Virus record (IMG/VR): IMGVR_UViG_3300004369_000822
Coordinates: 1-48,313 of that record
Length of the DNA: 48,313 bases
Reading direction: 5' to 3' (one strand)
DNA from: a virus
Positions 1 through 48,313 of this stretch are shown here, piece by piece (positions within the stretch are counted from its first letter, which is position 1; each line of letters begins with the position of its first letter). The position numbers and the translations under genes are program-made. The notes beneath the pieces are model-generated. The model had not been told where the DNA came from. It did no database searches and worked only from the letters and a program-made list of their open reading frames with translations.

Positions 1-267
1 TTGCTGACCTTCTCCATTGCGGAAAAGCAGTTTTACGGCAACTTTGTCAGGTCCGCCTTGTATTTGCATGGCTGAGACAGTTGCGCTAACGGTCGCCATG
101 GATCCAGCAAAACTGGTGATGTCTACGGACTGTTCTACATAGTTATAGCCGTAAGAAAAGATGATTGCGCTAGAGGTTTGAGCCTCTGCTCGCATGGCGG
201 CTGGACCCAAAAGAACCGCAAAGATGGCGACTATAAGGAACCACCGCCGACGCAATCTTTCCCGCAT
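1..267 (-). CDS. Secreted or membrane-anchored protein, 3' end outside the window
   Basis: An open frame of 89 codons runs from an ATG at 267 off the left edge. A strong GGAGG ribosome site lies six bases upstream. The first residues are Arg-rich (MRERLRRRW), followed by a hydrophobic stretch (residues about 10-24, LIVAIFAVLLGPAA) and an Ala-x-Ala-like site near residue 29. This is a classical signal peptide or N-terminal membrane anchor. The mature part begins with a beta-rich segment (SYGYNYVEQSVDI), so an extracellular or virion-exposed beta protein is possible. It is the last gene seen downstream of the halogenase and DUF6065-like genes, about 40 bases after them. The family is not recognised because most of the protein is missing. 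Confidence 0.7.
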   Translation of the reverse strand, partial: MRERLRRRWFLIVAIFAVLLGPAAMRAEAQTSSAIIFSYGYNYVEQSVDITSFAGSMATVSATVSAMQIQGGPDKVAVKLLFRNGEGQQ

Positions 268-308
268 GGCAAACCTCCACCACAGGAGATTTTACCATGG
301 CTATTAGT

Positions 309-1076
309 TTATTCGTCGGCTTTTCGCAACCGCTGGCGATATAAACCCTTGTGATTTCTGGGAGACACAAAAATGCCACTGTAACCCAAACCATGTCCTT
401 GCATCACCCGACTAACTTCCTCACCGCCATAAACAATGTTCTTCAACACACCCATCTCAGAACGGCGAATAGGCAGGCAGTACAACATTGGAGTCCCAGC
501 CTTAATAGTGAAATCCCGCCCAGTCATAAGATTTAAAACAACATTTATTTCGTGATAAAAGTCTGTATGAATCACACCAGGCATGACTTGATAGTCACAC
601 GAGTACGACAATGGATGCTGAAATGTCAGAATTGACCAACCCTTGGGTGTCCTGACATTAAAAGGAGACACCAACTTAGGGAACGCCACTTCAGTTAACT
701 CTCGATCATTTGTAATAGGACAGTGACCGAGTTGATCAAAGGAAAAACTTTCACATTGAAACTCGCGAGCTGAAAGACGCACATTCATTCGCTGTTCACT
801 GTGATCGTGCGTAACGTCAACATCGCACCACATATTGATGCTAAAACCATTCTGCATTAAATCATTGATGCCGTAACAACGGCGATACGACGAAGGCAAA
901 GAAGGAAGAGTTGACCACCATGACGGACGATTCCCTCTATTTAAATGTGGCATCCCAGATTCTAAAAGATGATCATGAAGGGTAGAAATGAGAATCTCGT
1001 TGCGTCGCGGAGGAGTAATATCGCCGTAATGGCGAACTCTACGCAACTTCAAATATCTTTTTGAGCGCTTCAGCAT
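309..1076 (-). CDS. DUF6065-like protein next to the halogenase
   Basis: This 255-residue protein has unknown function. It can be aligned by eye with the DUF6065-type protein at 39,624-40,322. RCYGINDLMQNGFSI (residues about 67-80) matches the RCLPL...GWEI region there. The second half also matches, with a GW-S-I segment, a GVI-H segment, and AGTPMLYCLP near residue 193 against EGMPFVFFQF. The fold is probably beta-rich, but no catalytic residues can be named. The ATG at 1076 has an AGGA site upstream. The first 38 bases overlap the end of the halogenase gene, so the two are almost certainly co-expressed, and a helper or substrate-binding role is an inference from that. DUF6065 membership rests on memory of the family and on the internal paralogue. 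Confidence 0.65.
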   Translation of the reverse strand: MLKRSKRYLKLRRVRHYGDITPPRRNEILISTLHDHLLESGMPHLNRGNRPSWWSTLPSLPSSYRRCYGINDLMQNGFSINMWCDVDVTHDHSEQRMNVRLSAREFQCESFSFDQLGHCPITNDRELTEVAFPKLVSPFNVRTPKGWSILTFQHPLSYSCDYQVMPGVIHTDFYHEINVVLNLMTGRDFTIKAGTPMLYCLPIRRSEMGVLKNIVYGGEEVSRVMQGHGLGYSGIFVSPRNHKGLYRQRLRKADE

Positions 1077-2514
1077 GTTGAATCCTGTAATTGTTGGCTT
1101 TTTCTAGAAGGAGCGACGTCATTTCAGACTCTACTAGCGCACGCTGATTGAACCTATCAATAGCGGTAGAGCAGGCCACTTTGCCGATCAAGCCCTGACC
1201 TTGGGCTACATGGAAAAAGTGTGAATCCGTAAAAATTGACCAAGAGTTTGAAAAGTCTGATGGAAGTGGCGGGCGGTGCTTCCAGATCTCCAGTTTTTCT
1301 TGCAACGAATCAGGAATGTCCATGTTTTTGGCATCAGTCCAGAAAGTTGATGTTTCCAAGTCAGTCAGGTAATGGAGTCGAATCATGTCAAGAACATTCG
1401 TCATCATGCCTGCAAACAATTTGTTGTAGGTAAGCGATGGAGTATTATCGCCCGTATAACCGGCAAGATTCTGGATCAGCATGAGAACCTGATTGATCGT
1501 TACTGCAATGCTGGTTGCTTCCAAAGGCTCAACAAAACTTGATGATAAACCAACAGCGCAACAGTTATAAGACCAAGGTTGCGATACATATCCTGGTTCA
1601 AAAGAAAAATGCCTCAATGATGAGGAGTCACAATCAGGAAGCATCAGCAGATTCGCCTCAGCATTCTCCCGAGAACTATGAGCAGACGAATACACATAGC
1701 CACGACCCCTGCGATTCACGGTGGGAATCTCCCACATCCATCCAGCAGGCTGCGCTACGGCCCGAGTGAAGGGAAGAATCTGCTCGGGATCACTGTGAGA
1801 AACAGGGCCAGCAACAGCAGAGTCAGCCAGAAGAAAGTTGCTGAAAGATACCCACGAATTGTTGTCAAGGTGACCGGACAAGATCTCGCGTTTGAATCCG
1901 CTAGCATCAATAACGAAATCAACATCAACTGAGATGTTTGAATCTACAAGAACTTTCTGGATAGAACCGTCAACCCCTGATCTAACAACCTCAGAAACAC
2001 GACCCTCAATAAAATTTACAGAGAGTGCCCGAGCGTGTTCTCGCATAAAAGCGTTCAGTTTGAAAGTATCAAAATGATACTGATTGACAGAAGTATGCGG
2101 ATTGACCCCCGTTACCCAGCCATCCTCAACTCCCAAGACACCAGTTACATCCGAAGCCAACCTGTCTTGGTCAACAAAACCAGAGTAGGTCATCGGAAAA
2201 CCGAACTCATTTGTTTGGCCTTTTCCACGAATTGAGTGGAAGTAGCTAGGGGTGTGTTTTGTCCATCCCTCAAATCTGATACCAACTTTATGCGTGGCGT
2301 CAGTCTGCTGAATTAATTGAAACGGAGACCAACCCATGATCTTCATCAATGTAGACCAATGTTCCGTACTTCCTTCTCCAACGCCGACAATGCCAATATC
2401 GTCCGAATAAACAACATCAATGGGTGAAAGAGGGAACGCCCGCCGCAAAAGAAGTGCGCTAATTAAACCGGCTGTGCCAGCGCCAACTACACAAAAACGC
2501 AATTCGGGTTTCAT
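1039..2514 (-). CDS. Flavin-dependent tryptophan-halogenase-like protein
   Basis: This enzyme of about 491 residues should use reduced FAD and oxygen to halogenate an aromatic substrate. It has the N-terminal FAD motif VVGAGTAGLISALLLRRA. It also has the VGVGEGSTEHW segment typical of this family. A Lys in THKVGIRFEGW (residue about 76) corresponds to the catalytic Lys of PrnA. The diagnostic WxWxIP motif is present as WMWEIP near residues 259-264, and SFVEPLEATSI near 327 matches the active-site Glu region of tryptophan halogenases. Length is normal for the family. I chose the ATG at 2514; a TTG two codons earlier is possible, and neither has a clear ribosome site. Viral relatives exist: a cyanophage halogenase (VirX1) that prefers iodide has been described. 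The substrate and halide here are unknown. It lies downstream of the capsid gene and its terminator. Confidence 0.9.
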   Translation of the reverse strand: MKPELRFCVVGAGTAGLISALLLRRAFPLSPIDVVYSDDIGIVGVGEGSTEHWSTLMKIMGWSPFQLIQQTDATHKVGIRFEGWTKHTPSYFHSIRGKGQTNEFGFPMTYSGFVDQDRLASDVTGVLGVEDGWVTGVNPHTSVNQYHFDTFKLNAFMREHARALSVNFIEGRVSEVVRSGVDGSIQKVLVDSNISVDVDFVIDASGFKREILSGHLDNNSWVSFSNFLLADSAVAGPVSHSDPEQILPFTRAVAQPAGWMWEIPTVNRRGRGYVYSSAHSSRENAEANLLMLPDCDSSSLRHFSFEPGYVSQPWSYNCCAVGLSSSFVEPLEATSIAVTINQVLMLIQNLAGYTGDNTPSLTYNKLFAGMMTNVLDMIRLHYLTDLETSTFWTDAKNMDIPDSLQEKLEIWKHRPPLPSDFSNSWSIFTDSHFFHVAQGQGLIGKVACSTAIDRFNQRALVESEMTSLLLEKANNYRIQHAEALKKIFEVA

Positions 2515-2529
2515 TAACAAAACATTAGC

Positions 2530-2564
2530 CGAGAAAGAGAAAACCCCCCGGCGAACCGGGGGGT
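2530..2564 (-). terminator. Rho-independent terminator after the capsid gene
   Basis: A perfect 9-bp GC-rich stem (ACCCCCCGG / CCGGGGGGT) with a four-base loop spans 2543-2564. On the minus strand it is followed by a T-rich run (TTTTCTCTTT). It lies about 30 bases past the capsid stop codon and separates the structural operon from the halogenase genes, which may therefore be expressed by readthrough or from their own promoter. Confidence 0.88.
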
Positions 2565-2570
2565 ATCCCT

Positions 2571-2592
2571 AACTAACTCTAACGAGTTGGTT
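2571..2592 (-). repeat. Second hairpin between the capsid stop and the terminator
   Basis: An imperfect inverted repeat AACTAACTC / GAGTTGGTT (one G-T pair) has a four-base loop and lies directly after the capsid stop codon. It could protect the 3' end of the capsid mRNA. It has no T-tract of its own. Confidence 0.5.
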
Positions 2593-2594
2593 TA

Positions 2595-3902
2595 TCAGGC
2601 AGAGGGAGCGGCGTCGAAGGTGACCTTCACGAAGGCTTCCGGACGCTTGACCGCGAGGGCGAGGCGCTGCTCTGCGAGCACCACAATGGCGTTGCGTACG
2701 AAGAAGTCAGCATGCTGCTCCGAGATACGGATGCTGGCCTGCTCACGGTCGTACAGCTGAGCACCAGTACCGAACGCACCAACGAGCGCAGTTCCCTCGG
2801 CGATAGCCGGGGTCTCTACGACGGGGATGCGCCAGATACGAGGCTCGCCGCCCATGGCGACCGAGACGGCTACGAGGTACTGCCCGTTGCTGTCCTTGGT
2901 CAATTCAATGTCTTCCCAATCATTCGGGTGGAGAACCACACCGGTTGGCTCGTAGTAAGCCAGGAAGGACAAGGTGGCGGCACGACGGATTGCGTCAGCC
3001 TTGGTGTCAGCAACAGGGTCGGTTGCACCGTCGGACCAGTCGTATGTCTGGATTCCTGTGGTCTGGAGAACACCTTCAAGGTTTTCGCCAGTGCCGTCGC
3101 CGTTGAGGATCTGCTCGTCTTCCTGGAGACGCAAGCCGTACATCAACTCGTTGTCGATGATGCTACGGAGCTGCGGCTCGTCGGCGAGCACATTGCGGTG
3201 TGCGGCCTCCCAGTGAGCGAGGGTGCGGACCGGAGCCTGAGCGCCAGCGAAGGTGAAACCTGACTGGGGCTTGACACCGAAAGCCGAACCAGAGCGCTCA
3301 GCAACGGACGAAGCGTTGTTGGTGAAACCTGTCATCCGGAAGTACTCAATCACCGCAGCGGTGGTGGTACGAACTGGGAACAGGTCACGAACGCGGCGAG
3401 TCCGCATCGGAGGAACGATGATTGGATCACGCTGGATGCTTCCGAAAGCGCCAGGGGTTCCGCTCGGCAAAGACGAGTAGATGTCCTTCTGACCGTACAT
3501 GCCGGTGACATCCTGTGCGTTGAGCACGAATGGCGAAGGCATGTTGGCGCCGTTGCGTCCACCGTCAAGAGCCTTGAACTCAACGGAATCTGTGAAGATT
3601 TCGCCGAGGCTCTTGCCACGCATGGGAGCGTGACCGGCAGCGGCAGCAGCCTGAGCGGCTACTGATTCGCTGGCAGCTTCACTGCCCCAACGGTCCATAT
3701 CGCGCATCGCCTCAAGACCCTCAATGAGACCCTTGATTTCCTTGATGTCTGACATGTTCTTGTCAAAAGCGGTCTTCTGCTCGGATGAAACCTGCATCAC
3801 ACCGTCTTCGTACTTGAATGAATCTGCAATGGCCTTGTTGTCAGCCATCTTTGCCCGCAGCGCACCCTGAAGTTCGCTTAGGCGACTGTCGTCGAATGAC
3901 AT
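2595..3902 (-). CDS. Major capsid protein, HK97 fold
   Basis: This 435-residue shell protein would assemble the procapsid and be cleaved by the prohead protease. The first 90 or so residues are helical and charged (LSELQGALRAKMAD..., KEIKGLIEGLEAMRD). They look like the scaffolding delta domain of HK97-type capsids and are followed by an Ala-rich linker. The rest has the usual HK97 order. There is an N-arm/E-loop region (about 100-210), then the P-domain with an LADEPQLRSIIDNELMYGL helix, then the A-domain with ILNGDGTGENLEGV, GVVLHPNDWEDIEL and a C-terminal DFFVRNAIVVLAEQRLALAV strand. AGGAG eight bases upstream supports the ATG at 3902. It ends the structural operon and is followed by tandem hairpins. 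Confidence 0.93.
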   Translation of the reverse strand: MSFDDSRLSELQGALRAKMADNKAIADSFKYEDGVMQVSSEQKTAFDKNMSDIKEIKGLIEGLEAMRDMDRWGSEAASESVAAQAAAAAGHAPMRGKSLGEIFTDSVEFKALDGGRNGANMPSPFVLNAQDVTGMYGQKDIYSSLPSGTPGAFGSIQRDPIIVPPMRTRRVRDLFPVRTTTAAVIEYFRMTGFTNNASSVAERSGSAFGVKPQSGFTFAGAQAPVRTLAHWEAAHRNVLADEPQLRSIIDNELMYGLRLQEDEQILNGDGTGENLEGVLQTTGIQTYDWSDGATDPVADTKADAIRRAATLSFLAYYEPTGVVLHPNDWEDIELTKDSNGQYLVAVSVAMGGEPRIWRIPVVETPAIAEGTALVGAFGTGAQLYDREQASIRISEQHADFFVRNAIVVLAEQRLALAVKRPEAFVKVTFDAAPSA

Positions 3903-3985
3903 GATCTTTACTCCTGTGAGGATTTGTGGGTTGATTATTGCTGTACTGGTCAGTAAAGCTCAGGTAAGCACCCAGCCACCGCAGT

Positions 3986-4015
3986 GAATATCAAGATAAC
4001 AGATTATTGATATTC
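3986..4015. repeat. Perfect 9-bp inverted repeat upstream of the capsid gene
   Basis: GAATATCAA and TTGATATTC are separated by 12 bases, in the 157-base gap between the capsid gene and the preceding gene. The stem is AT-rich and has no T-tract, so a protein-binding operator or a 5'-leader hairpin is likelier than a terminator. No convincing -35/-10 pair could be fixed beside it. Confidence 0.5.
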
Positions 4016-4059
4016 CCTAGTGGAACTACACATTTAGTAATACAGAAGTTGACAGGTAT

Positions 4060-5217
4060 TTAGAAAATTTGAGGTGTCACAGGCATAGTTAATGACTTTA
4101 CAGAACCAGCCTTACGGGGATGATCCTTAGGAAGCAAGTCGTTATCTGTCGTGTATCGTTCGTTCTTGGGCTTGCCGGTAGACAACAAATGCAAGAAAGC
4201 GTTGACACGGGCAAATGCCCATCGGGAACGGGTCATGCCAGGTCTGTGCGAAACAGAAAACGCACCAGCCCCACGACGCCACACAGATTTCAACATCCCA
4301 AGAGAAGCCATAGCGTGAGCAGGCTTTTCCTTTTCTCTCATACGCTCGTTATGTTGACGAACCTTAGAATTCAAGGCTCTTAAAGTTGTTTCATCCAATG
4401 TAATGCTGGATCCAGAAGAAGTTGAGCGCGCCGAACCCTTGGGGTTCTGGGAAGATCCACGAACACGCTCGGAAGGAAGAGCTGGAGTGGCGGCCAGACG
4501 ATCCGACCGGGCCTTCCTCTTCTTTGCCTTAGTTTCAATACCAACTGATTCTGACTTCATGTATCGGCTTAGTCGACGAGCAAGCCGACGCTCACTTCGC
4601 TCACGATCACGTCTAGCCTGCTGGCCACGGCCAGTACGACGACGATAGTCAGACATATTTGAGCAAGGCATCCAAACCCATTCGCCTGTTGGGGTTTGAC
4701 GACGAGAAATGCCAATACACCCCATCATCCGTGAACGCTCCCGAGCAGAATTGGCATCCGTGTAAACATCAGGATCACCGAGCCGAGGGCGAGCGCGCCC
4801 ATAAATAACATCACCCTTAGAAGCAGAATCGGCTGGAACGCAATTCGGAACCATTTCGCCGTTCTCGCCGGGCTTCATACCGACCATGACATATCCAGGC
4901 CAACACGGGCTTTTAGATTTACCTACAGCCATAGAAACCAGCCCGCCACCTGGAAGAGTCTCAAACCCTACGGGACCACGACCAGTTAGTTCTTCCCAGC
5001 CTTTCGGCTTAGATCCCCTCTTCTTTCGCGTCTTTGGTTTTTCATCTTCCACATAAGCCGACTTCTTCCTAGGTTCAGCGGCATTAGATCGCCGTTGCAA
5101 CTCTTCAAAAGACGAACATGGCATCCATACACCGTCATCATTTTGATGCACGCCCGAACAACCCATGTATCGAGCCATTCGGTAAGCCATTTTCTTCGGA
5201 TCTTCCTGCTTTGCCAT
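4060..5217 (-). CDS. Cys-motif virion-associated protein with a C-terminal phage module
   Basis: This basic protein of 385 residues has no assigned function. It contains two copies of a module, RYMGCSG...GVWMPC (residues 16-34) and RMMGCIG...WVWMPC (163-185). Between them is CWPGYVMVGMKPG...VPNCVP (105-128), a motif that I recall from other phage and giant-virus proteins. The C-terminal part (about 310-370) has VWRRGAGAFSVSHRPG, RWAFARVNAFLHLL and YTTDNDLLP, a module often seen in head-region proteins of aquatic phages. The Lys/Arg-rich middle is low complexity. Its place just upstream of the capsid gene suggests a minor head protein. Paired Cys residues could bind metal or form disulfides. 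Confidence 0.6.
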   Translation of the reverse strand: MAKQEDPKKMAYRMARYMGCSGVHQNDDGVWMPCSSFEELQRRSNAAEPRKKSAYVEDEKPKTRKKRGSKPKGWEELTGRGPVGFETLPGGGLVSMAVGKSKSPCWPGYVMVGMKPGENGEMVPNCVPADSASKGDVIYGRARPRLGDPDVYTDANSARERSRMMGCIGISRRQTPTGEWVWMPCSNMSDYRRRTGRGQQARRDRERSERRLARRLSRYMKSESVGIETKAKKRKARSDRLAATPALPSERVRGSSQNPKGSARSTSSGSSITLDETTLRALNSKVRQHNERMREKEKPAHAMASLGMLKSVWRRGAGAFSVSHRPGMTRSRWAFARVNAFLHLLSTGKPKNERYTTDNDLLPKDHPRKAGSVKSLTMPVTPQIF

Positions 5218-5219
5218 AA

Positions 5220-5555
5220 TTACTCGCTGACTGGCTTAGGCTTAGTGAAAAGCATCGCAAACATTTTATCTACCATCTTTTTATTATCGTCATACGACAA
5301 CACTTCAGATTCAATGCCGTAACCATCAGTGGGCGTTCGATGATTATCAAAAATGTCGGCTATCGCCTTAGCGCGATCCTCATTAGGAACACCAGCAATA
5401 AAGCGTCGCATGGAATCAGCTTGCGCGTGAGCATAAGTATCAGGATCGCCCACCACAAAAAAATCGTTCCCCTGATTGTAGAAAACCAAACTGGGAACAT
5501 ACTCCTGATTCTTCTTGTCCCACAATTGCTTAATACAAGCCATGTTCTTAGACAT
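5220..5555 (-). CDS. Hypothetical protein in the head operon
   Basis: This 111-residue soluble protein is not recognised. It has a mixed alpha/beta look, with a beta-like start (EYVPSLVFYNQGNDFFVVGD) followed by helices rich in Asp, Lys and Met. The start has GGGAG seven bases upstream and overlaps the end of the preceding gene by eight bases. It ends three bases before the next gene starts. This tight packing puts it in the structural operon, so a small head or connector role is possible but unproven. Confidence 0.6.
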   Translation of the reverse strand: MSKNMACIKQLWDKKNQEYVPSLVFYNQGNDFFVVGDPDTYAHAQADSMRRFIAGVPNEDRAKAIADIFDNHRTPTDGYGIESEVLSYDDNKKMVDKMFAMLFTKPKPVSE

Positions 5556-6006
5556 TGAAATCTCCCAAAGCCATAGCGTCCGTAATCAAATACTTGTACA
5601 TCTTCCTGGCAAATGCATCCAACGAAAGTTTCTCATCAGAAAAGGAAGAGATATCACTTTCCATCAGTCGTCGAATACGCACGCTCGCCGATCTACCGTT
5701 TTCACTTTTATACGGAATCACAATATGATTATCCGACCAGCGAACTTTTCCCGTAGCACGAATCTCAAAAAACTTGTCGCCATCATCAAAAACAAAAAGA
5801 TTGTTATCTACCGCCCGAAGATCTACGGCCAAAATCGGATTACTAAACCTGGGATGCTTAACAACAAACGGACCCTTAAAAATCAGCCCCTTGCGTCGTT
5901 CTTCCGCAGATAGCGCTTTTCTCATAAAAGGCGTTGTCGCAAACGATTCAATATGAGATTCCGTAAATGAACATGACTCAGGAATTATCCCAACAAATGA
6001 ACTCAT
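5548..6006 (-). CDS. Hypothetical protein in the head operon
   Basis: This 152-residue protein has no recognised family. The middle (about 40-105) alternates hydrophobic and charged residues, as expected for a beta-barrel (FKGPFVVKHP, NPILAVDLRAV, NNLFVFDDGDKFFEI). The last 40 residues are helical. It starts within the stop of the giant gene upstream (ATGA overlap) and ends over the start of the next gene, so translation is probably coupled across this group. Confidence 0.6.
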   Translation of the reverse strand: MSSFVGIIPESCSFTESHIESFATTPFMRKALSAEERRKGLIFKGPFVVKHPRFSNPILAVDLRAVDNNLFVFDDGDKFFEIRATGKVRWSDNHIVIPYKSENGRSASVRIRRLMESDISSFSDEKLSLDAFARKMYKYLITDAMALGDFNV

Positions 6007-9000
6007 AACAAACCAACCTGTTCTCGGATCGCATCAAAACCTGCCTGGATAGCAGCAATATCACCCTTAACCGCGACAAGTTTTTCAACCGGGATACCAC
6101 CTAAAATATCGTTACCGGCATCTTTGGCAGCCTGAATAAATTCCTCTCGTACGGAAGCAGAGGGAACAATGGTGACCATGCGACCAAACGATACTCCGCT
6201 ACGGAAATCCACTTCATTGCCGTCACCACCACCAAAACCCTGCTCAAGGGATTGATAGGCGTCAATATCTCCCCACGCATCGTATGAAAATGCACGGAAA
6301 TCACCACGCAACAGCGCAATATCCAGTGGCATAGAAGACTGGTAATCAGAGTAGCCTGTTCCTGCTTGACCGGAACCTTTGTAGAAGTACAGCCAGTTTC
6401 CTGACCCATGAGTATCCATATCCGACGCGGATGAGGATCCAGATTTCAGAATTCCGTGTTCGTACCGTTGCAATGTTGAAAGCATCGCGCCAGAAGCAAA
6501 ACTTTTTGAAGATCCACTATGGTGGTTGTGGTAAACATACGTAACACCTGATTTCTTCTCAATTTGCTCGGCAAGACTTTTCGCCGCGTCAGGAGTAAAG
6601 CCGATATCATAACCGCCATCTGGGCTAGGAACTAAGCGAATGTCATCTTGCGTTAAACCCCATGTACCTAAAGCGGCATCCAACGCACCATCAGGATCAC
6701 TCTCACCAGAAAGTTTCTTACCAGTCAATGTAGTGAAAATATTTGACTTGGCTGTTGCCGCAATCTTTTCAGCGTCCGGAGGTGAGGTATCGGTAACACC
6801 CGCCGCCTTCAGTGCGGAAATTAACTGATCTGAAGTAGCAGGAGAACTTGTCTTTCCAGTTTTCTTGTCGGGAATAATAATACGCACCATCTCATCGGCA
6901 GTATGTTTCTTGTTGGCAGAAGATGTGATCATAACGATTGAACCGTCATCAAGTTCTTTATACCAAGTGGTCTTTCCATAATCCGTACCGGGTGATGTGT
7001 GAGGATCAGTCAAGGCAAAATTCATCCTGATCTTGCCTGCCGCCGTTCTCTGCGGAACAATATGACCCGAACCCAACACAACCCAGCCGTCACTAGGATC
7101 TGGAACGACTCCAGTAGCTTCACCGCGTCGACGGAAACTGAACTGAGTGGCCTTAGTAGCCTTATCGCCGACCTTCATATTTGGCGTTCCTACGAATGTC
7201 ATTTCAGCAACTCGCATCTCGTTAAACTCAATCTGATCGCCATCATGAGCCATACGAACAAATGGTGCTCCCCCAGACTTACGAGTTTTCTCAATAACCG
7301 TATCTAGATCAGCGATAGTTCTTGTTCTTTCCGGAAGTTTATATTGCGGCGGCAAAGTTGTGAGACTCTCAATGTCCTCACCAGAAAAGCCAACGCTAGT
7401 CAATCCGACCTTAACCATCTCATCCCAATCCAGATCAGTCTTGCGAGCTGTAAGGAAGTCAGCATGCTTGGTTAGCCGGGCAAGTTCATCATCCGTATGG
7501 GGGCTAGCTTTCCCGATAGCCCCAAACGACGCAGAAAAATCAGTTTTCTGGAAACGCTTTTTCGCATCAACCAGTGCCTTAGCAAACTTCTGTGTCTCCT
7601 CAGGATCCAACTTCTTAGCAAGACCCATCAAATCAACATTGTCGCCCTTGGTGATTGACACAAATCCCGTAGCCTGCTCCGAACCGGAACCACCCCAAGG
7701 ACGGAACGCATTGCCATGATCGATGGGATGAGCGGCCCATTTACCGCTGGCTGTCTTAACAAAGAAAAGGTTGCCAGGAGTGCGATCAAAGTAATTCATT
7801 GCACGATCAAACACCATCAGGCGAGCAAGCGACTCACCATCAAGTTCCGCTCCAGCAGGCAAATTATTAAAATCAACAACAACCTTGTCGGTGACGCTTG
7901 AGGGGAAAAGGTTCTCAAGGTGTTCAAGTACCATTGTTCGACCCAAGCCAGTAGAAACACCTTCAGCCGACATCTGTGCTGATGGAAGATTCACATTTTT
8001 TACTGGTGAACCGTAGCGAACGCCAACTGTACCGAAACCCAGTTCCTGGGCAAGGAGAGCGGCGGCAGATTCCTGAATATGGCCAAGATGGTTCCTGTCT
8101 TCAGTTTTAATAATGTACTTTTTGCCTGTCGTCATATCCAACACGGCAGTAGTGTCACCATTAAAACCCTTTTGAATTTTCAACATTCGGAAACGCTTAG
8201 TATCTCCAATGTGATCCTTGATAGAGGAAGCAAGAAGATCATCGGGAATCACACTCAATGGCGAGCCACTCGCAACAGCGAGCGAAGCCTGCTCCGGTGT
8301 GAATATTCCTCCAGTACCAATCGGAACTGTTTTTGCAATCGCTCTGCCGTCAATATCAGTTGTTCCCAACGCAGCCGGGTCAAACTTGTCGGAGGTGGGC
8401 ATATTTGTAGCAGACTTCGGTTTAGCACCAGGCTTAAGACCGGAAGCCGCCAAGAAACGTGTCTTGAATTCTGACTTCAATGGCTCCCGCAACTGCTCAA
8501 TGTTTTCATTCAAAGACTGATAGGCGTTGGCCTTGATTTTTGGATCCGCATCCGATGTCAAAATAGCCAACTGACTTGCTATGACATTGTTGCGAGCAGT
8601 AGCAATACTTCCTTCCATCTGGAGACGATCCAGTTCCCCGTCCGGAGGATTAGCGGTCATGTTGTCCAGAAGATCATTCAAAACCTTGGAATCACTTGAT
8701 GCCTGCAGCTCAATCGCTTTATAAGAAAGCGTTTGTCCAGAAGACATGCGCTCTTCATGGCCCTCAAGATATCCCTTTAGGGTGATGTGACTTTCTTTGG
8801 AGCCATAACGTTCATAGTGAAGTCGCTGGTAGATGCGACCCAAAGATTTAGCGTCGTCGGTACCGCCAGTTTGAGCCTTGAGGAAAGCGACCTTCTCATC
8901 CAAGGACAGAGAATCAAAATCCTCGTCAGTGGTATATGAGTCAGGCAAAACCGAAAGTCGCGCAACTATTTCGTCAAAGTTGGATCCCGCTAACTTGCCA

Positions 9001-12000
9001 TCAAGTTTGGACTCAAGTTTGGTTGCATCAAAGCCGCTACTAACGCCGTCCGCATAAACCTTCTTGAGTGCCGCAGACTTTTCCTGTTTCGCATCCATCT
9101 TGGATGCTTTACCAGCCAACTTGTCTTTGAGCGAACCTCTAGTAACCTCCAATTTTTCCAGAATCGGCGAATACGCAAGTTGTAGTCGAATATCATCCTG
9201 AAGATTTGGTGAGAAAGGGTCGTCCGGATCGTATGTGTAGTCGCCAGCCAAGAACTTCTGTAGACGATCCTCAGCCGCATCTTTGTCAATGGTGATAATC
9301 GCAATAACATTGTCAACCTTGCTATCAATTTCGTCCGGATCATTAATGTCAGATGACCAGATATTGTTTGCGTATATTGAATGAGTCTTGGCGACATACG
9401 CATCTTTGACGTCAGGTGTATCAGAGAATGTCTTAAGTTCAGTCTGGTAGGCGTCTTGAGGACTGTAAGGCTTGTCCGGAACTCCAGCAGGAGTTGTAGG
9501 CTCGGTATCAACAGTGTTGTTATTGGCCTTTTCGGCCATTGCCAGTTCCGTCTCATACTGAGTCTTAAGATCCTCGCGAACTGCCTGACGAGCCTTGTGT
9601 GCCGTATTGCGTTCGGCAAGTTCATCAAGTTCACTTTGCGAAACAACCTCGCCATTATTAATGCGGGTTTCCATTGCGTTGAAGTCTTCAATAATAGAAT
9701 CAAGATTCTTTTGTGATTCTTTATCAAAAGTAGCAATATCAATTTTGCCGTCAGAGTCGCGGAACTCAGAGTAGTTAGATTCTTTAGCCTTAGCCTTTAC
9801 TTCCTTAGAAGATGTCGGAAGTTTTTCAATATCTTTATTCAACAGAGCCATTGTCATTTCGCCAAAGTCCTTGACCGGCGGATCGTCTGGATCCGGATCA
9901 GGATCAGGAACCTTCTTGCCCATATCACCAGCAGAAGGAACAGCATCGTCAACAGGTTTAATAACTGAATTTGCAGAAACCTTCTTCGGCTTCTCCTTCT
10001 TCTTAGACTTCTTCTGACCAACTAGCAGATCACCAAGCTGAGAATTGTTGATTACAGCCTGTCGACGCTTTGGCTGAACAAAATTGATTCGCTCGTAGAA
10101 GTTGACCTCTTCATCACCTTCATTTGGAACCCACATCGCCAGGAAGTTGGCACGCTCAGCACGCATCACGCCAAGAACAGATTGATTAGCGTCGGGAGAG
10201 GCACCCTCATCAGCGATTGCCTTATCGATCAATGCGAGCATCGTTTTAGAATCTTCAACACCCTCTAACTTGTCGTCACCCAAAGTATTCTGCCAAAAAC
10301 GCCAGTTAGTCATCCGCTCCTTGTGGAACTCCTCACGGAACTTCTGATCAGCAAACTTGGAATAAGTGTCCAATGTCTGCTTGTCAAAAGTTTCAGGCAA
10401 GAACGCCCCAGTCTTTGAACGCTTCAATTCCAAATCAAGAGCATCAACATCAAGATCTTTGAGATGAGCGTTTGCGGCAGCATCTACCGCTTCTGAAGCC
10501 TGGTTTACCTCGCTAATAATTTCCTCAACAGGAGAGTCAATATCAGCGATATCAATGAAACCGCCCTCTTGATCTGTTGCAAAAATTACTTGAAGACTGT
10601 CATCGGCTGCAAGTCGATCCTCGTCAACTACCCGATACTTGCCTTTAGCATCCTGAACGACATAGAGAGGTTTGCCTTCCTCAACCGACATGGCATTGGC
10701 TTTGGCTTTGGCATTCTCCGGTTTTGTATAAGCACCACCGTGTTGCTTACCTGGAAGATTCTTTTTTGGCGTTCCAGATGGTTTACCAGAAGGCTTTTTG
10801 GCTGGAAGTTTGGAAGGGCTAGTGGGATCCGAAGACTCAAGTTTCGTGAGCTCCAGCAACTTAGCGTCACGTTCTTTTTGAAGTTCTTTATACTTTTTCG
10901 CAAGATCAGCGGTTGGTAGATCTCGCGCCTCTAGTTCGTCAAGTTCAGAATCCAGGTTGGCAATCTGCGTATTGAGAGAATCAATATCGTTCTGAAGCGC
11001 AGAAATCTTTGATTGCTTATCAACCTTTTTCGGAGTCTTCTTTTGTGTCGGCTTTTTAGCAGAAGGCTTCTTCGTCGGAGACTTCTTCGGAAGAGGCTTA
11101 CGATCAACAGGAGTTTTATCCTTACGGCGACGCTCGCGTCGACCGCCACCACCCAAAATGCGACTGGCTGTACGCTCAAGAGCCTGCGCCAAACGATCAA
11201 GTTTTTCCGCCGCCGACTCCCGCTTTGAACCCTTCTTCTTGCGCTCCTTCTTGTCAGGCTTGTAATCACCAACAAGACGGCGAGCCATCCGCTCAGACGC
11301 ATCAGAAATGCGATCAGAGAAATCGGCTAGACGAGCACGAGTACCCTTTTTCTTGCGTGTCCCCTTCTTTTTCCCTACAGGACTCGTTTCAGGTATGACA
11401 CGCTTCTTTTTACCCTTAGCGACACGTGTAACTTTTCCAGCATCAAGCCCGCGACGTCGTCGACGGCCACCCTCACCAGGCACATAATCACCGATTAATG
11501 CCTGAGCCCAAGCCTCAAGTTTATCGCCCGTGGCGTCAAAGAAGTTTCCAAGAGCTTCGCGACGCTCACGACGATTGGTTGCAGTGCGTGTGCGCCTAGC
11601 AAGACGACGCGCATCAGATGCAGTACCGATATCATCTAAGCGTTGACCCGCACGTAGTAGCGCTCGACCAATGCGACGTGTTAAACCGCCACCACAGCCA
11701 CGGCCAAAACGATCAGTGATTTGACCTCCATACAAGGTTCCATCAGGACAACGCCAACCGCCACCTGGACCAATATTTGCGTCAAAAATTGCGCGCGACC
11801 CTTTTACCTGATGATTTAAATTGGCATATCGTTCCTGGGTTGCCGCATATTGAGATTTAAACGAAAGTACAGCGGCGCGATTCTCAGAAGAAAAACTTGA
11901 TAAAGGTTGAGCAAATGTACCCGAAATTGCTTCTTTGCGGTCAATGACTCGCTTAGAGACATAACGAGTCCCCATTGTCTTGTGTTTCGGACCGTATTGA

Positions 12001-12296
12001 AGAACAGCAGTATCAGGGACAAGTCGTTTTACACGCCAATAGGCCGAGTCAGGAAGAGTTTCACGCAACATCGCAAGCGTTTTGGCGTTAAGTGCCAGTG
12101 GCTTCTCCTGCTGAAGCGTGAAATCCAAAGTCTCCTTAATCTCCGTATAGGAGGCTTCTGAGTCGTTTGCCCATCCAGCCCACGCTTTAGCGTTGGAGGA
12201 AAAACCAATGCTTTTAGTTGAGGAGTCGGAGTGCAAAACTGCACCATATAGATCCCCCGTCAAAGAGTCTTTTACAAGTGTAATGCTGTGCGTCAT
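6003..12296 (-). CDS. Giant multidomain virion protein with a PI3K/HipA-like kinase domain
   Basis: The largest gene, 2,097 residues. Near residue 180-205 there is a Cys module (WRCPDGTLYGGQITDRFG) shared with the next upstream protein. A Lys/Arg-rich low-complexity stretch follows (about 220-420) and then a coiled coil (about 430-490). Much of the middle is acidic and helical. At about 1370-1540 there is a kinase-like domain. It has KKYIIKTED (candidate ATP Lys), EELGFG-like helix signals, a catalytic-loop-like segment DRAMNYFDRTPGNLFF (near 1495) and PIDHGNAF (near 1525), as in the PI3/4-kinase and HipA folds. The last 180 or so residues (HNHHSG...ASDMDTHGSG...RMVTIVPS) resemble a domain found at the ends of large actinophage virion proteins, sometimes called ADP-ribosyltransferase-like. 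Start ATG overlaps the preceding stop. It is likely a minor head or injected protein; neither activity is proven. Confidence 0.72.
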   Translation of the reverse strand: MTHSITLVKDSLTGDLYGAVLHSDSSTKSIGFSSNAKAWAGWANDSEASYTEIKETLDFTLQQEKPLALNAKTLAMLRETLPDSAYWRVKRLVPDTAVLQYGPKHKTMGTRYVSKRVIDRKEAISGTFAQPLSSFSSENRAAVLSFKSQYAATQERYANLNHQVKGSRAIFDANIGPGGGWRCPDGTLYGGQITDRFGRGCGGGLTRRIGRALLRAGQRLDDIGTASDARRLARRTRTATNRRERREALGNFFDATGDKLEAWAQALIGDYVPGEGGRRRRRGLDAGKVTRVAKGKKKRVIPETSPVGKKKGTRKKKGTRARLADFSDRISDASERMARRLVGDYKPDKKERKKKGSKRESAAEKLDRLAQALERTASRILGGGGRRERRRKDKTPVDRKPLPKKSPTKKPSAKKPTQKKTPKKVDKQSKISALQNDIDSLNTQIANLDSELDELEARDLPTADLAKKYKELQKERDAKLLELTKLESSDPTSPSKLPAKKPSGKPSGTPKKNLPGKQHGGAYTKPENAKAKANAMSVEEGKPLYVVQDAKGKYRVVDEDRLAADDSLQVIFATDQEGGFIDIADIDSPVEEIISEVNQASEAVDAAANAHLKDLDVDALDLELKRSKTGAFLPETFDKQTLDTYSKFADQKFREEFHKERMTNWRFWQNTLGDDKLEGVEDSKTMLALIDKAIADEGASPDANQSVLGVMRAERANFLAMWVPNEGDEEVNFYERINFVQPKRRQAVINNSQLGDLLVGQKKSKKKEKPKKVSANSVIKPVDDAVPSAGDMGKKVPDPDPDPDDPPVKDFGEMTMALLNKDIEKLPTSSKEVKAKAKESNYSEFRDSDGKIDIATFDKESQKNLDSIIEDFNAMETRINNGEVVSQSELDELAERNTAHKARQAVREDLKTQYETELAMAEKANNNTVDTEPTTPAGVPDKPYSPQDAYQTELKTFSDTPDVKDAYVAKTHSIYANNIWSSDINDPDEIDSKVDNVIAIITIDKDAAEDRLQKFLAGDYTYDPDDPFSPNLQDDIRLQLAYSPILEKLEVTRGSLKDKLAGKASKMDAKQEKSAALKKVYADGVSSGFDATKLESKLDGKLAGSNFDEIVARLSVLPDSYTTDEDFDSLSLDEKVAFLKAQTGGTDDAKSLGRIYQRLHYERYGSKESHITLKGYLEGHEERMSSGQTLSYKAIELQASSDSKVLNDLLDNMTANPPDGELDRLQMEGSIATARNNVIASQLAILTSDADPKIKANAYQSLNENIEQLREPLKSEFKTRFLAASGLKPGAKPKSATNMPTSDKFDPAALGTTDIDGRAIAKTVPIGTGGIFTPEQASLAVASGSPLSVIPDDLLASSIKDHIGDTKRFRMLKIQKGFNGDTTAVLDMTTGKKYIIKTEDRNHLGHIQESAAALLAQELGFGTVGVRYGSPVKNVNLPSAQMSAEGVSTGLGRTMVLEHLENLFPSSVTDKVVVDFNNLPAGAELDGESLARLMVFDRAMNYFDRTPGNLFFVKTASGKWAAHPIDHGNAFRPWGGSGSEQATGFVSITKGDNVDLMGLAKKLDPEETQKFAKALVDAKKRFQKTDFSASFGAIGKASPHTDDELARLTKHADFLTARKTDLDWDEMVKVGLTSVGFSGEDIESLTTLPPQYKLPERTRTIADLDTVIEKTRKSGGAPFVRMAHDGDQIEFNEMRVAEMTFVGTPNMKVGDKATKATQFSFRRRGEATGVVPDPSDGWVVLGSGHIVPQRTAAGKIRMNFALTDPHTSPGTDYGKTTWYKELDDGSIVMITSSANKKHTADEMVRIIIPDKKTGKTSSPATSDQLISALKAAGVTDTSPPDAEKIAATAKSNIFTTLTGKKLSGESDPDGALDAALGTWGLTQDDIRLVPSPDGGYDIGFTPDAAKSLAEQIEKKSGVTYVYHNHHSGSSKSFASGAMLSTLQRYEHGILKSGSSSASDMDTHGSGNWLYFYKGSGQAGTGYSDYQSSMPLDIALLRGDFRAFSYDAWGDIDAYQSLEQGFGGGDGNEVDFRSGVSFGRMVTIVPSASVREEFIQAAKDAGNDILGGIPVEKLVAVKGDIAAIQAGFDAIREQVGLL

Positions 12297-14371
12297 GTCA
12301 AACCCAGAACCTGTTGAATAGTTTCACGCGAACGATTAAGCGCCTCTAAACGCTGATTAAAGATCCCTTGCACAATTTCTAAATGCTTTTTTTCAGCCTC
12401 AGATACGATTCCATCAGCAGACAACTTGTCTCGATAATCTTCCCATGAAAAATTATTAGCCTGTTCAATAAGCGACTCTAAAATCTGTAGCAACAGATCC
12501 TTATCCTCTTGGGGGCGATCTGTAAAAACCTGTCCATATGCATTAGTAGTAGTGTTAAAAAACTCCTGGATGTCAAGATCGCGTCGTGCAGCAAGTTCTT
12601 GTTCGTCAAGACCAATTAGAGCAGACTTTGGGCCGATTGTAGCGACAGGCTCAACTTCGTCATTGACACGAACCCCGACAACCGATGCTGCTGTTCTGCC
12701 ACGAGTATCAGTAAGCCAGTCAGCAACCTGAATACCTAAAATTCTTTCCGGTGGCAGATCTTCGGAACGAATTGAGCGATCAAGTTCTGCACCTTCAATC
12801 ACATTGTCAGGCGATCTATAGACAAACGGTCGATTGCTTTCAGTACCGGCAAAACGCACAGCAGGTGCTTGAACACCCAATTCGCGTAACATTTCAGATG
12901 AAAAATGAGCACTGATATGTTCAAAATCAACATTATTCTCTTTGAGAATTAATTTCTGTTTATTAGGACCCTCAAAAACAGTAATGTCATCGCGCAACTT
13001 TCGGCTTTGATAGGAATCAGCCTGCTTCAAAGACTCATAAAGAATTGATGGGTCAATATCAGCCAGAAGCCCACCCTTGTTCAAATGCTCAACAGCCTCT
13101 TTAACTGAATCAATACGATCCTTGGGCGAGGACGGCGCTACAGTAGCGGCCGCGTCTGCCGATGGAGCCGAGACATCAGGTGCTTCGGCATCAGAATCGG
13201 CTTCCGTAAGGTCAGCCGCTTCTTCAACACGCAACTCGGGCGTATCTACAAAAGCCTCAACAGCCCATTTTTGCATGCCCTTATTTTTCCCACCCGCCTG
13301 CACTTGTTCGGGATCCTTGACATCACCGAAGTCAGTAGAAAGCTTAAATGCTCCATCGGAGTTCTCAACAATGAAATTTAAACGGGCAAGCGGATCCTTG
13401 GATACATCTATCTTTGCTGCAGTATTAGCGTCTTTCCCAAGTTGTCGACGCTCGCCAGTTTCAAGGGTGCGAGTACGCTCAAGACTGATCACAACACCAT
13501 TCGGAGCGACATAAGTAATCTTGGTAACGCCCGTATTAGAAAGAAGACCGAGCTCTTCCCCACCTAGTTCAGCAGGATCACGCACGGACTTTATCCATGT
13601 AGCATCTTCCATATTTCTGTTGTCTGGAACCTTCCGGAGTTCAGCCTCCGAAACAATTGGAACCATTACATATCCATCACGCCGCACTAAAACCGCATCT
13701 GTAGAGTCTTGATTTTTAATATTTTTGACAGCGTCCTTTTCAGCGGATGACTTAGCAGACTTACCAGCATCTCCAACTTCGGGAACTCGTGCTGCGCGCC
13801 TAACCATTAGTTCATTACTACGATCAACTTCGCCTGGCGCTACCGTTTCAACATTAACATCGGATGATGTAGCGGCTTCCGATGATGGCTTGCGACGCGA
13901 ACGTGTACGATAAACGGCTTGAGCAATAGTTTCCTTCAAAGAAGGAACATCAAAAAGTTGTTTCCCACAAGTTGTAAAATCAGAGTCAGTAAAACGGCCA
14001 CCAAACTGAAAACCTTCAGGACATCGGTATCCACGTTCAGGTTTATCAGGAACCCCTAAACGGTTGCGGCCACCACCAGGCGTCAAGGCGCGCGCTATCC
14101 CCGAGCGAATTGGACTCCGGGCTGGACTTATATTTCCAGGAGCAATAATTGTTCCAACAGCTTGGCCAGCCTGACCGACAGGATTTCGACTACCAACTGC
14201 GCCGACCTTCACATTGCTACGACGTAAGGCACGGTTGATGTACAAACGGGCTTTATGATCAGCCAACACCTGATCATCGCCAACAGGCATGAAATATAAA
14301 CCTGTCAGACCCTTTAGTTCAGGGGCGAAATGTCTAGTGAAAGTTAGTGGACGAACCAGGCGGTCAGGCAT
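12293..14371 (-). CDS. Large virion protein with a degenerate kinase-like domain
   Basis: About 692 residues from an ATG at 14371, which overlaps the end of the preceding gene by eight bases; the longer reading of the frame only overlaps that gene. Residues 112-135 carry the Cys module YRCPEGFQFGGRFTDSDFTTCG-like (C-P-x-G...GG..TD...CG), also present in the giant protein downstream. An acidic linker follows. Residues about 460-620 align by eye with the kinase-like domain of the giant protein: LILKENN for the ATP-Lys strand, SSEMLRELGVQAPAVRFAG for the helix after it. Here the catalytic loop reads ADWLTDTRGRTAAS, lacking the Asp-Arg and Asn of the active form, and the later DHG is replaced by IGPKSALIGLD. 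I read it as a pseudokinase partner of the giant protein. The C-terminus is helical. Confidence 0.68.
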   Translation of the reverse strand: MPDRLVRPLTFTRHFAPELKGLTGLYFMPVGDDQVLADHKARLYINRALRRSNVKVGAVGSRNPVGQAGQAVGTIIAPGNISPARSPIRSGIARALTPGGGRNRLGVPDKPERGYRCPEGFQFGGRFTDSDFTTCGKQLFDVPSLKETIAQAVYRTRSRRKPSSEAATSSDVNVETVAPGEVDRSNELMVRRAARVPEVGDAGKSAKSSAEKDAVKNIKNQDSTDAVLVRRDGYVMVPIVSEAELRKVPDNRNMEDATWIKSVRDPAELGGEELGLLSNTGVTKITYVAPNGVVISLERTRTLETGERRQLGKDANTAAKIDVSKDPLARLNFIVENSDGAFKLSTDFGDVKDPEQVQAGGKNKGMQKWAVEAFVDTPELRVEEAADLTEADSDAEAPDVSAPSADAAATVAPSSPKDRIDSVKEAVEHLNKGGLLADIDPSILYESLKQADSYQSRKLRDDITVFEGPNKQKLILKENNVDFEHISAHFSSEMLRELGVQAPAVRFAGTESNRPFVYRSPDNVIEGAELDRSIRSEDLPPERILGIQVADWLTDTRGRTAASVVGVRVNDEVEPVATIGPKSALIGLDEQELAARRDLDIQEFFNTTTNAYGQVFTDRPQEDKDLLLQILESLIEQANNFSWEDYRDKLSADGIVSEAEKKHLEIVQGIFNQRLEALNRSRETIQQVLGLT

Positions 14372-14981
14372 CGCCACACCCACAGCCACATCCACCTTCC
14401 TTGGATGGTGACCATTCATGCTCAACCCAATTACCGTTTTCGTCCTGACCTTCATGGACCCATGTCTTGGTATCACGGAGATAATCAATAAAACCTTTCT
14501 CCATCTCCACGAATTCACTAAGTACATTCATCGCGTATGAGTAGTCGCCTTCGGTAACAACATAATTTTCGGGCGCACCAAGTTCTTTTTTGCGTTTACG
14601 GAATCGACGGTTCATCCGAGCATTAAACTCACGATCAGTCCACAAAGACCCACGAATTCCTTTTCGTATTTTCCCACGGCAATTTTTCATGCCAGGATGA
14701 TGACAGCCTTCGTTTGGCCATAAGCCAGTTGTCTCATGATGCAACCATGCGCAAATACGCTCTAAAGGGTAAAGTTCGGGGTGATTTGCAAGAATTCGTC
14801 GACAACGACGAAAACCTCCGGGCTTTCGCATAATAGGACGCCAGTACCTGAGCAACCGCTCTAGGTTTCCCCGCCGTGGACCATACCCACGAAGAATGTC
14901 GCCACTGATCCGCTCCTGCGGCAAATCAAGAACAGATTGAAGAGCAGGCGGAGTTGTCGCTTTTTCGTTTAGTTCATCCAT
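14364..14981 (-). CDS. Basic head-region protein with a Cys-Gly tail
   Basis: Start chosen at the ATG that overlaps the preceding stop (TAATG), giving 205 residues; an upstream extension would only overlap the previous gene. The N-terminus MDELNEKA repeats a peptide in the scaffold-like protein two genes upstream. The middle is Arg-rich, with Cys and His residues (FRRCRRI, ICAWLHHET, GCHHPGMKNC) that could form a zinc site. The C-terminus ends GGCGCGCGDA. The next protein upstream also ends in alternating Cys-Gly. Function unknown; a head-completion or packaging-related role is inferred only from position between protease/scaffold and minor virion genes. Confidence 0.62.
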   Translation of the reverse strand: MDELNEKATTPPALQSVLDLPQERISGDILRGYGPRRGNLERLLRYWRPIMRKPGGFRRCRRILANHPELYPLERICAWLHHETTGLWPNEGCHHPGMKNCRGKIRKGIRGSLWTDREFNARMNRRFRKRKKELGAPENYVVTEGDYSYAMNVLSEFVEMEKGFIDYLRDTKTWVHEGQDENGNWVEHEWSPSKEGGCGCGCGDA

Positions 14982-15292
14982 TAACACTCCCCACCGCATC
15001 CGCACCCACAGTCATTGTTGAAAGCAAGAGTTAGACGCTTATATAGATCAGCCCGCGACTTACTAAATATCTTTTGTATTGCAACATGCGAAAGAGATCC
15101 GTCATGCCGCATTGATTTAACAAGAACTCGATTAGACGCATAACCAAGTTCGGTATGAGCAACAAAGGGTTTCTCTTTAAATGCCACAAAAGACGGGGAA
15201 GCACGAAAACCCTTAAACGAGGAATCATTCCTCAAGATTTCCGTACGCCGAATAAGACTTTCGGCGCGTAGTTTCGCTGACTTTGCGTCCAC
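14981..15292 (-). CDS. Small protein with a CGCGCG tail
   Basis: About 103 residues from a GTG at 15292, which has AAAGGA eight bases upstream; a TTG nine codons earlier lacks a ribosome site. The body is basic and mixed alpha/beta (FKGFRASPSFVAF, ELGYASNRVLVKS). The end, NNDCGCGCGGEC, has four Cys separated by Gly. It looks built to bind a metal or form disulfides, and mirrors the tail of the protein encoded next. The genes overlap by one base. No family is recognised. Confidence 0.58.
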   Translation of the reverse strand: MDAKSAKLRAESLIRRTEILRNDSSFKGFRASPSFVAFKEKPFVAHTELGYASNRVLVKSMRHDGSLSHVAIQKIFSKSRADLYKRLTLAFNNDCGCGCGGEC

Positions 15293-15327
15293 GCACCCGT
15301 TCCTTTGTTTGATCAACAAGTGTTGAA

Positions 15328-16911
15328 TCAGTACTTGTTACGAAGATCTTCCTCGGTAGTCAAAATCTCAAATTCCATTAGACTCTTCAGGAATTCAGGA
15401 TCACTGACATCAAGAGCAGACTTTTCGTTGTCCATGTCCTCTTGCATCTTCTTAGGAACCCAATTCATTGGAATTAGGTCCTCCAGGTTGAGATCCATGG
15501 CTCGCTTAATGATGTGGGCCTTAGCCTTATCTTTATCCTTGGCACGACCAAAAGCCTGAATGGCATTACGCAGGTCAGCTTCATCCTTAATGGGGAACGA
15601 TCCGTCAGGCAAAGCCATTCCACCTTCGGCCAACTTCGCACGATCTTCCTCTGAATAAGCACGCTTTAGAGCGATTTCCGCAGCTTCAGCCTCAATGTCT
15701 TCAGCTTCAGTGGTGTCATAAACATCGGTGCCAAGGAAATGACCATCAACGCCTACATAGAGGTCGTATGAGTAACCGTCTTTGGCATCAACCTCAAACA
15801 CATAAGCGTCATAGCCTTCAAAAATTTCTGAGTCGGCATTAATCACAAGGCCCTCAGTACCAAACTCGTCTTGAAGTGCCTTGACAGCAATGGCTTCGGC
15901 AGCCTTGATGTCAATCAGGCGGATTTCGCTATCCTGGTCAGCGCTCTTAGCTGAAATCAAAGTCTCAACATCAGCGGTTGAGAGAAGGTGGAAGTTGCGG
16001 ATCTGTCCAGTTGATCCATCAGCAATGAACTCAACAGCCTGGCCGTCCTTACCGAGGACATCAACGAAGAAAATATCTCCCTCTTCACTGTAGGCAGAGG
16101 TCAACACTTTCCCTCCAACCATTTCCAGAGCCATACCTTCAATGTCTAGTAGGCCAGGCATGCCATCTTCAGGCTGACATCCGCCCGGACAACCTTCGCA
16201 TACGGTGGAAGACATTGGATAGCACTTGCGCTCAGACGCACACAAAAAGAAGTCATCGGGATCATCTGTGGCGTCCATTTTGACGCCCATTGACTCCATC
16301 GCTACTCGTCGAGAACCTTTGCGAGGTTTCATCACAAGTCCACCCTTAGGGGTGTCCTCTTCTTCGCCGTCATCTTCGGCCTCGGGTGTTTCGGGCGCGT
16401 CCTCTTCCGTGTCGTCGCCTTCGGCAACCATGGGCTTCATAGCTGCTTTTTCGTCGATAGATTCGTCTTCGCTCTTGGCTCCAAGGTTTTCCATCCGACG
16501 CTCTTCTTCAAGAGCCTGACGAGCCTCAAGAATCTCATTCACTTCATCGCTGTTGTCGTCCGACACGGCTTCAGCGGGTTCCATAGCACCCTTTTCTTCA
16601 GCCTCAACGACATCATCTTTTTGGAGAACAGCCATAGCACCGCATGCGCCACAGACCTTTGCACCAGCCTTGAAGCCGCATTCACCAGCATCAAGCCCTT
16701 TGGCACACTTAACGACGCCACCGTCAGCATCAATCTTGACGACAGCTTTTTCGTTGAGTTCGTCCATTTCCTCGTTCTCCTTATACTGCATAGCCGATGA
16801 AAGACAGCCTTTGGGATTAGTGCATCCGTTGCATGGCTCCATCAGCTTTTGGCCTGAAACCATGCAGTTGTACTTGTTTGTCACTTTCACTAAAGACTTT
16901 TCATCGTCCAT
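15328..16911 (-). CDS. Acidic Cys-rich scaffold-like protein with PepSY-like domain
   Basis: This 527-residue protein follows the prohead protease, where a scaffold is expected. It starts with Cys clusters (CNGCTNPKGC near 27-36, and CAKG...CGFKAGAKVCGACG near 69-90) resembling zinc-ribbon knuckles. A long Glu/Asp-rich stretch (about 100-200) follows, then another Cys cluster (CASERKCYPM...CEGCPGGC). Residues about 330-400 look like a PepSY-type alpha/beta domain. Residues about 425-480 (GGMALPDGSFPI, LRNAIQAFGRAKDKDKA) match a module that is common near actinophage prohead proteases (DUF6582-like). A second in-frame start at 16767 has a better ribosome site. Function as scaffold is inferred from position and acidity. 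Confidence 0.66.
   Translation of the reverse strand: MDDEKSLVKVTNKYNCMVSGQKLMEPCNGCTNPKGCLSSAMQYKENEEMDELNEKAVVKIDADGGVVKCAKGLDAGECGFKAGAKVCGACGAMAVLQKDDVVEAEEKGAMEPAEAVSDDNSDEVNEILEARQALEEERRMENLGAKSEDESIDEKAAMKPMVAEGDDTEEDAPETPEAEDDGEEEDTPKGGLVMKPRKGSRRVAMESMGVKMDATDDPDDFFLCASERKCYPMSSTVCEGCPGGCQPEDGMPGLLDIEGMALEMVGGKVLTSAYSEEGDIFFVDVLGKDGQAVEFIADGSTGQIRNFHLLSTADVETLISAKSADQDSEIRLIDIKAAEAIAVKALQDEFGTEGLVINADSEIFEGYDAYVFEVDAKDGYSYDLYVGVDGHFLGTDVYDTTEAEDIEAEAAEIALKRAYSEEDRAKLAEGGMALPDGSFPIKDEADLRNAIQAFGRAKDKDKAKAHIIKRAMDLNLEDLIPMNWVPKKMQEDMDNEKSALDVSDPEFLKSLMEFEILTTEEDLRNKY
16765..16782 (-). promoter_or_regulatory. Strong internal ribosome site inside the scaffold-like gene
   Basis: AAGGAG lies nine bases before an in-frame ATG at 16767 (residue 49), with a second GAGGAA directly adjacent. 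It is stronger than the site at 16911 (GTGAG). The product would begin MDELNEKA, the same eight residues that start the protein at 14,364-14,981. A nested shorter product, or a wrong choice of the long start, is possible. Confidence 0.5.
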
Positions 16912-16951
16912 GTGTGCTCACTTAGTTTATCTGAGATGTAAACATCATCAG

Positions 16952-16969
16952 GGAAACAATGATGTTTCC
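16952..16969 (-). repeat. Perfect 7-bp hairpin between protease and scaffold-like genes
   Basis: GGAAACA / TGTTTCC with a four-base loop sits in the 60-base gap between the two genes. It has no T-tract. It may tune the ratio of protease to scaffold-like protein through mRNA stability or partial attenuation. Confidence 0.5.
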
Positions 16970-16971
16970 GC

Positions 16972-18678
16972 TTACTTTAGTTCCTTTGTTCTTAGTGTGG
17001 TGAATGATTGGAGAGCGTTTGAAATAGCGCTGTCAAAGTTTGAACGATCACCAGAAACAGACTTTACGGAAATGCCGTCCTCACTAATGTCAACAATTGC
17101 TCCGTGATATTCCAAAACCGGATCAATAAATGACTTCAGCGCAAACAATTCCTCCACAGGAGCTGAAATGAGATCCCCTTCTTTCATCTCAATTTCAGTT
17201 CGACCACCAGCTGCGACAATTTCTTGCAAAATGTCAATGGCCTGCTGGAGTTTTTGAATATTGTTCCTGCTGATAACGCGCCCAGCCTTAAAGTCCAGGT
17301 CAGAGGCGTCTAGCGCATCAAGCATTTCATCAATATCAGAAAAAAACAGGGTCCCACCAGCAGTCTTGCCACAAGAGCAACCAGCCTTTGAGTAGCCATC
17401 TTCATCGTCCTCTTCGTAGTCAGACGGCTTGGGATAATTCCGTTCCTCTCCCTCGTCGTCGCCCTCGTACTCATTGCCGTAGCCAGCCTCTTCGTCACCA
17501 TCTTCCATTTCCATGTAGACAGTACGAGCCACTACTTCAACCGGATCTCCGAACATGAACTGGCCATCTTCATAGTGGTAGCCCACCCTCATCGTCATCG
17601 GCTTTCCATTGTGCAGATGATCGAAGATGACTTGATTTTTCGATACTTGGCGCATACGTACCGGACCGCCGAATCGTTTCCCAATCTCGACGGCTAGTGA
17701 ACGCATCATGTTTTGACTCTCGCTGGAAGCCCCCATCCAGTGGCCTTTTTCGTGAGCCATTGCGTCGTCGTCTTCGAGGGCTGTCTTCTGGTCGGATTTC
17801 TTCATATCCGATTTCTTCATGGCTTCCCGAACTACATTCTTCATGTAGTCCTCGCCCCTGCTCCCAATCGCCAGCCACTTGATCTGAGCGATGACGCCGG
17901 GGAGTCTGAAGTCGCCCGCGTGCCTTGCCACCCACGCTTCTCGCAATTCGAGGGCGTTGATCTGGTCGGGAGTGTCGGCTGATCCCCCCTGCTCCGCGAT
18001 TTTTGTCAAAATCGCGTACTGGGCGTTCCCCTTTATGTTTCCACCTTTTGCCCAAATCTCTGGATAGTCCTCTTTGATTCTGGCGGCAAAACCACGGTCA
18101 AACATTTTCCACTTGCTTTTGCCAAAAGAATCAACCTGACCGCTTTGATCTTCGGCTTTGATAGAAATGGTAGCAGTTAATTGATTAGCACCATGCAAAA
18201 CAGGCGATACTTCATACAATTCAACCTCTTGAAGGAGGTTCGCGCGTCGTTCATTGTCGTAGATCGCATTTATGGTTTTGTAACCAATTGACCATTCTTG
18301 TTCTTCGCCATAGAACGCAACATTGCTAAACGCTTCTCGTCCTTTATCTGACTTCAGATTGAACTGAACACGAGCAAAGAGGCCACCGATTCGCGCGGCA
18401 CGCAACTTGGCGGGTAGGCGTGGGTCGGTCGGACCAACCTCGTAAATTTCCAAGACTTTTCCGATTGGATGGTTCCAATCATGACCCCAAACAACGCGCG
18501 GCTTACGGCGCTTTAGACTTTCAGTAAATGCGCCAGGAAGAACGATATCCCCAACGGAATCCTTGTTTCCGATACCCGAAACGAAGCATTCAACGATGCC
18601 CTGCGCTTCGTCAACATTGACTTGACCCGAAATAGCCTTGAATTCTGTGGCGTGATCTAGTGATTGACTCAATGGCAT
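16972..18678 (-). CDS. Prohead protease, S78 family, with long C-terminal extension
   Basis: 568 residues. The N-terminal part (about 10-175) is the HK97-type maturation protease that cleaves capsid and scaffold during assembly. Features are GDIVLPGAFTESL, a catalytic His in VVWGHDWNHPIG (His66), the catalytic Ser in EWSIGYK (Ser130), and YEVSPVLHGAN. After it (about 190-290) comes a second module (FAARIKEDYPEIWAKGGN, LREAWVARHAGDFRLPGVIA) which I recall fused to prohead proteases or carried next to them. The C-terminal half is acidic with a CSCG motif near residue 440 and is probably scaffold-like. AAGGTGAG upstream supports the ATG at 18678. At about three times the length of a minimal S78 protease, this is likely a protease-scaffold fusion. 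Confidence 0.88.
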   Translation of the reverse strand: MPLSQSLDHATEFKAISGQVNVDEAQGIVECFVSGIGNKDSVGDIVLPGAFTESLKRRKPRVVWGHDWNHPIGKVLEIYEVGPTDPRLPAKLRAARIGGLFARVQFNLKSDKGREAFSNVAFYGEEQEWSIGYKTINAIYDNERRANLLQEVELYEVSPVLHGANQLTATISIKAEDQSGQVDSFGKSKWKMFDRGFAARIKEDYPEIWAKGGNIKGNAQYAILTKIAEQGGSADTPDQINALELREAWVARHAGDFRLPGVIAQIKWLAIGSRGEDYMKNVVREAMKKSDMKKSDQKTALEDDDAMAHEKGHWMGASSESQNMMRSLAVEIGKRFGGPVRMRQVSKNQVIFDHLHNGKPMTMRVGYHYEDGQFMFGDPVEVVARTVYMEMEDGDEEAGYGNEYEGDDEGEERNYPKPSDYEEDDEDGYSKAGCSCGKTAGGTLFFSDIDEMLDALDASDLDFKAGRVISRNNIQKLQQAIDILQEIVAAGGRTEIEMKEGDLISAPVEELFALKSFIDPVLEYHGAIVDISEDGISVKSVSGDRSNFDSAISNALQSFTTLRTKELK

Positions 18679-18772
18679 TTATCTCACCTTGCCTCGTGAT
18701 CTATCTAAATAATAGATGTTGGACAACGAGGTTAGTGAAACAACAGTATTTCAGTAAAAAACTTTACTTAAA

Positions 18773-19108
18773 TTACTTGAGTCGAACACCGCACTTCAAA
18801 CAGGTATCAGACCACGGGTAAATTTTCCGAAACTCTATTGGATGCTGACAATCAAGAAGTTCAGAGGCGGCAGTATTACATACATTTCGTATAAACTCTG
18901 ACATTGAAATGCCCTGCTTAGCAGCAGCGTTCTTCCATCGTTCATGGTCAGCTTCAGTCGCCCTCAAGATAACTTGACGGGAAGCTGTCTCTCCATCTGG
19001 AGCATTCGTCTTAGACTTGCGACCCATTGACATTGTTTCAACAACTTTGTCCATGGCAGAAGCCATGTTGGAGGGCGGCAAATCACCAAAAAGTTCTTCA
19101 TCATTCAT
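18773..19108 (-). CDS. Ribbon-helix-helix protein with zinc-binding tail
   Basis: 111 residues from the ATG at 19108, which has GAGGTC upstream and overlaps the preceding stop by eight bases. Residues about 43-86 (SRQVILRATEADHERWKNAA, SMSEFIRNVCNTA) have the strand-helix-helix pattern of CopG/Arc-type DNA-binding proteins. The C-terminus holds CQH (87-89) and CLKC (103-106), a likely zinc knuckle. It could be an autoregulator of the structural operon or help DNA packaging next to the putative small terminase. A 94-base gap follows before the protease gene. Confidence 0.65.
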   Translation of the reverse strand: MNDEELFGDLPPSNMASAMDKVVETMSMGRKSKTNAPDGETASRQVILRATEADHERWKNAAAKQGISMSEFIRNVCNTAASELLDCQHPIEFRKIYPWSDTCLKCGVRLK

Positions 19109-19775
19109 ATATGACCTCATCTGGTTCATCATCAAGAATTTCAGCATTTAAAATTTCCAGGGATTTTAGCTCTTCTTCCTGGCTTACAACATGAGGAACC
19201 GGAAGGGCGGGTTGCGAAGTTCCAGCAAGAAGTTGACTGATGGTTTCTTGAGGGAGAACACCGGCATTACCCATAATTTCCAAAAGTTGACGGGCTTCAG
19301 TTTCAGGGTTGAAAGCGTTAACTTCAGCCGGTGCATTATCAATAGCCCCAGACAAAGCAGCCCTAAATGGTTCAGCCTGTTCAACAGACAAATTGACATT
19401 GGTTTGCTCCATACCAAGCAAACGTGATCGCCTGTCCATGATTCCCAAAACCTGTTGTATTGCCTTCAAGTCCGGTTCAACCTGAACTTCGCTCCCGTCA
19501 TCCATCTTAATTTTTCGGTGTTGGGTCAGGGGCCAAATTGACTGCTGAAGAGCATCAAGCCGTTCAAGTTCCATTCGAAGAACCTCGGGATAGGCCATCA
19601 AGGCTTCCCGGTTGAGTTTTTCCAACTGCCGTCGGATAGCACTGTTGACAGCCGCAGTACTTAACCCAAAGCGACGGCCAATTTCGGTCGTAGCTACGCC
19701 AGCCTGTCGCATTTTAAAAATACGCAGATCACGTTCAGCAAGAAATTCTTTTGTCAATCCCTTTTGGGTTGACAT
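19101..19775 (-). CDS. HTH protein, possible terminase small subunit
   Basis: 224 residues. An N-terminal helix-turn-helix (about 18-50: KMRQAGVATTEIGRRFGLST, AVNSAIRRQL) is followed by a long helical region and an acidic tail ending DDEPDEVIYE. The arrangement of DNA-binding head, helical oligomerisation region and acidic tail fits phage small terminase subunits. Its position before the protease and capsid operon also fits. However, no large terminase lies nearby, so a transcription regulator remains possible. It starts three bases after the primase-helicase gene ends. Confidence 0.5.
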   Translation of the reverse strand: MSTQKGLTKEFLAERDLRIFKMRQAGVATTEIGRRFGLSTAAVNSAIRRQLEKLNREALMAYPEVLRMELERLDALQQSIWPLTQHRKIKMDDGSEVQVEPDLKAIQQVLGIMDRRSRLLGMEQTNVNLSVEQAEPFRAALSGAIDNAPAEVNAFNPETEARQLLEIMGNAGVLPQETISQLLAGTSQPALPVPHVVSQEEELKSLEILNAEILDDEPDEVIYE

Positions 19776-19777
19776 AT

Positions 19778-21508
19778 CTACTCCATCTTCGCAAACTCAA
19801 GGACTTCAAACGGGAATGTCAATCCTCTCGTCATTTTAACTGGAAACTGTCGCCTGTCACGGGCACCACGAAAATGGCGCACATCGTAAACATAGCCTTC
19901 AACGGCAGTTGGATCTGGAGTGAGACTCAATCCGAACTCTGGCCACCGTGACCACACGGCTGAGCCAAAAGGCCTCAAATCTCGTGTTGACATGCTAGTT
20001 CCAAGGGGGGCATGGTGTTCAAGCCACAAAGCACACTGAAACCATTCCCTGAGAGAGTCAAAGTACTTTGCAATTTCAATCGCTACAGCCTCTGATGTGC
20101 GATTACCCGGATCAACAAATGATTTGTAAATAGGACCCAGTAAAACTAAATCAGGTTTTGTTAATTCAATAGCATCTTCCAAAATTTGCCGATCGGTTGA
20201 CCCCATCAAGTCCATGCCGTCAGGCTTGATCAGCAAATGAGCATTCAGGTTGCTAGTAAACCCGTAATGAAGTGCCTTTCTAGCAATATCAGATGATGTT
20301 CTACGAATGATCCGCTGCGGGTTTTCAAGATCAACAGTAAGAGTGCAAATCGGTGGCATTTTTTCAAAAGTGAACGGGTGAATTCCAGCGGAACTACACA
20401 GCGCCACCTGTCTAGCCAACATTGTCTTACCGACACCTTCGGCTGCAACAACCATGACCCGCTCGCCACGTTCTAAAAGATTTGGGATAATCCAGTCATA
20501 TTCAGTGCTTTCCTGCTCGTCAATAAATTCCGTCCAGGAGACTAAACGTCCGTTATTCTGCCGTGGGTCATCAACACTGACATCTAAAAGGAAACTTGAC
20601 GCTCGGGAAATCTTCGCATTATCCGAAAGGTCTTCTCTAGAAAACAACTTTTCCATTTTGGCCAGAAGATCCGAATATTTGGTATCTTCTGGCTCGGATA
20701 CCGTCTCGTCTTGCTCTGGAAGATCAATAAGGTCGTCCAGTGACCCTCCAGCGGCCAAAACATCAGACACATCTTTAACGCCCTCAGGAACTAGCACTGT
20801 AACAGTACAGTCATGTTCTTTCAGGCTTTTAGCAACATACCTAGCATGATCTCGACCAACACGGTCGTTGTCAGCGATAACGACGACAGTTGCACCAGCA
20901 AGGGATTCAGAGTAATGATCCCTCCATTTGCCCGCCCCCATCGGCATTGTTGTTGCACAGTGTCCTAAAGCAATGAGAGTTTCCGCATCCTTTTCACCTT
21001 CAACAACGAAAATCATCTCGTTATTGGCTTTTGCGGCAAATACGCGTGGCAGGTTATAAAGAACTGTCTCAATATTGTCTAGTCGGTAAATCCACGATCC
21101 GTTACCGTCAGGGCGACGCTGGCGAAATGTCTTTTTGCCAATTGAGTCAACAAACCGCATTGTTTGGAATACAAGATCGCCATTGGCATTTCGATAGTCG
21201 TATTTGTCAACCAGTTCTAGCTTTTCTTTTTCGTAAGTCTTTTTAGCCACCACGGTTGACGGGGGCATAAGGTCACTGACTTTCAACCCAACCGCTTCAC
21301 AAATTTCTCCGACCTCGCATGGAATGCCACGGTGACAGGTGACAAGAACACGCCCGTCCGAACCCTGTCCGATTGACAGAGAGGGATTGTTGTCATCAGA
21401 ACGACATGGACAGCGAGCAGACCAACCGGATCCGTTGTTTTTAACCCCATCCAATTTGGATAGGAAACGATCAACTTCGGGAGATGTTATTGGTTGACCA
21501 GTAGTCAT
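19778..21508 (-). CDS. Primase-helicase: zinc finger, TOPRIM and RepA-like ATPase
   Basis: 576 residues for phage DNA replication. A CHC2-like zinc region is at the N-terminus (ARCPCRSDDNNPSLSI, VLVTCHRGIPC; Cys33, Cys35, Cys58, Cys64), with the usual His replaced. A TOPRIM domain follows, with Glu170 in FVVEGEKDAETL and the D-x-D in VIADNDRVGRDHA (213-215). The C-terminal half is a RecA-like ATPase of the RepA/AAA_25 type: Walker A AAEGVGKT (355-362), Walker B-like PDLVLLGPIY, and a later EHHAPLG His motif. Primer synthesis would need the TOPRIM site, but there is no separate polymerase in the window. It is the last gene of the WhiB-ThyX operon. Confidence 0.85.
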   Translation of the reverse strand: MTTGQPITSPEVDRFLSKLDGVKNNGSGWSARCPCRSDDNNPSLSIGQGSDGRVLVTCHRGIPCEVGEICEAVGLKVSDLMPPSTVVAKKTYEKEKLELVDKYDYRNANGDLVFQTMRFVDSIGKKTFRQRRPDGNGSWIYRLDNIETVLYNLPRVFAAKANNEMIFVVEGEKDAETLIALGHCATTMPMGAGKWRDHYSESLAGATVVVIADNDRVGRDHARYVAKSLKEHDCTVTVLVPEGVKDVSDVLAAGGSLDDLIDLPEQDETVSEPEDTKYSDLLAKMEKLFSREDLSDNAKISRASSFLLDVSVDDPRQNNGRLVSWTEFIDEQESTEYDWIIPNLLERGERVMVVAAEGVGKTMLARQVALCSSAGIHPFTFEKMPPICTLTVDLENPQRIIRRTSSDIARKALHYGFTSNLNAHLLIKPDGMDLMGSTDRQILEDAIELTKPDLVLLGPIYKSFVDPGNRTSEAVAIEIAKYFDSLREWFQCALWLEHHAPLGTSMSTRDLRPFGSAVWSRWPEFGLSLTPDPTAVEGYVYDVRHFRGARDRRQFPVKMTRGLTFPFEVLEFAKME

Positions 21509-21519
21509 AAATAGTAGTG

Positions 21520-21663
21520 CTACTTCTTTTTGGGTTTAGCAAACAAGTAAGCCAACTGTTTCTTTTTATGCTCCGCAATTTCCTTTTCTGAAGCCCCACG
21601 GGCTTTCAGTATGTCAATACCAGTAAAACCATTCTCATAAACTTTGTGTCGATCAGCACTCAC
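21520..21663 (-). CDS. Small Lys-rich protein between thyX and the primase
   Basis: A 47-residue frame starts at a GTG that overlaps the thyX stop by four bases (GTGA), and ends 11 bases before the primase start. It has a helix with DILKARGASEKEIAEHKKK and a basic end, KPKKK. The DILKARG-ASEKEI pattern looks like a small helix-turn-helix or a protein-contact helix. Coupling to both neighbours supports it being real. No family is recognised. Confidence 0.55.
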   Translation of the reverse strand: MSADRHKVYENGFTGIDILKARGASEKEIAEHKKKQLAYLFAKPKKK

Positions 21664-22349
21664 GGCGCAACCCTACCATTCTCAAGGAAGGCCTTATGTG
21701 TGATTGGCATCTTTGAGCGAAGAAAAACATCCAGTGCATTCGCTGGTTCTTGGATCTCATACTGAGCCGTGTCAGCCGCTCTTAAGGAAATAAAGTTCAT
21801 TAGAGAGCGTGCATTGCATGTTGCGTAAAACTCAGTGAACATGCCGACGGGAAGTACCGTTCGCGCCAATTCTTTTGCAACACCTTTACTGATTAAGAAC
21901 GAGTAGGTGCGATAGGAGTGCGCAATTGACTCAGAAATTGTTTCTTTTGCCTCAATAGCATCCTCTAAAGGCATTGTTTCAAACACATAGTTTCCTGGTT
22001 TCCCAACCTGGGAACGAACCTTGTCAACTGCAGGGTTATACCAGTCACTTGGCATTTCCGTATACCGTGCAGAAAACTCGTTATACGACCAACCAATTCG
22101 ATGGCGGAACCATTCGCGCGCAACAAAAATAGGAACCTTGACATGAAAACGAAACGAGTTGTGTTCAAATGGAGTCCCATGGCGCTCTCTCATGAGGAAG
22201 TTGATTAGTCCTTCATCGGCAGCGGACACTGTCTCCACGCGTTTACCAAATGAAACCCGCGCACTGTTCACTACGGAGAGGTCGTCAGCCATACTCGCGT
22301 CAAGCCGAACAAAACCACCAGTTTGCAAATTGATTGTGTCAGCCTGCAT
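21660..22349 (-). CDS. thyX: Flavin-dependent thymidylate synthase
   Basis: 229 residues. ThyX makes dTMP from dUMP using FAD, NADPH and methylene-tetrahydrofolate. The signature RHR...S is present as FRHRIGWSYNEFSARY (Arg82-His83-Arg84), with HGTPFEHNSFRFHVK before it and ELARTVLPVGMFTEFYATCN plus LRAADTAQYEIQ after it, as in the family. Length is normal. I chose the ATG at 22349, preceded by AAAGG, which overlaps the whiB end by 11 bases; the longer reading only covers that gene. With nrdJ it supplies DNA precursors during infection. Confidence 0.95.
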   Translation of the reverse strand: MQADTINLQTGGFVRLDASMADDLSVVNSARVSFGKRVETVSAADEGLINFLMRERHGTPFEHNSFRFHVKVPIFVAREWFRHRIGWSYNEFSARYTEMPSDWYNPAVDKVRSQVGKPGNYVFETMPLEDAIEAKETISESIAHSYRTYSFLISKGVAKELARTVLPVGMFTEFYATCNARSLMNFISLRAADTAQYEIQEPANALDVFLRSKMPITHKAFLENGRVAP

Positions 22350-22665
22350 TAGTTGGTGCCTTTCGTCGTTCCATCGGCAAATAATGTTGAAGACCGAAAC
22401 GTTCACGTTGGAGCGGAATATTTGACGAGTTTCGTACGCGAGTGCGCTCAGTCTCAGTCATCCCTCCCCAAATACCAATCACCTCATATTTGAGGGCGTA
22501 CCCAGCGCAATTGACACGCACTGAGCATGTCAAACATATTTGTTTGGCTTCACGAATGCGCAACGCCCATTTGGGTGTATCCCGTTCAGGATAGAACACC
22601 GCAGTATCATAATTTCGACATGCGCCTCGTGTAGCCCAAGAGAAATCAATTGGTTCGTCAGTCAA
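22339..22665 (-). CDS. WhiB-like iron-sulfur regulator
   Basis: 108 residues. It has the four Cys that hold a [4Fe-4S] cluster: Cys16, then Cys44-x2-Cys47-x5-Cys53 (ICLTCSVRVNC). The GIWGG turn (64-68) and the following basic segment (TERTRVR) complete the WhiB pattern. WhiB proteins bind the housekeeping sigma factor and redirect transcription; phage versions can shut down host WhiB functions. The start is a TTG with a strong GAGGGGGG site. It leads an operon with thyX. This gene is the best evidence for an actinobacterial host. Confidence 0.93.
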   Translation of the reverse strand: MTDEPIDFSWATRGACRNYDTAVFYPERDTPKWALRIREAKQICLTCSVRVNCAGYALKYEVIGIWGGMTETERTRVRNSSNIPLQRERFGLQHYLPMERRKAPTNAG

Positions 22666-22697
22666 GGTTGCCCCCCTCGTTGAGTAAAAGTTGAGAA

Positions 22698-22703
22698 ACT
22701 ATA
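22698..22703 (-). promoter_or_regulatory. Candidate -10 box for the whiB operon
   Basis: TATAGT preceded directly by TG on the minus strand, about 33 bases upstream of the whiB TTG start. No good -35 is visible at 17 bases. It shares the TG-TATA(A/G)T form with candidates at 32,762 and 44,667. Confidence 0.4.
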
Positions 22704-22711
22704 CAGGCAAA

Positions 22712-23185
22712 TCACGAACCTGAAGCAAGATTTTCCTCGGCCTTAAAAATTTGCGGATTGCGTGCTTCGTATAAGCCTTTTTTGATTCGATAGAACAGAT
22801 CCGGGCGATCCTTGATGAACTTAAGAGCCGTTGTATAGGAGAACCCGCCGATGTCAGCAACGGTTTGAGCATCAGTCTGCAACAAATGATTAGACATGCA
22901 CCAGTCAATTACTTTTTGATATTTATCATCACGCCGCTCGCGCTTTTCGGGAGTTTCATCTGCCTTCTGCCCAGTAACAATTCTAATTGCCTCTGAGCAA
23001 ACATTATTTGCCTTAAGCAGTCTGACCGGAGGCTTGTCAGGTTCCCGTAAAAGAATAAATCGCGCGCGTGAAATATCAGACCAGAGCCAATAATTATCAG
23101 GATCTCTGTTGTAATTGCGCTTAAATTCCTCGTTGATACTTGAGGGAGTCATTCGTACGTCGGTAAAATTAGTTTCGTCACTCAT
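22712..23185 (-). CDS. Putative HTH DNA-binding protein
   Basis: 157 residues. The C-terminal third (TDAQTVADIGGFSYTTALKF, IKDRPDLFYRIKKGLYEAR) reads as a helix-turn-helix with a wing, as in phage and plasmid regulators. The N-terminal part has charged helices and a WLWSDISRARFILL segment. I chose the ATG at 23185 that overlaps the preceding stop (TGATG). It closes a run of five coupled early-type genes. Likely a regulator; its target is unknown. Confidence 0.55.
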   Translation of the reverse strand: MSDETNFTDVRMTPSSINEEFKRNYNRDPDNYWLWSDISRARFILLREPDKPPVRLLKANNVCSEAIRIVTGQKADETPEKRERRDDKYQKVIDWCMSNHLLQTDAQTVADIGGFSYTTALKFIKDRPDLFYRIKKGLYEARNPQIFKAEENLASGS

Positions 23186-23463
23186 CACTTAATGTCGTTA
23201 TTGAAGGGTCTTGTTGTCAAATGCTTATAAATGGTTGTTCGTGAAACGCCCGTGTGAGTGGCAACGCAATCAACAGCGTGACGTATCTGCATCGCTCCAA
23301 AGCGATCCAAGGCAAGAATAATAGACTTCGCCTCCTTAAATGTTAAATCTTTCTTACCAGATTGTGTCGCCAGATCAACACAGGACTGGATTGCGCTATC
23401 GAGAGCACCATGAAGATCCCCGGAATGGAAGGCTTTCGTAATTATAGAAGAGTAATCATTCAT
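23185..23463 (-). CDS. Small HTH protein
   Basis: About 92 residues from the ATG at 23463, which overlaps the preceding gene by eight bases. The last third, HAVDCVATHTGVSRTTIYKH, is a typical helix-turn-helix (a Fis or TetR-like recognition helix with SRTTIYKH). The first part is helical with a Ser/Gly-poor core. It probably regulates phage or host transcription together with the DNA-binding-type protein encoded directly after it. Confidence 0.6.
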   Translation of the reverse strand: MNDYSSIITKAFHSGDLHGALDSAIQSCVDLATQSGKKDLTFKEAKSIILALDRFGAMQIRHAVDCVATHTGVSRTTIYKHLTTRPFNNDIK

Positions 23464-23824
23464 AAAAATCTTTATTTTCATTTACTATTGACCACCAGCC
23501 AGGTGACCATGTGTCATGCCGTTCGGCGCGTTGACTCAAATGCGCTTGGCCGTCAGAAAAAATCTGAACTAGGTACTGTGACTGTTCAGTTTCAAAGATC
23601 ACGGTCGTCAATGAGATGGTTTCATTGTCGTTTGGTTTGACAATTGCTGCTGGTGTGTCAATGTCGTTAAGCATATCTTCCATGTTGTCCCAAAACGATT
23701 TCGCATGATCGGAGTGCGGATTGACATTTTTCTGATGTCTGCGAGTCAGGTAATGTTGAAAGCGCTTCATAAAGTTCATGACAGACGATCTCCAGCATTG
23801 ATAAAAGAAACTCTTTTTGTTCAT
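23456..23824 (-). CDS. Hypothetical protein
   Basis: 122 residues, start overlapping the previous stop by four bases (ATGA). A basic N-terminus (MKRFQHYLTRRHQK) precedes a beta-rich half (ISLTTVIFETEQSQYLVQIF) with several Trp near the end (WSPGWWSIV). No family recognised. It belongs to the coupled run of small genes before the whiB operon, which looks like an early host-takeover region. Confidence 0.5.
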   Translation of the reverse strand: MNKKSFFYQCWRSSVMNFMKRFQHYLTRRHQKNVNPHSDHAKSFWDNMEDMLNDIDTPAAIVKPNDNETISLTTVIFETEQSQYLVQIFSDGQAHLSQRAERHDTWSPGWWSIVNENKDFYE

Positions 23825-24162
23825 CCATTTTCGTTGAGACTTACGCCATCCGCAATGAAAGCCTCGTATGCGGAAAGCGAATTAGGAATCTTGGGTAAAG
23901 TTTGACTTTCATGAATCTCAAGCAAGTCGGAATAAAGAAGTTTTGCAAGTTCGGAAACATTGCTGAATAGGTCAAAGCCAGCCATTACCTGAGCCATCAA
24001 AACCATCATGTGGTGGCGTGCAAGGTTGAGGCACTCCTGCTCGTCGCTGGAAATCCATTCGGATTCCGCCAAAGCTTCTAGTTGAGCGCAAATAATCAGC
24101 AGAAAATCAAGTCGATCACCTTGCAAGGGAGCGAATTCGTCGGCTGGATCAATAATTTCCAT
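23821..24162 (-). CDS. Small acidic helical protein
   Basis: 113 residues from an ATG at 24162, with AAGGA seven bases upstream and a 14-base overlap with the gene before it. Almost entirely helical and acidic (RLDFLLIICAQLEALAESEW, LARHHMMVLMAQVMAGF). It resembles the small helical proteins often found in phage early regions. No function can be assigned. Confidence 0.5.
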   Translation of the reverse strand: MEIIDPADEFAPLQGDRLDFLLIICAQLEALAESEWISSDEQECLNLARHHMMVLMAQVMAGFDLFSNVSELAKLLYSDLLEIHESQTLPKIPNSLSAYEAFIADGVSLNENG

Positions 24163-24358
24163 GTTTAGTTCCTTCGTGACGGTGCCGCCAAAACTCATCA
24201 ATGGCTTTTTCAAGTAGGTGGTCTTTTTGCTCCATCGTCAGGTTAGAACAACTGGGATGGCACAATTTGACCTTAGTCAACAACACAAATTTGTCTAGTT
24301 CAGCGTCAGAGGATTGACGTTTCCGTTGATAGGTTGAAATATTAAGTATTTGGCCCAT
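24149..24358 (-). CDS. Small hypothetical protein
   Basis: 69 residues with a good AAAGG site seven bases before the ATG. It contains KVKLCHPSCSNLTMEQKDHL, with a Cys-His and a Cys, and a Trp/His-rich end. First gene of a six-gene minus-strand run that ends at 22,712. It has a promoter-like TTGACA-17-TAAACA upstream. Confidence 0.5.
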   Translation of the reverse strand: MGQILNISTYQRKRQSSDAELDKFVLLTKVKLCHPSCSNLTMEQKDHLLEKAIDEFWRHRHEGTKHGNY

Positions 24359-24381
24359 TGTTTACCTTTCTGTTGTCACCT

Positions 24382-24410
24382 TGTTTAGCAAGCACAGATC
24401 GGAATGTCAA
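24382..24410 (-). promoter_or_regulatory. Candidate sigma70-type promoter
   Basis: On the minus strand a perfect TTGACA (24405-24410) is followed after 17 bases by TAAACA (24382-24387), about 24 bases before the ATG at 24358. It overlaps the stop of the upstream oxygenase gene. The -35 is ideal and the -10 is weak. Confidence 0.5.
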
Positions 24411-25117
24411 CTATTTGGTTGCTGAATGCTTAACCCGAGAAGTTCGTCAACTTTTTCGGGCCACATGATGAAGTCTCTCCAGTTCTCCGCAAGAAGATCG
24501 GTATATGAAGCAATCGCAATTGTTTTCGCGCGCATCCAAAACATGGCAGAGATATACCGCTCGCCTTTATCTATACGGCTTATGCGGTGTCCATATTTAT
24601 GAGTTGAAGGCCAGGTAATTAACATTCCTGCTTTGGGCTGAATCCAGTCTCGATCCCCGAATTGAACTTTCCCGCCTTCGTAATTATCGTTGTAGTAGAC
24701 GACAGATTGAATATCATGTAATCCCGCTGGATATGGAGCCATTTCCCCAGGTCGACGAGTTTCTTCATGTAACTGTAAAATTTTACCGTCTCCATCACGA
24801 GAATAGTCATAATGAAGGCCAATAGCGTCACCAACACAATATTTTCTGAATGACTGACCCCGGCTAATGACCAGAGGTTCTTCATAAATCGATTCCAATA
24901 AAGAGCAAGTTCGTGCGAGTAGGGATTGATAGCCAGATCGCCATGGCTCCTGTTCAACAACGCTCTCTGACGACATGAATTTTCCTAAACCAGGGTTCGG
25001 ATGATCCATGTCCCACGCCAAAGGATTTTCAACTAAATCTCTCCAAAAATTTAGATCTTCATAACTTAAGAAATCGTTAATAACGCGAAGATTAGGATTT
25101 TGATTCATAACTGACAT
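24407..25117 (-). CDS. Fe(II)/2OG oxygenase, P4H-like
   Basis: 236 residues with the double-stranded beta-helix core of a prolyl-4-hydroxylase-type enzyme. Metal ligands are His102-x-Asp104 (GLHYDYS) and His177 (KYGHRIS), with Arg187 (KGERYISAMFW) for 2OG. The YYNDNYEGGKVQFGDRD turn and PKAGMLITWPS strand are typical. Such enzymes hydroxylate proteins or amino acids at the cost of 2OG and oxygen. The gene lies four bases from the small gene upstream and stands apart from the main oxygenase cluster. No strong ribosome site is visible at its ATG. Confidence 0.85.
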   Translation of the reverse strand: MSVMNQNPNLRVINDFLSYEDLNFWRDLVENPLAWDMDHPNPGLGKFMSSESVVEQEPWRSGYQSLLARTCSLLESIYEEPLVISRGQSFRKYCVGDAIGLHYDYSRDGDGKILQLHEETRRPGEMAPYPAGLHDIQSVVYYNDNYEGGKVQFGDRDWIQPKAGMLITWPSTHKYGHRISRIDKGERYISAMFWMRAKTIAIASYTDLLAENWRDFIMWPEKVDELLGLSIQQPNS

Positions 25118-25120
25118 TTA

Positions 25121-25378
25121 CTAAATATGCCTTGATTGAACCGCTGCCTGCAGGTCATGAAAAGCATCTGGATTAGTGGGATCTTGGAAGAAAGCCATAG
25201 CCAACCTAGAGATTAGGTGATCGGTACCACTGTGACTGGGGTCACTTAAACTGGGATTGTTCCTAATACCGTCACTAATTGCTAGGGCCAACAGGGAAAA
25301 ACAAATTCCTTCCATGTAATTCCCATCGTTGGATGCCCGAGAGGCTTTTTGCAGGGCAAATTCGTGTGAAACGATCAT
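25121..25378 (-). CDS. Small helical protein
   Basis: 85 residues with a clear AAAGG ribosome site six bases upstream. Helical throughout (ALQKASRASNDGNYMEGI, CFSLLALAISDGIRNN), slightly acidic. It leads the minus-strand run containing the first oxygenase. No recognised family. Confidence 0.5.
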   Translation of the reverse strand: MIVSHEFALQKASRASNDGNYMEGICFSLLALAISDGIRNNPSLSDPSHSGTDHLISRLAMAFFQDPTNPDAFHDLQAAVQSRHI

Positions 25379-25519
25379 TTATTAGGACCTTTCTGAAAAT
25401 TCAAAAAAAAATCAGGTTTTGAGTTGTTATGTCAACGATTCTGCGTTATCTTTGTCGTCGCTTGAGAAATACCACTCAAGCAACTTTCAACCATACAAAC
25501 TATCCGAAAGGCAAACCCA
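25379..25519. promoter_or_regulatory. Divergent control region
   Basis: 140 bases between oppositely oriented genes. A TTGACA lies on the minus strand at 25430-25435, but 17 bases further on there is only an AT-rich ATTTTT. An inverted repeat GCTTGAG / CTCAAGC with an eight-base spacer (25460-25481) sits before the plus-strand gene and could be an operator. An A-run at 25403-25410 adds curvature. Confidence 0.4.
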
Positions 25520-25780
25520 ATGTCAGCAATTAGCGAATTTGAAAGGATCACCAAGCAAAACGCTGGCTTGATCCGCCGTGGACGTCCGAGTGTCCTGACT
25601 CCAGAACAGAAGGAGCAGCGCAAGAATGTTCAAAAGATCAAGAACCGTCTCCGCAACGAGGCACGCCGTCGAGCACACATTGTCCTTCAGTACCGCTACC
25701 AGGACGAATTCAACAGCTTGATGGAAGAGGAACTCACCAACCTCCAGAAGAAGGATCCCCGTTACAAGATTCCTTCGTAA
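25520..25780 (+). CDS. Small basic coiled-coil protein
   Basis: 86 residues. A basic middle (RRGRPSVLTPEQKEQRKNVQ, KNRLRNEARRRAH) is followed by a helical acidic end. The RRGRPSVLTP stretch is like an AT-hook or a minor-groove arm. A histone-like or regulatory DNA-binding role is plausible. GAAAGG precedes the ATG, and a strong terminator follows within 30 bases, so it is a single-gene transcript. Its codon use is rich in C at third positions, which suggests high expression. Confidence 0.6.
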   Translation: MSAISEFERITKQNAGLIRRGRPSVLTPEQKEQRKNVQKIKNRLRNEARRRAHIVLQYRYQDEFNSLMEEELTNLQKKDPRYKIPS

Positions 25781-25806
25781 CGCAATCACAAGCCCAAAAA
25801 GAAAAA

Positions 25807-25829
25807 GGCCACCTACGGGTGGCTTTTTT
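25807..25829 (+). terminator. Rho-independent terminator
   Basis: GCCACC / GGTGGC stem with a TACG loop (25808-25823) followed by six T. It ends the transcript of the small basic protein. An A-run on the other side could let it work on the minus strand too. Confidence 0.88.
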
Positions 25830-25874
25830 CGTTTTCTTCCCCATGCTCCCTGAAGGCTGATGTACCATCAATGA

Positions 25875-26177
25875 ATGGACGGCTTAGGATACAGCGGCGG
25901 ACAGTATGTCGCAGGAGCCCGAGTCGTCAGAGCAGACCGGAGTCCATGCCCGGTTTGCGGCCATCCAACCGGCGATTGTGCCGGTGTTATGGAACCACCG
26001 AAACGCATTTGGGGATTAGGGGACATTCCGTCACTTGAAGACACACAAACAGTCCTCGTAGGCGAGGACATTTGGGAACAACGCCAAATCACCCCATATA
26101 CAGTTTCAAAAGTTCTCGTAGCAAAAGCTGGGCAACACATACCGCTCAAACAAGCACGAGAACTCGGCATCATTTAA
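25875..26177 (+). CDS. Small protein with CPVCG zinc-knuckle-like motif
   Basis: 100 residues. CPVCGHPTGDC (residues about 25-35) could bind zinc. The rest has beta-type segments (TQTVLVGEDIWEQRQI, TVSKVLVAKAGQHIP), ending with a PLKQARELGI helix. Similar short proteins with a CPVCGHPTGDC segment occur in actinobacterial phages as far as I recall, without known function. No clear ribosome site. It lies 28 bases before nrdJ and probably shares its transcript. Confidence 0.6.
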   Translation: MDGLGYSGGQYVAGARVVRADRSPCPVCGHPTGDCAGVMEPPKRIWGLGDIPSLEDTQTVLVGEDIWEQRQITPYTVSKVLVAKAGQHIPLKQARELGII

Positions 26178-26205
26178 CTAAAGACTCAGGGAAAAGGAAA
26201 GAACA

Positions 26206-28134
26206 GTGGCTTTCATCAGCGATGAATTTGTAGCTCAGTACGCCCCAAAACAAGCTCCATGGGGATTCGGAGGACTCGGAGAAATTGTCTATCTTCGCAC
26301 ATACAGTCGACCGATTGAGGAACTAGGGCGCAATGAAATGTGGCCCGAAACGATCCAGCGAGTCATTAACGGTGCAATTGACATTGGAGTTGACTACACC
26401 CAGGCAGAAGCCGAACAACTTTTTGATCACATGTTCAATCTTCGATGCTCGTTCTCTGGCCGCGCATTGTGGCAGTTGGGAACTCCACTGGTCAAAAAAT
26501 TCAATGCAGCATCTCTCAACAACTGTTATTTCGTCAATATTGAAACAATTGAAGACTTTGAATTTCTTTTTGATCATCTGATGCTTGGCGGAGGCGTCGG
26601 ATTCTCTGTGGAGCGATCAAAAATTCACGAACTCCCCAAGGTAAAAACAGGAGTGAAAATCACTCATGAAAGAAGCAACGACGCTGACGTCATTGTTCCA
26701 GACTCACGCCAGGGTTGGAGTCGCCTACTGCACTCTGTTTTGAAATCCTATTTCCACACAGGAAAATCGTTTAGTTATTCAACGATTTTAATTCGCGAGT
26801 TTGGCGCTCCGCTCAAATCCTTTGGTGGGACAGCTTCAGGTCCAGGCGCTCTCATTGACGGAATTGAAGACATTTGCAAAGTAATGGATGCGCGAGTTGG
26901 AAAGAAACTTCGCTCTATTGACGTTTTGGATATCGCAAACATCATTGGTCGCATTGTCGTTTCGGGATCGTCGCGGCGATCAGCCCAGATTGCCATAGGT
27001 GATCCAGACGATGTGCTATTCCTCAGGGCCAAGAATTGGTCATCCGGATCCGTTCCAGCGTGGAGGGCCAACAGTAACAACAGTATCTATGCAGATTCAT
27101 GGGACGAAATTCTTTCTGAAGTATGGAAGGGATACGACGGATCAGGAGAACCATATGGACTCGTTAATCGTAAACTTGCTCGACAATATGGACGCCTCGG
27201 AGAGAAGCGTCCTGATCCCACTATTGAGGGATACAACCCCTGTGCAGAAATCGCTCTTGGGGATGGCGAATCATGCAACCTCTCAACAATCTTCCTGCCG
27301 AATATTGAAACCGAGAAGCAGTTTAAAGAGGTTTCGCGTCTTCTCTATATGACACAAAAACATATTACTCAAATGAACTATCCGTACGATAAGACAACGA
27401 AGATCGTTGCGAAGAACGCACGTCTAGGGCAGTCAATTACTGGAGTTTTGCAGGCAACGCCGAAACAGTTGTCTTGGCTTTCTCCCACATACGAATATCT
27501 TCGCTCGGTAGATGAAGAGTATTCAAAAGCTCACAACTTTCCCGTTAGTGTTCGTCTGACGACTGTACAGCCGTCGGGAACTTTGTCGCTCCTACCCGGC
27601 AACACCCCTGGCATTCATCCCGCTTATGCCCGCTACTACATTCGGCGAGTTCGTTTTGGAGCAGCCGACCCTCTGGTGGAGGCATGTCGTCGACGCGGTT
27701 ATGTGGTGAAGTGGGATGTTGGTCTGGATGGACGCGAGGATCACACTCGTTATGTAGTGGAATTCCCCGCCGAGTCACCGGACGGTGCAGTTCTTGCCAA
27801 GGACATGACCGCTGTTGAGCAGTTGGAGTGGGTTAAGAAGATGCAAACCGAGTGGGCCGATAACGCCGTTTCGGTAACCGTCTACTATCGCAAGGAGGAG
27901 TTGGCGGATATCAAGGAGTGGCTGAGCAACAATTACACTGACAGCGTAAAAAGCGTGTCATTCCTCCTTCACTCGGATCACAATTTCCCGCTTCCTCCTT
28001 ACGAGGAAATCACCGAGGACGAGTACAAGAAGATGGTCGCCAAAGTTGATTTCTCGGTTCCGCTTGTCCTGGATGCTTCGGGAACTGAACTTGACCCTAG
28101 TGAGTGCGCTACGGGAGCCTGCCCCATTCGCTAA
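26206..28134 (+). CDS. nrdJ: B12-dependent (class II) ribonucleotide reductase, monomeric type
   Basis: 642 residues, GTG start with AAAGGAAAG upstream. It reduces ribonucleoside triphosphates to deoxy forms using adenosylcobalamin. Key residues are visible: first redox Cys107 in SLNNCYFV, the active loop NPCAEI (Asn344, radical Cys346, Glu348), second redox Cys357 eleven residues later, TTVQPSGTLSLLPG in the barrel, and the C-terminal pair Cys634/Cys639 (ECATGACP) that re-reduces the site. This pattern matches the Lactobacillus-type RTPR, though the protein is about 100 residues shorter. Class II needs no oxygen, and its cobalamin must come from the host or medium. It meets the next gene tail to tail with a four-base overlap. 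Confidence 0.95.
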   Translation: MAFISDEFVAQYAPKQAPWGFGGLGEIVYLRTYSRPIEELGRNEMWPETIQRVINGAIDIGVDYTQAEAEQLFDHMFNLRCSFSGRALWQLGTPLVKKFNAASLNNCYFVNIETIEDFEFLFDHLMLGGGVGFSVERSKIHELPKVKTGVKITHERSNDADVIVPDSRQGWSRLLHSVLKSYFHTGKSFSYSTILIREFGAPLKSFGGTASGPGALIDGIEDICKVMDARVGKKLRSIDVLDIANIIGRIVVSGSSRRSAQIAIGDPDDVLFLRAKNWSSGSVPAWRANSNNSIYADSWDEILSEVWKGYDGSGEPYGLVNRKLARQYGRLGEKRPDPTIEGYNPCAEIALGDGESCNLSTIFLPNIETEKQFKEVSRLLYMTQKHITQMNYPYDKTTKIVAKNARLGQSITGVLQATPKQLSWLSPTYEYLRSVDEEYSKAHNFPVSVRLTTVQPSGTLSLLPGNTPGIHPAYARYYIRRVRFGAADPLVEACRRRGYVVKWDVGLDGREDHTRYVVEFPAESPDGAVLAKDMTAVEQLEWVKKMQTEWADNAVSVTVYYRKEELADIKEWLSNNYTDSVKSVSFLLHSDHNFPLPPYEEITEDEYKKMVAKVDFSVPLVLDASGTELDPSECATGACPIR

Positions 28135-28946
28135 ACCGGTGTAGTGATCACACGAAAGCGTCCCTGACGGTACTCAAGGTCGCTGTTGGGGATGCTTTCG
28201 GTTGTGACCATTACTCGCTTCAACCATCGGTCGGTTCCGTCGTATCGCGCCTCAAATGGGGTGCGCCCATGAACGGTTTTCTTGTTGTCAATGATCATCA
28301 AATCGCCGCTTCGTAAATAGTATTTTTTGGTAACGGCATCTATAGCTTCGGAAAGAATAGATAACGCTTTTTCCGCTTCGGTCGTCGTTCCCACCATAAG
28401 GGCACGGTCATATGTGATTGATGTTTCGTCCAGGGTGAGTACTGACATCATCGGTGGGGTCAAAGAGTACTCGTCACTACGGAAACTGGCATCAATTTCA
28501 GTAACGAACTCATGTCGCTTGAGGGTGGATATTGTCACGGGGTCAAGTAGTGGCAGAATGTCTGACAGAAGCGCAATGTTTGTTCCCGCTTCAAGATCTT
28601 CGCGCACACAAAACAGCAAAAAGGTAGTGGGCCGATAACGGTGAAAAGCCGTTTCGGTGTGCATTTCCAAAGCTACTTTAGATGACGATGAAATTTGTTC
28701 GGTCTCGTTCGTCTGTATAGGGAACAGGTTTTGTACGGTGTTTCCATCTTGCTCCTGGGCATACCCGAAGACCGATCCGAATCGTGAGGCACTGGTCCGT
28801 AACCATAAATCGATCTCAGAAAAGATGGGATCTGTGTACGGCGGGGATGCGAGGTCAGCCAAGGCCGAAGGCGTGGGGTAGGGTCGAAGGCGGTCGTGGA
28901 ACTCCTCGTTCAGCCATGAAGGTTGTTCAATTTTTATTTGCTTCAT
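28131..28946 (-). CDS. Fe(II)/2OG oxygenase, clavaminate-synthase/AsnO/VioC-like
   Basis: About 271 residues. Metal ligands are His-x-Glu (EMHTETAFH, His96/Glu98 from the ATG at 28946) and a distal His226 in KKTVHGRTPFEARYDGTDRW, with Arg244 for 2OG. The HTE triad variant and the VHGR-PF-ARYDGTDRWLKR block are hallmarks of the group that hydroxylates free L-Asn or L-Arg in non-ribosomal peptide pathways (AsnO, VioC). This suggests a small-molecule or amino acid substrate rather than a protein. It follows a methyltransferase and a PhyH oxygenase on the same strand and could act with them. A TTG two codons upstream is an alternative start. Confidence 0.85.
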   Translation of the reverse strand: MKQIKIEQPSWLNEEFHDRLRPYPTPSALADLASPPYTDPIFSEIDLWLRTSASRFGSVFGYAQEQDGNTVQNLFPIQTNETEQISSSSKVALEMHTETAFHRYRPTTFLLFCVREDLEAGTNIALLSDILPLLDPVTISTLKRHEFVTEIDASFRSDEYSLTPPMMSVLTLDETSITYDRALMVGTTTEAEKALSILSEAIDAVTKKYYLRSGDLMIIDNKKTVHGRTPFEARYDGTDRWLKRVMVTTESIPNSDLEYRQGRFRVITTPV

Positions 28947-28958
28947 TGCCAAAGGTTT

Positions 28959-29621
28959 TCAGGTTTGGCTAGTTTCGTGCGGACCAGGAGCATAAGTATC
29001 GTTAACAATGTTCAGCACATTCTCAGGCGTCCAGTCTGACCAGCCGCGCTTCATGCAACGAATCGCAAACTGCCAATGCCACTTAGAAACAACAGGCCAA
29101 GTGATTTGAGCGGAATCATCCCTCCACTCACTCATCTGAGTTGAATTGGGAATAGTGTCAGTGAAATCCTGAAGACTTACAAAATCCATTTTCTCAAGAA
29201 TTTTCCAAACACGATCTTGATGACAATTCCAATGGTGCGTTGCCCCATCCCAAAACTCGTTTCCTCGCCCTGGCTGATAATTAAAATCCTGGTGCTCAAG
29301 AGTTGACTCAACCATATGCCACGGTTCATGCCCGTCTGCCCATCGGCGAATTGTTCTGTAAACATCCGGGCCAACAACCAGCAGATAACCACTAGGCTTA
29401 AGTATTCGTTTCATGTCTTGCAGAAATGCCGGTATGGCTTTCCAGTCAATATGTTCTAAAACATGACCCAAGTAAATGGCGTCAAACGAGTTGTCATCAA
29501 AGGGATAAGGCTCACCAGGAATCACGCGAACATCTGGTTTGGTTGTTTCACTTTCCCAAACATCAGCATTGACCCAGCCTTTTGCATAATGAGTCCCACA
29601 TCCAGCGTTAAGCAGTTTCAT
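28959..29621 (-). CDS. Class I SAM-dependent methyltransferase
   Basis: 220 residues. Motif I is LLNAGCGTHYAKGW at the very N-terminus, with Asp20 (VNAD) as the acidic residue of motif II. FDAIYLGHVLEHIDW (47-61) follows, then MKRILKPSGYLLVVGPD, typical of the Methyltransf_11 group. The C-terminal half is Trp/His-rich and probably forms the substrate pocket. The substrate is not evident. The next gene starts 12 bases downstream, and the PhyH gene is just upstream, so methylation and hydroxylation may act on the same compound. Confidence 0.85.
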   Translation of the reverse strand: MKLLNAGCGTHYAKGWVNADVWESETTKPDVRVIPGEPYPFDDNSFDAIYLGHVLEHIDWKAIPAFLQDMKRILKPSGYLLVVGPDVYRTIRRWADGHEPWHMVESTLEHQDFNYQPGRGNEFWDGATHHWNCHQDRVWKILEKMDFVSLQDFTDTIPNSTQMSEWRDDSAQITWPVVSKWHWQFAIRCMKRGWSDWTPENVLNIVNDTYAPGPHETSQT

Positions 29622-29627
29622 AAAACC

Positions 29628-30431
29628 TCAAATCGTTATGTCGTCTGGTCCGTAATATAGATCAAGGTCGGTCTTCAAAGGAAAATACCAGCCTCCATCT
29701 TTATGATGTTGAGCTATCGGCATATCCGGTCGATGCCCAGCACCAGAATAGTGAGCAATTAGCGAACGACGCTCAAGACCATGAATATTTGCCCGCGATC
29801 CTCTGTGCAAAAGACGACCATGCCAAACCAATAGGTCGCCACGTTTCGGCAGATAAGAAACTACCTCTGCTTCACGACGAACAATTTCCTCTTCAAATAG
29901 TGGACTAAGAATTTGCTCAGAAAACTTTGGCCACCGATGGTCGCGTTGATCTGGTGGAAGAGCAGACAATATGTTTTCTCTTGTGACCTGTGGCCAGCGG
30001 TGCGAGCCAGGGACATATTGGAACGGTCCAGAATCAGGGTCAATTGAATCAAGTGCGATCCATACGGCCGCATAGTAATCGCCAACCCAAGGCGGGTTTA
30101 GGTAAGAGTCTTGATGCCAATCACGTTCAGTTGAAACCCATCCAGTTAGATTTAAATGCAAGGCTGCGGTATCGCTAATCAAGTCCGATAGCACATTTCC
30201 TAAAGCTTGCCAGCATAATAAATCTCGAATTGCTTCATGTCGCATGTAAGGTATTGGATCTGGCCACCCAGACACGCGATTAGAGTTATGCGCTAGCCAA
30301 CATTCCTCGTAGGCTACTAGCAGGTTCTCGGGAAAGAATTTGTCAATAATTACCACCCCGTGGTCATTCCAATCGGCGGAACTGGGCGGGGGCGGATCTA
30401 TAGTTAAATTAGCTAATGAATGTGTTTCCAT
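29628..30431 (-). CDS. Fe(II)/2OG oxygenase, phytanoyl-CoA dioxygenase (PhyH) type
   Basis: 267 residues from the ATG at 30431; a longer frame would run into the opposite gene's leader. His106-x-Asp108 (DWHQDSYLNPP) and His209 (WHGRLLHRGS) form the metal site, with Arg221/222 (ERRSLIAHY) for 2OG. FQYVPGSHRWPQVT is the classical PhyH segment. PhyH enzymes usually act on small molecules, including lipids, halogenated or amino-acid-derived products. It starts a three-gene minus unit with the methyltransferase and the AsnO/VioC-like enzyme and lies 57 bases from a divergent oxygenase gene. Confidence 0.9.
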   Translation of the reverse strand: METHSLANLTIDPPPPSSADWNDHGVVIIDKFFPENLLVAYEECWLAHNSNRVSGWPDPIPYMRHEAIRDLLCWQALGNVLSDLISDTAALHLNLTGWVSTERDWHQDSYLNPPWVGDYYAAVWIALDSIDPDSGPFQYVPGSHRWPQVTRENILSALPPDQRDHRWPKFSEQILSPLFEEEIVRREAEVVSYLPKRGDLLVWHGRLLHRGSRANIHGLERRSLIAHYSGAGHRPDMPIAQHHKDGGWYFPLKTDLDLYYGPDDITI

Positions 30432-30488
30432 GGTTGGTGATGTTACTATGCCGAAAGTCAAGTCATCTTCATTAACCGAGGAAAAGCA

Positions 30489-31124
30489 TTGAATCAATAC
30501 GAAATAACACCAAAACCGCTTATTTCGCTTGATGTCTACGAAACATTTGTACACGACGTTAACAACAGCAAGCTACTAGCCGATGTTCGTAGACATGGTC
30601 ATCTAGTTGGGATGGATTGCGAAGCTAACGGAGTTGTGAGCAGGGGCTTTATTCAGTATGAGGATATTGTTGTCCCCATAACAAATGAGACTGCAAAACT
30701 AGAGCGGAGCGTTCTTTCAGTAATTCAGCAAATAACCGGGGGACGTAAGTATAAGATACAAGACACTTGGGCAGTTGACCTAGAATTCAATCAGAGCGTT
30801 ATACCACATACGCATAAATCAAACCTTCATTTGCACCCACTGGAATACTACTCGTTTTGTTATTATCCGGAGGTTCCCGAAAATTCTGCCCAACTGACTT
30901 TTTACGCGAATTATTGTGATCAAATGACCAATATGGTCACCATTCAGCCAGAAGTCGGCAAGTTGGTGATTTTTAATGCTTTTGTCATGCACTTCACATC
31001 ACGACATAAAGGTTCAACAAATCGTATGGTAATAAGTGGAAACCTATCACCGGTAAATCCAACCTCTTACGAAAATGCTGATTGGGATGCCTATCATGAT
31101 CGACCAAAAGTATGTGAAGCATGA
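30489..31124 (+). CDS. Putative Fe(II)/2OG oxygenase (2OG-FeII_Oxy_5-like)
   Basis: 211 residues from a TTG with GAGGA upstream. The C-terminal half (about 90-190) fits the family seen in many marine phages. It has TWAVDLEF, a His-rich metal strand (PHTHKSNLHLHPLEYYS, with His114/His116), the YYPEVPENSAQLTFYA strand pair, then KLVIFNAFVMHFTSRH (His168) and NRMVISGNLSP (Arg179 for 2OG). The exact metal ligands are less certain than in the other enzymes here. It leads a ten-gene plus-strand operon, and its stop overlaps the next start by four bases. Confidence 0.72.
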   Translation: MNQYEITPKPLISLDVYETFVHDVNNSKLLADVRRHGHLVGMDCEANGVVSRGFIQYEDIVVPITNETAKLERSVLSVIQQITGGRKYKIQDTWAVDLEFNQSVIPHTHKSNLHLHPLEYYSFCYYPEVPENSAQLTFYANYCDQMTNMVTIQPEVGKLVIFNAFVMHFTSRHKGSTNRMVISGNLSPVNPTSYENADWDAYHDRPKVCEA

Positions 31125-31813
31125 GTGACGACATTCTTTTCGTGATTGACAACTTCATCAAGGATCAACACCTAATTGAGGCCATTAAAGGTGACCCAGA
31201 GTTTTTTCCCGCCGCAATGGACGGGACAAATATTGGAGAGTTCAACAACTTCTACCACGATGGGGCCGCATCTTGCTTTGCTCCATACATGTTTTGGGAG
31301 GGTTGGCAAAAAGAAGCCCCCAACACATTAAGGAAACAGGTGATTGAAGCAATATGGAGAGATGCTTCGTATTTACCAATACCAGAGTCAGAAATATTGG
31401 GTTTTGAGTATTGGTGTAGAACATTCAATCAGGGACAGTACCTAAATGTTCATGTTGATGAGGACAGTTTTGCATACGAAGATGAACGCATCTTCAATGC
31501 ATGTTTAATTGGGTGCGTCTGGTATGGGTTCACTGAATGCGCCAGTGGATTCCTTGAACTTCACAATAACTACATAACAGGAAGCCCCAAAAATGCCCTT
31601 GAATCAGAAAACTTTCTACCCCTGTCATCACCACTAGACCAGAGAGAACGTATCTCTTATAAGCCCAACAGGCTCGTTGTATTTAACGCTGGTCGCAGGA
31701 TACATGGGACGACAGCCGTTCAGGAGGGAACTAGGCAGGTCATGGTTGTCAACCTGTGGTCTAAATCTAATCCACCAAGTGGTTTGGAAAAGAATCGATT
31801 CTTTAAGGAGTAA
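31121..31813 (+). CDS. Fe(II)/2OG oxygenase
   Basis: 230 residues. His111-x-Asp113 (YLNVHVDEDSF) and His195 (GRRIHGTTAV), with Arg205 (EGTRQVMVVNLW), give a complete facial triad and 2OG anchor. The fold looks P4H-like but lacks the N-D-D-x-x-G-G-E loop of the other family members here, so it belongs to a different branch. The substrate is unknown. ATGA overlap with the gene before and a two-base gap to the next make co-translation likely. Confidence 0.8.
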   Translation: MSDDILFVIDNFIKDQHLIEAIKGDPEFFPAAMDGTNIGEFNNFYHDGAASCFAPYMFWEGWQKEAPNTLRKQVIEAIWRDASYLPIPESEILGFEYWCRTFNQGQYLNVHVDEDSFAYEDERIFNACLIGCVWYGFTECASGFLELHNNYITGSPKNALESENFLPLSSPLDQRERISYKPNRLVVFNAGRRIHGTTAVQEGTRQVMVVNLWSKSNPPSGLEKNRFFKE

Positions 31814-31815
31814 AA

Positions 31816-32766
31816 ATGGATATTGAGACTTTTGAGGATATTGATTGGAACAAACCTGAAGATCTTGTTGATTCGTTCGTCCAATCGTTAGCCAAGAACA
31901 AGGGTATTTGTTTGAAAGCCAACGGATCAACAGAAGAGCAACGTGCCCATGTTTTTGACTTGATCGGAGCCAATTACCACTGGAATACACGACACCCACA
32001 GGGCGGAACATGGACTTATCATGAGAATCACAAATTCGGTATTGAGATGCTCCTCAGAGAAGTCAACAATACCTATGGCCAAATAATTGTCCCCTGGCAT
32101 TTGGAAAATACATTTTTTGAGTACCCGCAGATTGGTGGCGGTTGGTTTATGCACACATTCACCTGTTCGCCACATGTGGGTCGAACAGGATTCGTTAACT
32201 CAATTGAATTATTTAATGACCTTAGCGAAGAAGACAAGGATTTTCTTCGCAGATGCCTAATCGTTTGTACGCCAAGTTCCGATTGGGGCGACACTACTGA
32301 ATGTCATGGCTCAATTCAGTTTCTTGAACAAGTCAAAGAAGGCAAACTTAAGATAGAAATTACAGAACCCGACGGGGGGAAGGTGCCAGCTTTCTCCAAA
32401 GCAGCGGTATGTCAACATCCCGTTACAGGAGAAGAAATTCTGCGAATCAGCCCCAAAAATCCCCCATATCGAGGCGACTACCTACTCAGGGTTGATGACA
32501 GGCTTCCTACAAATAGCGAATTGGATCACTTCGACAAAATAAATAGTTGGGTTGAGTACGAGGTACGAGTAAATCGGCAAAGACCATATTGGTATGAGTG
32601 GACACAAGGTGATTTTCTGATTGTTGACCTTTTTTGCCTGATACACGGGGTAATGGGCGGATTTGAGGTTGGAGAACGGATATTCACGGGTTTTTGGGCA
32701 TTTCAAGAAAAATTTGGCGAAACAGGCATCACTGATCCAGCCCAACGATTAGCGCATTATGTATAA
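31816..32766 (+). CDS. Fe(II)/2OG oxygenase, TauD type
   Basis: 316 residues. His95-x-Glu97 (IVPWHLENTFF) and His277 (LFCLIHGVMGGF) with Arg288 (GERIFTGFW) mark a TauD/TfdA-type dioxygenase using the Glu variant of the triad. The first 60 residues hold the usual N-terminal helix and strand (NKGICLKANGSTEEQRAHVF). TauD enzymes act on small molecules such as sulfonates, quaternary amines and amino acids. AAGGAG gives a strong ribosome site. It shares the WH-x-(D/E)N-(T/A)FF block with the TauD protein at 38,047-39,627, so both may see related substrates. Confidence 0.87.
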   Translation: MDIETFEDIDWNKPEDLVDSFVQSLAKNKGICLKANGSTEEQRAHVFDLIGANYHWNTRHPQGGTWTYHENHKFGIEMLLREVNNTYGQIIVPWHLENTFFEYPQIGGGWFMHTFTCSPHVGRTGFVNSIELFNDLSEEDKDFLRRCLIVCTPSSDWGDTTECHGSIQFLEQVKEGKLKIEITEPDGGKVPAFSKAAVCQHPVTGEEILRISPKNPPYRGDYLLRVDDRLPTNSELDHFDKINSWVEYEVRVNRQRPYWYEWTQGDFLIVDLFCLIHGVMGGFEVGERIFTGFWAFQEKFGETGITDPAQRLAHYV

Positions 32767-32767
32767 T
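32762..32767 (+). promoter_or_regulatory. Candidate -10 box for the small-protein genes
   Basis: TATAAT preceded directly by TG lies at the stop of the TauD gene, about 60 bases before the next start. No clear -35 is seen. It could give the small helical proteins and downstream genes extra transcription. Confidence 0.38.
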
Positions 32768-32827
32768 TGGCATAGATTTGCCCAGAAGGGCTGGATACCA
32801 AAACGCGTGTCATAAAAGGAGCATGTT

Positions 32828-33061
32828 GTGGAATTCAAGATGACGAATGTTGACAAAAAGAAACTTTGGGAAGAATCCCGCATTGATAAGGAAGAGCATG
32901 TTTTTCGTGTTGCTATTGCGGCAGGCGTTGACCCTGACACGTTGACATTAGACTACGATCCAGCCGCCGATGGCATTGGAGAGGAATTAGCAGAAAAACT
33001 AACAACAGCCTTGCAAGATCTTGCCTATGTGATTGACAAGTTGACGCAGTTGGAGCAATAA
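32828..33061 (+). CDS. Small acidic helical protein (tandem family, copy 1)
   Basis: 77 residues, GTG start with AGGAG six bases upstream. It is helical and acidic. EEHVFRVAIAAGVDPDTLTL (residues about 22-41) carries a helix-turn pattern (hydrophobic helix, Gly-Val-Asp-Pro-Asp) that recurs in the next genes. The C-terminal helix, LAEKLTTALQDLAYVIDKLT, could form a coiled coil. First of four consecutive genes that look like diverged duplicates. No known function. Confidence 0.6.
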   Translation: MEFKMTNVDKKKLWEESRIDKEEHVFRVAIAAGVDPDTLTLDYDPAADGIGEELAEKLTTALQDLAYVIDKLTQLEQ

Positions 33062-33067
33062 TCGGAT

Positions 33068-33313
33068 ATGGAGTTTTTGCTGGCTCTTGCAAACCGCATT
33101 GAAATTTGCGAAGAACTGCTCACTAATCTAGATAGAGCACTTTATAGTCTTTTAATTGACAGTGGTCTTGATCCAGATCTAGTTGATCTCAATAAGATTG
33201 ACTCACTTATTGACACGGTTGACAAGCAGTGGACGCACTACGATATGCTGACAACACTCATCAACCAACGCAAATGGACAATTAACACCTTGAATGTACT
33301 TAAAGGACACTGA
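33068..33313 (+). CDS. Small acidic helical protein (tandem family, copy 2)
   Basis: 81 residues. LDRALYSLLIDSGLDPDLVD (residues about 21-40) repeats the helix-Gly-hydrophobic-Asp-Pro-Asp pattern of copy 1, followed by two helices ending RKWTINTLNVLKGH. It begins six bases after copy 1 and its stop overlaps the next start (TGATG). Possible partner of its neighbours in a hetero-oligomer. Confidence 0.58.
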   Translation: MEFLLALANRIEICEELLTNLDRALYSLLIDSGLDPDLVDLNKIDSLIDTVDKQWTHYDMLTTLINQRKWTINTLNVLKGH

Positions 33314-33522
33314 TGTTAACAGACGACAGAAAACAAGAGGCTAAAAATGAGGCCATTGAACTTCTTGAGTACTCAATTTTCGCAATGTGTCAAATCCTAC
33401 AAGTTGATGTTGATGCGCTTGACTCTACATTCGTAAACCCCACCAGTGAAGGCGAACACTTGTATGAATGTTACGAAGCTTTAATTAATCAGGTAACAAT
33501 TCACGAAAGTCTTACATCATGA
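33313..33522 (+). CDS. Small acidic helical protein (tandem family, copy 3)
   Basis: 69 residues. LEYSIFAMCQILQVDVDALD matches the same helix-turn element with the Gly and Pro replaced. A short C-terminal helix follows. It is coupled on both sides: TGATG before and ATGA after. The weakest match of the group, but its position and shape fit. Confidence 0.52.
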   Translation: MLTDDRKQEAKNEAIELLEYSIFAMCQILQVDVDALDSTFVNPTSEGEHLYECYEALINQVTIHESLTS

Positions 33523-33755
33523 AGTTCAATACAGATGTTCAAAAGATCTTCAAGGGATCCCAACCGCTTTCATCGCGAGACAATGGTGATGAAGTTATGG
33601 CGGATCCGAGTGATCCTGTTGATGCAACGCCAACGGAAGATGGTCGCGAGAACGATCCCTTAAAGTGGAGTACCGAAAAAATAGCCTTTTCATTCGCCTC
33701 CGACGAGGCAATTATTTCATGCATGGGAAGAATTAACAAGCTCACTGGAGGCTGA
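33519..33755 (+). CDS. Small hypothetical protein
   Basis: 78 residues, four-base overlap with copy 3. The first half is polar and probably disordered (DPSDPVDATPTEDGREND). The second half has a short helix (AFSFASDEAIISCMGRINKL). It does not carry the Gly-Asp element of its neighbours. GGAGG inside its end serves as the ribosome site of the next gene. Confidence 0.48.
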   Translation: MKFNTDVQKIFKGSQPLSSRDNGDEVMADPSDPVDATPTEDGRENDPLKWSTEKIAFSFASDEAIISCMGRINKLTGG

Positions 33756-33760
33756 AAATT

Positions 33761-34087
33761 ATGCTTGCCACTAGCGAGACTAACGGATACACACTTTTTG
33801 ATGTAGACGTATTTTTGGAAGACACTGAGTATGATCTTTATATCCTTCAGTGCCTTGGTGGCCTAGACGATGTGCCCCTGGAGACACTGACAATTGACAA
33901 TCTTATTGCGGGTTTACGCAATACATTCTTTTTTCATTCAGACTCTCTTGTTTCTGACGAGGAGGGCAAGATCGTTTATCACGCCGCAAATGTATTCTTG
34001 CGAAAGCATTCAACCCATCTAGTCGTAATGGCCCGTCGACTATGGCGCTGGCATAAAATAGCATCATACGAGAAGACCAATGGTTGA
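33761..34087 (+). CDS. Small helical protein (tandem family, copy 4?)
   Basis: 108 residues with GGAGG upstream. EYDLYILQCLGGLDDVPLET (residues about 23-42) again shows the helix, Gly-Leu-Asp and acidic turn of copies 1 and 2. It then adds a basic C-terminus (VVMARRLWRWHKIASYEK). The basic end differs from the acidic neighbours and could contact nucleic acid or membrane. The stop overlaps the next start by eight bases. Confidence 0.52.
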   Translation: MLATSETNGYTLFDVDVFLEDTEYDLYILQCLGGLDDVPLETLTIDNLIAGLRNTFFFHSDSLVSDEEGKIVYHAANVFLRKHSTHLVVMARRLWRWHKIASYEKTNG

Positions 34088-34859
34088 TATAAATTCGGCT
34101 CGCACGCAAGTGGCTAGAAGCCTGTCGTCTGATAGCGAAGGCGGCTTCTATGGGCATGCCCCTGATATTGAACAACTATGTGAAGACATCGTCAATTTTC
34201 ACGATGCGGCAAATGTTGATAAGCGGCAGATTGCTATTGGTAACGATGCCCATTTCGGACACTATGAAGCAACTGCTAAAATCAACGAAGACCTCATCAG
34301 TTTTACCTGGCCATTTATGGCCTACAGAAAAATGATCTTTGATGTTATGACATCAGGTGCAACCGTAGAGCAGCCGAAAAAAATTCTTATGTCAATTGGA
34401 GCTTGCTACGACTACAAACTAGAACTTTTGGCAAATCCCAAATGTGATGTGACAATAGTTAATGATCTTGAACTCCTGTACATGGAGAAGTTTCGTCTTA
34501 ACCCCTCTCAGGTTACTGACATGCTCAATAAGTTTGGTTCTATCAATTACAAAATGATTACGCCTCAAGCCATGAAGGCCGGTGAGGCTGATGGCCAATA
34601 CGACCTAGTGGTCACACAAGCAACTCCCACATTTGGAGTTACTAATAAAATGATGCGCTCCTTTATGAATGCAGTAAAACTAGACGGCCTTTTTAGTATC
34701 TATGACATGTCGGCCTATCAAGAACTTTATCTTGATCCAACTGGAGTTGGCACTACATTCTGGGGAGACTACGGTCGCCTTATTGTCAACGATAAAAGAT
34801 TTATTTCATATCACATTCCAGTTGGACTCTCCATGGTCATCTCGAAACGAGTGTCGTAA
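34080..34859 (+). CDS. Divergent Rossmann/SAM-methyltransferase-like protein
   Basis: 259 residues. The middle reads like a class I methyltransferase without strict motifs. A first strand and loop, KKILMSIGACYDYKLEL (100-116), stand where motif I is expected. A second strand with an acidic end follows (CDVTIVNDLELLYMEKF), then a YDLVVTQATPTFG strand (174-186) and a AVKLDGLFSIYDMSAY strand before the end. The Gly-rich loop is reduced to one Gly, so SAM binding is uncertain. Found between the helical proteins and a P4H-like enzyme, it might modify the same target. Confidence 0.55.
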   Translation: MVDINSARTQVARSLSSDSEGGFYGHAPDIEQLCEDIVNFHDAANVDKRQIAIGNDAHFGHYEATAKINEDLISFTWPFMAYRKMIFDVMTSGATVEQPKKILMSIGACYDYKLELLANPKCDVTIVNDLELLYMEKFRLNPSQVTDMLNKFGSINYKMITPQAMKAGEADGQYDLVVTQATPTFGVTNKMMRSFMNAVKLDGLFSIYDMSAYQELYLDPTGVGTTFWGDYGRLIVNDKRFISYHIPVGLSMVISKRVS

Positions 34860-34861
34860 AA

Positions 34862-35908
34862 ATGGTCATTCTTAACCCAGAAAAATTGCAGCATTTCTCT
34901 TCCCCGCAAAGTGCCGAATCCATCAATAAAAAAATAAGCCAACCCTCAATGGAAATCAGCAAACTTGAACCAGGGGATTGCCAGAGGGTAGCAAACATTA
35001 GATACACTAACCATGGATGCGGTATCGTCCAGTTTCATCGTGTTGCTGATATTCCATCGTCAGATGTAATTAACTACATTAACGAGAATGTATATGTGCC
35101 AAGTTGCGGCCTAGAAATCGTTGAAATTGATGGAGAAACAGTTGGGCGCGATTTCACCGGAAAGATAGTTCCGATGAACTTTTTGAACGCTCTACCAATG
35201 CGTTTTGGTGGTGGCGGCACGCAAGGGCCAGTAAAAGATGATTCTCCCCAATTCATTTTAGACTTTTTTACGGGCTATGAAAAAGCGCTTTACCGATCAC
35301 TGATTCGCTATGTTGATATCCACCCTATGATCCTCAACACCATTTGGTGGAAGGGTCGCGGTCATATCCTTAAATACCTTCCAGGGTCTTCACTTGGAAT
35401 GCACAACGACAATGACACAAATACGCAAATAAAAAATGGCCAGCGGTATTTCTCAGGGCGGGATATAGCCAGGTACCAAACGGTTAATGCTTTGATTTAT
35501 CTAAATGACGATTATGGCGGTGGCGAATTCCGTTTCCCTTACGCCAATTTGACTCTAAAACCAGATGCAGGAGATATCGTGTTTTTCCCTGCCAATTATA
35601 TGGGCTCACATGGAGTGGCACCAGTAACGAGCGGCGAACGGTTTACTTACTTGGCACAATTCGGTCATGGCGTTCCCAAAAAAGAGGAAGGCCCAAGCAT
35701 TCTTGAGGCGCAAGAAAGTACGGAATGGTTACCTTTAGTATTTCTTCCATTCCTTGGCCAAGATCTGCGCAAGTTTGTTGAAGCAGGATTTTCCGACTTG
35801 GACGACTCAAAGGATCAAGCTCTTGGTCTATTTGAAACCCGCCCGTTAAATCGAAACATAGAAGGTCCTGCAACGGGCACATTCTTAGAGTACGACGAAT
35901 CATTGTAG
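34862..35908 (+). CDS. Fe(II)/2OG oxygenase, P4H-like, with N-terminal extension
   Basis: 348 residues. The C-terminal domain has His181-x-Asp183 (LGMHNDNDT), His250 (YMGSHGVAPV) and Arg260 (SGERFTYLAQFGHG), plus IYLNDDYGGGEFRFP and KPDAGDIVFFPANY. It is clearly related to the enzymes at 37,121-37,978 and 43,118-43,927 (shared LG-H-(N/S)D, PxxY, GHG blocks). Residues 1-60 are an extra, partly disordered leader. The last 75 residues are an acidic tail. It is last in the plus-strand operon, meeting the fusion gene tail to tail five bases away. Confidence 0.88.
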   Translation: MVILNPEKLQHFSSPQSAESINKKISQPSMEISKLEPGDCQRVANIRYTNHGCGIVQFHRVADIPSSDVINYINENVYVPSCGLEIVEIDGETVGRDFTGKIVPMNFLNALPMRFGGGGTQGPVKDDSPQFILDFFTGYEKALYRSLIRYVDIHPMILNTIWWKGRGHILKYLPGSSLGMHNDNDTNTQIKNGQRYFSGRDIARYQTVNALIYLNDDYGGGEFRFPYANLTLKPDAGDIVFFPANYMGSHGVAPVTSGERFTYLAQFGHGVPKKEEGPSILEAQESTEWLPLVFLPFLGQDLRKFVEAGFSDLDDSKDQALGLFETRPLNRNIEGPATGTFLEYDESL

Positions 35909-35913
35909 GGAAG

Positions 35914-37113
35914 TTAGATATTAATAACTTCACCAGATCTGGTACCGTGTCCAAAGAATTCTAGGTAAGAAACACGCCTGCCCGAGGTAACAGTCTCCAC
36001 AAAATGCGAACCGACATAACCTGATGGATACAAGATTGCTGTTCCTTTTTGGGGCTTGAATATCTTCCCTATTCTTTTGAGGCCAAGACCCCCACCATCA
36101 CACCTGTCGGACAGAATTAGCGAAGCAGACACAACATTAAATGCTGCGTTTTCGTTTCCTCCAGCATGGCCAATCGCAGTGTCATGGTGAATGCCCATGC
36201 CAGCGCCAGGCCCATAAACCGCCAAATGGGCATCTGATCGCCATGTAACACAATCAGATGCCTCTGGATATAACCCAAGGTATGTTTTAATACAACTCAA
36301 CATGGCAGACTGAATTGAACTATGAAACTCTTTGTCCTGGTCTGTTATGTCTGGGGCTACTAGGCGAAGATAGCGAATAGGAACACCGGAAATGTCCTCT
36401 TTGGTGAAGAGATATCCACCTCGGTTCACGAACATACCATCTTCTGTTTCAATGTAGTCACTAGGTTCTGAAACCGCACGTCGTGCTAAATACTCATCAA
36501 GAAATTGATCGTCCACCTGAAACAGGTTAGAAAACTCAACAACACCAAATCCATGATCAATTACGGATTGATTTTCTGAATGAGTTGCCTCTTCTAGGCC
36601 GCGTTTTATGGCTTTGGCGCTAAGGACGCTTCGCTCAACAGCAAACGGCGTTTCTGCAAACATGCCTTCCACAATGACTAAAGCCTCTTCGTCTTCGCCA
36701 GAAACATAGATCGTTCGATCATTGTGCGGATCATTAGGATGAGGATATGGCCAGCCGTATATTGCGGCTTCAACATACCTGATTCCCGCGCCCTCTAACA
36801 AAGCCTTTAGTTCAATTTCTTTGCTTTCGCTACCTACATGGTTAGCATCAATAAAAATACCTTTATAGGAGTTTTTTACCGCAGCCGCTGCGTGCGGAAA
36901 AATGCCAGCACCCATAGATATTGAAATAACCACATCGGCTTGGCGAATCGCTTCATCAATATCAGCAATATTTATAAAACCAGCCTGCTCCGCATTATTT
37001 TTAGTGGTGTTAGATCTTTCTGTAGTTGACACGATGACATCGTGACCTTTTCCTTGAAGCAAAGTGCCAAGTGATGTACCCATCTTGCCAGGGTGAAGAA
37101 TAAGTACCTTCAT
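35914..37113 (-). CDS. Rossmann dehydrogenase domain fused to a P4H-like Fe(II)/2OG oxygenase
   Basis: 399 residues from the ATG at 37113; the longer frame overlaps the previous gene. Residues 1-160 look like the NAD(P)-binding half of a beta-hydroxyacid dehydrogenase or imine reductase. KVLILHPGKMGTSLGTLL is the dinucleotide loop, then DVVISISMGAG, GIFIDANHVG and YVEAAIYGWPYP, where such enzymes have their substrate loop. The helical dimer domain is absent. Residues about 190-395 form a complete oxygenase: His309-x-Asp311 (MGIHHDTAIG), His370 (VGSHFVETV), Arg380 and FFGHG. No break is seen between the domains. Hydroxylation followed by oxidation, or reduction of a product, in one polypeptide is a reasonable inference. 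Last gene of the long minus operon. Confidence 0.82.
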   Translation of the reverse strand: MKVLILHPGKMGTSLGTLLQGKGHDVIVSTTERSNTTKNNAEQAGFINIADIDEAIRQADVVISISMGAGIFPHAAAAVKNSYKGIFIDANHVGSESKEIELKALLEGAGIRYVEAAIYGWPYPHPNDPHNDRTIYVSGEDEEALVIVEGMFAETPFAVERSVLSAKAIKRGLEEATHSENQSVIDHGFGVVEFSNLFQVDDQFLDEYLARRAVSEPSDYIETEDGMFVNRGGYLFTKEDISGVPIRYLRLVAPDITDQDKEFHSSIQSAMLSCIKTYLGLYPEASDCVTWRSDAHLAVYGPGAGMGIHHDTAIGHAGGNENAAFNVVSASLILSDRCDGGGLGLKRIGKIFKPQKGTAILYPSGYVGSHFVETVTSGRRVSYLEFFGHGTRSGEVINI

Positions 37114-37120
37114 AAGTTGC

Positions 37121-37978
37121 TCAACGCCCCACATAATCCAAAGAGTATCCGTGTGTCATGTAAACATTCGTGGAGATCTTCGCTGCTTCTGGACTTTCAA
37201 GAGGATCCGTGACGTTTTCGCGGACATCAGGGTTGGGGGTTCCCTGGCAATACCAGCCTAGATAGGAATACCTCCATCCACCCGTTACTACCTGTACTTC
37301 ATGTGCTGCAACATAATTTGATGGGAAAAACAGCATGTCACCCTTTTTAGGTTTATAGCCGAAACCAAGATACTCGAAGTAATGATGACCTCCGGTAAAA
37401 TTAGTCCCATCAAGCTCGGCCTCGCTATCTACACAGTCGTTCAGATATGCAACAACCGAAACTGAATTGCGGGTCGCTAATTGATCAACTGGGTGTGGCT
37501 TGCCATATTCGTAATCAGTGCTTACATCAGAATGCATTCCCAGGAACGCACCCTCTGGATAGGCAACAATATGACTTTTAATCTTCCACCAAATACACTT
37601 ACCAGCAAGAGGGAAATGTTCCAAGTACTTGAGTAGACACGCATCCCGTACATCTTCAATGTAATTTAAGGTCTCAATAACATGAGGTTCAGAGTTCTGA
37701 TGAACCATGCTCCCCCGCCAGGGCATACGTTCAACGGAACCTTCTGAGAAAAAATACCCACTTCCATTGATGTATCCCTTTTCGCCACTAATTGGATCAA
37801 CCCCAGGTTGATACTGCCTTGAACGTTCTTCATTGAGAGTGTCTTTGCAAAACAATCGCATCCAGTCCCAGTCTAAACCGAATGCGTTTTCAAAAAGGAC
37901 GACACCACCACCAAGGTGAACGCCACTAGGGGTGGGAAGATCTACAAGATGGTTGTCACCAGGTCTGCTTGGGCTCAT
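37121..37978 (-). CDS. Fe(II)/2OG oxygenase, P4H-like
   Basis: 285 residues with a strong GAGGG ribosome site. Metal site: His149-x-Asp151 (LGMHSDVSTDY) and His226 (YVAAHEVQVV), 2OG Arg236 (GGWRYSYLGWY). SVSVVAYLNDCVD replaces the usual NDD-x-x-GG turn with a longer loop before GGHHYFEYLGFGYKP. It is paralogous to the enzymes at 34,862 and 43,118. It ends eight bases into the leader of the fusion gene, so the two proteins are made together. Confidence 0.88.
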   Translation of the reverse strand: MSPSRPGDNHLVDLPTPSGVHLGGGVVLFENAFGLDWDWMRLFCKDTLNEERSRQYQPGVDPISGEKGYINGSGYFFSEGSVERMPWRGSMVHQNSEPHVIETLNYIEDVRDACLLKYLEHFPLAGKCIWWKIKSHIVAYPEGAFLGMHSDVSTDYEYGKPHPVDQLATRNSVSVVAYLNDCVDSEAELDGTNFTGGHHYFEYLGFGYKPKKGDMLFFPSNYVAAHEVQVVTGGWRYSYLGWYCQGTPNPDVRENVTDPLESPEAAKISTNVYMTHGYSLDYVGR

Positions 37979-38057
37979 AAAAATCCCTCAAAAAGTTTCT
38001 ATTTAAGTAGTCACGGCGTTTCAACGGATCAATAACAAGTGGAGAACTATCGGTCAT
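37956..38057 (-). CDS. Possible 33-residue protein between two oxygenase genes
   Basis: An ATG at 38057 with AGGAG nine bases upstream opens a frame of 33 residues (MTDSSPLVIDPLKRRDYL start, WRQ-poor, ending PKQTW). It overlaps the stop of the TauD gene by 11 bases and the next oxygenase start by 23 bases. Gap length and ribosome site favour it, but it is too short to be sure. Confidence 0.38.
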   Translation of the reverse strand: MTDSSPLVIDPLKRRDYLNRNFLRDFYEPKQTW

Positions 38058-39627
38058 TTTCGTACTCTCCTAATGTAATCATTAATGATAAAAAGTCTCG
38101 AATCTCCTCAATCACCTTTCTTCTATCTTCCGATGACCGAAGATGATTGAAGCAGCCGAAAATAGTGTCTATGGCATAGTGAAACAGATAGTCAGATGAT
38201 GGATCATCATCACCCCAAAAAGCATGATCAATATAAGCCAAGTTACGCCAGTTCCACGGTCGGTTACCTATGTTTGGATAAGGCTTCCAATCAGGGTAGT
38301 GCCAAGCATGTCCAGCATGTCGTAGTTCCGGGTGAAATCCAAGCCAGACCTTGATGATGTCGCGAGGACTCTGTACATCAGTCCCAAGTGGTTCAGACGA
38401 AAGAATATCTTCCCCAGCGTGAAACGGTCTCCACATGTCACCATTACGAGCAAAAAGAAACTTTTGTCCTTCCTTCTGCTCAATGGATCCGAGCATTAGA
38501 GAGTATCGTTCCAGCATGTCACCTTCTGATGGAATAACAGCGTGTACATTAAAATCGTCATCGTTTACAATCTCTTTAAGTTTCCGAACATCATCGGGAA
38601 TTGTTCCTGACGATGAGTAAACACACATTGTGACCGTCTGATATTTCTCGCTTAATTCTGGGTAGGCGTAAATACCCTTGGTGTAAACAAGCGGAATGTG
38701 GTCAGGGTTAGGGCGAGGCGATGAGTAATCTTTTACATCAAACGGCGAAATCGGAATGCCGACTTTGGTATGAGATTCAAGTCCAGGAAACGACGGATCG
38801 TAAAACGGAGTTTCGTGGCCAAATTCTCCACGGGTAAACACCCGTTGATCATGCGCCCAACCTGGTGAAAACGAATGGATTAGGCACCGATTATCCCAAA
38901 AAACAGCGTCGCCAAGTTCCCAATTCCATGTAAAACGGTTTTCTGGATCGGCTAGATAATTTTCAACATACTTTCGCAGTTCTGGATAAAGCGGATTTCC
39001 GGGATCTGGCACATTGGTTCCGCCACCTGTCCAAAAAAGTATTGTTTCAGCAGTTATTGGGTGCGTCCTTAACGCTCGAATTGCTTGCTTATTTTCTTCA
39101 ATGCCACCCTGCCCAACATTGCCAGTGTTGGAGATGAACTCCAAGTCTTCAATATAGGAACGAAGTTCGGGCGGACATGCATTCCATAGATCAATCAGGC
39201 TAGCGAAATGAGTGCCACCATTAGGGTATTTACACTCAAATTTTGTCATGACCATGGACATGCATGAAGGAGGATCCGGAAAAAAGGCATTATCAACATG
39301 CCACTGGGAGGCAATGAATTTTTCAAACTCATTCGTTTCCGTATTGGGATTTCCGTTATGGCTTTGCTGATAAATCAGATTCATCTCAAATGATTCGTTG
39401 GTACGTTCTTCGGGTGCTGAGCGCCCCTCAAAAAACGATTTTGTCAGATGCGCCTGTTGATGTGGCCTCAAATTTATATTTCTGAAACAGATAACTTTAT
39501 GCTTAGAAAAAAGGTCAAAGAAAAAATCAAAATCGTTGCAAATCTCATCGTAAGAAATGCCCTGTAGCCGTAGCCCGAAGTTTCCTAAATCAAGACCCTG
39601 GGCGATACCGCCAACAAGCTTTCTCAT
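38047..39627 (-). CDS. Fe(II)/2OG oxygenase, TauD type, with a 240-residue C-terminal domain
   Basis: 526 residues. Residues 1-285 are a TauD/TfdA-type dioxygenase: His110-x-Asp112 (SQWHVDNAFFPDPP), GGTHFASLIDLW, His251 (NRCLIHSFSPGW) and Arg262 (QRVFTRGEFGHE). The rest is an extension not usual in TauD proteins. A strand-rich part (TVTMCVYSSSGTIPDD, DDFNVHAVIPSEGDM) is followed by a Trp/His-rich part (KVWLGFHPELRHAGHAWHYP) and a helical end. The extension may bind the substrate carrier or a partner. Start ATG overlaps the DUF6065 gene stop by four bases. Confidence 0.85.
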   Translation of the reverse strand: MRKLVGGIAQGLDLGNFGLRLQGISYDEICNDFDFFFDLFSKHKVICFRNINLRPHQQAHLTKSFFEGRSAPEERTNESFEMNLIYQQSHNGNPNTETNEFEKFIASQWHVDNAFFPDPPSCMSMVMTKFECKYPNGGTHFASLIDLWNACPPELRSYIEDLEFISNTGNVGQGGIEENKQAIRALRTHPITAETILFWTGGGTNVPDPGNPLYPELRKYVENYLADPENRFTWNWELGDAVFWDNRCLIHSFSPGWAHDQRVFTRGEFGHETPFYDPSFPGLESHTKVGIPISPFDVKDYSSPRPNPDHIPLVYTKGIYAYPELSEKYQTVTMCVYSSSGTIPDDVRKLKEIVNDDDFNVHAVIPSEGDMLERYSLMLGSIEQKEGQKFLFARNGDMWRPFHAGEDILSSEPLGTDVQSPRDIIKVWLGFHPELRHAGHAWHYPDWKPYPNIGNRPWNWRNLAYIDHAFWGDDDPSSDYLFHYAIDTIFGCFNHLRSSEDRRKVIEEIRDFLSLMITLGEYENDR

Positions 39628-40322
39628 TCTGGATTCCTTAAAACTGGATGACCATCAAATCGGGGGCCAATCTGTCTCCCGTTATGATCCACTCCGGTCC
39701 GTATGCCGTTCATCCATGACCAAGGTTCCTCTTGGACTTTCTTCATCTTGGCATTACTGTAGGCGTAGCGCTCTTCCATTAGTTCAGGCTTGTCCCACAG
39801 ATGTTCAACAGTGAATTCAACCTGGGGCATCAGAGTGTTGTCGTAAAACTGGAAAAACACAAACGGCATGCCTTCCGGGAATACGACCTCCTCATTAACC
39901 TTTGTGATCTTCCAGTTGAACTGCACCTCATCGGGCCACCAATAACTGGGGATGCTGGCAGCCAAGGGGGTCGCTCCATCAACAAAATAGTTAGGAGGAC
40001 CAGAAAGCCATGTACTGTATCCAGACTCGGTACCAAATGAGTACCCCATGTGAAAATCAATCATGCCAATTTTGTTGCAATTCGCAATTGGTCGACCGTT
40101 GAAATCTGCATCGTTAATGATTCTGGGAACGCTTAGACCGCCTTCCCAAACAACAACTATCTCCTTCTGAAGAAGAATTTCCCAGCCGCTGGTATTCGCC
40201 TCTGTTAGAGGAAGGCAACGATAGGCGTGCTTGTTGTAGCTATCATCCATCCACTGACGACGGACATCACCCGGACGAATTGTTGGCGCTAGTTGATGAG
40301 TTTTGGTCAATGTAACTTTCAT
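39624..40322 (-). CDS. DUF6065 family protein
   Basis: 232 residues. AYRCLPLTEANTSGWEILLQ (33-52) followed by VVWEGG and a later EVVFPEGMPFVFFQFYDN strand match what I recall as DUF6065, which is found in bacteria and aquatic phages with no known activity. The protein is beta-rich and Trp-rich, cupin-like in appearance, but without a clear metal triad. Related to the protein at 309-1,076 beside the halogenase. Coupled by four-base overlaps to oxygenase genes on both sides, so it is probably a partner of these enzymes. Confidence 0.75.
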   Translation of the reverse strand: MKVTLTKTHQLAPTIRPGDVRRQWMDDSYNKHAYRCLPLTEANTSGWEILLQKEIVVVWEGGLSVPRIINDADFNGRPIANCNKIGMIDFHMGYSFGTESGYSTWLSGPPNYFVDGATPLAASIPSYWWPDEVQFNWKITKVNEEVVFPEGMPFVFFQFYDNTLMPQVEFTVEHLWDKPELMEERYAYSNAKMKKVQEEPWSWMNGIRTGVDHNGRQIGPRFDGHPVLRNPE

Positions 40323-41026
40323 CCGATTGGCGTTACCTGAGCGTCTCCAATTACGGGAAGACCGTTCTTGCTAAACACCTGACCGTATGATCCCGAATAG
40401 CCGTTGTTCTGGTGGTTTCGGTCATTGTAGTCATACATTGTTACCGCAGAGTACTTCACTCCATTCGTTACCGGAAGTGATGCGTGAGCATAGATAAAGT
40501 CAGAAGGGTGAATAATAACATCACCCATTTCGGGTGTGAATTTCACATCCTGATACGGCATCAAATACTCTCCTCCCTCGTACCCGTCGTTAATGTATCC
40601 GATGGTGGAGACGGCGCAACTATACGAAAATCCCGAATCAGGGTGAACGGAAAAGTGCTGCCCCTCTTTATACTGAACAAAATTCGTGGATTCTTCGTAA
40701 TCAAGTTGAAGATTGTACAACCCGGAATAGTGCTTAACGCACTCACGTACACCCGCCATCACCTCGTTGTAAACGGCCTCTAAATCTTTGTACGCTTCAT
40801 CCTCAATTGGAAGTCGACTCTCATTAATTTTGAAATCAGAACAATCTCGGTAGTCCTTGATGATTTCCTGATCGCCCACCAACGCTGGCGACCAGCGGTA
40901 GAGTTCGTGATCACTTCCGTCAAGAATGCCCTCTAGTCGTTCTTGGAAATGTGAGTCTTTTGGCCAAACGCCCTTATAGAGCACAATCCCCGAATTCGGG
41001 TGGCCGATGTATCCTGCTACTTGCAT
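40319..41026 (-). CDS. Fe(II)/2OG oxygenase, P4H-like
   Basis: 235 residues, AAGGAG five bases before the ATG. His128-x-Asp130 (FSVHPDSGFSY) and His181 (IYAHASLPVT) form the metal site. Lys191 (GVKYSAVTMYDYND), as in animal prolyl 4-hydroxylases, takes the place of the Arg seen in the paralogues. TIGYINDGYEGGEYLMPYQD is the standard turn. It ends in a Gly/Tyr/Ser-rich tail. Confidence 0.88.
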   Translation of the reverse strand: MQVAGYIGHPNSGIVLYKGVWPKDSHFQERLEGILDGSDHELYRWSPALVGDQEIIKDYRDCSDFKINESRLPIEDEAYKDLEAVYNEVMAGVRECVKHYSGLYNLQLDYEESTNFVQYKEGQHFSVHPDSGFSYSCAVSTIGYINDGYEGGEYLMPYQDVKFTPEMGDVIIHPSDFIYAHASLPVTNGVKYSAVTMYDYNDRNHQNNGYSGSYGQVFSKNGLPVIGDAQVTPIG

Positions 41027-41035
41027 GCTTTCTCC

Positions 41036-41671
41036 TTAGTTGATTGATGTGATCGTATAAAACGATGGGGTTGTCCATCGAACGCCAGCAGTTATTCTCT
41101 TGACGCCGTGAAGGTAGTGGACATCTCCTGGGTGAGCTACTGCCATACCAGCCTTGATTTTGAATTCTAGTCCGTAGTCCGGGTAATAGAACTCCCCACC
41201 TTCAAAATCGTCGTTCCAATAAATAATTGAGTTGATGTCATAGGTAGGGAATGGATTTGGTTTGCCGTCGTTAAGTTGCTTGTCGGCGTGAGGTGCTTGC
41301 TCTGTACCTGGAGTCCAACGTACAAGGACAGGTGGACGACCGTGAACGGAAACATTATGTTTATCGGAAATTACTTGCGCCATCTTTTCAATATACCTGT
41401 CAACAATGTTAAATATATCAGTATCAAGACGCTTAATTATCTCTCCGCTACAAACTCTGTCCCACCAATAATTCGCTTCGTAAATACAATCCCCATCATC
41501 ATCAAAAGTATCAGGAAGAGGATTTTCCCATTCATTAATGGTTTCCACGAACTTTTGAATTTTAACAAGATCTGACGCGTCTACAAAATTTTCAATGTAG
41601 ATAATTTGATCTTGTGAAGCGCCAAAATGGCCTGGCTCAACGAGAGATGCCTCAATTGGATTCTGCTCCAT
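41036..41671 (-). CDS. Fe(II)/2OG oxygenase, P4H-like
   Basis: 211 residues, close to the minimal P4H size. His128-x-Asp130 (QAPHADKQ), His188 (HYLHGVKRI) and Arg198 (AGVRWTTPSFYT) are intact. IIYWNDDFEGGEFYYPDYG is the substrate-side turn and IKAGMAVAHPGD the strand before the distal His. The first 50 residues are a leader with IIYIENFVDASDLVKIQKF. A 60-base gap separates it from the peroxidase-like gene; no promoter with both boxes is seen there. Confidence 0.88.
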   Translation of the reverse strand: MEQNPIEASLVEPGHFGASQDQIIYIENFVDASDLVKIQKFVETINEWENPLPDTFDDDGDCIYEANYWWDRVCSGEIIKRLDTDIFNIVDRYIEKMAQVISDKHNVSVHGRPPVLVRWTPGTEQAPHADKQLNDGKPNPFPTYDINSIIYWNDDFEGGEFYYPDYGLEFKIKAGMAVAHPGDVHYLHGVKRITAGVRWTTPSFYTITSIN

Positions 41672-41731
41672 GCCATCAGCATACTCGTGTCAATGACTCT
41701 TGGCAAGGATAAGTAGCCGAATGAGAAAGAT

Positions 41732-42646
41732 TTAATCCCTTAAAAATTCGTCAATGTCTTCTGAAATACTAGCAAGTGATATTTCCACACCCAAACGTTT
41801 TAGTTCAAGCATTGAGTTGCCCTCATTATCAAAAAAGGAGTCTGGAGAGTCCTTAATAGGAAGGCTAATGTGCTTGGGTCGATAATCCTGACGGCCATCC
41901 TCGGTGTACTTTTCGTCATTCCAAGGAAAAGGCTCATTAAGTTCATTGCGTTCGCCCAGCAAGAAACCATTACCATATCGCTTAAATCTGCGACCATCTC
42001 GTGCAATCAGAAACTTCTGAAAGTTCCCAGTTAAAGGAGCAAAGGAGCGCTTGCCCTCAGGAACTGGAGTGTGGCCATTATCAAGAGCTAGTGACCATGG
42101 AATGACCTCGTTGTGGTATGGAACCCCATTTTCATTTAAATCAGCGGCATAAGCGCCTGTGAGATATGACCACAAAGGATGCTGTTCTTGGATGTTAACT
42201 GAACCAGGTATATAGTCCTCGCTGTATGAATGCTTATCGTGCCGACCATTTGTCAGTTCAGAAAACGAGTAGGTAACATTCCAGTTTTCACGGGCATATT
42301 TTTCTGATAGTTGTCCGGGGGTTATTGTCATCTTATTTGTGTCAATATAATTCTGGAGACCGTTCTGAAATTCCGGGTATCCATGACATACGAAATCATC
42401 GACAACAATAGCAAGTATATTAAAATCTGGAACATCTTTGTACCGCTTATTCAGCAACTCTAACGAAGCATGTTGTGGAATATTCCCACATCCTGCAGCA
42501 ACATTAAAGACCAAGGTTACCTTATCTTGGTATTTATTAAGTATATTTTGGTCTTTGCCGTCTGCTGAAGACAAAGAAATCTCATAGAGATTAACTGGTG
42601 AAGTTTCTACAGGTATATATGGTCGCCTGTAATCCTCAATCTTCAT
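41732..42646 (-). CDS. Glutathione-peroxidase-like (thioredoxin-fold) protein with insertions
   Basis: 304 residues, nearly twice a normal glutathione peroxidase. KVTLVFNVAAGCGNIPQHAS (residues 42-61) matches the active loop, with Cys53 at the peroxidatic position. LELLNKRYKDVPDFNILAIV follows as in the family. NVTYSFSELTNG and TGNFQKFLIARDGRRFKRY (206-224) match the later blocks. The usual Gln of the second motif is not visible, and the Trp of WNF is replaced by Gly (GNF). Peroxidase activity is therefore doubtful; a thiol-disulfide or peroxide-sensing role is possible. It might protect the Fe(II) enzymes of this operon from peroxide. Confidence 0.7.
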   Translation of the reverse strand: MKIEDYRRPYIPVETSPVNLYEISLSSADGKDQNILNKYQDKVTLVFNVAAGCGNIPQHASLELLNKRYKDVPDFNILAIVVDDFVCHGYPEFQNGLQNYIDTNKMTITPGQLSEKYARENWNVTYSFSELTNGRHDKHSYSEDYIPGSVNIQEQHPLWSYLTGAYAADLNENGVPYHNEVIPWSLALDNGHTPVPEGKRSFAPLTGNFQKFLIARDGRRFKRYGNGFLLGERNELNEPFPWNDEKYTEDGRQDYRPKHISLPIKDSPDSFFDNEGNSMLELKRLGVEISLASISEDIDEFLRD

Positions 42647-42655
42647 AGGTACTTC

Positions 42656-43012
42656 TCACTTGAAGAACGGCCCTGTCATTGGGAACCCCGGGGGGAAGAA
42701 CGGTGGGAAGAACGGTGGGAAGAATGGTGGGAAGAACGGTGGGAAATAGGGTGGGAAGTAAGGGGTGGCTACAACATAGTCAATAATTTCACCTAGGGGT
42801 ATAGCTGATCCTGCTGTTTCCGTCTGCGACTGAACTAAATTAAGTTGGGAGGAACCAATAGTTCCGCTGGGGTCATCAATCGGTGAGTTAGTAACTGAAC
42901 CGCCAATAAATCCAGCATTACTAACCTGCGTTACAGCGTTGGCTGATGTCAACCCTACTAAGTTGGGTACGGTGCCTTTCGGCAAGTCCTCGTTCCATGC
43001 TGAAGTTGCCAT
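42656..43012 (-). CDS. PASTA-like protein with (F/Y)FPP repeat tail
   Basis: 118 residues. The first 80 form one PASTA-like unit (VPNLVGLTSANAVTQVSNAG, SQTETAGSAIPLGEIIDYVV). Six four-residue repeats follow (Y/F-F-P-P) and an end GFPMTGPFFK. PASTA domains usually bind cell-wall fragments, so a wall-contacting tail-tip or spike protein is plausible. The proline repeats resemble the sequences that prolyl hydroxylases act on, and P4H-like genes lie close upstream and downstream. No signal peptide is seen. Confidence 0.68.
   Translation of the reverse strand: MATSAWNEDLPKGTVPNLVGLTSANAVTQVSNAGFIGGSVTNSPIDDPSGTIGSSQLNLVQSQTETAGSAIPLGEIIDYVVATPYFPPYFPPFFPPFFPPFFPPFFPPGFPMTGPFFK
42690..42761 (-). 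repeat. Six tandem 12-bp repeats coding for (F/Y)FPP
   Basis: Units of GGTGGGAAGAAC on the plus strand, with a few base changes in the outer copies, remain in frame and encode one FFPP or YFPP each. The outer copies differ most, as expected for growth and loss of the central units by slippage. Confidence 0.92.
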
Positions 43013-43053
43013 TGGTCGTACCTAGCCTTACAGGTTTTGCGGGTCAAAAACGA

Positions 43054-43116
43054 TCAAATTTTCTCTACTAGGAGAATAGCAGATCCAGCGGTCAGGCTCT
43101 CGGTACAGAAAAGCAT
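43054..43116 (-). other. 20-codon open frame with a PASTA-like end
   Basis: One base after the P4H stop an ATG opens MLFCTESLTAGSAILLVEKI and stops. TESLTAGSAI-L-E-I resembles QTETAGSAIPLGEII of the PASTA-like protein encoded just downstream. It could be a leader peptide, or a remnant of a duplicated PASTA segment. The rest of the 105-base gap shows nothing else. Confidence 0.3.
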
Positions 43117-43117
43117 G

Positions 43118-43927
43118 TCAATGATCTTCAATTCTTTCAATAATCCTTTTAGCATTTGGATTTGTAGAAAACTTTGCGAATTCCTCGTACATATCATCCA
43201 TCCAGATCTTTCCCGTAGCGGATCCATAACCGGTGAAATCCTGAATGATTACCTTGTGCTTCTCGTCTGCTGAACCATGTCCATAAAAAGATACATACGA
43301 GTAACGAACTCCTTCCGTCACCTCCTGGACGCAGTGAGTTGCAAGGTAATTAGAGGGAAAGAAAACAATGTCTCCCGCTTTGGGACTAACTGTCAGGTCG
43401 TAGTACTCAAAATAGAGGTCGCCACCTTGGAAATCATCATTTAGTACGGTCGTGCATGACAGAGTGTGTCTTGTCGCCCCTTGATCAATTGGCTCAGTCT
43501 TGGGTCGATAGTTGACATCATTATCGCTGTGCAAACCAAGATTTGCCCCAGTTTTATAAACGCAAAAATGACCCATTGACCGCCACCATATGCTTCGTAG
43601 CAGATCGGGATACAGGTCAATGTAGTCTAATAGAACATTACTTATTGACTGTTCAATTTGACCAACCAAAACTGGATCAAGATTCTCTGTAATACGAATT
43701 GACGTTCTATCAATATGCTCGGGCAGCATTTTGTGAAAACTTCGGTTCACGGCATATTCTAGATTTCCGTCATCGTCGTACATGAATGTATACATTCGGG
43801 AAAGAGCATCTTCACATTGCTGATCTAGTAGATTTAAATCTTTCTGAGTAATAACATAGTTGTTTTTGTAAATGACAATTCCTGGCGCAAGAATTTCTCT
43901 ATCAAAACACGACGATGTTGACGGCAC
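43118..43927 (-). CDS. Fe(II)/2OG oxygenase, P4H-like
   Basis: 269 residues from a GTG with AAAGGTG eight bases upstream, placed inside the end of the tail gene before it. His133-x-Asp135 (LGLHSDNDVNY), His198 (YLATHCVQEV) and Arg208 (EGVRYSYVSFYGHG) are intact. TTVLNDDFQGGDLYFEYYD and PKAGDIVFFPSNY are typical of the group. It is close to the enzyme at 37,121 (matching YFEY and FFPSNY blocks). It is the first oxygenase of the long operon and directly precedes the PASTA/FFPP gene, the best candidate substrate. Confidence 0.9.
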   Translation of the reverse strand: MPSTSSCFDREILAPGIVIYKNNYVITQKDLNLLDQQCEDALSRMYTFMYDDDGNLEYAVNRSFHKMLPEHIDRTSIRITENLDPVLVGQIEQSISNVLLDYIDLYPDLLRSIWWRSMGHFCVYKTGANLGLHSDNDVNYRPKTEPIDQGATRHTLSCTTVLNDDFQGGDLYFEYYDLTVSPKAGDIVFFPSNYLATHCVQEVTEGVRYSYVSFYGHGSADEKHKVIIQDFTGYGSATGKIWMDDMYEEFAKFSTNPNAKRIIERIEDH

Positions 43928-43932
43928 TTAGA

Positions 43933-44637
43933 TTACACCTTTAGGTCACCAGAAAGAAGCCAGGTATCGGTTGCTCGCTTTCGGAGTGTAGCAGTTGACC
44001 ACTGTACCCGCAAGCGACTACCTATAGAGGTATTTACAGTTACGCCAGAATCTGGACTGATAGTAACTTCGCCAGAACCTACCCGCACAATAGTAATAAC
44101 CGTACCTACAGGAAACGCCTGGGCGGAGTTTGTTGGAACTGTAATTGTTATAGCGCTTGAAGAATTAGCCTCAATTACTTTGTACTGATGAGTAGAAAGT
44201 GTTAATGTCGCTGAGGCCGTAAAATCATAGTAGTCTTCCGTGATAAGCGTCGTAGAGGGAAGGGTAACCGTCCCAGTAAATGTAGGATCAGAAACAGCCA
44301 CCCAAGTTGACGTACCACTATCGTATTGAAGCAAATCTCCATCGGATGGCGAGGCTGCATCAACATCACCAACATCGTCAATATTGTTGATAGTAGGAAT
44401 CGAAGCCCACTCAACCCCATAGGTTGCACCAGAGTTGGCTTTTAGAAAATAGCCATCCGAACCCACCGCAAGTCGGGTAAGCGTGTCGGCGGCACTGCCA
44501 ACAAGAAGGTCACCCTTGGCGTCAATGATCGTATCTAAAGCCGACGCCTCCCAGGATGTGCCATTCCATGTCCATTTAATGCCACCCGAGGAATGAGTGT
44601 CGTTCAATGAAGGGCTAGAAGGAAAATCAATCGCCAT
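43933..44637 (-). CDS. Tail-fibre-like protein
   Basis: 234 residues, GGAG upstream. The N-terminus GIKWTWNGTSWEAS is a common virion-attachment type start in aquatic phage fibres. Then GDLLVGSAADTLTRLAVGSD and GYFLKANSGATYGVEW form a module also found in the protein at 46,657. Ser/Thr/Val-rich beta repeats follow, and the end (VTVNTSIGSRLRVQWSTATL) looks like a fibre head. It has its own promoter-like TATAAT and follows a terminator. It leads the oxygenase operon, which links the enzymes to tail proteins. Confidence 0.72.
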   Translation of the reverse strand: MAIDFPSSPSLNDTHSSGGIKWTWNGTSWEASALDTIIDAKGDLLVGSAADTLTRLAVGSDGYFLKANSGATYGVEWASIPTINNIDDVGDVDAASPSDGDLLQYDSGTSTWVAVSDPTFTGTVTLPSTTLITEDYYDFTASATLTLSTHQYKVIEANSSSAITITVPTNSAQAFPVGTVITIVRVGSGEVTISPDSGVTVNTSIGSRLRVQWSTATLRKRATDTWLLSGDLKV

Positions 44638-44666
44638 GTGAGTACTCCGACCTGTGATCAGTAGTC

Positions 44667-44672
44667 ATTATA
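44667..44672 (-). promoter_or_regulatory. Candidate promoter of the tail/oxygenase operon
   Basis: On the minus strand TATAAT, preceded directly by TG, lies 30 bases before the ATG at 44637. TTGGCG 15 bases upstream is a partial -35, inside the preceding terminator stem. The spacing is short, but the -10 is perfect. Confidence 0.52.
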
Positions 44673-44681
44673 CACCTCAAG

Positions 44682-44708
44682 AAAAAGCGCCAAATGCGCC
44701 TATTGGCG
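44682..44708 (-). terminator. Rho-independent terminator overlapping a stop codon
   Basis: On the minus strand CGCCAA / TTGGCG pair around a nine-base loop and are followed by CTTTTTC. The stop codon of the coiled-coil gene lies in the loop, directly after the first stem arm. It ends transcription from the fibre genes before the 43,933 gene, which then restarts from its own promoter. Confidence 0.68.
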
Positions 44709-44930
44709 ACCTGTAATCGCAGCGATTTCAGCCTCGGTCAGCCCCAGGGCTGCCAGTTTCGCCTGAGCAGACTCTTTAGCCGCTTCGGCTTCGGCTTCGG
44801 CGGCTTCACGGGCAACACGGTCAGCCTCGAAGGCCACGAGGTCGGCTTCGCGTTGGGCGACTTCTTCGGGGGTGGACTGTCGGGTTTCGGTGCGTCCGTC
44901 AGGGTAGACGGTTGTGATTTCAAAAGACAT
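44700..44930 (-). CDS. Small coiled-coil protein of the tail region
   Basis: 76 residues. After ITTVYPDGRTETRQSTPEEV a long Ala/Glu-rich helix (about 25-60) forms a coiled coil. The end, LAALGLTEAEIAAITG, is a motif that closes many small tail-region proteins of aquatic phages. It may be a chaperone or trimerisation helper for the adjacent fibres. GAGAAACA lies before the ATG. No enzymatic motif. Confidence 0.68.
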   Translation of the reverse strand: MSFEITTVYPDGRTETRQSTPEEVAQREADLVAFEADRVAREAAEAEAEAAKESAQAKLAALGLTEAEIAAITGRQ

Positions 44931-44938
44931 TGTTTCTC

Positions 44939-45481
44939 CTATTGGTTAAATCCAAAAACTGTCATAATTCCGGTCAAGTTGCCACTATTGGGGTAAATAG
45001 TAAACCCATCATATGATGTGGATTGGCTATGCGTAGTAGCGTAGTCATAAAACGATGCACCACTGTTGGATTTAATATTCATGCTTCGGGTTGCTGTTCG
45101 TTGAGTCAAGTATGGTCCAAAGAACAGAACGGTGTCGCCGTTCATATTGGATGACTGAGAGTTGCCAATAAGACCGTTATCATCACTAGCACTGTTAGTG
45201 CTGACAGTCGTATCGCTTACATTGATTGATTGTCTAGTGTAACTACTCGCTGTTGAGTTATCCTCACCAGAGACTCTTAAGCGATATCGAATAGCGGCGT
45301 TCGCAGAACCCAAGTGTCTAATACTAATCATGTAGTTGTCGTAATCCGAAGTGAACACCCCGTTCAAACTCAACGACGTGACAGCCGAAAAATCCACTGA
45401 CCCGTCAGCGTTGATGCTCGCACTCGTCCCCGAATAGGCAATCGACGATGGGGTTATGACGACAAGACCGTTGATAGGCAT
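44939..45481 (-). CDS. Tail-fibre-associated protein, tandem copy 3
   Basis: 180 residues. TPSSIAYSGTSASI and GSVDFSAVTSLSLNGVFTSD near the N-terminus are shared with the two genes upstream. The remainder is a Ser/Thr-rich beta domain with MNGDTVLFFGPYLTQRTATR and SYDGFTIYPNSGNLTGIMTVFGF at the end, also matched in the paralogues. Start overlaps the previous stop (TAATG). A receptor-binding or decoration role is likely. Confidence 0.68.
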   Translation of the reverse strand: MPINGLVVITPSSIAYSGTSASINADGSVDFSAVTSLSLNGVFTSDYDNYMISIRHLGSANAAIRYRLRVSGEDNSTASSYTRQSINVSDTTVSTNSASDDNGLIGNSQSSNMNGDTVLFFGPYLTQRTATRSMNIKSNSGASFYDYATTHSQSTSYDGFTIYPNSGNLTGIMTVFGFNQ

Positions 45482-46020
45482 TACTTCCTCATCCCATACA
45501 CCGCAATACGACCACTAAGGCTACTACCTGATGTTGGCTGCAAAACAAGACCATCATATGACCCAGTTACCGAGTGCAGAGTTGCTGCGTCAAGAATGCG
45601 GCACGTTCCATCGTTGTTGCCAGAGATATTGACTGATTTAAATGAGGTGTTTCTATTAAGGTATGGTCCGAATATCTCCGTCAAACTTCCACCTGGAGTT
45701 GAACTTGCTGAAGCGTTAGTTAGGTGGTAACCAAATGACGAGCGATTGGATGACACAGTTGTTCCACTGTATTGAACATACTGCGTCTGGTATGAGGAAC
45801 TCTGTATAGTTCCGCTTGACGAAAGTTTCATCGCTGTTCCAACGGCACCAGTAACCCATTGAACTATTTGATAGTTGTCATATTCTGAAGAAAATACATT
45901 ATTTAATGTTAGTGAAGAAACGGCAGAAAATGATACAGACCCCTGTGCGCTTATTGACGCGCTTGTCCCTGTGTAAGAGATTGATGTCGGGGTTACAAGA
46001 TAAAGGCCATTTTTTGCCAT
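45481..46020 (-). CDS. Tail-fibre-associated protein, tandem copy 2
   Basis: 179 residues. It shares the N-terminal block (VTPTSISYTGTSASISAQGS, SLTLNNVFSSEYDNYQIV) and the TEIFGPYLNRNTSFKSVNI and SYDGLVLQPTSGSSLSGRIA blocks with its neighbours. The segment between (about 60-110) is different, as expected for a host-contact surface. Directly adjacent to copies 1 and 3. Confidence 0.68.
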   Translation of the reverse strand: MAKNGLYLVTPTSISYTGTSASISAQGSVSFSAVSSLTLNNVFSSEYDNYQIVQWVTGAVGTAMKLSSSGTIQSSSYQTQYVQYSGTTVSSNRSSFGYHLTNASASSTPGGSLTEIFGPYLNRNTSFKSVNISGNNDGTCRILDAATLHSVTGSYDGLVLQPTSGSSLSGRIAVYGMRK

Positions 46021-46647
46021 TTATGCCCCCACAAAACCGTAAGTTGACACAGCGCCAGATAGGGTATCAGAACCAAACTCATTGGCCAAAGTAACTCCAG
46101 TGTAGGAACTGGACAGCGAATGCGTTCCTGCCCAATCTCTTGTTGTGACGCCATTGCCAGCATAGTCGGCAGGTACACCAACCGACCTAAACGCTGTGGG
46201 GCTACTCAGGTAGGGGCCGTATATGTATGTTTTACCGCCTGAACCAACACTGTTATCTAACAGCATGAACCGCGCAAAAGTTTGCGTGCCTCTGCCTGCA
46301 GACACATTTATTCCACTTGCATCAAGCCGTTGAATCGTATAATTACTTCCGTTTTCATCAGTTGATGTTCTAAAGCGCGCCCCAACAGCGCCCCAGTCGG
46401 TCGATGATGTACCCGTGACCACCATCATATAGTTCTCGTAGTCGGCGCTAAAAATACCATTCAACGACAACGAGGTAACCGCATCGAATTCAACCGACCC
46501 GTTCGCACCAATCGTCGCCGACGTACCGCTATAAGCAATCGACGATGGCGTCAGCAACACCATGCCACCCAACTCCTCAATAACAGGGGCAGATGACCAG
46601 CCGAGGCCGAAAACACCACCGTTACCACGCGTAGTCAACAGAGGCAT
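46021..46647 (-). CDS. Tail-fibre-associated protein, tandem copy 1
   Basis: 208 residues. It has an extra leader (MPLLTTRGNGGVFGLGWSSA) before the shared TPSSIAYSGTSATIGANGS and VTSLSLNGIFSADYENYMMV blocks. YIYGPYLSSPTAFRSVGVPA and the final SLSSSYTGVTLANEFGSDTL also match the paralogues. The leader may attach the set to the long fibre whose gene ends ten bases upstream; copies 2 and 3 have only a short start. Confidence 0.7.
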   Translation of the reverse strand: MPLLTTRGNGGVFGLGWSSAPVIEELGGMVLLTPSSIAYSGTSATIGANGSVEFDAVTSLSLNGIFSADYENYMMVVTGTSSTDWGAVGARFRTSTDENGSNYTIQRLDASGINVSAGRGTQTFARFMLLDNSVGSGGKTYIYGPYLSSPTAFRSVGVPADYAGNGVTTRDWAGTHSLSSSYTGVTLANEFGSDTLSGAVSTYGFVGA

Positions 46648-46656
46648 CAGTCAACC

Positions 46657-48313
46657 TCACGCAAACTGAGTCTGAGAAGCAAGAACCGTATATGTCGGTG
46701 TTGCTGCGGTCTTAACAATCGTAAATACATACACATCAACCGACGAAGCGTTACCAGCAGATGGGGCCGAACCACCCTGCCACTTCGGGGTAACAGACGT
46801 GCCATCAATCTGAACGGTTGACGGGTAATAGGCTGTCGTGCCATTCGTATTGGCCCACATTACGGTCATTGAATCACCAACATCTAAAAGTGACGCCAAT
46901 GTGGTTGATCCATCACCACGAATATTGATTGTGTGATTAGCAGACGCATCAGATGTGTAATACCAGATGCTGGCAGTATTGACATCAATATTGATAGTGC
47001 CAGTAGCCGCTGATGCGACAATGTTCCAGTTTTCTTTACTTTGATCAAGAACAGCGCCAGTAATCGTTCCACCCGAAACTGTAGGTGTATTGATTGTTGG
47101 ACTTGTCAAAGTCTTATTCGTAACTGTTTCAGTTCCTGTCAATGTGACAACATTTGATGGAATTGAAGCACCAACGAAGGCATCCACCCACTGAGCAGAT
47201 GACCCATCGTCATAATAAATCTTGAGTTTTCCGGTATCTGACTCCCACCACAAATCCCCCGCGACAGGTGAAGAAGGCGCATCATCATGGATAGAAACAG
47301 TCGTGTCAACAACCCATTCGACGCCATTCGTAGCAGATGAATTAGCTTTCAAAATGTAGCCATCAGTGCCAACACTCAAAATCGCCGAAGTACCAGCCGA
47401 TGCCCCAACAATCAGATCACCCTTAGCGGCGATATCAGCCTCCAGAAGGGCCTGTGAGCCGATTTCAGCGTCCACAAAAGCGGTCGTGGCTATCTGCGTA
47501 GTGCTATCCCCGACAGACGCTGTAGGGGCCGTGGGCGTACCCGCTAGGGCTGGGTCAGTAGCCCGAACCACTCCGCCAGTGCCAGTTGAGGCGGTGCCGT
47601 CAATATAGACATCAGCAACATCAACCGACCCAAGCGACCCGCTGAACACCTCAGAGGTATTGGTCGCATCAGGGATAAATGTAAGTCGGCCAGTACTCTC
47701 GTCATAGCCGAAGAAACCAACCTTGGCATTGGAACCGTCATGCCAACGGAACTCAACTCCACGATCCTTGCTGTCGTTGGATCCAGGCGCAGTGTCGCCA
47801 CCCAAAGTAATAATCGGATCATCCAATGTTGTAACCGTGGAATTAACGGTGACCGTTGATCCGTTAACTGTCAGGTCACCTGACACCACCAGGTTGTCGT
47901 CAACCGTGACGGTTCCGCCAGCAGAGTCAATCGTGAGGTTCCCGCTCGCTGTATCAATTTCGTTAGCATCAGTAATGCCAATTTGAATTGCGTCCAGGGT
48001 TGCGCCAGCAAATGTTGGGGAATCTGTGGTTTCTACCGACTGGCCGATGGCAACGGTTGGCGTTGCACCTTCACCTGAGTTGTTAGACAGGGTGACGCCC
48101 GTACCAGCAACCAGACTTTCTACATAGTCTCCAGTTGTATCGGTTCCAAGGTCAACAGCATCGTTAACCCAAGCTGAACCATTCCATTTCAAGAAATCGC
48201 CTGATGTTGCAAATGTAATGGTAACATCACCAACATCGTCAAGATTATTGATTGTTGGAATATCAGCTGGCTGCCATTCGCTAGATGCTGAAACATACTT
48301 TAAGAACTGACCA
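46657..48313 (-). CDS. Tail fibre protein, 5' end outside the window
   Basis: The open frame continues without a stop to the right edge (GQFLKYVSASSEW at the boundary), so the true start lies outside; a TTG at 48,192 is not the start. At least 550 residues. Repeated fibre elements are WNGSAWVNDAVDLGTDTTGD, LTVNGSTVTVNSTVTTLDDP, PALAGTPTAPTASVGDSTTQ with IATTAFVDAEIG, and TLTGTETVTNKTLTSPTINT. These are frequent in long tail fibres. It shares PTINN-(L/I)-DDVGDV and GDLIVGASAG...GYILKANSSATNGVEW with the protein at 43,933. The C-terminus (SVDVYVFTIVKTAATPTYTV) is beta-rich. Confidence 0.8.
   Translation of the reverse strand, partial: GQFLKYVSASSEWQPADIPTINNLDDVGDVTITFATSGDFLKWNGSAWVNDAVDLGTDTTGDYVESLVAGTGVTLSNNSGEGATPTVAIGQSVETTDSPTFAGATLDAIQIGITDANEIDTASGNLTIDSAGGTVTVDDNLVVSGDLTVNGSTVTVNSTVTTLDDPIITLGGDTAPGSNDSKDRGVEFRWHDGSNAKVGFFGYDESTGRLTFIPDATNTSEVFSGSLGSVDVADVYIDGTASTGTGGVVRATDPALAGTPTAPTASVGDSTTQIATTAFVDAEIGSQALLEADIAAKGDLIVGASAGTSAILSVGTDGYILKANSSATNGVEWVVDTTVSIHDDAPSSPVAGDLWWESDTGKLKIYYDDGSSAQWVDAFVGASIPSNVVTLTGTETVTNKTLTSPTINTPTVSGGTITGAVLDQSKENWNIVASAATGTINIDVNTASIWYYTSDASANHTINIRGDGSTTLASLLDVGDSMTVMWANTNGTTAYYPSTVQIDGTSVTPKWQGGSAPSAGNASSVDVYVFTIVKTAATPTYTVLASQTQFA

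Follow-up and report, generated by a model that had tools for sequence, protein, structure and literature searches.

A recurrent phage cassette of Fe(II)/2-oxoglutarate oxygenases and its candidate substrate, a proline-aromatic tail of a putative fibre protein

A viral prolyl 4-hydroxylase was reportedly described by Eriksson in 1999 in Paramecium bursaria Chlorella virus 1 (PBCV-1); the presumed substrates of this enzyme, vCPH, are proline-rich repeats encoded by the virus itself. vCPH is the single enzyme of a eukaryotic virus, whereas the locus analyzed here belongs to a tailed phage and combines up to 13 enzymes with a DUF6065 protein and a linked PPxF repeat. In animals, several collagen enzymes act on one repeat protein, which resembles the cassette that we propose; the P3H1/CRTAP/PPIB complex, C-P4H and LH3 are the best PDB matches of the core profiles and fold found here. 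Collagen is made of Gly-X-Y, however, whereas the phage tract is made of PP[F/Y/H]F (47% Pro, 44% Phe and about 0.5% Gly), and no collagen-like Gly-X-Y repeat was found in it. Mussel foot proteins and plant extensins contain proline/aromatic repeats whose hydroxylation yields adhesive or cross-linked polymers; their likeness to the tract is one of sequence style only.

Aquatic viromes are rich in 2OG oxygenases and prolyl hydroxylases encoded by phages, and the use that viruses make of prolyl 4-hydroxylase has been described as cryptic (PMC9301287). Cyanophages and pelagiphages carry multiple P4H-like 2OG-Fe(II) oxygenases, up to about eight, and the portions of these reports covered here describe neither a repeat substrate nor a DUF6065 partner (PMC3037559, PMC9599517, PMC12774648). 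At the two isolated-cyanophage loci inspected (S-H9-1 and P-SSM2), single or paired oxygenases lie among replication-type genes. Collagen-like phage tail-fibre proteins also place a low-complexity repeat in tail proteins, with a sequence pattern different from that of the tract, and the hydroxylases required for collagen are said to be absent from bacteria and viruses (PMC3368898). A literature search on the PP[F/Y]F tract or DUF6065 returned no relevant paper.

The window, that is, the whole stretch of DNA analyzed, is a linear virus record of 48,313 bp. In a preliminary description it was credited with thirteen Fe(II)/2OG oxygenases, and this count holds: ORFs are present at all 13 starts, and the ORF check, Pfam and family profiles identify all 13 as oxygenase homologues. 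Since related records reach 70-160 kb, 13 is a minimum for this phage. The genes, referred to below by their first position, are as follows.

24407..25117, minus strand: 2OG-FeII_Oxy_3 oxygenase (Pfam, triad check)
28131..28952, minus strand: TauD-type oxygenase (Pfam)
28959..29621, minus strand: SAM-dependent methyltransferase (Pfam)
29628..30554, minus strand: PhyH-type oxygenase (Pfam, triad check)
30489..31124, plus strand: Oxy_5-type protein, HxH instead of HxD (Pfam, triad check)
31121..31813, plus strand: divergent oxygenase; H111, D113, H195, R205 (Pfam below cut-off, homologue alignment)
31816..32766, plus strand: TauD-type oxygenase (Pfam)
34080..34859, plus strand: possible methyltransferase-fold protein (weak profile match only)
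34862..35908, plus strand: 2OG-FeII_Oxy_3 oxygenase (Pfam, profile; in 44 of 60 full loci)
35914..37134, minus strand: N-terminal NAD(P)-binding Rossmann region fused to a 2OG-FeII_Oxy_3 oxygenase (Pfam, triad)
37121..37978, minus strand: 2OG-FeII_Oxy_3 oxygenase (Pfam, profile; in 43 of 60 full loci)
38047..39627, minus strand: TauD-type oxygenase with C-terminal extension, 526 aa (Pfam, family profile)
39624..40322, minus strand: DUF6065 protein with a dUTPase-like predicted fold, proposed binding partner (always downstream of the tract)
40319..41026, minus strand: core oxygenase 2, P4H/lysyl-hydroxylase type; H128, D130, H181, K191 (in 60 of 60 full loci)
41036..41671, minus strand: core oxygenase 1, prolyl-hydroxylase type; H128, D130, H188, R198 (in 59 of 60 full loci)
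41732..42646, minus strand: glutathione-peroxidase-like protein (Pfam; in 26 of 60 full loci)
42656..43012, minus strand: PASTA-like protein with a C-terminal (PP[F/Y]F)n tract, proposed substrate (over 120 viral stretches have homologous tracts)
42689-42758, inside 42656..43012: DNA repeat coding for the tract
43118..43927, minus strand: 2OG-FeII_Oxy_3 oxygenase (Pfam, family profile, triad)

When the proteins were searched against Pfam, 11 of the 13 scored above the curated cut-offs: six with 2OG-FeII_Oxy_3 (24407, 34862, 35914, 37121, 40319 and 43118), three with TauD (28131, 31816 and 38047), 29628 with PhyH and 30489 with Oxy_5 (34.4 bits, cut-off 27). The match of 35914 to the 2OG-FeII_Oxy_3 family (PF13640) is confined to its C-terminal half. 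Two proteins, 31121 (19.7 bits) and 41036 (21.1 bits), remained below the cut-off. The assignment of 31121 comes from its PF13640 match (E 0.0017) and from H111-x-D113...H195...R205, invariant in 10 homologues, with no other support; its family profile matched nothing relevant in the PDB. The HxD/E...H triad and a distal Arg or Lys for 2OG are kept in 12 of the 13 oxygenases, exactly as first described, and the doubt then voiced about 30489 was right, as HTH (an HxH) stands there instead of HxD. A double-stranded beta-helix is predicted for 41036 by its structural model, and for the other oxygenases by sequence profile only. Among the companion genes named in the preliminary description, DUF6065 (39624), the peroxidase-like protein (41732) and one methyltransferase (28959) were recovered by Pfam, whereas a second, possible methyltransferase (34080) gave a weak methyltransferase-fold profile match and nothing beyond. 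The ORFs of 29628 and 30489 run on opposite strands and overlap; translation of 29628 therefore probably begins at an internal ATG. A ribonucleotide reductase separates the 24407 oxygenase from the main cluster.

The closest solved relatives of the core families 41036 and 40319 are prolyl hydroxylases; this is not the case for the TauD or PhyH members. In the PDB, the 41036 family profile had no matches other than P3H1 and bacterial P4H. The solved structures nearest to its AlphaFold model (pLDDT 89.5) are likewise prolyl hydroxylases, the fold matching P3H1, PBCV-1 vCPH (5c5t, 5c5u) and PHD2. The 40319 profile matched P4H and procollagen lysyl hydroxylase, and the PDB matches of the profile for 43118, 37121 and 34862 were split among PKHD-type hydroxylases, P3H1 and P4H. 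The core pair is of the prolyl-hydroxylase type and would hydroxylate peptidyl proline. The TauD members, the PhyH member and 24407 lie outside the conserved core, and not all 13 oxygenases need belong to one system.

The (PP[F/Y]F)n tract is the only strong tandem repeat in the window. Changes from unit to unit are mainly synonymous, with a dN/dS-like value of 0.12 that is biased, the units having been recognized by their peptide pattern. Tract-bearing proteins contain FN3, PASTA, PKD, S74 or Hint/intein-like regions, and in 121 of 157 bearers the tract lies no more than 40 residues from the protein end. From these domains and the neighbouring genes, the bearer would be a phage fibre or tip protein. 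A scan of bacterial and archaeal genomes gave almost exclusively single chance matches; long tandem tracts occurred in two MAGs, on contigs that seem to contain this oxygenase cluster as well. The tract is therefore in essence a feature of phages. With the first pattern, restricted to F/Y, four cluster-bearing control genomes looked tract-free. The DNA of three of them was read and revealed PPHF, a His variant of the same tract; after these exceptions had been seen, the pattern was widened to include His and the capsid-selected panel described below was rerun. A by-eye comparison of 38047 TauD as a partner of His-rich tracts gave an inconsistent link.

The panel consisted of 50 whole phage records selected by capsid similarity only. 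With the widened pattern, the tract was found in exactly five (G019, G021, G031, G034 and G045), and strong DUF6065 matches occurred in exactly the same five. These records contain 9, 6, 8, 7 and 10 PF13640 genes, respectively, while none of the remaining 45 exceeds 5 (median 0). Of the 40 oxygenases in the five records, 31 are located no farther than 17 kb from the tract. The tract sequences of G019 and G021 match, and these two records are probably closely related, which leaves about four independent positive cases. Among records selected by the tract, 35 of 37 carry PF13640 above the cut-off (median 7); the two without it are both about 37 kb long (G055 and G076). Conversely, where independent DUF6065 loci included 5 kb or more of upstream sequence, the tract was present in 20 of 22; L244 and L290 contain the enzymes and DUF6065, but no tract was detectable in them. 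In all 96 loci, DUF6065 is encoded downstream of the tract and on its strand (median gap 2.4 kb). The cassette recurs with a fixed gene order in many phages whose capsids are mostly unrelated or undetected. Since the capsid protein of this record was matched in only 4 of 50 tract/DUF6065 records, tract and enzymes probably move between lineages as a group. This recurrence supports the earlier proposal of a dedicated modification system; the number of oxygenases is less exceptional than that proposal implied, as related contigs reach 14 PF13640 genes and multi-oxygenase phages have been published (PMC3037559, PMC9599517).

The match of the 39624 protein to DUF6065 (PF19541) is strong (142.8 bits, cut-off 26.6). 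Foldseek related its model to dUTPase (E 2.5e-5, TMt about 0.6-0.7, TMq about 0.4, rmsd 5-6 Å), so that a dUTPase-like fold is possible; as to the catalytic motifs of dUTPases, the DUF6065 alignment contains no fully invariant Asp. A PDB search with the DUF6065 profile revealed no CRTAP or PPIB relative, and the protein of this record had no match in isolated phages; a distant DUF6065 matches haloarchaeal virus proteins weakly. DUF6065 is encoded just downstream, and its most likely role is to bind the repeat protein or to present it.

As for the target of the enzymes, left unnamed in the preliminary description, this linkage points to the (PP[F/Y/H]F)n protein at 42656-43012, which was not listed there. 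The co-occurrence of tract and oxygenases in the same order in many unrelated phages suggests that these phages chemically alter one of the proteins of their own virion, in the manner of collagen modification in animals. We consider it probable that the locus is a mobile virion-maturation cassette which hydroxylates the proline-aromatic tail of a fibre protein. A fibre or tip protein would bear the C-terminal (PP[F/Y/H]F)n tail, whose prolines, and possibly aromatics, would be hydroxylated by 41036 and 40319 with the assistance of the paralogues 43118, 37121, 35914 and 34862. Modification would take place in the infected cell, before the protein enters the virion. The peroxidase-like, TauD, PhyH, Rossmann and methyltransferase genes may guard against uncoupled oxidation or add further decorations, and what results would be a rigid tip of polyproline type, hydroxylated and serving adhesion or stability.

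Tail-fibre regions are hot spots for cargo genes, and the linkage could alternatively reflect many genes inserted beside such a site. The oxygenases would then act on other virion proteins or on host surface glycans or lipids, the tract being merely a neighbouring tail-fibre feature of the same exchangeable region. The resemblance of the TauD and PhyH members to small-molecule enzymes (seen for 38047 by profile comparison) and the retention of the enzymes in L244 and L290 fit this explanation, but the tract is linked to the enzymes specifically and in a set order, and the matches of the core enzymes are to hydroxylases of protein prolyl and lysyl residues, so we regard it as unlikely. A biosynthetic cluster for a modified peptide or small molecule, with the repeat as a possibly RiPP-like precursor that is cleaved off, would account for the mixed oxygenase subtypes, the methyltransferase, a halogenase and the Hint-like domains; it is very improbable, given that the tract is usually joined to FN3 or PASTA domains at the protein end and that neither peptidase nor transporter was found among the genes examined. 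An effect on host nitrogen/2-oxoglutarate signalling, or a role in auxiliary metabolism or DNA repair, has been put forward for cyanophage oxygenases (PMC3037559). For this locus we give it even less weight, since 2OG consumption would need no large, divergent enzyme set fixed beside one repeat gene and the links to the tract and DUF6065 would be left unexplained. Least probable is Tet/JBP-like hypermodification of nucleobases, because the Tet matches of 34862 (PF12851, E 0.027, 14.1 bits with a cut-off of 34.9; Naegleria Tet in the PDB with the family profile, E 0.015) are far weaker than those to protein hydroxylases and no partner hypermodification enzymes were found among the genes examined.

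Returning to the maturation cassette, this analysis adds a specific candidate for the substrate, names two core enzymes and brings in DUF6065, so far unstudied, as a partner. If the proposed cassette is right, a bacteriophage fibre would be matured post-translationally by many dedicated enzymes, which are swapped between phages as a unit; this would matter for host adhesion and for the engineering of protein materials. A broader claim, which we advance only tentatively and think rather less likely than not to hold in full, is that the virion fibre tip of tailed phages becomes a proline-aromatic polymer with many hydroxylations, rich in Hyp and perhaps also bearing hydroxylated or cross-linked aromatics, by means of horizontally mobile prolyl hydroxylases and a dUTPase-fold adaptor. 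A parallel cassette of a P4H-like oxygenase, a Trp halogenase and a DUF6065-like protein may act likewise on other repeats. If the broader claim is right, phages would possess an equivalent of the way in which collagen, extensins or mussel adhesives are matured.

An open reading frame (ORF) was present at each of the 13 starts assigned to Fe(II)/2OG oxygenases in the preliminary description (ORFs are named here by start position). Eleven of them exceeded the curated Pfam cut-offs, with 31121 and 41036 falling below. As had been claimed, a metal triad and a basic residue were found in 12 of the 13, and the doubt over 30489 was justified, as it is an Oxy_5 homologue with HxH. Triad and basic residue are invariant in the aligned homologues of 41036, 40319, 43118/37121/34862, 38047, and 31121. 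The window record is a linear fragment, and further oxygenases may therefore be encoded in the complete genome. At 35914-37134 (minus strand), a P4H-like oxygenase domain is fused to an NAD(P)-binding Rossmann region; further oxidation of a hydroxylated residue by this fusion is conceivable.

The number of oxygenases had been considered exceptional. It is high, but not unique, as 5-14 PF13640 (2OG-FeII_Oxy_3) genes per record are common in the related records among the matches listed. One table on cyanophages gives at most five such genes each (PMC3037559), and one set of pelagiphages is described as having eight non-orthologous oxygenase genes (PMC9599517). The significance rests on the arrangement of the oxygenases rather than on their number, and this arrangement includes a repeat protein:

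42656-43012: PASTA-like protein with C-terminal PYFPPYFPPFFPPFFPPFFPPFFPPGFP...FFK, between two oxygenases

This repeat is the sole strong tandem repeat in the window, and a 29-base pattern for it had no second match anywhere in the window. In a related 15-kb contig, a comparable series of enzyme genes is immediately preceded by the gene of an FN3-domain protein, which has a longer proline-aromatic tract of the same kind, (PP[F/Y/H]F)n. The tract pattern alone retrieved at least 120 stretches from IMG/VR. Tandem matches were very few in bacteria and archaea (257 Gb of genome sequence), and the long ones came from two MAGs, on contigs apparently carrying the same oxygenase cluster. Across 157 tract ORFs, the tract consists of 47% Pro and 44% Phe, has F, Y, or H at its variable position, and lies within 40 residues of the protein end in 121. 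Several of the proteins extending more than 40 residues past the tract run into Hint/intein-like or S74 chaperone domains. In seven loci (L128, L140, L161, L182, L188, L189, L197) a Hint/intein-like stretch follows the tract; its self-cleavage would make the tract the new C-terminus. Changes between successive units were synonymous in 2088 cases vs. 868 others (synonymous expectation 22%). This excess points to selection at the peptide level; it carries a bias, as the peptide pattern itself served to recognise the units.

Linkage was assessed in tract and DUF6065 (PF19541; at 39624 in the window) loci that were matches listed from scans rather than an exhaustive survey. By local HMM counts, the 1.13 Mb around tracts contains 325 P4H-like ORFs, compared to 20 for the capsid-selected loci (1.30 Mb), and DUF6065 occurs in 62 tract loci compared to none of the capsid-selected ones. 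In a panel of 50 whole records chosen solely by similarity to the window's capsid protein, five carry a tract (about four independent cases, since G019 and G021 look closely related) and the identical five carry a strong DUF6065. These hold 6-10 PF13640 genes, the remaining 45 only 0-5, and 31 of the 40 oxygenases in the five are within 17 kb of the tract by listed positions. Four of the five seemed tract-free with a first, stricter pattern; inspection of three of these at the DNA level revealed PPHF units, and the widened pattern then caught all four. Among the matches listed, PF13640 was above cut-off in 35 of 37 tract-selected records. A tract was also present in 20 of 22 DUF6065-selected loci outside the tract set with at least 5 kb upstream, the exceptions being L244 and L290. 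L244 (6494-7312) has the enzyme cassette and DUF6065 without a PPxF tract; its adjoining tail protein carries a short collagen-like Gly-Pro repeat in the tract's stead.

Gene order, which the preliminary description had proposed to survey, was constant: in all 96 loci listed, DUF6065 lies downstream of the tract and shares its strand. Orthologues of the core pair were found in 59 (41036) and 60 (40319) of the 60 full loci listed. Just 4 of 50 tract/DUF6065 records, on incomplete contigs, matched the window's capsid, which argues for transfer between lineages. The record of the closest capsid relative (G001, 90% identity) showed no PF13640 oxygenase, and no window-type cassette was found in any isolated phage.

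Against the PDB, the family profile of 41036 matched only prolyl 3-hydroxylase 1 (P3H1) and bacterial prolyl 4-hydroxylases (P4H). Structure prediction, also proposed earlier, gave a good model (pLDDT 89.5, pTM 0.85) with P3H1, the PBCV-1 viral collagen prolyl hydroxylase, PiuC, and bacterial P4H as nearest solved folds. This agreement of profile and model secures the oxygenase assignment of 41036 despite its Pfam score. Profile matches linked 40319 to P4H and procollagen lysyl hydroxylase, 43118/37121/34862 to PKHD-type hydroxylases, P3H1, and P4H, and 38047 to TauD-like small-molecule enzymes.

The predicted fold of DUF6065 is dUTPase-like, with moderate TM-scores, and several Trp and one Tyr are invariant. 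Such residues bind polyproline helices in other proteins, and those of DUF6065 may act likewise. In Haloarcula virus HCTV-8 (L417), a hypothetical protein (4734-5567) weakly matches DUF6065 (E 2e-3); tail-fibre genes and a gene for a class II ribonucleotide reductase are nearby. No paper describing the tract or DUF6065 was found in the open-access literature, which is weak evidence of novelty.

For the cassette, homology, active-site residues, linkage, order, and repeat conservation are established. The association of tract and enzymes does not in itself prove that the tract is the substrate. Judged from sequence, the best reading is hydroxylation of a presumed virion protein: the core prolyl-hydroxylase-like pair and its paralogues would modify the proline-aromatic tail of a putative fibre or tip protein, with DUF6065 as putative binding partner or adaptor, and the modification may serve adhesion or stabilisation.

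A second cassette is located near the capsid gene of the window:

309-1076, minus strand: phrog_7084 protein, adjoining the tryptophan halogenase and the capsid gene
1039-2520, minus strand: tryptophan halogenase, next to the above and likewise beside the capsid gene

In L418/G001, phrog_7084 immediately adjoins the capsid gene, and no halogenase was found within the stretch examined. L309 (7692-8768) and L454 (4329) encode virion-like proteins whose repeats read (SHPGNPFHY)n or (HHNPSHQHTNPGN)n, just upstream of oxygenase, Trp halogenase, and phrog_7084. The phrog_7084 protein is a distant relative of DUF6065 (hhalign E 6.9e-8), and a P4H-like oxygenase and a Trp halogenase accompany it in most of the 41 viral loci found. 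Collagen-like (Gly-rich) or His/Pro-rich repeats are often found near this trio, suggesting that the repeat-modifying theme may extend beyond the tract cassette.
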